Assembly: GCF_002786325.1 (NCBI RefSeq)
Contig: NZ_PGTB01000026.1
Location: forward strand, 1 to 39,463
From: Pseudooceanicola lipolyticus
Lineage (GTDB): Bacteria; Pseudomonadota; Alphaproteobacteria; Rhodobacterales; Rhodobacteraceae
DNA length: 39,463 nucleotides
Direction: 5' to 3'
The notes beneath the pieces were generated by a model. The model was not told where the DNA came from, ran no database searches, and saw only the letters and a program-made list of their open reading frames with translations. The first letter of the stretch is position 1, and every line of letters starts with the position of its first letter. This document shows, in pieces, positions 1-39,463 of this stretch. The position numbers and the translations under genes were made by a program.

Positions 1-136
1 CGTCGCGCGCCGTCTCCGACACGCAGGACAACGGGGCGGCCGGAACTAGGCGGCGGGCGTTGCGCGGCAGGCAGCGGTCGGCAGACGTAGGGCGATAGGC
101 GAAAGGCGGCAGGCATTAGGCGTTACGCGGCAGGCG

Positions 137-231
137 GCAGGTGGCAGACGGCAGGCAGCAGGTGGCAGACGGCAGGCAGCAGGCGGCAGACGTCAGGCGG
201 CAGGCGGCAGACGGGACGCGGCAGGCAGCGG
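137..231. repeat. 21-bp tandem repeat, about 4.5 copies
   Basis: Four consecutive 21-bp units begin at 137, 158, 179 and 200, each opening GCAGGTGGCAGACGG or a one- to few-base variant; a partial fifth unit starts at 221. The first two copies are identical and the later ones drift. More degenerate GGCAGGC/GGCAGACG blocks extend back to about position 50. The array lies downstream of the Hint gene, in DNA with no credible gene. A long reading frame through it on the minus strand gives only a low-complexity heptad product and is not believed. It looks like a minisatellite (VNTR). Confidence 0.85.
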
Positions 232-271
232 AGCCTATCCGCGCCGGCGAGAGGGGTGTACCCCCTGCCGG

Positions 272-1327
272 TCAGGCGGCGTCGTAGCGCAGGATCGCGG
301 CTTCGGAACGGTTGAGGCAGCGGCGGGCAAATTCGCCATAGCGATAGGGATCGCCCTCGGTCTCGGGAAACCGTGCCCGCAGGCGGATGCGGTCGGCCAG
401 GCCCAGCGTCTCGGGATCGGCGCCGGCCGGGTGGAAACTTTCGGTTTCCACCCCGTTGGCCCAGATCACCTGGTGGCTGGGCAGCATCAGGTGGATGTAA
501 AGCACGTCCTGCAACGGCGGCTCGGTGGCGATGCTGCTGCCATTCACCAGGTCCGCGGCGGTCACCAGCACCTCGGGCGTGTTGAACAGCGCCTGCGCCG
601 CCGGGCCACGCACCAGCATCCGATGGTCGGGCGAGACCAGCAGTTCCCGGTCGGGCCGGTCGATGCCCAGCGCCCCGGCACGGAACCGCACCGGACGCAG
701 ATGCGGCATCACCCGCAGCCGGGCGCCGCTGATCCGGCGCCGGCCGATCCAGCGGATCTCCTGCGGGCCGCTGTCGCGGGTCAGAACGCAACCGCCTTCG
801 CGCAGCGTCTCAACCGGCAGCGCGCCGTGCGGCGTGGCGATGCGGGTGCCGGGGGTGAAACAGACCACCCCGCCTTCGCCGGGGGCCGCGTCGCGCCGCC
901 CGCCGGCGCGATGCACGATCCACAACTCGGTGTCGCGGGGCGGCAATTCGTTGACGAACATCAGCAGCGGCGGTTGCCCGCGCCCGACGGCGATCTGGGT
1001 GACGGTAAAGCTCTGCGCGCCATTGGTGACGACAAAACTGTCCTCCAGCAACGGATCGCCCGGCGCCGAGGGCGCCGTGCCCGGCCCCTGCCCCAAAGCG
1101 GTGCCAATCAGCCGCCGCACCTTGCGCGCCGCGCTGGCGCGCAGCTCGGCCTCTCCATTCGCCCCGTCCAGCCGCAGAATGTCGTTGGGGCCATCCACCT
1201 GCACGGCATCGCCGCGCCAGGCCCAGGCCGCGCCGATGCGCAACGCGCCGGGCGGCGGGGCATCCAGCCCATCCAACTCTGTCTGCGACCAGGAAATGAC
1301 GAACGTGCCGCGAAAGCCCGTTCCCAT
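272..1327 (-). CDS. Hint-domain protein (Hedgehog/intein-type autoprocessing fold)
   Basis: A 351-residue protein whose C-terminal half is a Hint domain of the kind common in Rhodobacteraceae. The domain opens at Cys156 in the motif VVCFTPGTRIATPHG, continues through the block SPDHRML (232-238) with its conserved His235, and ends in a block around HQVIWANGVETESFHP (285-300). In related proteins the domain performs self-cleavage through an N-to-S acyl shift at the first Cys. Here the C-terminal block lacks the His-Asn pair needed for full intein splicing, so cleavage rather than splicing would be expected. Residues 1-150 have no recognised domain and no clear signal peptide. The gene lies alone on the minus strand, downstream of the LpxR-like gene. 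The ATG at 1327 was kept, although the Shine-Dalgarno sequence is weak. Biological role unknown. Confidence 0.85.
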   Translation of the reverse strand: MGTGFRGTFVISWSQTELDGLDAPPPGALRIGAAWAWRGDAVQVDGPNDILRLDGANGEAELRASAARKVRRLIGTALGQGPGTAPSAPGDPLLEDSFVVTNGAQSFTVTQIAVGRGQPPLLMFVNELPPRDTELWIVHRAGGRRDAAPGEGGVVCFTPGTRIATPHGALPVETLREGGCVLTRDSGPQEIRWIGRRRISGARLRVMPHLRPVRFRAGALGIDRPDRELLVSPDHRMLVRGPAAQALFNTPEVLVTAADLVNGSSIATEPPLQDVLYIHLMLPSHQVIWANGVETESFHPAGADPETLGLADRIRLRARFPETEGDPYRYGEFARRCLNRSEAAILRYDAA

Positions 1328-1439
1328 CTGCCTGTATGCCTGCCTTGTCGTTTTTTCTTTGACAGGCAGGGTAGCAGAGCCGAGTCGCCGAGGGAAGCGC
1401 GTTGTTTTCCCGACGGTTAGAGCTGTGGCGTCATAGCGC

Positions 1440-2423
1440 CTAGAAGCGGAACTTGACCCGGAGGGAGCCGGTGACCTGGCCTTCGGGCTGGGTTGAGAAT
1501 TCCTCGCTGAGATAGGTCAGCCCGTAGAACAGCGAAGCCCGGCTGCCCTGCCAGTGCAGGCCGGCGCGCAGCCGCGCGCGGGTGTCCTCCAGCGCATAGC
1601 CGCGGCCCGAAGGCAGATAGACGCTGTCCTCGACATAGGCCAGGTCGCCGCCGAGCACAAAACTGGTGCCCGGCGCCGAGGCATAGATCACCCGATAGCG
1701 GTGGCCGGTCACCTGTTCGCGGGCCAGCAGCTCGCCCTGGCCGATCCGGCCAAAACTCACATCGGCGCCGGCGCGCAGCAGCGTTTCGTCACCCGCGCGG
1801 GCCTCGGCAAAGGGCCGCAGATAGACCTGCCCGCCGAGGTCATAGCTGCGGCCGATTTCGGCCACCACGGTCGGCCGCACCTGGTTGCCCACCTGCCCGG
1901 CCAGCACCGCGTTGCTGGCCTGCGGCGCATCCAGCAGGTCATGCACCGCACCGACAAAATCATCCAGCCCGGTCTGCGGCCCGATCACCACCAGATCGGC
2001 GCCCAGGGTCAGGTCGAGCCCGCTGAACTGGACGTGGCTGTGCAGCCCGACGCTGAGCGCGCCGGCAAAAGGCCGGTCATTCGGATTGACCGCGCCCAGA
2101 TTTTCCGGCGTCATCACCTGGCCTTGCAGCCGCAGTTCCAGGATGTCCCCCAGCGCCGCGGGCGCGGCACCGTCCCAGCGATAGCCCCAGGCGCGCGAGC
2201 TGCTGACCGAGCCGGTGCGCCAACGGTCGGTATGTTCGCCGATCACGTCATTGCTGGTCAGCCGGCCATAGCCCAGCTTCTGGCGCTGTGGCGGCAACGG
2301 CGCGATCAGCGCCGGCTCTGCCGTGCCCTCTGCGCCGGGATTGCCGGCCTGCGCCGGGGCCGCAGCCACGCCAAATGTCAGCGCAAGCGCCGCAACCGCC
2401 AAGGGCAGGATTATCTGCGTCAT
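1440..2423 (-). CDS. LpxR-like outer-membrane lipid A 3'-O-deacylase (DUF2219)
   Basis: LpxR-family beta-barrel hydrolases remove the 3'-acyloxyacyl chain of lipid A at the outer membrane. From the ATG at 2423 the product is 327 residues and opens with a signal peptide (MTQIILPLAVAALALTFGVA...APAQA). The next upstream in-frame start would place 17 charged residues before it and is less likely. Family marks are the SND...TDRW..T block (N58, D59, D66, T70), NDRPFAG (115-121), and GPQTG...VHDLL with His161, corresponding to the catalytic His region. The NE dipeptide usually found after that His reads NQ (180-181), so a catalytic carboxylate may be missing. The C-terminus ends in an aromatic residue (RVKFRF), as in outer-membrane barrels. 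The gene is transcribed away from the MAPEG/ECF42 operon. Confidence 0.8.
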   Translation of the reverse strand: MTQIILPLAVAALALTFGVAAAPAQAGNPGAEGTAEPALIAPLPPQRQKLGYGRLTSNDVIGEHTDRWRTGSVSSSRAWGYRWDGAAPAALGDILELRLQGQVMTPENLGAVNPNDRPFAGALSVGLHSHVQFSGLDLTLGADLVVIGPQTGLDDFVGAVHDLLDAPQASNAVLAGQVGNQVRPTVVAEIGRSYDLGGQVYLRPFAEARAGDETLLRAGADVSFGRIGQGELLAREQVTGHRYRVIYASAPGTSFVLGGDLAYVEDSVYLPSGRGYALEDTRARLRAGLHWQGSRASLFYGLTYLSEEFSTQPEGQVTGSLRVKFRF

Positions 2424-2705
2424 TCTTACTATCCTGTTCGTGGCCGGGCGGGGCCTGAGCCCTGTCATAGCCAATTGCCCGCCGGGGAGCCAGAACAGGA
2501 GTTCTGAACTTGTGATTTTTTTGCCGGATCATGTGCAATTTGGTCAATTCATGCATTTAATCCGCACGGATCATGCCACTATTCGGCATATCGGCGCGCC
2601 GGGATGTGTTGATTTGCCACCGAGACCGATCAATTTCGGCGGCAAAACCGGCCAAGTCACATGCGCAGGTTGCCGCGGCGGCAGTCATAATAATTTCTCA
2701 CCCGA
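2424..2705. other. Divergent intergenic region, lpxR-like / MAPEG operon
   Basis: About 340 bases separate the two divergent starts. No gene is supported: frames that cross it are extensions of the LpxR-like gene or of the MAPEG frame. The central part (about 2500-2600) is more AT-rich than its surroundings and probably holds the promoter of the LpxR-like gene, but I could not pick a convincing -35/-10 pair on the minus strand. The plus-strand promoter candidate is listed separately. Confidence 0.5.
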
Positions 2706-2732
2706 TGTCGAAAATCGGCGGGCTCGGACGTC
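2706..2732 (+). promoter_or_regulatory. Candidate ECF42-type sigma factor promoter
   Basis: TGTCGA at 2706-2711 is followed after exactly 17 bases by CGTC at 2729-2732. As I recall the literature on Streptomyces ECF42, its promoters carry TGTCGA at -35 and CG(A/T)C at -10. Both boxes match fully, about 36 bases before the ATG of the first gene of an operon that itself encodes an ECF42-type sigma factor. Self-activation is therefore inferred. Confidence 0.6.
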
Positions 2733-2767
2733 CTTGGGACATGAAACACCATACAGGAAGGAGAATT

Positions 2768-3160
2768 ATGGTTTTCTCGACAACGCCACTCTATGCGCTC
2801 GCCGCCGCGCTCATCTGGCTGACGCTGTGGTTCCGCGTGACGTCGCTGCGCGCATCCCTGGGCCAATCGATCGGGGATGGTGGTAACCCGATGCTGCTGC
2901 AGCGTATTCGCCAACATGGCAATTGCGCGGAATGGTCCGCCTTCCTGCTGATCCTGATGATGCTGGCCGAAGGCATGGGGGTGGCGGCGCTTTACCTGCA
3001 TGTCTCGGGCATGCTGCTGGTGGCTGGCCGCCTGGCGCATCCGTTCGGGTTGAAGATCGATACTGCAGGGCATCCTCTGCGCTATGTCGGCAATGGCAGC
3101 AACATTGTCGCCGCCCTCAACGCCATGATTTGCCTAGGAATAAACCTTTTCAGCCTTTAA
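2768..3160 (+). CDS. MAPEG family membrane protein
   Basis: A 130-residue protein with about four hydrophobic segments. The first starts at the N-terminus and the last is near the C-terminus (ALNAMICLGINLFSL). The central block RIRQHGNCAEWSAFLLILMM resembles the conserved R.HGN..E..P segment of the MAPEG family (membrane-associated eicosanoid/glutathione metabolism proteins, small integral membrane enzymes or transferases), followed by GRLAHPFGL. The ATG at 2768 has a strong ribosome-binding site (AGGAAGGAG) and gives the usual family length, so the longer upstream frame is rejected. It heads an operon with a DGPF protein 29 bases downstream and the sigma factor. Bacterial MAPEG proteins have poorly known substrates; a membrane or redox stress role is only a guess. 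Confidence 0.88.
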   Translation: MVFSTTPLYALAAALIWLTLWFRVTSLRASLGQSIGDGGNPMLLQRIRQHGNCAEWSAFLLILMMLAEGMGVAALYLHVSGMLLVAGRLAHPFGLKIDTAGHPLRYVGNGSNIVAALNAMICLGINLFSL

Positions 3161-3189
3161 GCCTCACCATTGAAGAAGGAAACCAACCG

Positions 3190-3549
3190 ATGAAATATAT
3201 GCTGCTGATTTACAACGATCCGGCCAGGGAACCGGCCTATGGCACCGCGGAATTCGACGAGATGATGGCCGGGTTCTTCGCCCTCAACGAGCAGATGAAA
3301 AGTGATGGCGTGCTCTGCGACGGAGAAGGGCTGCAAGGGGTCGAGACGGCGACCTCGCTGCGCCTCAAATCGGGCAAGGTCGAAACGATGGACGGCCCCT
3401 TTGCCGAGACGCGCGAACACCTGGGCGGCTATTATGTTATCGACGTACCTGATCTGGATGCGGCGCTGAACTATGCCGCCCTGATCCCGGCGGCCAAATT
3501 CGGCACCATCGAGGTGCGCCCGTTGATGGACTACAATCCCGCGAGCTGA
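3190..3549 (+). CDS. DGPF/YCII-domain protein linked to ECF42
   Basis: A 119-residue alpha-beta barrel protein of the YCII-related (DGPF) family. The start MKYMLLIYND, the central DGPFAETREHLGGYYVIDVPDLD (residues about 67-89; the DGPF signature is intact) and a C-terminal block around IEVRPL are family features. DGPF proteins are the standard genomic partners of ECF42 sigma factors, and here the sigma gene starts 3 bases after the stop. Their biochemical role is not established; involvement in sensing or in the response is inferred from co-occurrence. The start at 3190 follows AAGAAGGAAACC and gives the normal family length. Confidence 0.9.
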   Translation: MKYMLLIYNDPAREPAYGTAEFDEMMAGFFALNEQMKSDGVLCDGEGLQGVETATSLRLKSGKVETMDGPFAETREHLGGYYVIDVPDLDAALNYAALIPAAKFGTIEVRPLMDYNPAS

Positions 3550-3552
3550 GCC

Positions 3553-4782
3553 GTGAAAAACGCCGCCCCCAAAGCGATTGCAGTGACTCACGTGATCGAG
3601 GACGTGATGCGCCGCGAACGGGGGCGGCTGTTGGCCGGGCTGATTGCCAGATTGGGGGATTTCCAGCTGGCCGAGGATGCGCTGCAGGAGGCCTCGATCT
3701 CGGCATTGAAACTTTGGGGCCGCGCCGGCGTGCCGCACGATCCGGTCGCCTGGCTGATGAAGGTGGGGCTGAACAAGGGGATCGACCAGGTCCGGGCCCG
3801 GCAACGCGAGGCCCGCAACGCGGATGACCTGGCGGATGTGCTTCCCGATTTCGCCCGCGACGACAGCCCCGACGCGATCCCGGACGAGCGCCTGCGCCTG
3901 ATTTTCACTTGCTGCCACCCGGCGTTGGAAGAAAAATCGCGCGTTGCCCTGACCTTGCGCAGCGTGTGCAATTTATCCACCCGCGAGATCGCCGCGGCCT
4001 TTCTGGATACCGAACCGGCGATGGGCCAGCGCCTGTCGCGCGCCAAGGCAAAGCTGAGATCTAAGGGCATCGGGTATTCCGTGCCCGATCCAGAGCTGTG
4101 GCCGGACCGCCTGGGCACGGTTCTGTCGACGCTCTACCTGATTTTCACGACGGGATACCTGACCGAAGACGCTGGCCCGCGCGACCTGTGCCGCGAGGGG
4201 ATCTTCCTGTCGCGTTTGCTGCACAAGCTGCGGCCGAACGAGCCCGAGATCGAGGGGGCGCTGGCCTTGATGTTGCTCACCGAGGCGCGGCGGCCGGCCC
4301 GGATTGACGGCGACGGGGCATCGGTTCCCGTCGACAAGCAAAGCCCGGCGCTCTGGATCGGCGCGCATATCCGCGAGGCGCAGGCGGTTCTGGCCTCCGC
4401 AATGGCGCGAAGACAACCGGGCCCGTTTCAGATCAAGGCCGCCATCGCCGATTGCCACATGATGCGGCCCGGCCCCGACTGGGCCCAGATGTCGCTGTTA
4501 TACGGGGCGCTGTGGGGATTTGAACCGACGCCCGTTGTGGCCCTGAACTGGGCCGTGGTGCTTGCCGAAACCGGGCATGTGGCTATCGCCCTGCAGCAGC
4601 TGGATTCACTGGAGCGCGAACTGGACCAGTTCCAGCCCTGGCATGCGGCCCGGGGTCATCTGTTGCACAAGCTCGGGCGCAATGCCGAAGCCGCCGACGC
4701 GTATAGGCACGCCATCCTGACGGCCCCGACCGAGGCGTCACGCCGGTTCCTGGAAGTCCGGCTGCGCAATGTTGCCGAGTGA
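3553..4782 (+). CDS. ECF42-type RNA polymerase sigma factor with C-terminal TPR-like extension
   Basis: A 409-residue sigma-70 family protein. Region 2 lies at about residues 18-85 (LGDFQLAEDALQEA...AWLMKVGLNKGID). Region 4 lies at about 113-172 (RLIFTCCHPALEEKSRVALTLR, then LSTREIAAAF and LSRAKAKLR). A long helical extension follows (about 180-405) with TPR-like repeats toward the end (WAVVLAETGHVAIALQQLD; HLLHKLGRNAEAADAYRHAI). This architecture and length are those of ECF42, where the extension controls activity in place of an anti-sigma factor. The motif usually written YLIFNEGY at the start of the extension reads YLIFTTGY here. The start codon is GTG at 3553, 3 bases after the DGPF stop. 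No anti-sigma gene is adjacent. Confidence 0.9.
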   Translation: MKNAAPKAIAVTHVIEDVMRRERGRLLAGLIARLGDFQLAEDALQEASISALKLWGRAGVPHDPVAWLMKVGLNKGIDQVRARQREARNADDLADVLPDFARDDSPDAIPDERLRLIFTCCHPALEEKSRVALTLRSVCNLSTREIAAAFLDTEPAMGQRLSRAKAKLRSKGIGYSVPDPELWPDRLGTVLSTLYLIFTTGYLTEDAGPRDLCREGIFLSRLLHKLRPNEPEIEGALALMLLTEARRPARIDGDGASVPVDKQSPALWIGAHIREAQAVLASAMARRQPGPFQIKAAIADCHMMRPGPDWAQMSLLYGALWGFEPTPVVALNWAVVLAETGHVAIALQQLDSLERELDQFQPWHAARGHLLHKLGRNAEAADAYRHAILTAPTEASRRFLEVRLRNVAE

Positions 4783-4876
4783 AACCGGCCTGAGCCGCTT
4801 GTCCGCGGTCGGCGCCCGTGAAACATCCGCGTCGTTCCGGACGGGCTGCATGGCGACGGAAGCATCGCCAGTGGTG

Positions 4877-6175
4877 TCAGCCGTGGGCGAATGCCTCGCG
4901 CTCAGACACCGTGAAATTGCCCGTGGCGTCAAATTCTGCGGCGCGGGCCGGGCCAAGCACCTCCAATGCGTCACTGGCCTCGACCTCCGGCAAAAGCGCC
5001 TCGGACACGTGAATTTCCTCAAGATGAAGCGTATTGGGGACACGCACCATCCGCAGCTTTGACGGGTCCGGTGCGTTGCAGGTTTTTACCGCCATGCGCA
5101 TCGCGTCTCGGTCGTTTTCCATGATCACGGGGATGCGCGCGCCGGCCAGAACCGTCGAGGTGACGCAGTTGGCATAGGTTGCAATCAGGTCGATCTTGTC
5201 ATGCAAGCGCCGCGTGCAGATATCGGCGAGGCCAATGCCGGTGGCGTTACCGCTGCTGCTGTCCGTCAGGTCAAGAACGGCCATCTTGCCGACCTCCTGC
5301 GTGGTGTTGACATATGGGGTGCTGGCGCGTCCGGTGATGTTCGGGTCCATGCCGGTGCCCGAGAACTCCTTGCCCATGCGGTCGACGATGAGCACGTCCA
5401 GCGGGCGGAACAGAATACGCGGCATGCTGGCGCGCGCCTCTTTCAGCAGTTCGGGCTCGCGATCGAGAATGCGCTCGTTGCGCACCAGTTCCACGCGGGC
5501 GACACGGTCGTACCCGTTCTCGACAGTCGCTATGCCGAACAGAACTGGCGAATGGGCCAGCTTGAAACGCGCCATCTCCAGCACGTTCTCCGCCATCATG
5601 CCGAAGCCGTGAGCGTGGCAGCTTTCGGCGCCCTGCTGCTTGCCCAGCCCGATGGTGATCATCTTGGCCAGGCCGCTTTCGATCATGCCACTGAAACTGG
5701 TATGCGGCTTTACCCGGTTGATGACGACGATGCCGTCGGCCTGCATCGCTGCTTTGTCCATGAGGATGGGCAGTCCGTTCGGCAAGCTTCCGAGTTTCAC
5801 CGTGTCCATGGACGACCTAATCGGGCACCCCGCGCTTGCCTCGGTGACGCCCAGCTTGGCCAACAGCGCCTGCTGTCCTTCCGCGGTGGCGCCGCCATGG
5901 CTGCCCATGGCGGGAACGATAAAGGGCCGTGCCCCGAGCCGGAGCAGTTCCTCCACCGTGGTGCGCACGAGGACGGGCAGGTCCGCCAGACCGCGACTGC
6001 CAACACCGATGGCGATCGTCATACCCTTGCGAACCAGCGCTGCATTGCCTGGCTTGGCGAACTCTGCGCGCACCGCGGCAGCAACATCGCGGACCGCATC
6101 GTCGGGAAAGATCTGACGGACGGGCGCCATCCGAGGCAGGTCAACGGTTGTCAGGAATTGCTCAATAACGGACAT
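4877..6175 (-). CDS. LarA-family (DUF2088) nickel-pincer racemase/epimerase, substrate unknown
   Basis: A 432-residue homologue of LarA, the lactate racemase that uses a nickel-pincer nucleotide tethered to a lysine to move a hydride at C2 of a 2-hydroxy acid. Candidate active-site residues are visible: His93 in AMGSHGG and His158 in RVKPHTSF (LarA catalytic bases His108/His174), Lys171 in ESGLAKM (cofactor lysine 184) and His187 in SCHAHGF (nickel ligand 200). The Lys-to-His spacing of 16 equals that of LarA; the His158-to-Lys171 spacing (13) is longer. The N-terminal acidic D..TR motif of true lactate racemases reads GVGSRGLAD (57-65), suggesting another substrate. It is the last gene of the transporter/regulator unit, 19 bases after gntR, and the divergent arm carries larC, larE and larB. 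Not a plain lactate racemase, in my judgement. Confidence 0.85.
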   Translation of the reverse strand: MSVIEQFLTTVDLPRMAPVRQIFPDDAVRDVAAAVRAEFAKPGNAALVRKGMTIAIGVGSRGLADLPVLVRTTVEELLRLGARPFIVPAMGSHGGATAEGQQALLAKLGVTEASAGCPIRSSMDTVKLGSLPNGLPILMDKAAMQADGIVVINRVKPHTSFSGMIESGLAKMITIGLGKQQGAESCHAHGFGMMAENVLEMARFKLAHSPVLFGIATVENGYDRVARVELVRNERILDREPELLKEARASMPRILFRPLDVLIVDRMGKEFSGTGMDPNITGRASTPYVNTTQEVGKMAVLDLTDSSSGNATGIGLADICTRRLHDKIDLIATYANCVTSTVLAGARIPVIMENDRDAMRMAVKTCNAPDPSKLRMVRVPNTLHLEEIHVSEALLPEVEASDALEVLGPARAAEFDATGNFTVSEREAFAHG

Positions 6176-6194
6176 CGGGGAGGCTCCTAATTGC

Positions 6195-6953
6195 CTAGTC
6201 GAACCGCGACTGCCAGGTCGCGATATAGCGGTTCTTGGCCGGGGTAAGGTGATCGCGACACAGCGTCACCAGCCGCTCTCTGTCCCCTGCACGGCAGGCC
6301 TCGACCATGGCGCGATGCTCATCCGCCGCCCATTGCAGCGCCTCAAGCTCGGAGGTGAAGATCGAGCGGTAAGCGTGACTCTTCTGGGCGAAGATCTCGA
6401 TCGCCTCAATGAGCGCCTCATTGGCACAATGGCGGAAGAGTTCGCGGTGAAACGCGATATTGGCGTAGAACACCTTGCGCTTGTCCCTTTCGACGATGCC
6501 CTCGGCGTGGCGCGCCTGCAGCGCCTCCAGCTCTGCAAGGGCGTTCGCGTCGAGGGGGAAAGGAATGAGTTCGGCCGCCTTGACCTCAAGCAACTCGCGA
6601 ACGGCGTGGATATCGTTGACTTCCCGCGGGCTGTACAGGCGGACCATTGCCCCACGGTTGCGGATCCGCTCAACCAGCCCCAGCCGTTCCAACTCGATGA
6701 TCGCCTGCCGTGCGAGGTAGCGCTTGATCCCGAAACGCTCGGCGATCTCGTCCTCGACCAGCCTCTGGCGGGGCTGCAACTGGCAAAAGACGATTTCCTC
6801 TTCCAAGAGTTGGGTAATGCTGCGCACCACCTCCTCGGCGTTCTTGCCGGCGACCAGATCAGCCTTTTTCACCTCGAACCCCTTCCACTTTGCAACGGGC
6901 CACGTTCCGGTGGCGTTTTCGGAGGGGTCCATCTCCGGATCGGGCGATGTCAT
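6195..6953 (-). CDS. GntR-family transcriptional regulator, FCD (FadR-like) type
   Basis: A 252-residue DNA-binding regulator. A winged helix-turn-helix lies at about residues 38-108 (EDEIAERFGIKRYLARQAIIELERLGLVERIRNRGAMV). It is followed by an all-helical FCD effector domain (about 112-245) with the usual acidic/His metal-binding pattern (DIHAVRELLE, FHRELF, DEHRAM). FCD regulators typically repress carboxylic-acid catabolic genes and release DNA when the acid binds. The ATG at 6953 lies 2 bases past the tctA stop, and the longer frame runs back inside tctA, so this start is chosen. About 35 residues precede the wing domain, a little more than usual. Probable target: the palindromes at 10070-10103 between the two arms of the island. 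Confidence 0.9.
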   Translation of the reverse strand: MTSPDPEMDPSENATGTWPVAKWKGFEVKKADLVAGKNAEEVVRSITQLLEEEIVFCQLQPRQRLVEDEIAERFGIKRYLARQAIIELERLGLVERIRNRGAMVRLYSPREVNDIHAVRELLEVKAAELIPFPLDANALAELEALQARHAEGIVERDKRKVFYANIAFHRELFRHCANEALIEAIEIFAQKSHAYRSIFTSELEALQWAADEHRAMVEACRAGDRERLVTLCRDHLTPAKNRYIATWQSRFD

Positions 6954-6955
6954 TG

Positions 6956-8494
6956 TCAAGTATTCCCCGCGTCCTTTTCCATTTCTGGCAGGCCACGCGA
7001 GCGACGGATCGCCCGGCCGAGCCAGCCGAAAAACGGGGTGGCCTGCAGGACCGAAAGCGCTGCGATGGTCAGCAGCACGGCTGCAATCGGGCTCTGAAGG
7101 AAGATGGTCCAGTCGCCCCGTCCGATCAGCAGGCTTTGCTCGAGGCTGGTGTCCAGCACCGAGCCCAGAATCAGGCCGATCACCAGCGGCGGCGTCGGGA
7201 TCCGACAGGCATCCAGCACGTAGCCGAATAGCCCGAAACCCAGCATGAGCCATATCTCGAAGATCGAATTGTTCAGCGCGTAGGCACCGATGATGGACAG
7301 GACAACGATCACCGGGCCGACGACGCGGTTCGGGATCTTGGTAACCGAGACGCAGGCGCGGGTGAAAAGCAGGCCAACGGCGAACAGTGCGACGTTGGCG
7401 AAGAGCACCGCCCAGAGCAGGGTGTACGTGACGTCGCCGTAATCGGTCATCAGGGTGGGTCCGGGCAAGATGCCGTGTACCATAAGCCCCCCCATGAGCA
7501 CCGCGGTGGAGGATGAACCGGGGATGCCGAGCGAGATGGTGGGGATCAGCGCACCGCCGACAACGGCGTTGTTGGCCGCTTCCGGCGCCACGATGCCCGG
7601 AGCATATCCCTTGCCGAACTCTGCCTTGTTGCGCGAGAAACGCTTTGCCTCATTGTAGGCGAACCAAGAGGCGGTATCGCCCCCGGTGCCCGGGATCAGC
7701 CCCGTGAACACCCCGATGACGGCGGAACGCAGGCTGTTGGGCAGCATGGCGAGGAAATCCCGCGCCGACGGCAGCATCCGGTCGCGCACGCTGGAAATGC
7801 GCCCAGACACATCTGTGTTCCCCCTCGTCATCAGCCGGATGGCCTGGGGGATGGAAAACAGCCCGATCAGCGCCACGGTGAACTCGACACCACCAAAGAG
7901 GTTGAGGTTGCCAAAAGTGAACCGCGGCGTTCCGGTGGTCGGGTCCATGCCGATCATGGCAATCAAGAGCCCAATCGCGCCCGACAACAGCCCCAGCAGC
8001 GCAGAGCCTTGCGACAGCGAGCCGATGATGGTGATGCCGAGCACGGCAATTGCAAAGATCTCGACCGGGCCGAAATTCAGCACCAGTTGACCCAGAAGCG
8101 GTGCAACGGTCAGCAGCACAATTGAAGACAGGACCCCGCCGACCAGAGAAGCCGAGAGCGAAAACCCAAGCGCTTTCCCGGCCTTGCCGGCCTGTGCCAT
8201 CGGGTAGCCGTCGATCACCGTTGCCGCTGCCGCGGGCGTGCCCGGCGTGCGCAGCAGGATCGCGGCGATCGAACCGCCGTACATGGCCGAGAGGTAGAGC
8301 GACGCCAGGAGAGCAAGTCCGGTGGCCGGCTCGAACTGGAAAGTCAGCGGCAAGAGCAGCGCGATCGCCATCGTGGCCGAGAGACCGGGCATCGCGCCAA
8401 CGAACATGCCGATCAGGGTCCCGAGGACGATGACGAAAATATTGATCGGCTGCACCACATTGGTAAGTCCGATCCACAGGAAAGTGTCGTTCAC
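6956..8494 (-). CDS. tctA: Tripartite tricarboxylate transporter, large permease TctA
   Basis: A 512-residue integral membrane protein with around eleven hydrophobic segments. Family signatures include VGAMPGLSATMAIALLLPLT near residues 32-51 and the second-half block GLIPGTGGDTASWFAYNEAK. It is the main channel subunit of the TTT family, which imports carboxylic acids with an external binding protein (TctC) and a small subunit (TctB), driven by an ion gradient. Order on the strand is tctC, tctB (12 bases upstream), tctA, then gntR (2 bases downstream), a typical operon. Substrate unknown; the adjacent racemase and dehydratases suggest a hydroxy or sugar acid. Confidence 0.93.
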   Translation of the reverse strand: MNDTFLWIGLTNVVQPINIFVIVLGTLIGMFVGAMPGLSATMAIALLLPLTFQFEPATGLALLASLYLSAMYGGSIAAILLRTPGTPAAAATVIDGYPMAQAGKAGKALGFSLSASLVGGVLSSIVLLTVAPLLGQLVLNFGPVEIFAIAVLGITIIGSLSQGSALLGLLSGAIGLLIAMIGMDPTTGTPRFTFGNLNLFGGVEFTVALIGLFSIPQAIRLMTRGNTDVSGRISSVRDRMLPSARDFLAMLPNSLRSAVIGVFTGLIPGTGGDTASWFAYNEAKRFSRNKAEFGKGYAPGIVAPEAANNAVVGGALIPTISLGIPGSSSTAVLMGGLMVHGILPGPTLMTDYGDVTYTLLWAVLFANVALFAVGLLFTRACVSVTKIPNRVVGPVIVVLSIIGAYALNNSIFEIWLMLGFGLFGYVLDACRIPTPPLVIGLILGSVLDTSLEQSLLIGRGDWTIFLQSPIAAVLLTIAALSVLQATPFFGWLGRAIRRSRGLPEMEKDAGNT

Positions 8495-8506
8495 GTCAGG
8501 TTTCCT

Positions 8507-8953
8507 TTATGCACCGGGAAAAAGCGGCATCGGCAATCCGAGAAAGTTGATGAAGACCGCCCAGATCACGCCGGTCACGGCGATCACGGTCAGCAAGATG
8601 TTCGGCCAGCTGATCGGACGAAGTGCGCCGAGCGCGACAAGCAGGAAAACCGGCGTGGCGATCAGGTAGCCAAGCACATGGATCGAAGCGGCATAGGCGA
8701 CGCAAAGGGCGGCAAACAGAACTCCGATTCCGAAGGCGGTCTTGTCGATGGGTGGCACAAGTTGCAATTGTCCATCTGCGCTTTGACGCCGCCATTCCAA
8801 GGCCTGAGCCACGATGACTGCCGTTCCCAGCAGGATGATGATCAATCCCAGCAGGTTCGGAAGGCGGGCTGCGGCAGAAGGATAGCTCTGCGCGGTATGG
8901 CGAAAGAACAGGGCCAGCGCGACCGCTGCGGAAGCCACGAGAATTCGTCCCAT
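8507..8953 (-). CDS. tctB: Tripartite tricarboxylate transporter, small subunit TctB
   Basis: A 148-residue membrane protein with four hydrophobic segments (MGRILVASAAVALALFF; LLGLIIILLGTAVIVAQAL; FGIGVLFAALCVAYAASI, continuing into a hydrophobic stretch; ILLTVIAVTGVIWAVFINF), as in TctB. An upstream in-frame TTG at 8965 is rejected because the bases TTGGAG there provide the Shine-Dalgarno sequence for the ATG at 8953. The sequence is poorly conserved in this family, so the call rests on size, topology and the position between tctC and tctA. Confidence 0.88.
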   Translation of the reverse strand: MGRILVASAAVALALFFRHTAQSYPSAAARLPNLLGLIIILLGTAVIVAQALEWRRQSADGQLQLVPPIDKTAFGIGVLFAALCVAYAASIHVLGYLIATPVFLLVALGALRPISWPNILLTVIAVTGVIWAVFINFLGLPMPLFPGA

Positions 8954-9032
8954 CTGAAACTCCAAAAAAGAGGCGAGCAGCCCCGGAACGGCGAGCGGCG
9001 GCCCGAAAGCCGCCGCAGCTTGCAGACGCGGT

Positions 9033-10013
9033 TCAGTTTGACTGAACTTCGTCTTTCACTTCGTTCCAGATGTCGGTGAAGGTCTTTTCCTGCTCCTGCA
9101 GGAAGGCCGTGTAGTCATTGCCCCCGATGAAGTCGATGTTCATCGCATGGGCCGCCGCGGCCGCCTTGAAATCGGGGTTCTCGGTCACCCGCCGCAGTCC
9201 GTCGACCAGCTGGGCACGGGCCTCGTCCGGGAAACCTGCCGGGGCGCTGTAGCCACGCGAGGAGCCGGCCACCACGTCGAAACCCAGTTCCTTCGCCGTC
9301 GGAACATCGGGCAGTTCCGGCAGACGCTCGTTTGCAAAGACGACCAGCGCGCGCAGGTTGCCCGCCTTTATCTGCGGGTAGGTGATGCCGACATTATTGA
9401 AGCTGGCGTCAATTTGACCGCCCATCGCGGCCGTCCAGGACGGACCGTCACCCTGGAACGGCACCTTTTGGAACTTGATGTCCGCAGCGCGCTCGAAGGC
9501 CACGGTGGTGAAAAAGTCGTCACCACCGATGCCAGAGTTGCCGACCGTGATCGCGCCCGGATCGGCCTTGGCCGCCTCCAGAAGATCCGCAAAGCTTTGG
9601 TAGGGGCTGTCAGCGGCCACCACGGCGATGCCCGGATCGGTGACGATGTTGGCAATCGGTGTCAGCTCGGAAATGTTGTAGGTGATGCTTTCGTTCATGA
9701 TGTAGTTGGTCATCAGCATCGGCGTGTTGGTGATGCTGATGGTTTCACCGTCGGGCTTGACCTGCTTGGCGAGGCGCGTCCAAGCAATCGCCCCGGTGGC
9801 ACCCGGCATATATTGATTAACGAAAGACACGCCCAGCTCGTCGGCGAGGAATGGCTGCACAAGCTGCGCCAGCGCGTCCGAACCGCCACCCGCCTTAAAG
9901 CCCATCAGCACGGTGACCTCTTCGGCCGCATCGTAGCCCTGCGCGGTGGCGCCAAAGGGAACCGATAGCGTCATCGCGACCCCAAGAGCCGCAACAAAAG
10001 ATCTTCTCTTCAT
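9033..10013 (-). CDS. tctC: Tripartite tricarboxylate transporter, periplasmic binding protein TctC
   Basis: A 326-residue secreted solute-binding protein of the Bug/TctC family. The N-terminus is a signal peptide (MKRRSFVAALGVAMTLSVPF, cleavage likely after ATAQ at 25). The mature part has family features: VLMGFKAGGGSDALAQLVQPFL, a P-G-A-T-G loop (residues about 69-73, binding the carboxylate in known structures), ITVGNSGIGGDDF, and the late RLPELPDVPTAKELGFD. A good ribosome-binding site (GGGAGG) precedes the ATG at 10013. It is first in the minus-strand unit of the island and so is controlled from the divergent region 10014-10165. Confidence 0.92.
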   Translation of the reverse strand: MKRRSFVAALGVAMTLSVPFGATAQGYDAAEEVTVLMGFKAGGGSDALAQLVQPFLADELGVSFVNQYMPGATGAIAWTRLAKQVKPDGETISITNTPMLMTNYIMNESITYNISELTPIANIVTDPGIAVVAADSPYQSFADLLEAAKADPGAITVGNSGIGGDDFFTTVAFERAADIKFQKVPFQGDGPSWTAAMGGQIDASFNNVGITYPQIKAGNLRALVVFANERLPELPDVPTAKELGFDVVAGSSRGYSAPAGFPDEARAQLVDGLRRVTENPDFKAAAAAHAMNIDFIGGNDYTAFLQEQEKTFTDIWNEVKDEVQSN

Positions 10014-10046
10014 AATGAATCCTCCCAGATTTCAATGTCTCGACGG

Positions 10047-10076
10047 ACGTTAACCAAGGCACCCGCTTTTTGTCAA
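10047..10076 (-). promoter_or_regulatory. Candidate promoter of the tctCBA-gntR-larA unit
   Basis: Read on the minus strand, a perfect TTGACA (10071-10076) is followed after 18 bases by TAACGT (10047-10052), a moderate -10 match. It lies about 34 bases before the tctC start. The -35 box is part of one arm of the inverted repeat at 10070-10091, so a repressor bound there would block it. The sequence match is seen; its use is inferred. Confidence 0.45.
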
Positions 10077-10103
10077 ACATATTGTTGACAATTTGTTTAA
10101 ACA
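10070..10103. promoter_or_regulatory. Palindromic operator cluster between the two arms of the island
   Basis: Three nested symmetric elements occur in 34 bases: TTGTCAA-N8-TTGACAA (10070-10091), ATTGT-TG-ACAAT (10081-10092) and the perfect palindrome TGTTTAAACA (10094-10103). The second has the TTGT-N2-ACAA form typical of FCD GntR regulators. The region is clearly more AT-rich than the rest of the island and overlaps the candidate -35 of the minus-strand promoter. The likely ligand is the GntR protein encoded at 6195-6953. Confidence 0.6.
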
Positions 10104-10165
10104 TTTGCCAGAAGAGCGGAAAGAGGCAATATGCCCCGCCAGGACAGATGCAAGGGAGACGACCG

Positions 10166-11899
10166 ATGGCCGAGAATGGCAATGCGCCCAAGGGAATGCG
10201 CAAGGGGCTGACAAGCTATGGCGACGCGGGCTTTTCGCTCTTTCTGCGCAAGGCCTTCATCAAGGGGATGGGGTACAGCGACTCGGCTCTGGACCGGCCG
10301 ATCATCGGCATTGTCGACACCGGCAGCGACTACAATGCCTGCCACGGCAACATGCGAGATCTTGTCGAGGCGACCAAGCGCGGCGTGATGCTGGCGGGGG
10401 GGCTGCCGATTCCCTTTCCGACGATCTCGATCCACGAATCCTTTTCGCATCCGACCAGCATGTATCTGCGCAACTTGATGGCGATGGACACCGAGGAAAT
10501 GATCCGCGCCCAACCGATGGATGCGGTGGTGATGATCGGCGGCTGCGACAAGACGGTGCCGGCCCAGCTGATGGGCGCAGCTTCGGCAAACCTGCCGGCA
10601 ATCCAGCTGGTCACCGGCCCGATGCGTACGGGCAGCCATCGCGGCGAGACCGTGGGCGCCTGTACCGACTGTCGCCGCTTTTGGGGCCGCTTCCGCGCGG
10701 GCGAAATCGACGATCAGGAAATCGCGGAAGTGAATGACCAGCTTGTGCCTGGGACCGGCACCTGCGGTGTTATGGGCACCGCCTCCACAATGGCGCTGGT
10801 GACCGAGGCGCTCGGCATGATGGCCCCCGGCGGGGCCACAGCGCCCGCCGTCTCTGCCGACCGTCGGCGCATTGCCGAGCGTTCCGGCGAGATCGCCGTG
10901 CAGATGGCGGCGTCGGGGCTGACGCCCGACCGGATCATGACCGAGGAGGCGTTCGAAAACGCACTGAAGGTGCTTCTGGCCATCGGCGGCTCGACCAACG
11001 CCATTATCCACCTTACCGCCGTCGCCGGACGTTTGGGTATCCGCCTCGACCTCGACCGGTTTGACGCCATGGGGCGCGATATCCCGGTCCTGGTGGATCT
11101 CAAGCCCTCGGGCACTCAGTACATGGAAGACCTGCATGACGCAGGCGGGCTGGTCACGGTGTTGCGCGAACTGCGCCCCCACCTGAACCTGGATTGCGTG
11201 ACCGTCACCGGCCGCACCCTGGGCGAAGAGATCGACCTGGCGCCCGCAGGCTTTGCGCAAGACGTTGTTGCCGGCAACGAGGCACCGCTGTTTGCCGAGG
11301 GCGGCATGGCGGTGCTGCGCGGTAATCTCGCGCCGCGCGGGGCCATCATCAAACAGTCTGCGGCAACTCCCGATCTGATGGTGCATCGCGGGCGCGCGGT
11401 CGTTTTCAGTTCGATCGAGGATCTGACGCGGCGGGTGGACCTGCCTGAACTTGACGTGAAAAAGGACGACATCCTGGTGTTGCAGAACGCCGGACCCAAA
11501 GGCGCGCCAGGCATGCCCGAGGCCGGCTATATGCCCATACCCCGCAAATTGGCCGCGCAAGGCGTGAAGGACATGGTGCGGATATCCGACGCCCGCATGA
11601 GCGGCACCGCGAGCGGCACCATCGTGCTGCATGTGACGCCGGAATCCGCCAGCGGCGGACCTCTGGGTCTGGTGCGCGACGGCGACGAGATTGAACTGAA
11701 TGTACCCGAGCGCACGATCACGCTGCATGTGGACGAGGCCGAACTGGCCGAACGGCGCAAAGGCATGAAGGCACCGGTGCATCCGGGGTCCGACCGCGGA
11801 TATCGCAAACTGTTTCTTGAAACGGTGACCGAGGCCGACCTCGGTTGCGACTTCGACTTCCTCGTACCGCAGGCGCAGTCGGAATCGCCCGAGTCCTGA
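10166..11899 (+). CDS. IlvD/Edd-family sugar-acid dehydratase (L-arabonate/xylonate dehydratase-like)
   Basis: A 577-residue Fe-S dehydratase that would remove water from C2-C3 of a polyhydroxy acid to give a 2-keto-3-deoxy acid. The cluster cysteines are Cys59 (DYNACHGN), Cys127 (GGCDKT) and Cys200 (GTGTCGVMGTAST). To my knowledge this spacing is that of the [2Fe-2S] L-arabinonate and D-xylonate dehydratases, which are also close in length. Lys129 in CDKT fits the carbamylated Mg2+-binding lysine, and SDARMSGTASGTIVLHVTPE near residues 476-495 is the catalytic-serine region. ATG 10166 with AGGGAG upstream is preferred over the upstream TTG at 10070, which would read through the operator. First gene of the plus-strand arm. 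A branched-chain (IlvD) role is unlikely in this context. Confidence 0.9.
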   Translation: MAENGNAPKGMRKGLTSYGDAGFSLFLRKAFIKGMGYSDSALDRPIIGIVDTGSDYNACHGNMRDLVEATKRGVMLAGGLPIPFPTISIHESFSHPTSMYLRNLMAMDTEEMIRAQPMDAVVMIGGCDKTVPAQLMGAASANLPAIQLVTGPMRTGSHRGETVGACTDCRRFWGRFRAGEIDDQEIAEVNDQLVPGTGTCGVMGTASTMALVTEALGMMAPGGATAPAVSADRRRIAERSGEIAVQMAASGLTPDRIMTEEAFENALKVLLAIGGSTNAIIHLTAVAGRLGIRLDLDRFDAMGRDIPVLVDLKPSGTQYMEDLHDAGGLVTVLRELRPHLNLDCVTVTGRTLGEEIDLAPAGFAQDVVAGNEAPLFAEGGMAVLRGNLAPRGAIIKQSAATPDLMVHRGRAVVFSSIEDLTRRVDLPELDVKKDDILVLQNAGPKGAPGMPEAGYMPIPRKLAAQGVKDMVRISDARMSGTASGTIVLHVTPESASGGPLGLVRDGDEIELNVPERTITLHVDEAELAERRKGMKAPVHPGSDRGYRKLFLETVTEADLGCDFDFLVPQAQSESPES

Positions 11900-11901
11900 G
11901 C

Positions 11902-12942
11902 ATGCAGGTCCCCCACCCTGCCCTGCTCCGCTTTGCCACTGACCGGCTTACCGCCTCCGGGATGTGCCCGGAGTTTGCCAAGACCGTGGCCGAGACGTTG
12001 GTGGAAGGGGATCTTCTGGGTCATGGCACCCACGGCCTGGCGCTGCTGCCGCGCTACCTGCAGGAGCTGGAACGCGGCCAAATGGCCCGTGAAGGGAAGT
12101 GGACGGTGACATCGCGCGCGGCGTCGGTCGCCGAACGATGGGACGGCAATTGGCTGCCCGGTCCGGTGCTGGTCAAAGCCGCCATCGACCGCTGTGCCGC
12201 GATTGCTTCGCGCCAAGGGATGGGAGCGGTTGCCATTGCCCGGAGCCATCACATCGCCTGCTTGGCGGCCTATCTGCAGGCCGTCACGCAGCGGGGGCTG
12301 GCCGTGATCATCGCCTCGTCGTCTCCGTCCAATCGGCAGGTGGCGCCGCACGGAGCGATCACAGGCGTCTATTCGCCCAACCCGATCGCCGCGGGCTGGC
12401 CAACCGGGGGCGACCCTGTGCTGTTGGATGTGTCCATGTCGATCACCACCAGCGGATTGGTCTCAGCCATGGCCGCAGAGGGGCGGTCCATGCCCGGGGC
12501 ATGGCTGGTGGATAAAGACGGTCAGGCGACGGACGATGCCACCGTCATCGGGTCCGGCAACGGCGCACTTCTGCCGGTTGGCGGGCAGGATCACGGGCAC
12601 AAGGGCTTCGCACTTGGTCTGCTGGTGGAGATGCTGACCACGGGCCTCGCCGGCCACGGGCGGGCGGAGGGCACAGATCGTTGGGGCGCCTCGGTCTTCG
12701 TATTGGTGCTGGACCCTGAGCATTTCGGCGGGCTGGAAGCGTTCAACCTCCAGGCGGGCTGGATCGCCGCTGCCTGCCGCGGCGCAAGCGTGATCGACGG
12801 CACGCCAGCGGTTCGGTTGCCCGGCGAACGCGCGCTGGCCCGGCGCGAAGAGAATTTGCACAATGGAGTGGCCCTTGCACCCGACCTGCTCGCGGTGCTG
12901 CAGAAGATGGGCTTGGGGAGCGAGGAGGAGGTGAGCAAATGA
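11902..12942 (+). CDS. Ldh2-family NAD(P)-dependent 2-hydroxyacid dehydrogenase
   Basis: A 346-residue member of the malate/L-lactate/sulfolactate/ureidoglycolate dehydrogenase family (type-2 Ldh, not Rossmann-fold). Family blocks are GDLLGHGTHGLALLPRY (residues about 36-52), VAIARSHHIACL, a region around YSPNPIAAGWPT, DVSMSITTSG and GHKGFALGLLVEMLT. These enzymes interconvert a 2-hydroxy acid and its 2-keto acid. It begins 2 bases after the dehydratase stop and its own stop overlaps the next start by 4 bases, so it is embedded in the operon. A racemase feeding the enantiomer this dehydrogenase can use is an attractive reading, but the substrate is not readable. Confidence 0.9.
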   Translation: MQVPHPALLRFATDRLTASGMCPEFAKTVAETLVEGDLLGHGTHGLALLPRYLQELERGQMAREGKWTVTSRAASVAERWDGNWLPGPVLVKAAIDRCAAIASRQGMGAVAIARSHHIACLAAYLQAVTQRGLAVIIASSSPSNRQVAPHGAITGVYSPNPIAAGWPTGGDPVLLDVSMSITTSGLVSAMAAEGRSMPGAWLVDKDGQATDDATVIGSGNGALLPVGGQDHGHKGFALGLLVEMLTTGLAGHGRAEGTDRWGASVFVLVLDPEHFGGLEAFNLQAGWIAAACRGASVIDGTPAVRLPGERALARREENLHNGVALAPDLLAVLQKMGLGSEEEVSK

Positions 12943-14486
12943 CACAATCCATGGAAAAGGTCCGGCGTGGTCCGGCAATCCGTCTGCATCAGGACGACAA
13001 TGTGGTGATCGCCTATCGCGAGATCGCGCCAAAGACGGAAATTCCCGGCGAAGGGGTGACCACCAACACGCCGGTCCCGGCGGGCTACAAGATCGCGACC
13101 CGTGCGATCTCCAAGGGCGAACCGATTCGGAAATACAATGTAACCATCGGCTTCGCAGCCAAGGACATCCGGCCCGGTTCGATGCTGCACAGCCACAACA
13201 TCGAATTCCGGGAATTCGACCGCGACCCCCGCCACGCAACCGAATACCAGCCGGTGATCCCGGTCCCGGAGGAGGACCGAGCGGTGTTTCAGGGCATCCT
13301 GCGCCCCGACGGCCGCGTTGGCACCCGCAACTATGTGGGCATCCTGTCCTCGGTGAACTGTTCTGCCACGGTGGTGCGCAGGATCGCCGATTTCTTCACC
13401 CCCGAGAGGCTGGCCGAATATCCCAATATCGACGGGGTCGTGGCGTTCACGCATGGGCTGGGCTGCGGCATGGAAATGTCGGGCGAGCCGATGGATCTGC
13501 TGCGCCGGACCATCGGGGGCTTTGCCACCCATGCCAACCTGGCCGCCGCGGTCCTTATCGGACTGGGATGCGAAAGGAACCAGATCCCGGCGCTGATGAA
13601 GCAGAACGGGCTGACCGAGGGGCCGAAGCTGCTGAACCTGGTGATGCAGGAGATGGGCGGAACCCGGAAGACCATCGAGGCGGGAATTGCCGCGGTCCAG
13701 GAGATGTTGCCCGAGGCGAACCGCGTGGTGCGGCAACCGGTCCCGGCCAGCCACCTGAAGGTGGGGCTGCAATGCGGCGGCTCGGACGGGTTTTCCTCGA
13801 TTACGGCCAACCCCGCCCTCGGTCATGCCGTTTCGATCCTGGCACGCCACGGGGGCACTGGCATCCTGTCCGAAACGCCGGAGATCTATGGTGTCGAACA
13901 TACCCTGACCCGGCGCGCACGGTCGGTCGAGGTGGGCGAGAAGCTGCTCCAGCGCATCCGCTGGTGGAAAGACGAGTATTCCCCCGGCCGCGACGTTCAG
14001 ATCAACGGGGTCGTGAGCCCCGGCAACCAGATGGGCGGGCTGGCGAACATCTTCGAGAAATCGCTGGGTTCGTCGATGAAAGGCGGAACCGGGCCGTTGA
14101 TGGATGTCTATCGCTACGCCGAGCCGGTTACCGCCAGCGGCTTGGTTTTCATGGACACGCCGGGTTACGATCCGGTCTCGGCCACCGGCCAGATCGCCGG
14201 GGGGGCCAACTTGATCTGCTTTACCACCGGGCGCGGGTCCATGTTCGGGGCCAAACCGGTACCATCGATCAAGATCGCCACCAATACGCCCATGTATAGG
14301 CGCCTGACCGAGGACATGGATGTGAATGCCGGTGTCATCCTCGACGGCGAGGCGACGCTGGAGGAAACCGGTGAATTGATTTTCCGCAAGATGCTCGAAA
14401 CCGCGTCGGGCACCCGGACCAAGAGTGAAGAACTGGGACTTGGCGACAACGAGTTCGTGCCCTGGAGCATCGGGATCATGAGTTGA
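12939..14486 (+). CDS. UxaA-family dehydratase (altronate/galactarate dehydratase-like), full length
   Basis: A 515-residue protein joining an N-terminal SAF domain (about 1-100, with VPAGYKIATRAISKGEPIRK) and the catalytic UxaA domain. Signatures are GILRPDGRVGTRNYVGIL, FTHGLGCGMEM, LGCERNQIPAL, LQCGGSDGFSSITANPALG, SPGNQMGGLANIFEKSLG and TPGYDPVSATGQIAGGANLI. The family dehydrates altronate, galactarate and related acids, and one branch (SuyAB) releases sulfite from sulfolactate. The closest textual resemblance is to altronate-type full-length enzymes. The ATG overlaps the preceding stop (ATGA). It is odd to find a second, unrelated dehydratase in the same operon as an IlvD/Edd enzyme; they may act on two epimers or on successive intermediates. 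Confidence 0.88.
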   Translation: MTQSMEKVRRGPAIRLHQDDNVVIAYREIAPKTEIPGEGVTTNTPVPAGYKIATRAISKGEPIRKYNVTIGFAAKDIRPGSMLHSHNIEFREFDRDPRHATEYQPVIPVPEEDRAVFQGILRPDGRVGTRNYVGILSSVNCSATVVRRIADFFTPERLAEYPNIDGVVAFTHGLGCGMEMSGEPMDLLRRTIGGFATHANLAAAVLIGLGCERNQIPALMKQNGLTEGPKLLNLVMQEMGGTRKTIEAGIAAVQEMLPEANRVVRQPVPASHLKVGLQCGGSDGFSSITANPALGHAVSILARHGGTGILSETPEIYGVEHTLTRRARSVEVGEKLLQRIRWWKDEYSPGRDVQINGVVSPGNQMGGLANIFEKSLGSSMKGGTGPLMDVYRYAEPVTASGLVFMDTPGYDPVSATGQIAGGANLICFTTGRGSMFGAKPVPSIKIATNTPMYRRLTEDMDVNAGVILDGEATLEETGELIFRKMLETASGTRTKSEELGLGDNEFVPWSIGIMS

Positions 14487-14523
14487 CGCGTCGCACCGCG
14501 CGTTTGGGGAGGTGAGGACACAG

Positions 14524-14589
14524 ATGATATCACTGCGACAAAACTCAGAGCGATGGACGGTGGGCCGCGACCAACGGGCGGCGCCATGA
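14524..14589 (+). CDS. 21-codon ORF coupled to larC (possible leader peptide)
   Basis: An ATG at 14524 is preceded by an excellent Shine-Dalgarno sequence (GGGAGGTGA, 8 bases upstream) and encodes 21 residues starting MISLRQNSERW. Its TGA overlaps the larC ATG in an ATGA junction at 14586. larC itself has no good Shine-Dalgarno sequence (the bases before it are GGGCGGCGCC). I infer that translation of this short frame delivers ribosomes to larC. The peptide has no recognisable domain and might be only a coupling device. Confidence 0.55.
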   Translation: MISLRQNSERWTVGRDQRAAP

Positions 14590-15698
14590 CCGGGCATGCC
14601 CATCTTGACCTGGTGGGCGGGATATCGGGCGATATGTTCGCGGCCTCGATGCTCTCCGCATTTCCCGGCACGCGGGACCAGCTGGAACACGATCTGTCCG
14701 ACGCGGGCCTGACCGAGTGGGTCACCCTTCGCGTGTGCGAGGTGCGAAAGTCCGGTTTTGCCGCAACCCAGGTTGGGTTCGAGATCACGCCGGGCGCCCC
14801 GCCGACCCGGCACTGGAAGGATATCCGCGCAAGACTGCACGGATCCGCCTTGCGGCCCGCCGTCCGAGCCGCCGCAATCGACATCTTCTCCGGCCTCGCA
14901 GAGGCGGAGGCCGCCAGTCACGGAATTCCGGTCGACAAGGTCCATTTTCACGAGATCGCGGACTGGGACTCGATGGCCGACATTGTCGCCGCCGCCTCGC
15001 TGATCGTCAGCACGAAGATCGCCAGCTGGTCCTGCTCTGACCTGCCTCTGGGGCGCGGACGCGTACAGACCCAGCACGGGCTGATCCCGGTGCCGGCGCC
15101 GGCGACGGCCCATTTGCTGTCAGGCTTCCGTTTCGCCGATGACGGCGGGGAAGGCGAGCGCATCACCCCGACCGGCGCCGCGATCCTCCGCCATCTCCTC
15201 CCGTCCCAGGATGGCCGCCAGGCTGGCCTGAAGCTGAGCGGTATCGGCACCGGTGCCGGGCAGCGCGAAATGAAGGGGATCCCCAATCTCTGTCGGCTGA
15301 TGTATTTCGAAACCGCCTCTGCAGCGGCAGACCTGGTGGGCAGCCTTGCTTTCGAGATCGACGACATGACCGCCGAGGAGCTGACGGCCGCCCTGGACCG
15401 TATTCGAACCAGTCGCGGGGTGCTCGATGCCGGTTACACCACCGGCTATGGCAAACAATCGCGGAGCCGTCACACTGTCACGGTCCTGGTCGAGCCAGCC
15501 CGCACCGACGAGGTTGTCGATCTGTGTTTGCGGGAAACCAGCACCATCGGCCTGAGGATCGGGAGCGTCCGACGTCGGGTTCTGCGGTGCGAGGCAAGCT
15601 TGGGCGGCGGGCTGCGCGCCCCGACCGTGCACCGGCCGGATGGCGCCACCGCAAAGGTCGCGCGAGACGAACCGGTCGGGGTGGGCGGTGATGAATAA
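14586..15698 (+). CDS. larC: Nickel-pincer cofactor nickel-insertion protein LarC
   Basis: A 370-residue LarC, the CTP-dependent cyclometallase that inserts nickel into the pincer nucleotide needed by LarA enzymes. Signatures are HLDLVGGISGDMFAASML at the N-terminus, VHFHEIADWDSMADIVAAAS (the His-rich conserved helix), CSDLPLGRGRVQTQHG, ITPTGAAILRHL, and the C-terminal FEIDDMTAEELTAALD with GYTTGYGKQSR. It is one continuous frame, unlike Lactobacillus plantarum larC, which is expressed by frameshift. At 370 residues it is somewhat shorter than the usual 400 or so, the shortfall being at the C-terminus. The start matches the family's normal N-terminus; it overlaps the 21-codon ORF and, downstream, larE by 8 bases. 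Confidence 0.92.
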   Translation: MTGHAHLDLVGGISGDMFAASMLSAFPGTRDQLEHDLSDAGLTEWVTLRVCEVRKSGFAATQVGFEITPGAPPTRHWKDIRARLHGSALRPAVRAAAIDIFSGLAEAEAASHGIPVDKVHFHEIADWDSMADIVAAASLIVSTKIASWSCSDLPLGRGRVQTQHGLIPVPAPATAHLLSGFRFADDGGEGERITPTGAAILRHLLPSQDGRQAGLKLSGIGTGAGQREMKGIPNLCRLMYFETASAAADLVGSLAFEIDDMTAEELTAALDRIRTSRGVLDAGYTTGYGKQSRSRHTVTVLVEPARTDEVVDLCLRETSTIGLRIGSVRRRVLRCEASLGGGLRAPTVHRPDGATAKVARDEPVGVGGDE

Positions 15699-16464
15699 TC
15701 CTGCGGCCGCGTTGCGCGAGGTCCTGGCTCGACATGGGGACCTAACCTTTGCCGTCAGCGGCGGCGTGGACAGCCTGACGCTTGCGGCCTTCGCCGGGCG
15801 CCTCGGGCCGGTCACGGTGGCACATGCGGTATCCCCGGCCGTTCCGAAGGAAGCGACGACGCGGGTGCTCGAGTTGGCCCGGGCGGAAAACTGGACGCTA
15901 CACGTGATCGAGGCTGGGGAATTCGCGGATCCTGACTATCTGCGCAACCCGCTGAACCGCTGCTATTTCTGCAAGTCGAACCTTTATGCCCGCATTCAGC
16001 AAGTGGTTCCGGGCCTCATCGCTGCGGGGACCAACACGGATGACCTGTCCGAGTTTCGTCCGGGGCTTCTTGCCGCGCGGGAGAACCGGGTGGTTCATCC
16101 CTACGTCGATGCGGGCCTGTCCAAGGCCGACCTGCGCCGGCTGTCCGCCGAAATCGGCCTAGGCGAGATCGCCGAACTGCCCGCACAGCCCTGCCTGGCC
16201 AGTCGGGTAGAGACCGGCATCCCGATCCGCGCCGACGACCTGGCGTTCATTCACCGTGTCGAAAGCACGCTGCGCGAATTTACCGATATTCCGGACCTGC
16301 GCTGCCGCGTGACCCGCAGCGGCATCCGCCTGGAAGCCGGCGGAGCGTTGCCCGCCGCCGCGACGGCGCGGATCGCCGCGATGTGCCGGGAGAGCGGCCG
16401 CATCTTCGCTGGGGTTGCCGCCTATCGACGCGGCAGCGCCTTCGTGGCACCGGAGCCGTCATGA
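15691..16464 (+). CDS. larE: Pyridinium-dicarboxylate sulfur transferase LarE
   Basis: A 257-residue ATP pyrophosphatase of the LarE family, which adenylates and sulfurates the carboxylates of the pincer precursor. The PP-loop is SGGVDSL (23-29). Cys91 and Cys94 lie in NRCYFCKSNLY, and Cys168 in PAQPCLASRVETG corresponds to the cysteine whose sulfur is sacrificed in L. plantarum LarE (Cys176). Having all three cysteines suggests the [4Fe-4S]-carrying LarE type, which can act catalytically; that distinction is my inference. The ATG at 15691 is chosen because it gives the normal N-terminus; upstream in-frame sequence lies inside larC. The stop overlaps the larB start (ATGA). Confidence 0.92.
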   Translation: MNNPAAALREVLARHGDLTFAVSGGVDSLTLAAFAGRLGPVTVAHAVSPAVPKEATTRVLELARAENWTLHVIEAGEFADPDYLRNPLNRCYFCKSNLYARIQQVVPGLIAAGTNTDDLSEFRPGLLAARENRVVHPYVDAGLSKADLRRLSAEIGLGEIAELPAQPCLASRVETGIPIRADDLAFIHRVESTLREFTDIPDLRCRVTRSGIRLEAGGALPAAATARIAAMCRESGRIFAGVAAYRRGSAFVAPEPS

Positions 16465-17138
16465 CCATTTCCCACACCGTGATCGACTGGGATCGGACCG
16501 CGCGCACCGGCGTGCCCGAAGTGGTGTTGGCCCCGTCCAAGACCAGCCACCAGCTCCGCGACATTGTCGAGGCTCACCAGGCGCGGGCGGTGCCTCTGCT
16601 GCTGACACGCCTGACGGATGGCCAGCTCGCCGATCTGGCGGATCTGCCGCTGGATCTCGACCCATTGGCGCGGACCGGCAGCCTGTTGGCGCCGGACATA
16701 CCTGCGGATGCACAGCGGCTCGGGATCGTGACAGCCGGCACGTCGGATTTGCCCGTGGCACTGGAGGCTTATCACACCGCCCGGTTTCTTGGCCTCGACA
16801 CAACGCTTTTCACCGATCTGGGCGTGGCCGGCCTCTGGCGGTTGCAGGATCGCCTTGAGGAGATCTCGGGTTTTCCACTGCTGATCGCCGTCGCCGGAAT
16901 GGAGGGCGCGTTGTTTTCCGTCCTCGCCGGGCTGGTCCGCGCACCCGTGATCGCAGTGCCAACCTCGGTCGGCTACGGCATGTCGGAGGGTGGCAAGGCG
17001 GCACTGTCCTCGGCGCTGGCCAGCTGCGCACCAGGCATCGTCACGGTCAATATAGACAATGGCTTCGGTGCGGCGGCGGCGGCGCGGAAGATGCTTCCGC
17101 CGTCGCGCACTGCGCTCAGGCCGGTTTCAACGCCCTGA
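16461..17138 (+). CDS. larB: Nicotinate-nucleotide carboxylase/hydrolase LarB
   Basis: A 225-residue LarB, which carboxylates nicotinic acid adenine dinucleotide and cleaves it to start pincer synthesis. The N-terminal IDWDRTARTGVPEVVLAPSKT (residues about 8-28) is the family opening. An AIR-carboxylase-like domain follows (IVTAGTSDLPVALEAYHTARFLG, then APVIAVPTSVGYGMSEGG and CAPGIVTVNIDNGFGAA). It is slightly shorter than the usual 250 residues. The gene order larC-larE-larB completes a full cofactor pathway next to the LarA-like gene, with ATGA coupling to larE. The last 23 bases overlap the 3' end of the convergent lysR gene. Confidence 0.93.
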   Translation: MTISHTVIDWDRTARTGVPEVVLAPSKTSHQLRDIVEAHQARAVPLLLTRLTDGQLADLADLPLDLDPLARTGSLLAPDIPADAQRLGIVTAGTSDLPVALEAYHTARFLGLDTTLFTDLGVAGLWRLQDRLEEISGFPLLIAVAGMEGALFSVLAGLVRAPVIAVPTSVGYGMSEGGKAALSSALASCAPGIVTVNIDNGFGAAAAARKMLPPSRTALRPVSTP

Positions 17139-18006
17139 GCTCGGCATCCGCCATTTCCGCCAGCACCCGAACGAGGTGGGTGCGCGGTGCATTGCGCGGA
17201 TAGAGCAGCCCGATCCCCCGCGATGGTGCCGAGGCCGGCAGGGACAGAGTGCGCACGCGGTTCCGCTCGGGCCGCGGCCCGGCCCAGTCGGGCACAACCG
17301 CCACCCCCAGCCCCTTGCCGACCAGGACCGCGATGGCATCCAGCGCGTCCAACTCAAACCGGACATCTGGTTCGGTCACACTGGTCTCGATCCACTGCTT
17401 CGCCAGACGCCCGCCCCATTGTCCGCGGTCATATAGGATCAGCGGCGAAGTGGCGAGAATCTCCAGCACATCGGTCCTCGTCTCTTCCGGCGGCACCATC
17501 AGCACGAAGCGCTCGCGCCGCCAGAGGGAGAACTCCATCGATTTTGACAGAGCAAATTCCGGCGCAACAAGTATCGCAGCATCAATGGCGCCGTCCTCGA
17601 CCCGTGAAAACAGGTCTGCCGAGGTGCCGGGAACGAGGTGCAGGCGCAAATTCGGATAGGTGCGGATGCTGACTTCCAGAACCGATGGCAAGAGACCGGT
17701 CAACGCCGTCGCAATCGCACCGATGCGCAGTTCGCCCGCAATCGCCGAGCCGCTGGCGGCAGAGCGCAGGTCACGCAGCCCCGACAGCACTTCGGGAAGC
17801 TGTTCCAGCACCGCATGCCCGGCCGCCGTGGGGCGCACCACACGTCCCGACCGGGCAACCAACGCGGTACAGAACTCCTCCTCCAGCGCGCGCAGGCGCA
17901 GCGCCACGGCATTCGCGGTAAGGCCCAGTTCCCGCGCCGCAGCAGCCATCGAGCCCTGTCGGGCGACGATCTGGAAAGTCAACAGATTGTCGGTGTCCAA
18001 ACCCAA
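17116..18006 (-). CDS. LysR-family transcriptional regulator
   Basis: A 296-residue LysR protein. The N-terminal helix-turn-helix (about 1-62) reads NLLTFQIVARQGSMAAAARELGLTANAVALRLRALEEE, followed by a substrate-binding effector domain (about 90-290). No in-frame ATG exists before an upstream stop, so TTG is used, at 18006 (with GAAGG five bases upstream) or at 18000. It is divergent from the SDR gene (intergenic 92 bases), and its 3' end overlaps larB in convergent orientation. Probably controls the SDR/RraA pair, and perhaps the larger island alongside the GntR protein; its effector is unknown. Confidence 0.88.
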   Translation of the reverse strand: MGLDTDNLLTFQIVARQGSMAAAARELGLTANAVALRLRALEEEFCTALVARSGRVVRPTAAGHAVLEQLPEVLSGLRDLRSAASGSAIAGELRIGAIATALTGLLPSVLEVSIRTYPNLRLHLVPGTSADLFSRVEDGAIDAAILVAPEFALSKSMEFSLWRRERFVLMVPPEETRTDVLEILATSPLILYDRGQWGGRLAKQWIETSVTEPDVRFELDALDAIAVLVGKGLGVAVVPDWAGPRPERNRVRTLSLPASAPSRGIGLLYPRNAPRTHLVRVLAEMADAELRALKPA

Positions 18007-18041
18007 GTATTCCTTCGTTTTGACCGCAGAACCAATCCAGT

Positions 18042-18054
18042 TTTACTTCTGTAA
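18042..18054. promoter_or_regulatory. Candidate LysR operator (T-N11-A)
   Basis: The motif TTTACTTCTGTAA has the T-N11-A form with inner symmetric arms TTAC/GTAA and sits between lysR and the SDR start. It lies about 36 bases upstream of the lysR start codon and 45 bases before the SDR gene. Form and position fit a LysR binding site; regulation is inferred. Confidence 0.45.
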
Positions 18055-18098
18055 TAATCGGTTAGCTAGTGCCTCATATCTGCAGGAGGGACGAAAGA

Positions 18099-18884
18099 AT
18101 GGATTTGGGTCTGAACGGACGCGTCGCGCTGGTTCTGGGAGGCGGCGGCGGATTGGGCAGTGCCATCGCCCAGAGCCTGGCAGCCGAAGGCAGCTTGGTT
18201 GCTGCAGCCGATATCGACAAGTCCGCCGCCGATGCCACCGCGGCGGCCATCGCCGCGAAGGGTGGCACCGCCACCGCCATGGCGTGGGACCTGGCCGAGA
18301 TCGAGGCCGTGGATGCCAATGTCACCAAGGTCGAAGCGGAGTTGGGCCCGGTTGATATTCTCGTCGCGATCACCGGTGGCCCGCCGCCGGGCACCGCCCA
18401 TGGGCAGTCGGTGGACACATGGCGGACGTTCTTCGACTCGATGATCGTCTCGGTGATGGCAATCTCCGACAGGGTTCTGCCGGGCATGCGCGCCCGCAAC
18501 TGGGGTCGGATCATCACTTCGACCTCCTCGGGCGTCGTTGCGCCAATCCCGAACCTGGGCATCTCCAACGCTCTGCGCCTGTCGCTGGTTGGCTGGTCAA
18601 AAACCGTCGCCGCAGAGGTGGGTAAAGACGGCGTGACCTGCAACGTGGTGATGCCGGGCCGCATCGCCACGCAGCGTATTTCCTTTCTCGACGAGAAGAA
18701 GGCCGAGCGCGAGCAACGCAGCGTAGACGAGGTGCGCGCCGACAGCCTCGCGATGATCCCCATGGGCCGCTACGGCGACCCGTCAGAATATGCCGATATG
18801 GTGGCCTTCCTTGCCTCGGACAGGGCAGGCTACATCACCGGATCGCAGATCCGGATCGACGGCGGCTATATCCCCAGCATCTGA
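18099..18884 (+). CDS. Divergent short-chain dehydrogenase/reductase-like protein
   Basis: A 261-residue Rossmann-fold SDR. The nucleotide-binding glycine motif is GGGGGLGSA (14-22) and the C-terminal block GSQIRIDGGYI is typical. Two canonical sites differ: the NAG motif reads ITGGPPPGT (91-99), and the catalytic YxxxK position reads SNALR (156-160). A divergent SDR subfamily shares this TGGPP/SNALR pattern, so the change is probably ancestral rather than decay, but ordinary Tyr-Lys catalysis is not possible. The start at 18099 follows AGGAGGG. RraA-like protein is encoded 18 bases downstream. Role in the island: oxidoreductase or possibly a non-redox step. Confidence 0.85.
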   Translation: MDLGLNGRVALVLGGGGGLGSAIAQSLAAEGSLVAAADIDKSAADATAAAIAAKGGTATAMAWDLAEIEAVDANVTKVEAELGPVDILVAITGGPPPGTAHGQSVDTWRTFFDSMIVSVMAISDRVLPGMRARNWGRIITSTSSGVVAPIPNLGISNALRLSLVGWSKTVAAEVGKDGVTCNVVMPGRIATQRISFLDEKKAEREQRSVDEVRADSLAMIPMGRYGDPSEYADMVAFLASDRAGYITGSQIRIDGGYIPSI

Positions 18885-18902
18885 GCCAAAGGACCTTACA
18901 GA

Positions 18903-19622
18903 ATGACCGAGACAAATGTCACCCTCGACGCCGAAGCCATCGCGATCCTGCGCGGTGTCACCACCGCCACCCTGACCACGATCCTGCTGAAGAAGGGCCT
19001 GCGCAACGTTTGGATTCGCGGCGGCATGCCGCTGCGGCCGGAACAGGAGCGCGTGGTGGGCCCGGCCTTTACCTTTCGCTTCGTGCCGGCCCGCGAAGAC
19101 CTCGCGACACCGGCAAGCTGGGGCAGCCCGATTTCGACCCGCGCCGCGATCGAGGCGATGCCCGAGGGCGCCTTTGCCGTCATCGACGCGATGGGATTTC
19201 AGGATGCCGGCGTGTTCGGTGACATCCTGTGCGCGCGTATGGTCAAGCGCGGCGCGGTCGGCCTTGTCACCGACGGGGTCGTGCGCGATCTCGACGGTGT
19301 ACTGGGCACCGGGCTGCCGGTTTGGGCGCGCGGAACGGCGGCGCCCCCATCGGTGGCCGGGCTCACCTTTGTCGGCTGGGAAGAAACCGTCGGCTGTGGT
19401 GGCGTCTGCATCATCCCGGGCGATACCATCGTCGCGGACAAGGACGGCGCTGTGGTAATCCCCGCGGCCTATCTCGGCGACATCTTGAAGGAAGCCCCGG
19501 AACAGGAGCGCATGGAAGGCTGGATCGTGAATGAAGTCGAGAATGACGCGAAACTGCCCGGGCTCTACCCGATGAACGAGGCCACCCGCGCCCGATACGA
19601 CGACTGGCGGAAGGACAATTAA
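18903..19622 (+). CDS. RraA/HMG-aldolase family protein
   Basis: A 239-residue member of the RraA-like family. Members include 4-hydroxy-4-methyl-2-oxoglutarate/oxaloacetate aldolases that cleave 2-keto acids to pyruvate. The metal and pyruvate site is seen as GVFGDILCARMVKRGAVGLVTDG (103-125) with VVRD (126-129), giving Asp107, Asp124, Arg128 and Asp129. Later, GCGGVCIIPGDTIVADKDGAVVIP is the family's usual C-terminal block. True RNase E inhibitor RraA proteins are about 160 residues, so the longer length and catabolic setting favour an aldolase or lyase. It would fit a last step releasing pyruvate from a 4-hydroxy-2-keto acid. Confidence 0.85.
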   Translation: MTETNVTLDAEAIAILRGVTTATLTTILLKKGLRNVWIRGGMPLRPEQERVVGPAFTFRFVPAREDLATPASWGSPISTRAAIEAMPEGAFAVIDAMGFQDAGVFGDILCARMVKRGAVGLVTDGVVRDLDGVLGTGLPVWARGTAAPPSVAGLTFVGWEETVGCGGVCIIPGDTIVADKDGAVVIPAAYLGDILKEAPEQERMEGWIVNEVENDAKLPGLYPMNEATRARYDDWRKDN

Positions 19623-19803
19623 TCGCCGCGGCCGCCGGTGGCGCCGTTGCGATTGCACCGCCCCATTCAGTCTCTGGCCTGGCGCCCAGGTCGGAGACTG
19701 ATCCAAGGCACGCGCCAGGCCGGGTGAGAGGCCGAAACCAGCATGGCGCGTTGCCGCGACATTGGCCAAAAATAGCCTGACCGCTTCGTCGCGCCCGCGT
19801 GGC

Positions 19804-22302
19804 CTAGCCGCATTTGGAATGGCCGCAGGCGGCGCAGGTCATGCAGCCTTCGATCATCCGCATCTCGTATTGGCCGCAGGACGGGCAGGGTTTGCCGCGC
19901 GTGCCGGGCTCGAGCCCGACCACCTGCGCCTGCGGGTCGGCCTTGAGCCCCATGCCCTCGCCTTCCAGAAAGCCGATGGCGACCATGTGGCGTTCGATGA
20001 CGCCGCCGATGGCGGCGAGGATCGAGGGGATGTATTTACCCTGCACCCAGGCGCCGCCGCGCGGGTCGAACACCGCTTTCAGTTCCTCGACCACGAAGGA
20101 CACGTCGCCGCCGCGCCGGAACACCGCCGAGATCATCCGGGTCAGCGCCACGGTCCAGGCAAAATGTTCCATGTTCTTGGAGTTGATGAACACCTCGAAG
20201 GGCCGGCGCCGGCCGCCCAGGATGATGTCGTTGATGGTGATATAGAGCGCGTGTTCGCTGTCGGGCCATTTCAGCTTGTAGGTATTGCCTTCCAGCGTCT
20301 GCGGCCGATCCAGCGGGTCGGTCATGTAGACCACGTCGCCATGGGGCTGCAGCGGTTCGGCATCGCTGGTGGCGAGGACTTCGGGATTTTCCGCCTCATC
20401 GTTCAACAGCGCAGAAGGCGCGACCTTCAGAGCTTGGGCAATCTTCTCTAAAGTCTCAACTCGCGGCGACGCGCTTTTTCCACTTAGTATGTCATAAACG
20501 CCGGTCGGGTTAAGACCAGCCATCTCAGCCAATCGAGCGGCGTTTATCCCTTTCTCGTCGATCAGCGCTTTTAGTTTCAGCTTCAATGTCGGTGTTTTTT
20601 GTTCGACCGCCGCCACGCTCAACACGCTGCCCGTCACCTCGTTCGGCCGGTAGGTGGTGCAGCCCTTGCAGCCCGAGTCATAGGCCTGCATGTAGACGTC
20701 CTTGAACGCCTCGAAAGAGATGTCCTCGGGGCAGTTGATGGTTTTCGAGATCGAGGAATCCACCCATTTCTGCGCCGCCGCCTGCATCTTGACATGATCG
20801 GCCGGCGACAGGGTCTGGGCGTTGACGAAATAGTCCGGCAGCGCCCGGTCGCCGAATTTCTCGCGCCACAACCGCACCGCGTAATCCTCGACCTGCTCTT
20901 CGGTGCGCGAGCCGTCCTTCTGCAGCACCTTGCGGGTATAGCTGTAGGCAAAGACCGGCTCGATCCCCGAAGACACGTTGCCGGCATAGAGGCTGATGGT
21001 GCCGGTGGGCGCGATCGAGGTCAGCAGCGCGTTGCGGATGCCGTGCTCGCGGATCGCGGCGCGCACGTCCTCGTCCATCACCATCATGTTGCCGCTGGCG
21101 AGGAATTTCTCGGCATCGAAGAGCGGGAAGGCACCCTTTTCCTTCGCCAGGTCGACCGAGGCCAGATAGGCCGCCCGCGCGATGGCGCGCAGCCAGGTTT
21201 CGGTCTGCGCCGCCGCGGCGTCCGAGCCATAGCGCAGGCCCAGCATCAGCAGCGCGTCGGCCAGCCCGGTGACGCCCAGCCCGATGCGGCGTTTCGCCTG
21301 CGCCTCCTGCAATTGCTGGGGCAGCGGGAATTTCGAGGCGTCGACGACATTGTCCATCATCCGCACCGCGGTGGCCACCAGCCGGTTCAGCGCCTCGCCA
21401 TCCAATGCGGCGCCCGGTTCGAACGGGTCGCTGACCAGCCGCGCCAGGTTGATCGAGCCCAGCAGGCAGGCGCCATATGGCGGCAGCGGCTGCTCGCCAC
21501 AGGGATTGGTGGCGGCGATGGTTTCGACATAGTTCAGGTTGTTGGCGGCGTTGATGCGGTCGATGAAGATCACACCCGGTTCGGCGTAATCATAGGTGGA
21601 TTTCATGATCCGGTTCCACAGGTCGCGGGCGGCGATGGTGTGGTAGACCTTGCCGCCGAACTGCAGCTCCCACGGGCCGTCGGCGCGCACCGCGGCCATG
21701 AAGGCATCGGTGACCAGCACCGACAGGTTGAACATGCGCAGCCGGGCGGAATCGGATTTGGCGGTGATGAAATCCTCGATATCCGGATGGTCGCAGCGCA
21801 TCGTCGCCATCATGGCGCCGCGGCGCGAGCCGGCGGACATGATGGTGCGGCACATCGCGTCCCAGACATCCATGAAGGAGAGCGGGCCCGAGGCATCGGC
21901 GGCCACGCCCGACACCGCCGCGCCCTTGGGGCGGATGGTCGAGAAATCATAACCGATGCCGCCGCCCTGCTGCATGGTCAGCGCGGCCTCTTTCAGCATG
22001 TCGAAGATGCCCGCCATGCTGTCGGGCACGGTGCCCATCACGAAACAGTTGAACAGCGTCACCTGCCGCGCGGTGCCGGCGCCGGCGATGATGCGCCCGG
22101 CGGGCAGGAATTTGAAATCCTCCAGCGCCTGGTAAAAGCTGTCTTCCCAGGCCTCGGGCTGGGCCTCGGCGCCGGCCAGGTCGCGGGCGATTCGGCGCCA
22201 GGTGTCCTCGACCGAAAGGTCGATCGGCGCGCCATCGGCCTGTTTGAAGCGGTATTTCATGTCCCAGATCTGCTCGGCAATCGGGGCGGCGAAGCGGGTC
22301 AT
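19804..22302 (-). CDS. nrdJ: Adenosylcobalamin-dependent ribonucleotide reductase NrdJ with inserted HTH domain
   Basis: An 832-residue class II reductase that makes deoxyribonucleotides using a B12-derived thiyl radical. Active-site features are Cys86 (LFNCFVMG), NPCGEQ at 266-271 (Asn266, Cys268, Glu270), QGGGIGYDFSTIRPKG, and a finger-loop stretch near APTGTISLYAGNVSSG. The C-terminal tail CPSCGQYEM...CMTCAACGHSKCG supplies cysteine pairs for re-reduction or zinc binding. Between the barrel (ending ...RPNEVTGSVLSVAAVEQK) and the C-terminal domain (VVYMTDPLDRPQTLEG), residues 570-635 form a complete XRE-type helix-turn-helix that I do not know from this family; see the separate entry. The start MTRFAAPIAEQIWDMKYRF is the usual one. 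Confidence 0.93.
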   Translation of the reverse strand: MTRFAAPIAEQIWDMKYRFKQADGAPIDLSVEDTWRRIARDLAGAEAQPEAWEDSFYQALEDFKFLPAGRIIAGAGTARQVTLFNCFVMGTVPDSMAGIFDMLKEAALTMQQGGGIGYDFSTIRPKGAAVSGVAADASGPLSFMDVWDAMCRTIMSAGSRRGAMMATMRCDHPDIEDFITAKSDSARLRMFNLSVLVTDAFMAAVRADGPWELQFGGKVYHTIAARDLWNRIMKSTYDYAEPGVIFIDRINAANNLNYVETIAATNPCGEQPLPPYGACLLGSINLARLVSDPFEPGAALDGEALNRLVATAVRMMDNVVDASKFPLPQQLQEAQAKRRIGLGVTGLADALLMLGLRYGSDAAAAQTETWLRAIARAAYLASVDLAKEKGAFPLFDAEKFLASGNMMVMDEDVRAAIREHGIRNALLTSIAPTGTISLYAGNVSSGIEPVFAYSYTRKVLQKDGSRTEEQVEDYAVRLWREKFGDRALPDYFVNAQTLSPADHVKMQAAAQKWVDSSISKTINCPEDISFEAFKDVYMQAYDSGCKGCTTYRPNEVTGSVLSVAAVEQKTPTLKLKLKALIDEKGINAARLAEMAGLNPTGVYDILSGKSASPRVETLEKIAQALKVAPSALLNDEAENPEVLATSDAEPLQPHGDVVYMTDPLDRPQTLEGNTYKLKWPDSEHALYITINDIILGGRRRPFEVFINSKNMEHFAWTVALTRMISAVFRRGGDVSFVVEELKAVFDPRGGAWVQGKYIPSILAAIGGVIERHMVAIGFLEGEGMGLKADPQAQVVGLEPGTRGKPCPSCGQYEMRMIEGCMTCAACGHSKCG
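20402..20595 (-). other. XRE-type helix-turn-helix domain inserted in-frame in NrdJ
   Basis: Residues about 570-634 of NrdJ read as a full Cro/C1-type HTH: LKALIDEKGINAARLAEMAG, then LNPTGVYDILSGKSASPRVE, then TLEKIAQALKVAPSALL. My hand count for 20401-20600 gives about 50% GC, against 63-75% in flanking blocks of the same gene. This points to later acquisition. The reading frame is kept on both sides, so the reductase should still be made whole. Confidence 0.8.
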
Positions 22303-22353
22303 GGCGCGAATCCTTGTGTGAGGGCGATCAAGGTAGCTGGTTTCTACAACAGT

Positions 22354-22381
22354 TTGAAGTCCCTGCGGAGTGCTCTACTAT
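22354..22381 (+). promoter_or_regulatory. Possible promoter of the DUF1489 gene
   Basis: TTGAAG (22354-22359) and TACTAT (22376-22381) are 16 bases apart, and the second box lies 27 bases before the GTG start at 22408. The 105-base divergent region is more AT-rich than its surroundings, consistent with promoters for both this gene and nrdJ. Only a pattern match. Confidence 0.35.
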
Positions 22382-22407
22382 ATAGGCCGTGGTTTGGGGG
22401 CGACTCT

Positions 22408-22842
22408 GTGGATAAATTTGTCAATCTCATCAAGCTGTCGGTCGGCAGCGACAGCGTCGAGGATATCGCCGCCTGGCAGGAGATGCGGCGCAAGACCGTG
22501 TGGCGCGACGGCTATAGCCGCCATGTCACCCGGATGTGGCCCAAGCGCGAGGCCGAGATCCTGAATGGCGGTTCGATCTACTGGGTGGTCAAGGGGCTGG
22601 TGCAGTGCCGCCAGCGCATCCTGCGGCTGGACGAGATGACCGGCGAGGACGGCATCCGCCGCTGCGCCATCGTGCTGGAACCCGAGCTGCACCGCACCGC
22701 CACCGCGCCGAAACGCCCATTCCAGGGCTGGCGGTACCTGGCCCCCGCCGACGCGCCGCCGGATCTGCCGAAACACCGGCAGGATGAAGAGGCGCTGCCC
22801 GCCGCGCTGAACCAGGCCCTGGCCGAGATCGGGGTGATCTGA
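22408..22842 (+). CDS. DUF1489 family protein
   Basis: A 144-residue soluble protein of a family conserved in alphaproteobacteria and without known function. The opening VNLIKLSVGSDSVEDIAAWQ, the central HVTRMWPKREAEILNGGSIY, and LEPELHRTATAPKRPFQGWRYL near the C-terminus are family features. A GTG start at 22408 is chosen: upstream sequence in the same frame belongs to an antisense reading of nrdJ and to the intergenic promoter. It is divergent from nrdJ and convergent with pntB, with hairpins and a terminator after it. Probably transcribed as a single gene. Confidence 0.88.
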   Translation: MDKFVNLIKLSVGSDSVEDIAAWQEMRRKTVWRDGYSRHVTRMWPKREAEILNGGSIYWVVKGLVQCRQRILRLDEMTGEDGIRRCAIVLEPELHRTATAPKRPFQGWRYLAPADAPPDLPKHRQDEEALPAALNQALAEIGVI

Positions 22843-22850
22843 GCGGGGCA

Positions 22851-22895
22851 AGACTTTCCGGGAAAGTCTTGGCAAAACGCTCGGCAAGCGTTTTC
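22851..22895. repeat. Two adjacent perfect hairpins
   Basis: The first is AAGACTTTCC-G-GGAAAGTCTT (22851-22871, 10-bp arms, one-base centre). The second is AAAACGCT-CGGCA-AGCGTTTT (22875-22895, 8-bp arms), three bases later. They follow the DUF1489 stop by 8 bases. The short AT-containing arms stand out against GC-rich DNA. Paired hairpins like these suggest an interspersed palindromic element, or a transcription stop for the DUF1489 gene; the first has almost no loop and would suit a DNA-level palindrome better than an RNA hairpin. Confidence 0.75.
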
Positions 22896-22926
22896 CACGC
22901 CCGCCCCGACCGGGCGGCGGCAAAGA

Positions 22927-22952
22927 AAAAGCGGCCCCGAAAGGCCGCTTTT
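22927..22952. terminator. Bidirectional rho-independent terminator
   Basis: AAAAGCGGCC - CCGAAA - GGCCGCTTTT forms a 10-bp stem with a six-base loop, with A and T tracts on both sides so that it works in either direction. It lies between the convergent DUF1489 and pntB genes. Confidence 0.9.
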
Positions 22953-22974
22953 GCGCTGTCGATTGTGGTGCCGC

Positions 22975-24423
22975 TCAGTCGATCATCGGCAGCAGCCGGT
23001 CCAGCGAGGCCTTGGCATCGCCGTAGAACATCCGCGTGTTGTCCTTGAAGAACAGCGGGTTCTCGATCCCGGAATAGCCGGTGCCCTGGCCGCGCTTGGA
23101 CACGAAGACCTGCTTGGACTTCCAGACTTCCAGCACCGGCATCCCGGCGATGGGCGAATTCGGGTCGTCCTGCGCCGCCGGGTTCACGATGTCGTTCGAG
23201 CCGATGACGATGGCCACGTCGGTTTCCGGGAAATCCTCGTTGATCTCGTCCATCTCCAGCACGATGTCATAGGGCACCTTGGCCTCGGCCAGCAGCACGT
23301 TCATATGCCCCGGCAGACGCCCGGCCACCGGGTGGATGGCAAAGCGCACCTCCTTGCCGGCGGCGCGCAGCTTGCGGGTCAGTTCGCTGACCGCCTGCTG
23401 GGCCTGGGCCACCGCCATGCCATAGCCCGGCACGATGATGACGCTGTCGGCATCGTTCAGCGCGGCGGCGACGCCGTCGGCCTCGATGGCGATCATCTCG
23501 CCCTCGATATCCGCCGCCGGGCCGCTGCTGCCGCCAAAGCCGCCGAGGATCACGTTGACGAATTTCCGGTTCATCGCGCGGCACATGATGTAGCTGAGGA
23601 TCGCCCCCGAGGAGCCGACCAGCGCGCCGGTCACGATCAGCAGGTCATTGCCGAGGGTAAAGCCGATCGCGGCCGCGGCCCAGCCGGAATAGGAGTTCAG
23701 CATCGACACCACCACCGGCATGTCGGCACCGCCGATGCCCATGATCAGGTGCCAGCCGATGAAGCCGGCAATCAGCGTCACCAGCACCATGGTCCAGATG
23801 CCCGAGCCGGTCATGTACATCAGGCCCAGCACGACACAGGCGGCCAGCGCGGCGGCGTTCAGGATATGGCCGCCGGGCAGCTGCTTGGGCTTGCCATCGA
23901 CCTTGCCGGCCAGCTTGCCGAAGGCGATGACCGAGCCGGTGAAGGTAACGGCGCCGATGAAGATGCCCAGGAACACCTCGACCTTCAGGATGGCGATTTC
24001 CACCGCGTCCTTGTGCCAGAGCCGTTCGCCGAATCCGGTCAGCTCGGCCTCGCCCATGGCGATGCCGGCCGCCTTCATGTCGAGCACCGAGGTCAGCATG
24101 ATATCGGCATTCAGCCCGATAAACACCGCGGCCAGACCCACAAAGGAGTGCAGCGCCGCGACCAGCTGCGGCATTTCGGTCATCTGCACCCGTCCGGCCA
24201 CGTAGTAACCGGCAAAGGCGCCGACGGCGACCGCGATCAGGATCAGGAAAATGTTGTAGACGCCGGGCCCGAACACGGTGGCGATCACCGCGATGGCCAT
24301 GCCGACAATGCCGTACCACACCGCGCGCTTGGCGCTTTCCTGGTTCGACAGGCCGCCCAGCGACAGGATGAAGAGAATGGAAGCCGCAATATAGGCGGCG
24401 GAGGTCACTCCGATAGAGAACAT
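22975..24423 (-). CDS. pntB: NAD(P) transhydrogenase beta subunit PntB
   Basis: A 482-residue membrane protein. Roughly nine transmembrane helices occupy residues 1-270 ([20 protein letters not shown] ... [19 protein letters not shown]). The C-terminal NADP(H)-binding domain III has [33 protein letters not shown] and [15 protein letters not shown]. With PntA it uses the proton gradient to make NADPH from NADH. The ATG at 24423 gives the family's normal N-terminus; the longer frame runs back into pntA and is rejected. It begins 13 bases after the pntA stop, so the two are co-transcribed. The convergent terminator lies just downstream. Confidence 0.95.
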
Positions 24424-24436
24424 CTGGTTGGCCCCC

Positions 24437-26011
24437 TCAGGATTTCTGGAACATGGCCAGCATCCGGCGCGTAACCAGGAAGCCGCCAACAATGTTGATC
24501 GAGGCAATCAGCACGGCGATCAGGCTGAGCACCACGACGAGCCAGTTGCCCGACCCGATCTGCAGCAACGCGCCCAGGATGATGATGCCCGAGATCGCGT
24601 TGGTCACCGCCATCAGCGGCGTGTGCAGCGCGTGCGAGACGTTCCAGATCACCTGGAAGCCGACAAAGCAGGCCAGCGCGAAGACGATGAAATGCGCCAT
24701 GAAGCTGGCCGGGGCGACCGCGCCCAGCAGCAGCATCAGCACGGTGCCGACCGCCAGCAGGGTGACCTGGCTTTTGGTCTGCGCCTTGAAGGCCGCGGCC
24801 TCCTGCGCCTTCTTCTCTTCCGGCGTCAGTTCCTTCGGCTTGTCCTTGGGCTTTTGCGCCGCGATCGCCTGCACCTTGGGCGGCGGCGGCGGGAAGGTGA
24901 CTTCCTTGGCGTGGGTGATCGTGGCGCCGCGGATCACGTCGTCTTCCATGTTGTGGTTGACGACACCGTCCTTTTCCGGCGTCAGATCGGTCATCATGTG
25001 GCGGATATTGGTGGCGTAGAGCGTCGAGCTCTGCGTCGCCATCCGGCTGGGGAAGTCGGTATAGCCGACGATGGTGACCCCGTTGTCGGTGACGATCTTC
25101 TCGTCCGGCTGGGTCAGCTCGCAATTGCCGCCGCGCTCGGCGGCCAGGTCGACGATCACCGAGCCGGGCTTCATCAACTCGACCATGTCCTTGGTCCACA
25201 GCACCGGCGCCGGCCGGTTCGGGATCAACGCGGTGGTGATGACGATATCGACCTCGGGCGCCAGCTCGCGGAACTTCTTCAGCTGCGCCTCGCGGAACTC
25301 GGGGCTGGAGGGCGCGGCATAGCCGCCAGTGGCGGCGCCGTCCTGCTGGGCCTCTTCGAAATCGAGATAGACAAATTCGGCGCCCATCGATTCGATCTGC
25401 TCGGCCACCTCGGGACGCACGTCAAAGGCCAGCGTGATCGCCCCCAGCGAGGTCGAGGTGCCGATCGCGGCCAGACCGGCCACACCGGCGCCGACCACCA
25501 GGACCTTGGCCGGCGGCACCTTGCCCGCGGCGGTCACCTGGCCGGTGAAGAAGCGGCCGAAATTATTGCCGGCCTCGATCACCGCGCGATAGCCGGCGAT
25601 ATTGGCCATCGACGACAGCGCATCCATCTTCTGCGCCCGCGAGATCCGCGGCACCATGTCCATGGCGATGACCGAAGCGCCGGTATCGGCGGCCTTCTTC
25701 ATCAGCTCTTCGTTCGAACCGGGATAGAAGAAGGAAATCAGCGTCTGACCGGCATGCAGCTGGCCCAGCTCCTCCTCGGAGGGCGGGCGCACCTTGGCGA
25801 CCACCTCGGCCTCTTTCCACAGCTCGGCGGCGGTTTTCACCACCTTGACCCCGGCCTGTTCATAGGCCGCATCCATGAAGCCGGCTTTTTCGCCGGCCCC
25901 GGATTCGATTACACAGTCATGGCCCAGCTTCTGCAGGGCGAGCGCGCTGTCCGGCGTCATCGCCACGCGGTTCTCGCCGTCAAAAATTTCCTTGGGCGTG
26001 CCTATCTTCAC
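24437..26011 (-). CDS. pntA: NAD(P) transhydrogenase alpha subunit PntA (single chain)
   Basis: A 524-residue protein combining the NAD(H)-binding domain I and the first membrane segment, as in E. coli. The opening [20 protein letters not shown], the dinucleotide motif [20 protein letters not shown] (near 172-191), [13 protein letters not shown] and [15 protein letters not shown] are family features. A charged, proline/lysine-rich linker (about 385-420) leads to four transmembrane helices. Many alphaproteobacteria, Rhodospirillum for example, split this subunit in two; here it is fused. The start is GTG at 26011 with GAGGGG upstream. Confidence 0.95.
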
Positions 26012-26036
26012 AGATTAATCCCCTCGTCATCAGTGT

Positions 26037-26053
26037 CCGGCCATTTCGGCCGG
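26037..26053. promoter_or_regulatory. Hairpin in the pntA leader
   Basis: A perfect 6-bp stem CCGGCC-ATTTC-GGCCGG lies 25 bases upstream of the pntA GTG, within the presumed 5' untranslated region. There is no T tract, so it is not an obvious terminator. It could affect mRNA stability or be incidental. Confidence 0.4.
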
Positions 26054-26137
26054 TTCGGCAATCGAAGTCTCCACTAGCCTGCGGGTAAGAATTGCGCAAG
26101 CGAACGGTGAAAAGTTGCGGGTAATTTTCGCAAAGAT

Positions 26138-26586
26138 TCAAGGACGCCTACGCATTTTTTGTTCGCATTCCGCGCGTTTCGCAGCGAAGGCCAGGCGCAT
26201 TCGGTCCGCTTCGCGGCAGATGAATCGCGGTGTGATCACACTGGCAAATCCGGGATCAGCAGCGGCACCAGCGGCACATCAAAAGGCAGGATCAGCCAGG
26301 CCAAAAGCAGCACCACAGCCGGATAGATCGGATGGCGCGCACGGGCAAAGATCCCGCTGCGGATCAGAGGCGCGGGACTCTGGTGCGGAACAGGTGTTAT
26401 GCGGCGGCGGACAAACTGAAAAAATCAAAACAATATCAGAATGATAAATTCAGAAACCAGCAGCGCCCCCGGCAGGTCGGCCAGTCTGGAGGCCAGGCTC
26501 GGCCCCAGCGCCAGCAGCCGCTCCTGCCGCCGGGCCTGCGCCACGACACCGGCCAGCCAGGGCGGCGGCCAGTCGCGCCATGTCAT
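26138..26586 (-). pseudogene. Decayed isoprenylcysteine carboxyl methyltransferase-like membrane protein
   Basis: Read from the ATG at 26586 on the minus strand, the sequence opens MTWRDWPPPWLAG and meets an in-frame TGA at codon 54 (26425-26427). In the same frame it continues with the family's core VPHQSPAPLIRSGIFARARH, then PIYPAVVLLLAWLILPFDVP, up to a stop at codon 117 (26236-26238). A shift of one frame at that point restores a typical C-terminus (ITPRFICREADRMRLAF) ending at 26138. The LIRSGIFARARHPIY motif is characteristic of ICMT/PEMT-like small methyltransferases of about 150 residues, and the total length fits. One nonsense codon plus one frameshift mean the gene is broken. It lies between pntA and the SDR gene. 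Confidence 0.75.
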
Positions 26587-26955
26587 CACTCCTGGTCTGT
26601 CGCGGGTATGGCCATTGCGGTGAAACGGCCCGATCGGGTCACCGGCAACGCGGTGACGAGACCCCGGGCCGGGTCGCGCAACCGTATCCCGAGCCCGGGT
26701 TCAGTGCAGTCTAGATATTGGGCACCGGCCCCGCCAATGCGGCGTCGCGGGGAGCTTCGTTTCAATCCTTTCCCGGCGACGCCGCCAAGACAGATTCGTT
26801 GACGTGACCATCGATCCGCCGCGGTGCCGGCGCCCCCGACCGGAAGGTGACGCGGCACGGGCGCGCGAACCCGGCGACGCGACGGCGGGCTTGTCAGCGG
26901 CGGGCCAGCCACTAGGCTTGCCGCGACCAGGAGGAGAGGCAGACGGGGAGGAAAC
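26587..26955. other. Stretch without a supported gene
   Basis: About 370 GC-rich bases separate the pseudogene from the SDR. One minus-strand frame (26586-26957) has a hydrophobic start ([20 protein letters not shown]) and a stop that overlaps the pseudogene ATG as TGATG, like an operon junction. However, its body is arginine/proline-rich with no recognised domain, and its start overlaps the divergent SDR start. It may be the remnant of a secreted protein once co-transcribed with the methyltransferase. A good ribosome-binding site for the SDR (GGGGAGGAAAC) ends the region. Confidence 0.4.
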
Positions 26956-27708
26956 ATGTCGCTTCAGGGAAAACACGCCTTCATCACCGGCGGCGGAACC
27001 GGCATCGGGCTGGCCATCGCACGCGCCATGGCGGCGCAGGGCGCCGCCGTCACCATCACCGGGCGCCGGCAGGAGGTGCTGGACGCGGTGGCAGGCGACG
27101 GGATTGTCGGGCTGGCGATGGACGTGCGCGAGGAACAGGACGTGGCCGACAAGGTCGCCGCCGCGGTCGAAGCGCGCGGGCCGGTGCAGATCTGCGTCGC
27201 CAATGCCGGGATCGCCGAGGGCAAGGCGCTGCACAAGATGTCGATGGAGTTCTGGCGCAACATGATGGCCACCAACCTGGACGGCGCCTTTCTCACCATC
27301 CGCGAATGCCTGACCTCGATGCGGCAGACCGACTGGGGCCGGGTGATCACCATCGCCTCGATCGCCGGGGTGCGCGGCCTGAAAGGCGCCCCCTGCTATA
27401 CCGCGTCGAAACACGGGCTGATCGGGCTGACCCGGTCACTTTCCGAAGATTACCTGGGCACGCCCTTCACCTTCAACGCGATCTGTCCCGGCTATGTCGA
27501 CACGCCCATCGTCACCCGCAATGTCGACAGCATCTCGAAACGGGCCGGCATCAGCGCGGATGCGGCGCGCGACATCATGGTCAGTGCCAACCGGCACCAG
27601 CGGCTGATCGCGGCCGAGGAAATCGCCGCCGCCGCTTTGTGGCTGACCGGCCCCGGATCGGAGAGCGTGAACGGCCAGTCCATCGAGATCGCCGGCGGCC
27701 AGATGTGA
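26956..27708 (+). CDS. Short-chain dehydrogenase/reductase (3-hydroxyacyl/3-hydroxybutyrate dehydrogenase-like)
   Basis: A 250-residue classical SDR with intact catalytic features: TGGGTGIG (11-18) for NAD(P) binding, NAG (residues about 88-90), the serine of [19 protein letters not shown] (Tyr-x3-Lys) and [13 protein letters not shown]. The C-terminus [11 protein letters not shown] is usual for the family. The pattern resembles 3-hydroxybutyrate dehydrogenases and acetoacetyl-CoA reductases, but substrate assignment within SDRs from sequence alone is unsafe. It stands alone, with a strong Shine-Dalgarno site 5 bases before the ATG and a stem-loop after the stop. Confidence 0.88.
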
Positions 27709-27725
27709 CAGGTTTCAGGCGGAAT

Positions 27726-27756
27726 CGCCGCGCCGGGCGGCGCGGCGGGGCCGGTT
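27726..27756 (+). terminator. Possible terminator after the SDR gene
   Basis: CGCCGCGCC-GGGC-GGCGCGGCG is a perfect 9-bp GC stem 18 bases after the stop codon. It is followed within 10 bases by a short TTTT. The stem is strong but the T run is weak and not adjacent. Confidence 0.5.
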
Positions 27757-27829
27757 TTGCTGCCCGCGCTTTACATGGCCGGGCAAACCGTCTTTGCTGC
27801 ATCGCAACGAAACCTGGCCAGGACCAAAC

Positions 27830-30800
27830 ATGGCAATCACCGCTAGCATCCGGCACCTGACTCACTACAAATACGACCGGCCCGTTACGCTTGCCCCCCA
27901 GATCATCCGCCTGCGGCCCGCGCCACACAGCAGAACGCGGGTGATCTCGCATTCGCTGAAGGTCAGTCCTGACGGCCATTTCGTCAACCACCAGCAGGAT
28001 CCCTACGGCAACTGGCTGTCGCGTTTCGTGTTTCCCGAACCGGTGCGCGAATTCCGCATCGAGGTCGACCTGGTCGCCGATATGACGGTGTATAACCCGT
28101 TCGATTTCTTCGTCGACGAGACCGCCGAGAAATGGCCCTTCGACTATCCGGCCGACCTGCTGGAGGACCTGTCGATCTACCGCACGCCGGAACCGGCGGG
28201 GCCACATCTGCGCCAGTTGCTGGACTCGATCCCGCGGGACACGACCGGGACGGTGGATTTCCTCGTCGCGCTGAACGCGCGGCTTGAACAGCAGATCGGC
28301 TATGTGATCCGGATGGAGCCCGGGGTGCAGACGCCCGAGGAAACGCTGCAGAGCGCGCGCGGCTCCTGCCGCGACACCAGCTGGCTGCTGGTGCAGACGC
28401 TGCGCCACCTGGGCTTTGCCGCGCGTTTCGTTTCGGGCTATCTGATCCAGCTGAAACCCGACCTGGTGTCGCTGGACGGGCCGGCCGGAACCGACCATGA
28501 TTTCACCGACCTGCACGCCTGGTGCGAGGTCTATCTGCCCGGCGCGGGCTGGATCGGGCTGGACCCGACTTCGGGGCTGCTGACCGGGGAAAGCCATATC
28601 CCACTGGCGGCGACGCCGCATTACCGCAACGCCGCGCCGATCACCGGCATGGCCTCGTTTGCCGAGGTCGATTTCGCCTTTGACATGCAGGTCCGGCGCG
28701 TGGCGGAACATCCGCGCATCACCAAGCCGTTTTCGGACGAGGCCTGGCAGGCGCTGGACAAGCTGGGCCACCAGGTCGACGCGGCGCTGACCCAGGGCGA
28801 CATGCGGCTGACGATGGGGGGCGAGCCCACCTTCGTTTCGATCGACGATTTCGAAAGTGCCGAATGGAACACCGCCGCGGTGGGCCCGATGAAACGCGGG
28901 CTGGCCGATAAGATGATCCGCCGGCTGCGCGACCGTTTCGCGCCGGGCGGCTTCCTGCATTACGGCCAGGGCAAGTGGTATCCGGGCGAGACGCTGCCGC
29001 GCTGGACCTTTTCGCTGTACTGGCGCAAGGATGACAAGCCGATCTGGAAAGATGCCGACCTGATCGCCGAGGAGGGCGCCGATACCAAGGCCGATGCCGC
29101 CGCCGCGGGCCGGCTGCTGAGCGAAATCGCCGACCGGCTGGGGATCGCTGGCGAACACGTCCTGCCGGCCTATGAGGATCCGGGCGAATGGATCCTGAAA
29201 GAGGCGAACCTGCCGGAAAACGTGACGCCGGAAAACTCCAAGCTGAAGGATCCTGAGGAACGGCATCGCATCGCCAAGGTTTTCGCCCGCGGCCTGACCG
29301 AACCCTCGGGATTCATCCTGCCGGTGCAGCGCTGGCAGTCCAAGGCGACCGGCCGCCGCTGGCGCTCGGAGAAATGGAAGCTGCGGCGCGGGCACGTGTT
29401 CCTGGTGCCGGGGGACAGCCCGGTGGGCTATCGCCTGCCGCTGGGCACCCTGCCCTATGTGCCGCCCGCGCAATATCCCTATACCTATATCACCGACCCG
29501 ACGGTCGAGCGCGGCCCGCTGCCTGATTTTACCCTGCCCGACGAACCCGAGGTGACATCGCCGCTGGATCAGCCGGTGGCGCGGTTCACCGAGGGCAGCG
29601 CCGTGCAGGACGTGATCGAGCAGGAACTCGGTGCTGGCGCGGTGCGCACCGCGCTGGCGGTGGAACCGCGCGACGGGCGGCTTTGCGTGTTCATGCCGCC
29701 GGTGGAAGCGATCGAGGATTACCTGGAACTGGTGGCGGCGGCCGAGGCCGCGGCCAAGGCGATGGGCCTGCCGGTGCATATCGAGGGCTATGCGCCGCCG
29801 CATGATCCGCGCATGAACGTGATCCGCGTCGCCCCCGACCCCGGCGTGATCGAGGTGAACATCCACCCCGCCGCCAGCTGGGACGAATGCGTCGCCACCA
29901 CCAAGGCGGTCTATGAAGAGGCCCGCCAGTGCCGCCTGGGCGCCGACAAGTTCATGATCGACGGCAAGCATACCGGCACCGGCGGCGGCAATCACGTGGT
30001 GGTGGGCGGCGAAACACCTAATGATTCGCCCTTCCTGCGGCGGCCCGACCTGCTGCGGTCGCTGATCCTGCACTGGCAGCGGCACCCGTCGCTGTCCTAC
30101 CTGTTCTCGGGGCTATTCATCGGCCCGACCAGCCAGGCGCCGCGGATCGACGAGGCGCGGCATGACAGCCTGTACGAGCTGGAGATCGCGCTGGCGCAGA
30201 TCCCCGATCCCGACGAGGGGCCGCAGCCGCAACCCTGGCTGGTCGACCGGCTGCTGCGCAACATCCTGATCGACGTCACCGGCAACACCCACCGGGCCGA
30301 GATCTGCATCGACAAGCTGTTTTCGCCCGACGGCCCGACCGGGCGGCTGGGGCTGATCGAATTCCGCGGCTTCGAGATGCCGCCCGATGCGCAGATGTCG
30401 CTGGCCCAGCAGGTGCTGATCCGGGCGTTGCTGGCGCGGTTCTGGCAAAACCCGATCAAGGGCAAGCCGGTGCGCTGGGGCACCACGCTGCATGACCGGT
30501 TCATGCTGCCGCATTACGTGTGGGAGGATTTCCTGGATGTGCTGCGCGACCTGGGCGATCACGGCTTTGCCTTCCGGCCGGAATGGTACGAGGCGCAGCA
30601 GGAATTCCGCTTTCCCTTCTGCGGCGAGGTCGAATACGAGGGCGTGCATCTGGAACTGCGCCAGGCGCTGGAGCCCTGGCACGTGCTGGGCGAACGCGGT
30701 GCCATTGGCGGCACCGTGCGCTATACCGACAGTTCGGTCGAACGGATGCAGGTCAAGCTGAGCGGCGCCGATCCCGAGCGCTATATCGTCACCTGCAACC

Positions 30801-31159
30801 AGCGCACCGTGCCGCTGCGGCCGACCGACAGCGGTGGCGTCTCGGTGGCCGGCGTGCGGTTCAAGGCCTGGCAGCCGGCCGAGGCGCTGCATCCGGTGCT
30901 GCCGGTCAACGCGCCGCTGGTCTTTGACATCTTCGACACCTGGTCGGGTCGCGCCCTGGGCGGCTGCACCTATCACGTCGCGCATCCGGGCGGGCGCAAT
31001 TACGAGACCTTCCCAGTCAATGGCAACGAGGCCGAGGCGCGACGCCTGGCCCGGTTTGAAAAGACCGGCCACACGCCCGGCAGCTACTGGCCGCAGCCGG
31101 ACCGGACGCATCCGGAATTTCCGATGACGCTGGACCTTCGCCGGGCGCCGGGGATCTGA
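27830..31159 (+). CDS. Transglutaminase-like / DUF2126 putative amidoligase fusion
   Basis: A 1109-residue protein of two parts. The N-terminal third is a bacterial transglutaminase-like cysteine peptidase domain with a complete triad: Cys180 (RGSCRDTSW), His229 (DLHAWCEV) and Asp245 (LDPTSG). From about residue 300 to the end it is DUF2126, annotated in Pfam as a putative amidoligase and recognisable by [50 protein letters not shown] and [17 protein letters not shown]. The length is normal for this fusion. The ATG at 27830 (AGGA upstream) is chosen since the family begins MAI...[11 protein letters not shown]. It is first in a three-gene operon with 2-base gaps. The family is widespread but its product is unknown; formation and cleavage of amide bonds in a peptide or small molecule is the published prediction. 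Confidence 0.92.
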
Positions 31160-31161
31160 GC

Positions 31162-33555
31162 ATGAGCGATTCCACCGCCCGTTCCAGCCCGATTGACGGC
31201 CTGCTTGAACAGTACCGGCCGCGGCCGGGGGTGGCGGACGAGCTGATGCAGGCCGATGGCAGCCTGCGCGCTGTATGGCAGCCGCTGATCCGGCAACTGG
31301 CGCGGTTGTCGCCCGAAGAACTGTCGCAGCGCACCGCCCGCGCCGACCAGTACCTGAAGGATGCCGGGGTGTATTTCCGGCAATATACCGGCACCGGCTC
31401 GACCGAGCGGGCCTGGCCGCTGAGCCATATTCCGGTGGTGATCGGCGGCGCCGAATGGCGGCAGCTGTCCGCAGGCATCATCCAGCGCGCCGAGTTGCTG
31501 GAACGGGTGATGGCCGATCTGTACGGGCCCGGCGACCTGGTCAATGGCGGGCTGCTGCCGGCGGAACTGATCACCCGCAACCGCGAATGGCTGCGCCCGG
31601 TGCAGGGCCTGCATCCGCGCTCGGGACATTTCCTGCATTTCCTCGCCTTCGAGATCGGCCGCTCGCCCGATGGCAGCTGGTTCGTGCTGGGCGACCGGAC
31701 ACAGGCACCCTCGGGCGCCGGTTTCGCGCTGGAAAACCGGATGGCGACCTCGCGGGTGTTTCACGACTATTTCCCGGCGGCCAATGTCGAGCGGCTGGCC
31801 GGGTTCTTTCGCGGCTTTCGCGACGCGATAAACGGGCTGCGCGGCGATGGCGACGGGCGCGCGGCGATCCTGACGCCGGGCCAGCACACCGATACCTATT
31901 TCGAACATGCCTATATCGCCCGCTACCTGGGCCTTATGCTGCTGGAATCCGACGATTTGCGGGTGGATCGCGGATCGCTGATGGTGTCCACCGTGACCGG
32001 GCCGCAACCGGTCAGCGTGTTGTGGCGGCGATTGGATTCCAGGTTCTCCGATCCGCTGGAACTGGACGAATCCTCGGCCCTGGGCACGCCGGGCATGGTC
32101 TCGGCGCTGCGCTCGGGTGCGTTCACCATGCTGAACTGTTTGGGATCGGGCGTGCTGGAGGCGCGCGCGCTGATGGCCTTCCTGCCACGGATCTCCCAGG
32201 CCCTGACCGGCGAGGCGCTGAGCCTGCCCAATATCGCCACCTGGTGGTGCGGGCAGCCGGGAGAACTGGCCTATGTGCGCGACAACCTGGACCGGATGAT
32301 GATCGGTCCGGCGCTGTCGACCCGCCTGCCCTTCGAACTGGAGGCCTCGACGGTGCTGGGCGGATCCTTCCGCGGCGCCGCCAGCCGGCCGGTCGCGGAC
32401 TGGCTGAACACCGATGCCTCCAACCTGGTCGGCCAGGAGGCGGTGACGCTGTCGACCACGCCGGCGCTGATCGACGGCCAACTGGTGCCGCGCCCGATGG
32501 TGGTGCGGGTGTTTGCCGCGCGCACGCCCGATGGCTGGACGGTGATGCCGGGCGGCTATGCCCGCATCGGGCGCACCGAGGATCCCACCGCCCTGGCGAT
32601 GCAAAGCGGCGGTTCGGTGGCCGATGTCTGGATCGTCGGCGACACACCGGTGCGCACCGACACGCTGACCGCGCCGCCGGCCGGCCCCTTCGTGCGGCGG
32701 CTGTCCGGCCTGCTGCCCAGCCGGGCGGCGGACAACCTGTACTGGCTGGGCCGTTATGTGGAGCGGGCCGAGGCACAGGTGCGCAAGCTGCGCGCCTATC
32801 ACCTGCGGCTGGAGGATGCGGTGGTGCCGCTGGTCGAGCATCTGGGCGACTATATCAGCGATTTCGGCACCGATATCGAAGATTCGGTGCCGCTGGGCCT
32901 GCTGGACCTGTTCGATGCCGCGCGTGGCTGCGCCGGCAAGATCCGCGACCGGTTTTCCACCGATGGCTGGCACGCGCTGGACGATTTGTCGGGCACCGCG
33001 CATAAGCTGGCCGCCGGAAAGGTCACCGCCGGTGACGATGCCGCCCGCGCGATGAGCGTGCTGCTGCGCAAGCTGGCCGGATTCTCCGGCCTGGTGCACG
33101 AGAACATGTTCCGCGACACCGGTTGGCGGTTCCTGACCATGGGGCGGGCGCTGGAACGGGCGGATAACATCGCCTCGCTGCTGGTCGCCTTTGCCGACCG
33201 CGCCGCGCCGCCCGGCAGCCTGGACGTGGCGGTCGAGGTCGGCGATAGCGTGATGATCCACCGTCGGCGCTATTCGGTCGAGACCAGCCGCAACACGGTG
33301 ATCGACCTGCTGGCGCTGGACCCGGACAACCCGCGATCACTGATCTGCCAGACCCGCCTGCTGCGCGAGCAGGAGGCGGCGATGCCGCGCGCCCAGACCA
33401 AGCGCCAGATGAGCGATTTTGCCCGCCAGGTGCTGCGGCTGGACACCGACCTGGCGGTGGCCGTCCCCGAAGAGATCACCACCGCGCGGCTGACCCAAAT
33501 GCGGGCGGAAATTGCCGATATCTCCGACGCGCTGACCGCGCTTTACCTGGGCTAG
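31162..33555 (+). CDS. Circularly permuted ATP-grasp / alpha-E domain fusion
   Basis: A 797-residue cytosolic protein. Residues about 1-500 form a circularly permuted type-2 ATP-grasp ligase (DRTQAPSGAGFALENRMATS, ILTPGQHTDTYFEHAYIARYLG, then LGGSFRGAASRPVADWL and MPGGYARIGR). About 517-797 is the alpha-E domain (LPSRAADNLYWLGRYVERAE; MTMG-like LTMGRALERADN). In many genomes the two parts are separate neighbouring genes; here they are fused. ATP-grasp enzymes of this type are predicted to join a carboxylate to an amine. It is coupled to both transglutaminase genes with 2-base gaps, pointing to one pathway. Confidence 0.92.
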   Translation: MSDSTARSSPIDGLLEQYRPRPGVADELMQADGSLRAVWQPLIRQLARLSPEELSQRTARADQYLKDAGVYFRQYTGTGSTERAWPLSHIPVVIGGAEWRQLSAGIIQRAELLERVMADLYGPGDLVNGGLLPAELITRNREWLRPVQGLHPRSGHFLHFLAFEIGRSPDGSWFVLGDRTQAPSGAGFALENRMATSRVFHDYFPAANVERLAGFFRGFRDAINGLRGDGDGRAAILTPGQHTDTYFEHAYIARYLGLMLLESDDLRVDRGSLMVSTVTGPQPVSVLWRRLDSRFSDPLELDESSALGTPGMVSALRSGAFTMLNCLGSGVLEARALMAFLPRISQALTGEALSLPNIATWWCGQPGELAYVRDNLDRMMIGPALSTRLPFELEASTVLGGSFRGAASRPVADWLNTDASNLVGQEAVTLSTTPALIDGQLVPRPMVVRVFAARTPDGWTVMPGGYARIGRTEDPTALAMQSGGSVADVWIVGDTPVRTDTLTAPPAGPFVRRLSGLLPSRAADNLYWLGRYVERAEAQVRKLRAYHLRLEDAVVPLVEHLGDYISDFGTDIEDSVPLGLLDLFDAARGCAGKIRDRFSTDGWHALDDLSGTAHKLAAGKVTAGDDAARAMSVLLRKLAGFSGLVHENMFRDTGWRFLTMGRALERADNIASLLVAFADRAAPPGSLDVAVEVGDSVMIHRRRYSVETSRNTVIDLLALDPDNPRSLICQTRLLREQEAAMPRAQTKRQMSDFARQVLRLDTDLAVAVPEEITTARLTQMRAEIADISDALTALYLG

Positions 33556-33557
33556 CC

Positions 33558-34439
33558 ATGTCGACGCTGTATGATATCACCCTGCGCATCAGCTATCGCT
33601 ATGAAAGCCCGGCGGGCGCCAACCGCACGCTGCTGCGGATGCTGCCGATGACGCGGGCCGACCAGCAACTGATCTCGGGTTTTGTCAGTACCGGGCCCGA
33701 GCCCGATTTCCGCCGCGACGGCAGCGATTTCTTCGGCAATGCCACCACCGAGATCGCCCATGATTCACCGCTGTCCGAGATCGCTTTCCGCTTTACCGGG
33801 CGGGTGCGGCGCAGCGCCGGGTCGCAGCCGCTGGACCTGTCCTGCGGGCTGGAGCAACTGTCGGCCGAACTGTCGGCGATCCGCTCGATCAGCCCGGGAT
33901 CGCCGCATCACTTCCTGGGCGACAGTGACCGGGTGCGGCACGAGCCCGACATCGCCGCCTTTGCCCATGACCTGGTACAGCCGGGCATGTCGACGCTGAA
34001 CGCGGTGCAGGCGGTGTCGCGCGCGGTGCATGCCCATATGGCCTTTGACCCCAAGGCGACCGAGGTCACCACCGCCCCGGCGCAGGCATTTCGCGACCAG
34101 CGCGGCGTGTGCCAGGATTTCAGCCACATCACCATTTCCGCACTGCGCGCCCTGGGCATTCCCGCGGGCTATGTCAGCGGCTTTCTGCGCACCATCCCGC
34201 CGCCGGGCAAGAAGCGGCTGGAAGGCGCGGACGCGATGCATGCCTGGGTCCAGGCCTGGTGCGGTGCCGAATTGGGCTGGGTGCAAATTGATCCAACCAA
34301 TGACATGATGGTGGGGGCCGATCATATCCTGGTAGCCATCGGCCGCGACTATTCCGACGTGGCCCCGGTCAAGGGGTCGCTGCGCAGCACCGGCAGCCAT
34401 ACCACCGAGCACCAGGTCGACGTGATCTCGGTCGGCTGA
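33558..34439 (+). CDS. Transglutaminase-like cysteine peptidase
   Basis: A 293-residue protein with an N-terminal beta domain (YDITLRISYRYESPAGANRT) and a transglutaminase core. The catalytic triad is present: Cys185 (RGVCQDFSH), His228 (DAMHAWVQAW) and Asp245 (QIDPTNDM). No signal peptide or membrane segment is seen, so it probably acts in the cytoplasm with the ATP-grasp/alpha-E protein encoded 2 bases upstream. In this conserved gene set it is thought to cleave or transfer amide bonds, working against or alongside the ligase. Last gene of the three-gene unit; a sugar kinase follows 74 bases later. Confidence 0.92.
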   Translation: MSTLYDITLRISYRYESPAGANRTLLRMLPMTRADQQLISGFVSTGPEPDFRRDGSDFFGNATTEIAHDSPLSEIAFRFTGRVRRSAGSQPLDLSCGLEQLSAELSAIRSISPGSPHHFLGDSDRVRHEPDIAAFAHDLVQPGMSTLNAVQAVSRAVHAHMAFDPKATEVTTAPAQAFRDQRGVCQDFSHITISALRALGIPAGYVSGFLRTIPPPGKKRLEGADAMHAWVQAWCGAELGWVQIDPTNDMMVGADHILVAIGRDYSDVAPVKGSLRSTGSHTTEHQVDVISVG

Positions 34440-34513
34440 CATCTCGGGCCTTGCATCGGCAGAGACAAATCGGCACACCGGTAGCGCAAACATCGCAAGG
34501 GAGGAAGCGGGCG

Positions 34514-35461
34514 ATGATCCTGTGCTGTGGCGAAGCCCTGATCGACATGATCCCGGCAAAAACCGAAGACGCTGGAACCGGCTTCGTGCCCCATAGCGGC
34601 GGGTCGGTGTTCAACACCGCCATCGCGCTGGGCCGGCTGGGCACGCGCGCCGGCATGCTGACCGGCCTGTCACGCGACCTGTTCGGGCGACAGCTGGACG
34701 ATGCGCTGAAGGCCAGCCATGTGGACACCCGCACGGTGGTCTATTCCGACCGGCCGGCCACGCTGGCCTTTGTCCAGCTTGAGGCCGGGCATGCGACCTA
34801 TACGTTTTACGACGAGAATTCCGCCAACCGGATGCTGGCACCCGAAGATGTCGGCGCGCTGCCCGAGGATGTGCTGGCGCTGTATTTCGGCGGCATCAGC
34901 CTGTGCAACCCGCCGGCCGCCGACACCTATCTGGAGTTGGCGGAACGCCATGCCGGGCGCTGCGCGATCATGCTGGACCCGAATATTCGCCCCAGTTTCA
35001 TCAGCGACATCCCTGCCTATCGCGCCCGGATCGCGCGGATGCTGGCGGTGGCCGATATCGTCAAGGTCTCGGACGAGGACCTGGGCTGGCTTTATCCCGG
35101 GCCCGAGGCGCTGATGGAGAAGCTGGCCGCGCTGCTGAAGGCGGGGCCGTCGGTGGCGATCATGACGCGCGGTGGATCGGGAGCCACCGCCTATCTGCGT
35201 GACGGGCGCGAAATATCGGTGGCGGCCGAGCCGGCGCAGGTGGTCGACACGGTCGGCGCCGGCGACACTTTCAACGCCGGGGTTCTGGCCAAAGCCTCGG
35301 AACTGGGCCTGCTGACCCCCGGCGGGCTGGCCGAGGCGGGCGAGGCCGAGATCTCGGACGTTTTGGCCTTTGGCGCAAAGGTGGCGGCGGTCACGGTGTC
35401 GCGCGCCGGGGCAAACCCGCCCTGGCGCGAGGAACTGGCGCAGGAACGCCCGCCCGCCTGA
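34514..35461 (+). CDS. PfkB-family carbohydrate kinase (fructokinase-like)
   Basis: A 315-residue ribokinase-fold sugar kinase. The PfkB signatures are PHSGGSVFNTAIALGRLG (residues about 26-43) and DTVGAGDTFNAGVL (near 248-261), where the Asp of GAGD is the catalytic base. The N-terminal CCGEALIDMIP and internal MLDPNIRPSFI resemble bacterial fructokinases. Related kinases act on 2-keto-3-deoxygluconate and cannot be excluded. The ATG at 34514 has GGGAGGAAG upstream and gives the normal family start. Its relation to the preceding transglutaminase operon is probably only positional; it converges on the urt operon. Confidence 0.87.
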   Translation: MILCCGEALIDMIPAKTEDAGTGFVPHSGGSVFNTAIALGRLGTRAGMLTGLSRDLFGRQLDDALKASHVDTRTVVYSDRPATLAFVQLEAGHATYTFYDENSANRMLAPEDVGALPEDVLALYFGGISLCNPPAADTYLELAERHAGRCAIMLDPNIRPSFISDIPAYRARIARMLAVADIVKVSDEDLGWLYPGPEALMEKLAALLKAGPSVAIMTRGGSGATAYLRDGREISVAAEPAQVVDTVGAGDTFNAGVLAKASELGLLTPGGLAEAGEAEISDVLAFGAKVAAVTVSRAGANPPWREELAQERPPA

Positions 35462-35498
35462 CGCGCCGAGGCGGCGGGCTGTCGCCCCGCGCCGGGAA

Positions 35499-36194
35499 TC
35501 AGACCGAGGTAGCTTCCAGCAACTCTGCGCGCGACAGATCGTCATGCGAGCCGGATTTCATCACCGCCCCGCGCCGCAGCACCACGAAACGGTCGGCGTT
35601 CTCATAGGCGAAATCGAAATACTGCTCGACCAGGATGATGGCGATGTCGCCCTTGTCGCGCAGATAGCGGATCACCCGGCCGATCTGCTGGATGATATTG
35701 GGCTGGATCCCCTCGGTTGGCTCGTCCAGCAGCAGCAGCTTGGGCTTGGTCAGCATCGCCCGTGCGATCGCCAGCTGCTGTTGCTGCCCGCCCGACAAGT
35801 CGCCGCCGCGCCGGTTGAGGAATTCCTTCAGGATCGGGAACAGCTCGTAAATCTCGTCGGGGACGTAATGTTCCGAACGCGGCAGGCAGGCATAGGCGGT
35901 TTCCATGTTCTCCTTGACCGTCAGCAGCGGGAAGATCATCCGCCCCTGCGGCACATAGCCGATGCCTTTCTGCGCCAACGCATGGGCTGGAAGCTTGCCG
36001 ATGGCTTCGCCGTCGAACTCGATCTCGCCCGAGGTGCGCTGATGGGTGCCCGACAATGCCTTGAGCAGCGAGGTCTTGCCGACCCCGTTGGTGCCCATGA
36101 TGCAGGTCACCTCGCCCGCGGCGGCGGTCAGCGACACGTCGTAAAGGATTTGCGAGCCGCCGTAATGCAGCGTTAGGTCTTTGACTTTCAGCAT
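35499..36194 (-). CDS. urtE: Urea ABC transporter ATP-binding subunit UrtE
   Basis: A 231-residue ABC ATPase of the branched-chain amino acid/urea type. Walker A is GTNGVGKTS (near 34-42), the signature is LSGGQQQQLAIARAM, and Walker B is LLLLDEPTEGIQPNI. Assignment as UrtE rather than LivF comes from the GGSQILYDVSL and ILVEQYFDFAYENADRF blocks and from the operon urtB-urtC-urtD-urtE. Last gene of the operon, 3 bases after urtD; convergent with the sugar kinase. It powers uptake of urea at low concentration. Confidence 0.93.
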   Translation of the reverse strand: MLKVKDLTLHYGGSQILYDVSLTAAAGEVTCIMGTNGVGKTSLLKALSGTHQRTSGEIEFDGEAIGKLPAHALAQKGIGYVPQGRMIFPLLTVKENMETAYACLPRSEHYVPDEIYELFPILKEFLNRRGGDLSGGQQQQLAIARAMLTKPKLLLLDEPTEGIQPNIIQQIGRVIRYLRDKGDIAIILVEQYFDFAYENADRFVVLRRGAVMKSGSHDDLSRAELLEATSV

Positions 36195-36197
36195 TGC

Positions 36198-36938
36198 TCA
36201 GCGTCCCAGATACACATCGATCACCTGCTGGTTGGCGGTGACATGGTCGAGGCTGCCCTCGGCCAGAACCGACCCCTCATGCAGCACCGTCACCTTGCAA
36301 TTCAGCCGGCGGACAAATTCCATATCATGTTCGACCACCACCACCGCGCGGGTCTTGGCGGCCTCGACCAGGATCGAGGTGGTGTGCTCGCGCTCTTCAT
36401 GGGTCATGCCGGCCGCGGGTTCGTCCACCAGCAGAAGGCGCGGATCCTGCGCCAGCAGCATGCCGATCTCCAGCCACTGTTTCTGCCCGTGGCTCAGCTC
36501 GCCCGACTTGCGCGACAACTGGTCCGACAGGCCGATCTCGTCGGCCAGGGCGCGCACCTTGGCCTCGTCCTCGGCCACCGGGCGATAGAACAGCACCGAC
36601 AGCGGCGAACGGGCCTTTTTCAGCGCCATCATCAGGTTGTCGAAGACGTTCTGATCCTCGAACACGGTCGGCCGCTGAAACTTGCGCCCCACCCCGGCGC
36701 GGGCGATCTGCGCCTCGCTCATATGGATCAGCGAAACCGATTTCTCGCCCCACAGCACCCTGCCCTCGTCGGGCCGGGTCTTGCCGGTGACGATGTCCAT
36801 AAAGGTGGTCTTGCCGGCGCCGTTCGGCCCGATGATCGCCCGCATCTCGGCCTCGCCGATCTGGAAGGACAGGTTGTTGATCGCGCGGAAGCCGTCAAAG
36901 GTGACGGAGACGCCGGAAACCTCCAGAAGCGTGCTCAT
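36198..36938 (-). CDS. urtD: Urea ABC transporter ATP-binding subunit UrtD
   Basis: A 246-residue ABC ATPase. Walker A is GPNGAGKTT, the signature region is ELSHGQKQWLEIGMLL, and Walker B is LLLVDEPAAGMTHEE. The long insert RPTVFEDQNVFDNLMMALKK and EKSVSLIHMSEAQIARAGVG are LivG/UrtD features, and HGQKQW is typical of UrtD. The ATG at 36938 overlaps the urtC stop (ATGA); the longer frame reads back into urtC and is rejected. Works as a heterodimer with UrtE. Confidence 0.93.
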   Translation of the reverse strand: MSTLLEVSGVSVTFDGFRAINNLSFQIGEAEMRAIIGPNGAGKTTFMDIVTGKTRPDEGRVLWGEKSVSLIHMSEAQIARAGVGRKFQRPTVFEDQNVFDNLMMALKKARSPLSVLFYRPVAEDEAKVRALADEIGLSDQLSRKSGELSHGQKQWLEIGMLLAQDPRLLLVDEPAAGMTHEEREHTTSILVEAAKTRAVVVVEHDMEFVRRLNCKVTVLHEGSVLAEGSLDHVTANQQVIDVYLGR

Positions 36939-38167
36939 TCCCGGCCCTCCTTTTCCTGCAGCGAGCCGCGGTCGGGGCCGTAATCGGCGCCGTGCCGGTC
37001 GGGGAAACCGGGTTTGCGGATCAGGTCGAACAATCCGCCGATGCCCTTGGGCGCGAACAGCGTGACCAGGACGAAGGACAGGCCCAGGATCACCAGCCAC
37101 CATTCGATCCAGTCGATGCGATAGAAGCCCAGGTTGATCGACGGCACCTGGCCGCCGGTGAACCAGGTCGAGACCAGCGACACGAAGGCGGCGCCGATCA
37201 CCGCGCCATACAGCCGCCCGCGCCCGCCGATGGCGACCCAGACCGCCAGGTAGATCGACGCAATCGGCGCCACCTCGGCCGGGTTGATGATGCCCGCCTG
37301 CGGATAATAAAGCGCCCCGGCGATGCCGGCGATCACCGCGGTCAGCACGAAGACGAACAGCTTGTAGCCCTCGACCGAATAGCCCAGGAAACGCACCCGT
37401 GCCTCGTCGTCGCGGATGCCGCGAATGACGCTGCCGAACTTGCCCGAGACCACCCAGGCGGCCAGCAGATAGCCCAGCCCCAGCGCCAGGGCCGAGGCCC
37501 AGAGGAACCAGACCGAAACCACCGCCTGCGACGCTTCGACCCCCGGCAGGTTCTGCAGGCCGGACAGGCCGTTATTGCCGCGCAGGCCGGAATCGTTCTG
37601 GAACAGATAGAGCGACAGCGCCAGTGTCATCGCCTGGGTCAGGATCGACAGGTAGACGCCGGTGACCCGGCTGCGGAAGGCCAGCCAGCCGAAGACCAGC
37701 GCCAGCAGGCCGGGAACCAGCACCACCAAGACCAACTGGATCACCAGGCTGTCGGCAAAGGCCCAGATCAGCGGGAAATCCGATGACCCGACGACACCGA
37801 AGATCTGGGTGCCGATGGCATCGACAACTTCCTGCTCGGTCGGCGGGATCTGCGCGTTGGACATCGAGGTGACGACGATGTCGCGGGTGCGCTCATACAT
37901 CAGCCACATGCCGATCATATAGCCGCCCAGCCCGAAAAACGCGAAATGGCCAAGGCTGAGAATGCCGGTATAGCCCCAGACCAGATCCATCGCCACGGCG
38001 ATCAGGCACAGGCACAGGGTTCGGCCCAGCGTCTTGATGAAACTGGTCGAGATCAGGCCCATGCCCATGCCTTCGGATAGCAGGCTGATGATCAGGGTGA
38101 AGCCGGCCAGCAGCACCAGGAAGATCACCACCGAGGGGTTGCGGGCGAAGAAGGAACGGTTTTTCAT
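36935..38167 (-). CDS. urtC: Urea ABC transporter permease UrtC
   Basis: A 410-residue LivM-type permease with around ten hydrophobic segments. Recognisable parts are LWGY-like DLVWGYTGILSLGHFAFFGL (residues about 61-80), the EAA-like loop IRGIRDDEARVRFLGYSVEGYK, and VAIGGRGRLYGAVIGAAFVS. The start MKNRSFFARNPSV has a strong Shine-Dalgarno site (AGGAGGGCGAGG) that lies inside the upstream 44-codon ORF, with which it overlaps in an ATGA junction. Its stop overlaps the urtD start. Confidence 0.93.
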   Translation of the reverse strand: MKNRSFFARNPSVVIFLVLLAGFTLIISLLSEGMGMGLISTSFIKTLGRTLCLCLIAVAMDLVWGYTGILSLGHFAFFGLGGYMIGMWLMYERTRDIVVTSMSNAQIPPTEQEVVDAIGTQIFGVVGSSDFPLIWAFADSLVIQLVLVVLVPGLLALVFGWLAFRSRVTGVYLSILTQAMTLALSLYLFQNDSGLRGNNGLSGLQNLPGVEASQAVVSVWFLWASALALGLGYLLAAWVVSGKFGSVIRGIRDDEARVRFLGYSVEGYKLFVFVLTAVIAGIAGALYYPQAGIINPAEVAPIASIYLAVWVAIGGRGRLYGAVIGAAFVSLVSTWFTGGQVPSINLGFYRIDWIEWWLVILGLSFVLVTLFAPKGIGGLFDLIRKPGFPDRHGADYGPDRGSLQEKEGRE

Positions 38168-38298
38168 GCCTCGCCCTCCTGCAGGTTCTTCGTTGGCGGG
38201 GTGCTGCCCCCCGGCCGGCGCTTTGCAAAAACCAGCCGCGGGACGGGGTTGAAGGGCGGCCGGTCGATATTGGCGGGTGCCGGTATGGTCAGTGTCAT
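38164..38298 (-). CDS. 44-residue small protein between urtB and urtC
   Basis: A small frame beginning MTLTIPAPANIDRPPF and ending LQEGEA. Its ATG (38298) is 4 bases after the urtB stop, with GGGAG 9 bases upstream, and its TGA overlaps the urtC ATG. The sequence is proline- and arginine-rich in the middle (VFAKRRPGGSTPP), with no membrane segment and no recognised domain. Perfect fit between neighbours on both sides favours real translation, at least for coupling. Conservation in other urt operons would decide whether it is a protein gene. Confidence 0.6.
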   Translation of the reverse strand: MTLTIPAPANIDRPPFNPVPRLVFAKRRPGGSTPPTKNLQEGEA

Positions 38299-38302
38299 AT
38301 GC

Positions 38303-39463
38303 TTAGTCTCCCGCCGCACGGCCCTTGAGCGCGATGATGCCGCGAGGCCGGAACTGGATGAAGATGATGATGAAGACGATCATGTAGGTCTGCGCCGCCA
38401 GCGTGTTGGACGGGTTGAACCACTCGATGCCCTTCTGCAGGAAGCCGATCATCGTCGCACCCAGCAGCGTGCCCCAGATATTGCCGACCCCGCCGACCAC
38501 CACGGTCATGAAGCTTTGCACGATATAGCCCTGCCCCATCTCCGAGGTGACCTGGGCGAACAGGCCGATGGCGACGCCGGCGATGCCGGCGATGCCCGAG
38601 CCGAGGCCGAAGGTCAGCATGTTCACCTTGTCGGGGTTGATCCCCATACTGGCCGCCATGCGCGGATTCTGGGTGACGGCGCGGGTTTCCAGGCCCAGCC
38701 GGGTGCGCTTCATGATGAACAGGAACAGGCCGAGGAACAGCAGTGCCAGCACGAAGATGGCGATGCGGATATACGAGATCGACACCACGTCGTTCATCAC
38801 CCAGGCGCCGTTCAGCCAGCCGGGGGCGGTGAGCGGCCGCGCCTGGGTGCCAAAGATGTTCTTGGCCAGCTGCTGCAGCGCGATGGAGATGCCGAAGGTC
38901 GCCAGCAGCGTTTCCAGCGGGCGGGAATACAGCCAGCGGATCACCAGCCGCTCCATCGCCACCCCGGCGGCAAAGGTCACCGCAAAGGCCAGCGGCAGCG
39001 CAACGATGATCGAGACGGTGTAATTGGGGATGAACAGCTGCACCACATAGCCGGTATAGGCGCCCATCATGATGAATTCGCCATGCGCCATATTGATCAC
39101 CCCCATCACCCCGAAGGTGATGGCAAGGCCGATGGCGGCGAGGAAATAGATCGAGGCCAGCGACAAGCCGTCAAGCGACAGGTCGAGCATCTGGTTGATG
39201 CCGACATTGCGGGCGATATGCGACAGCGCCTCCTGCGCCGCATCGGTGACGGCGGCCGAGGGTTCGACATAGCTGTCGTAGAAGGAATGCGCGTTCAGCG
39301 CCTGGTCGATCGCCGTTTCGGGAATGAAGGCCGGCGCCTTGCCGTCGGCCACCAGGCCGGCATAGGCGCGGTCGCGCGCGGCATCGGTGCCCAGCTGCGC
39401 CACCGGTACGCCGCCGACGCTGCCGCCTTCGATATTCTCGCCCAGGGCGGCCAGCAGCGCGGC
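38303..39463 (-). CDS. urtB: Urea ABC transporter permease UrtB (5' end outside window)
   Basis: 386 residues of a LivH-type permease are visible, and the frame stays open to the window edge, so the N-terminus is missing. The first about 90 visible residues are the C-terminal part of the extra periplasmic-side extension that marks UrtB (for example GENIEGGSVGGVPVAQLG). The membrane domain follows, starting at ASIYFLAAIGLAITFGVMGV with INMAHGEFIMMGAY. Later blocks AVTQNPRMAASMGINPDKVN (the EAA-type loop) and VVGGVGNIWGTLLGA confirm the family. A GTG at 39403 is not a true start. The solute-binding gene urtA presumably lies beyond the window. Confidence 0.92.
   Translation of the reverse strand, partial: AALLAALGENIEGGSVGGVPVAQLGTDAARDRAYAGLVADGKAPAFIPETAIDQALNAHSFYDSYVEPSAAVTDAAQEALSHIARNVGINQMLDLSLDGLSLASIYFLAAIGLAITFGVMGVINMAHGEFIMMGAYTGYVVQLFIPNYTVSIIVALPLAFAVTFAAGVAMERLVIRWLYSRPLETLLATFGISIALQQLAKNIFGTQARPLTAPGWLNGAWVMNDVVSISYIRIAIFVLALLFLGLFLFIMKRTRLGLETRAVTQNPRMAASMGINPDKVNMLTFGLGSGIAGIAGVAIGLFAQVTSEMGQGYIVQSFMTVVVGGVGNIWGTLLGATMIGFLQKGIEWFNPSNTLAAQTYMIVFIIIFIQFRPRGIIALKGRAAGD

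Follow-up and report, generated by a model that had tools for sequence, protein, structure and literature searches.

The fourteen-gene island at positions 4877–19622 of a 39,463-nt stretch of Pseudooceanicola lipolyticus DNA (the window) combines a homologue of LarA with cofactor genes, a tripartite tricarboxylate transporter (TTT) and two unrelated dehydratases. As a rather likely reading, we propose that the island serves the catabolism of an imported polyhydroxy (sugar) acid through C2 epimerization and parallel dehydration by IlvD and UxaA. This reading builds on the genes themselves, on catalytic residues that are conserved, on synteny and on the repeated association with acid-sugar dehydratases in the window's clade. 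Judged from its sequence, the island may be a new form of non-phosphorylative sugar-acid catabolism; no paper joining a lactate racemase with these dehydratases was found in the open-access literature.

Gene organization of the island

A frame check and family models revealed fourteen intact reading frames, and each named gene exceeded a curated Pfam or NCBIfam cut-off (Table 1), in agreement with the gene list of the original prediction. The minus-strand run TctC-TctB-TctA-GntR-LarA extends from 10013 down to 4877, and the plus-strand run IlvD-Ldh2-UxaA-LarC-LarE-LarB from 10166 to 17138. Beyond LarB lie LysR on the minus strand and then SDR-RraA on the plus strand. The layout, initially described as two divergent units, is instead two divergent pairs (minus/plus, then minus LysR/plus SDR-RraA). 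The transporter set is complete, with TctA, TctB and TctC, and LarB, LarE and LarC are all encoded in the island, each above its own cut-off. Additionally, no Rfam family scored above its gathering score anywhere in the whole window.

Table 1. Genes of the island, with positions in the window and supporting matches
Gene product	Position	Strand	Support
LarA homologue, NPN-dependent isomerase group 22, 432 aa	4877..6175	-	NF052515 556.1 bits (cut-off 400); Lar_N 34.9 (23.3)
GntR/FCD transcriptional regulator	6195..6953	-	PF00392, PF07729
TctA, large permease, TTT	6956..8494	-	PF01970 489 bits
TctB, small permease	8507..8953	-	PF07331 56 bits
TctC, periplasmic binding protein	9033..10013	-	PF03401 144 bits; TTT binding proteins among its PDB relatives
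IlvD/Edd-family dehydratase, PRK06131 subfamily, likely sugar-acid type	10166..11899	+	ILVD_EDD N and C; NF004784 849.5 bits (cut-off 539)
Ldh2-family NAD(P)-dependent 2-hydroxy acid dehydrogenase	11902..12942	+	PF02615 (Ldh_2) 271 bits
UxaA/GarD-family dehydratase, full length, 515 aa	12939..14486	+	PF04295, PF20629, SAF; GarD 6u7l
LarC, nickel insertion	14586..15698	+	LarC1 TIGR00299 179 bits (90); LarC2 NF052512 73 (50)
LarE, sacrificial sulfur transferase	15691..16464	+	TIGR00268 224.6 bits (150)
LarB, NPN biosynthesis	16461..17138	+	NF033503 235 bits (175)
LysR-family regulator	17116..18006	-	PF03466, PF00126
SDR-family dehydrogenase	18099..18884	+	PF13561 155 bits
RraA-family lyase, PRK08245 subfamily	18903..19622	+	PF03737 (RraA-like) 104 bits; NF006093 325 bits (cut-off 208)

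The LarA homologue

In LarA1, the cofactor and catalytic residues are R75, H108, H174, K184 and H200, that is, an Arg, two catalytic His, a Lys for NPN and a His for nickel (PMC11770544). The window protein holds counterparts of all five, namely R61, H93, H158, K171 and H187, of which H93, H158 and K171 pair with those of LarA when aligned to PDB 2yjg, while R61 and H187 were assigned by spacing only. These candidate residues, which include the lysine and three histidines noted in the original prediction, are identical in 34 of 34 group-22 sequences. Together with the cofactor genes, they suggest that the protein belongs to the NPN-dependent LarA superfamily.

Clustering with characterized lactate or malate racemases, with the other genes falling to an unrelated known pathway, which the original prediction named as evidence against itself, was not observed. 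The models for the malate racemases LarAH5/LarAH6 gave 21.4 bits (NF052595, cut-off 462) and 31.3 bits (NF052593, cut-off 500), and that identity was rejected; all 22 aligned relatives match the group-22 model NF052515. No characterized member of NCBIfam group 22 was found in the literature, the term "group 22" does not occur in the LarA-superfamily papers surveyed, and the group is not among the 13 LarA homologues of Desguin 2020. A LarA-family gene from a literature passage scored 532 bits for group 22 and is probably of neither the malate nor the LarAH10 type, because those models give 32 of 500 and 20 of 540 bits, respectively.

The residues following H158 are T159 and S160 in the window protein; the threonine is kept in 29/34 group-22 sequences, and the serine is variable. 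GntE enzymes usually show E, V, A and H at LarA1 positions F175, F176, W358 and T359, and the comparison covers the first two of these four positions, the last two requiring a structure. A single-sequence structure prediction of the LarA homologue reached a mean pLDDT of 31 and was not used, and no LarA structure emerged from a PDB search (E up to 1) with a profile built from 22 group-22 sequences. A single-sequence search of genome contigs with LarA returned one locus (L003), and a scan of viral contigs returned no relative.

Dehydratases and downstream enzymes

The best PDB matches of IlvD are 8ej0 and the L-arabinonate dehydratase 5j83/9evv. However, IlvD was rejected as an L-arabinonate dehydratase, since it scores 675 bits against NF009559, under the cut-off of 882, and lacks the C-terminal His of RlArDHT. 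For UxaA, the family domains and the four iron-site cysteines (C141, C176, C211 and C279) are all present in one full-length chain, the cysteines being equated with the published four through the GarD (6u7l) alignment and spacing. Its assignment as the galactarate dehydratase GarD was rejected at 364.7 bits (TIGR03248, cut-off 730.85).

According to the portion of PMC6336799 available, UxaA-family substrates, D-idonate included, have C2/C3 of D-arabinonate in common. One published IlvD sugar-acid dehydratase accepts L-arabinonate, D-galactonate, D-fuconate, D-gluconate and D-xylonate. By analogy with such relatives, UxaA and IlvD may favor opposite C2/C3 configurations, and the two enzymes are more likely to act in parallel, as a stereo-complementary pair, than in sequence.

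Among the downstream enzymes, Ldh2 reaches no NCBIfam equivalog cut-off. RraA contains the Arg-Asp pair of class II aldolases in the alignment to 3noj (R123 and D124 in the class II RraA-type pyruvate aldolase of P. putida). Its relatives by family model include CHA aldolase/oxaloacetate decarboxylase, and an RraA-family 2-keto-3-deoxy-glucarate dehydratase/decarboxylase is also known. RraA may be a class II pyruvate aldolase or, as another option, a dehydratase/decarboxylase. Moreover, the downstream genes differ among related islands (DHDPS family, HpcH, RraA, or KDGal kinase with aldolase), so an RraA-type aldolase is only one option for the last step.

Genomic context of group-22 loci

The same fourteen genes occur in the same order in a genome of another genus (G937; 59–91% identity over matched stretches), and because the arrangement is shared intact across genera, it is not due to chance. 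A Loktanella plasmid carries GntR-TctABC // IlvD-Ldh2-DHDPS-UxaA-LarA-hypothetical-LarB-LarC-LarE, so that a DHDPS-family gene is added, and LysR, SDR and RraA are missing. On Pseudosulfitobacter and Sulfitobacter plasmids, UxaA adjoins LarA, with IlvD and DHDPS near, and RraA is also found on the two Sulfitobacter plasmids. The plasmid loci are 12 chosen from 114 records with a match, 47 of which are Pseudosulfitobacter plasmids; those listed hardly differ in length or identity, and one was used.

Two unrelated acid-sugar dehydratase families lie within 10 kb in 10/34 group-22 loci and 0/40 control stretches, where the 34 rows are related to each other and partly supplied the search panel (L047 and L059 are near copies), and the controls are evenly spaced stretches of two single-contig genomes only, with the LarA neighborhood left out. 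The corresponding values are 11/34 versus 1/40 for IlvD and 9/34 versus 0/40 for UxaA, all counted by panel search, which leaves an annotated enolase-family gene at the edge of L054 uncounted. In family-sampled genomes, UxaA is within 10 kb in one and IlvD in four of eight group-22 loci.

In eleven group-22 loci from other alphaproteobacterial families, the panel detected no dehydratase apart from one weak enolase match, and no lar genes were found near them; at L029, L032 and L033, the DNA on one side is shorter than 2 kb. Pfam scans covered 20 proteins of seven of these eleven loci (L033, L035, L036 and L038 were left out); L033 has TctA- and TctC-like neighbors. Neither dehydratase is present at L003 (Paracoccus), which lies inside the window's LarA clade and has lar genes, or at L025 of the wider ten-row clade. 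Further genes of keto-deoxy sugar-acid metabolism occur in related clusters, one of which has a record-annotated KDGal kinase and an aldolase for 2-dehydro-3-deoxy-6-phosphogalactonate (256 bits, cut-off 207); the extended loci of this type contain no panel dehydratase. Others carry uxaC, a KdgD-like DHDPS (145 of 278 bits) or an L-arabinonate dehydratase equivalog (1096 bits, cut-off 882). In Sporomusa, LarA is accompanied by a UxaA in split form and by an enolase resembling galactonate dehydratase (257 of 311 bits). The gene at L053:15541-16542 encodes a D-2-hydroxyacid dehydrogenase, not Ldh2, and has matches in L023, L090 and L092. UxaA, IlvD, DHDPS and RraA modules were also found without LarA in the DNA examined. 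This finding weighs against the proposed reading, as do the eleven loci from other families, the counts in family-sampled genomes, and L003 and L025.

Collectively, the clades of the LarA tree match the context types. As first proposed, a LarA-class enzyme is encoded together with the genes for its cofactor, an importer and two dehydratases, and within the window's clade its link to IlvD and UxaA recurs; this co-conservation, the absence of which the original prediction named as evidence against itself, does not extend to other parts of group 22.

Proposed pathway and alternative explanations

In the proposed pathway, TctABC would import a sugar acid (a C4-C6 aldonate or aldarate), and LarB, LarE and LarC would make the nickel-pincer cofactor for the group-22 LarA homologue, which would invert C2 via a transient 2-keto intermediate. 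IlvD and UxaA, iron-dependent dehydratases from unrelated families whose C2/C3 preferences would complement each other, would then remove water, and because dehydration erases both centers, the isomers would meet at one 2-keto-3-deoxy acid. SDR and/or Ldh2, plus RraA, may convert this acid to pyruvate and a small aldehyde or acid. The earlier order (epimerize, dehydrate, oxidize, cleave) was likewise inferential; its linkage of importer, LarA class and two dehydratases stands, whereas the dehydratases more likely work in parallel and cleavage by an RraA aldolase is only one option.

A tentative extension is that LarA and the two dehydratases make every one of the four C2/C3 isomers of a sugar acid usable to the cell. 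LarA would convert each erythro form to the threo form taken by UxaA or IlvD, replacing the enolase-family dehydratase that related clusters without LarA have as their third. In limited support of this, an enolase-type gene is present in both LarA-free loci examined that have IlvD together with a UxaA more than 70% identical to that of the window (L050 and L097, close relatives) and in none of the three LarA loci with both such dehydratases (the window, L041 with extensions, and L045). The other LarA-free loci examined for this comparison, L051 and L098-L101, lack the full dehydratase pair; the enolase type is present in L051 and absent from L098-L101.

TTT systems and GarD fit dicarboxylates, and the substrate might be an aldarate (tartrate, pentarate or hexarate) that is epimerized by LarA, dehydrated by GarD-like UxaA and IlvD, and cleaved or decarboxylated as a keto acid by RraA. 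The RraA relatives noted above agree with this, as does the published epimerization of tartrate and, weakly, pentarates by LarA homologues. However, UxaA is far under the galactarate dehydratase cut-off (about 365 of 731 bits), IlvD is closest to aldonate-type dehydratases, and a TTT specific for alginate oligosaccharides has been published, which makes an aldarate unlikely. It is also quite improbable that LarA serves a stereospecific Ldh2 by swapping the two C2 configurations of a 2-hydroxy acid, allowing Ldh2 to oxidize both, with RraA cleaving the 2-keto acid and the dehydratases acting on other compounds. Ldh2 does lie inside the IlvD-UxaA unit in the window, G937 and Loktanella, and some KDGal kinase and aldolase clusters contain a D-2-hydroxyacid dehydrogenase but, over the DNA examined, lack any panel dehydratase. 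In contrast, no Ldh2 was observed at the loci of Sulfitobacter, Roseicitreum, Sporomusa and Paenibacillus; UxaA or IlvD directly adjoins LarA in the first three of these, and the missing equivalog match of Ldh2 also argues against this role.

Mere adjacency of a GntR-TctABC-IlvD module to a LarA-cofactor module of unrelated function would explain why GntR-TctABC//IlvD occurs without LarA in 27 kb of Roseivivax. Nevertheless, LarA lies among such genes in differing arrangements in the window, Loktanella, Sulfitobacter, Roseicitreum and Sporomusa, and its clades follow context, so we consider adjacency very doubtful. ComC belongs to the Ldh2 family, and TTT serves the sulfolactate route. A sulfolactate-type pathway would use TTT import, the UxaA-family protein as the sulfo-lyase SuyAB, Ldh2 as ComC, the SDR for SlcC and LarA as racemase, and the accessible part of PMC12421959 describes SlcC, ComC and SuyAB as such a route. 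SuyAB has two subunits in which the four cysteines are not conserved, as far as the excerpt of PMC6336799 goes. The window UxaA is a single 515-aa chain holding all four, so this pathway was rejected as scarcely credible; moreover, the L-sulfolactate dehydrogenase model gives 115.7 of 500 bits, and IlvD would be left without a role.

NCBIfam names group 22 as a branch within the young superfamily of nickel-pincer enzymes, and the coupling of LarA to putatively stereo-complementary dehydratases points to a concrete substrate class. If the proposed sugar-acid pathway is true, the nickel enzymes would gain a member that epimerizes sugar acids, and the use of rare diastereomers without an extra dehydratase would be explained.

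Comparison with known systems

The Paracoccus L-glucose pathway epimerizes by oxidation and reduction, not by LarA. It shares with the island the UxaA/GarD family, to which its D-idonate dehydratase, forming D-2-keto-3-deoxygalactonate, belongs (cited in PMC6336799, in the portion available). In the non-phosphorylative pentose and sugar-acid pathways of Herbaspirillum huttiense, IlvD- and UxaA-type dehydratases likewise yield 2-keto-3-deoxy acids, followed by a dehydrogenase and a lyase/hydrolase; in contrast to the island, no LarA or nickel-pincer genes are described in that part of the source (PMC6336799). The malate racemases LarAH5/LarAH6 have the LarA superfamily in common with the window protein, which scores 21 and 31 bits against their cut-offs of 462 and 500. 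The GntE D-gluconate 2-epimerases (LarAH19, LarAH20 and LarAH15) have a catalytic residue set of the same kind and perform the NPN-dependent sugar-acid C2 epimerization that the window LarA would also catalyze if our reading is right. The window protein differs from them in belonging to group 22 and in having T and a variable S after H158 instead of the usual E and V.

Organization of the island

The island (4877-19622) lies in a draft genome of 439 contigs with 5.7% contamination and comprises fourteen genes, all with intact frames, whose families and scores were taken from Pfam and NCBIfam. The gene list of the original prediction is correct; the divergent arrangement it described also holds, but its division into two units does not. 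Within the unit from IlvD to LarB, neighboring genes overlap or sit two bases apart, except for UxaA and LarC, which are separated by 99 bases. Beyond the island, a helix-turn-helix domain (residues 576-637) separates the barrel of the ribonucleotide reductase large subunit from its TSCPD domain.

Features of the island and its flanks
Feature	Position	Strand	Remark
Hint-domain protein	272-1327	minus	
LpxR-like outer membrane protein	1440-2474	minus	
MAPEG protein	2573-3160	plus	
Sigma factor with DUF6596	3553-4782	plus	
TctC, TctB, TctA, GntR/FCD regulator, LarA homologue	from 10013 downward	minus	
IlvD/Edd, Ldh2, UxaA/GarD, LarC, LarE, LarB		plus	divergent from the TctC unit after a 152-base gap
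LysR	after LarB	minus	
SDR, RraA		plus	divergent from LysR
Ribonucleotide reductase large subunit	19804-22302	minus	
tRNA-Pro (ARAGORN)	35319-35410	plus	92 bases; may be a false positive within coding sequence

The LarA homologue belongs to group 22

The LarA homologue of the window scores 556 bits against the NCBIfam model "nickel pincer cofactor-dependent isomerase, group 22" (cut-off 400), and two malate racemase models give it just 31 and 21 bits. Similarly, the group 22 model matched all 22 aligned relatives, with other LarA models at E 4e-10 or weaker. A PDB search with a single LarA sequence reached LarA structures only at E 0.1-0.35, and a search with the 22-sequence group-22 profile reached none. 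As reported, the nickel-pincer (NPN) chemistry of LarA1 is defined by R75, H108, H174, K184, and H200 (PMC11770544). Their counterparts, three of which were aligned to 2yjg and two placed by spacing, are R61, H93, H158, K171, and H187, and these are invariant in all 34 group-22 sequences. Desguin et al. (2020) divided the homologues into 25 groups and assayed 13, and 22 is not among the numbers of those 13 in the accessible part of that paper (PMC7583248). Additionally, a text search of PMC7583248 and PMC11770544 found neither "Group 22" nor "LarAH22", and the open-access literature yielded no assayed member of the group.

Gene contexts of group-22 loci

The family sample yielded group-22 genes in 7 of its 295 genomes, the class sample in 11 of 385, and the phylum sample in 3 of 398, with the window's own genome counted each time. 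We examined 34 loci, namely 21 from these samples, one Paracoccus contig, and 12 of 114 matching plasmid records, and they sort into six context types (A-F), with three haloarchaeal loci and a heterogeneous remainder left over.

Type A, with TTT, IlvD, Ldh2, UxaA, and LarA, comprises the window, Loktanella, and G937, a single-contig genome from another genus of the family. In G937, all fourteen island genes are present in conserved order, with identities to the window of 77% (LarA), 90% (IlvD), 91% (UxaA), 71% (Ldh2), 88% (TctA), 86% (TctC), 85% (SDR), and 90% (RraA). In Loktanella, the IlvD unit contains a DHDPS-family gene, and no LysR, SDR, or RraA was seen at the locus. Type B, with IlvD and DHDPS, comprises Sulfitobacter and Pseudosulfitobacter plasmids and L021, the second group-22 locus of the window's genome; RraA, HpcH, and aldehyde dehydrogenase are also present in some members. 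UxaA immediately adjoins LarA on the type B plasmids, and none was seen near L021. The IlvD of the type B locus L046 is an L-arabinonate dehydratase equivalog (1096 bits against a cut-off of 882). Type C (Roseicitreum and the sampled genomes G159 and G175) has the order IlvD-LarA-Gfo-GMC-aldehyde dehydrogenase. Type D joins TRAP-LarA with an annotated KDGal kinase, 2-dehydro-3-deoxy-6-phosphogalactonate aldolase, an RraA-like protein, and D-2-hydroxyacid dehydrogenase, part of which is visible in genome G007 only in the locus extension. Type E (Sporomusa) has an enolase-family galactonate-dehydratase-like gene, TTT, LarA, and a split UxaA, while type F (Paenibacillus and Niallia) has LarA with the glucuronate isomerase gene uxaC nearby. 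In another family of the phylum, locus L042 carries LarA and lar genes with IlvD, RraA, HpcH, and a distant UxaA piece (39%).

Several loci showed further features. L021 (G000:C403:44500-64400) carries LarC, LarE, DHDPS, a TAXI/TRAP importer, a TPP enzyme, and a GlcD-like FAD oxidase; its IlvD shares 91% identity with an L-arabinonate dehydratase equivalog. At L045 (15359-16744), a 461-aa protein with no match in Pfam at E 1e-5 or in NCBIfam at 1e-20 lies between LarA and LarB, and its 51% relative sits near UxaA in L062. The annotated KDGal kinase and phosphogalactonate aldolase lie beside LarA in three of the four loci L053, L022, L023, and L024 (the L024 kinase being visible only in the extension L092). 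The fetched DNA of these four loci contains no panel dehydratase; the dehydrating enzyme may be encoded elsewhere or be of an unrecognised kind. On a haloarchaeal plasmid (L056), LarA is surrounded by three UxaA-family and two enolase-family genes.

Linkage to sugar-acid dehydratases

The panel search, run out to 10 kb from LarA or as far as the fetched DNA reached, found IlvD at 11 and UxaA at 9 of the 34 loci, one or more of IlvD, UxaA, and MR/MLE at 15, and two different families at 10. Applied to 40 evenly spaced 20-kb control stretches from two single-contig genomes, it returned 1, 0, 2, and 0, respectively. The corresponding Fisher p values (0.0005, 0.0005, 0.00007, and 0.0002) overstate the significance, given related rows and a panel built partly from the test loci. 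In the tree, every context type with at least two rows forms one group, untyped rows not counted and the mixed "other" set excepted. The group that contains the window has ten rows and takes in types A, B, and E (99/93); two dehydratase families occur in seven of its rows, the exceptions being L021, L025, and the Paracoccus relative L003.

Eleven loci from other alphaproteobacterial families, three with little DNA on one side, show no lar genes and no panel dehydratase except one weak enolase match; their neighbors (20 proteins, 7 of the eleven loci) are CoA-type or other. Among them, the LarA genes of L028-L031 have CoA-transferase, acyl-CoA dehydrogenase, thiolase, 2-hydroxyglutaryl-CoA-dehydratase-like, or HpcH neighbors, a hint that their substrate differs, though a single NCBIfam equivalog model covers them. 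In the family sample, UxaA is nearby at just one of eight group-22 loci, and among the matches listed, only the window's own genome has a UxaA more than 59% identical to the window's. A UxaA gene is present somewhere in all seven LarA-bearing genomes of that sample, as it is in 153 of the 295 overall. Because of the eleven loci and the single nearby UxaA among eight, the sugar-acid dehydratase link does not extend to all of group 22 but is a property of the section that holds the window and of a few other branches.

Proposed role of the two dehydratases

In Fischer projection, the UxaA-family substrates named here carry the C2 hydroxyl on the left and that of C3 on the right, and the IlvD substrates named here the reverse. 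For the UxaA family, one enzyme with published specificity uses D-arabinonate and, weakly, D-altronate, L-fuconate, and L-galactonate, all alike at C2-C4, and a relative takes D-idonate, alike at C2 and C3 only (PMC6336799). One IlvD sugar-acid dehydratase accepts D-fuconate, D-galactonate, L-arabinonate, D-gluconate, and D-xylonate (PMC11316719). Since dehydration removes both the C2 and C3 centers, the two enzymes can yield one product: 2-keto-3-deoxy-D-galactonate arises from D-idonate (PMC6336799), and D-KDGal from D-galactose by oxidation and dehydration, our source for the step from D-galactonate (PMC11219438). If they share these preferences, the window's UxaA and IlvD would dehydrate oppositely configured isomers to a shared product, and LarA, as a putative C2 epimerase, would draw in the two remaining C2/C3 isomers. 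We infer that such parallel dehydratases with an epimerase would explain two unrelated dehydratases beside one epimerase better than a linear route with two dehydrations.

The cleavage step may fall to an RraA-type aldolase or to a dehydratase/decarboxylase: the window RraA protein retains the Arg-Asp pair of class II aldolase (PMC5065237), and another RraA-family protein is a 2-keto-3-deoxy-glucarate dehydratase/decarboxylase (PMC8563752). TTT is a plausible importer, because a TTT specific to alginate oligosaccharides has been published (PMC13390454).

Comparison with known pathways

Scored against the NCBIfam models for malate racemase, L-arabinonate dehydratase, galactarate dehydratase, and sulfolactate dehydrogenase, the island proteins stay under each cut-off. 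The window UxaA has the four cysteines of UxaA-family dehydratases, which sulfolactate sulfo-lyase lacks according to the accessible part of PMC6336799, and this makes a sulfolactate pathway unlikely. Collectively, the island is real, conserved, and functionally coherent, and its sequence points to a putative form of non-phosphorylative sugar-acid catabolism centered on a group-22 nickel-pincer enzyme. Every part belongs to a known family; what appears new, judged by the open-access literature, is their assembly round a nickel-pincer group.
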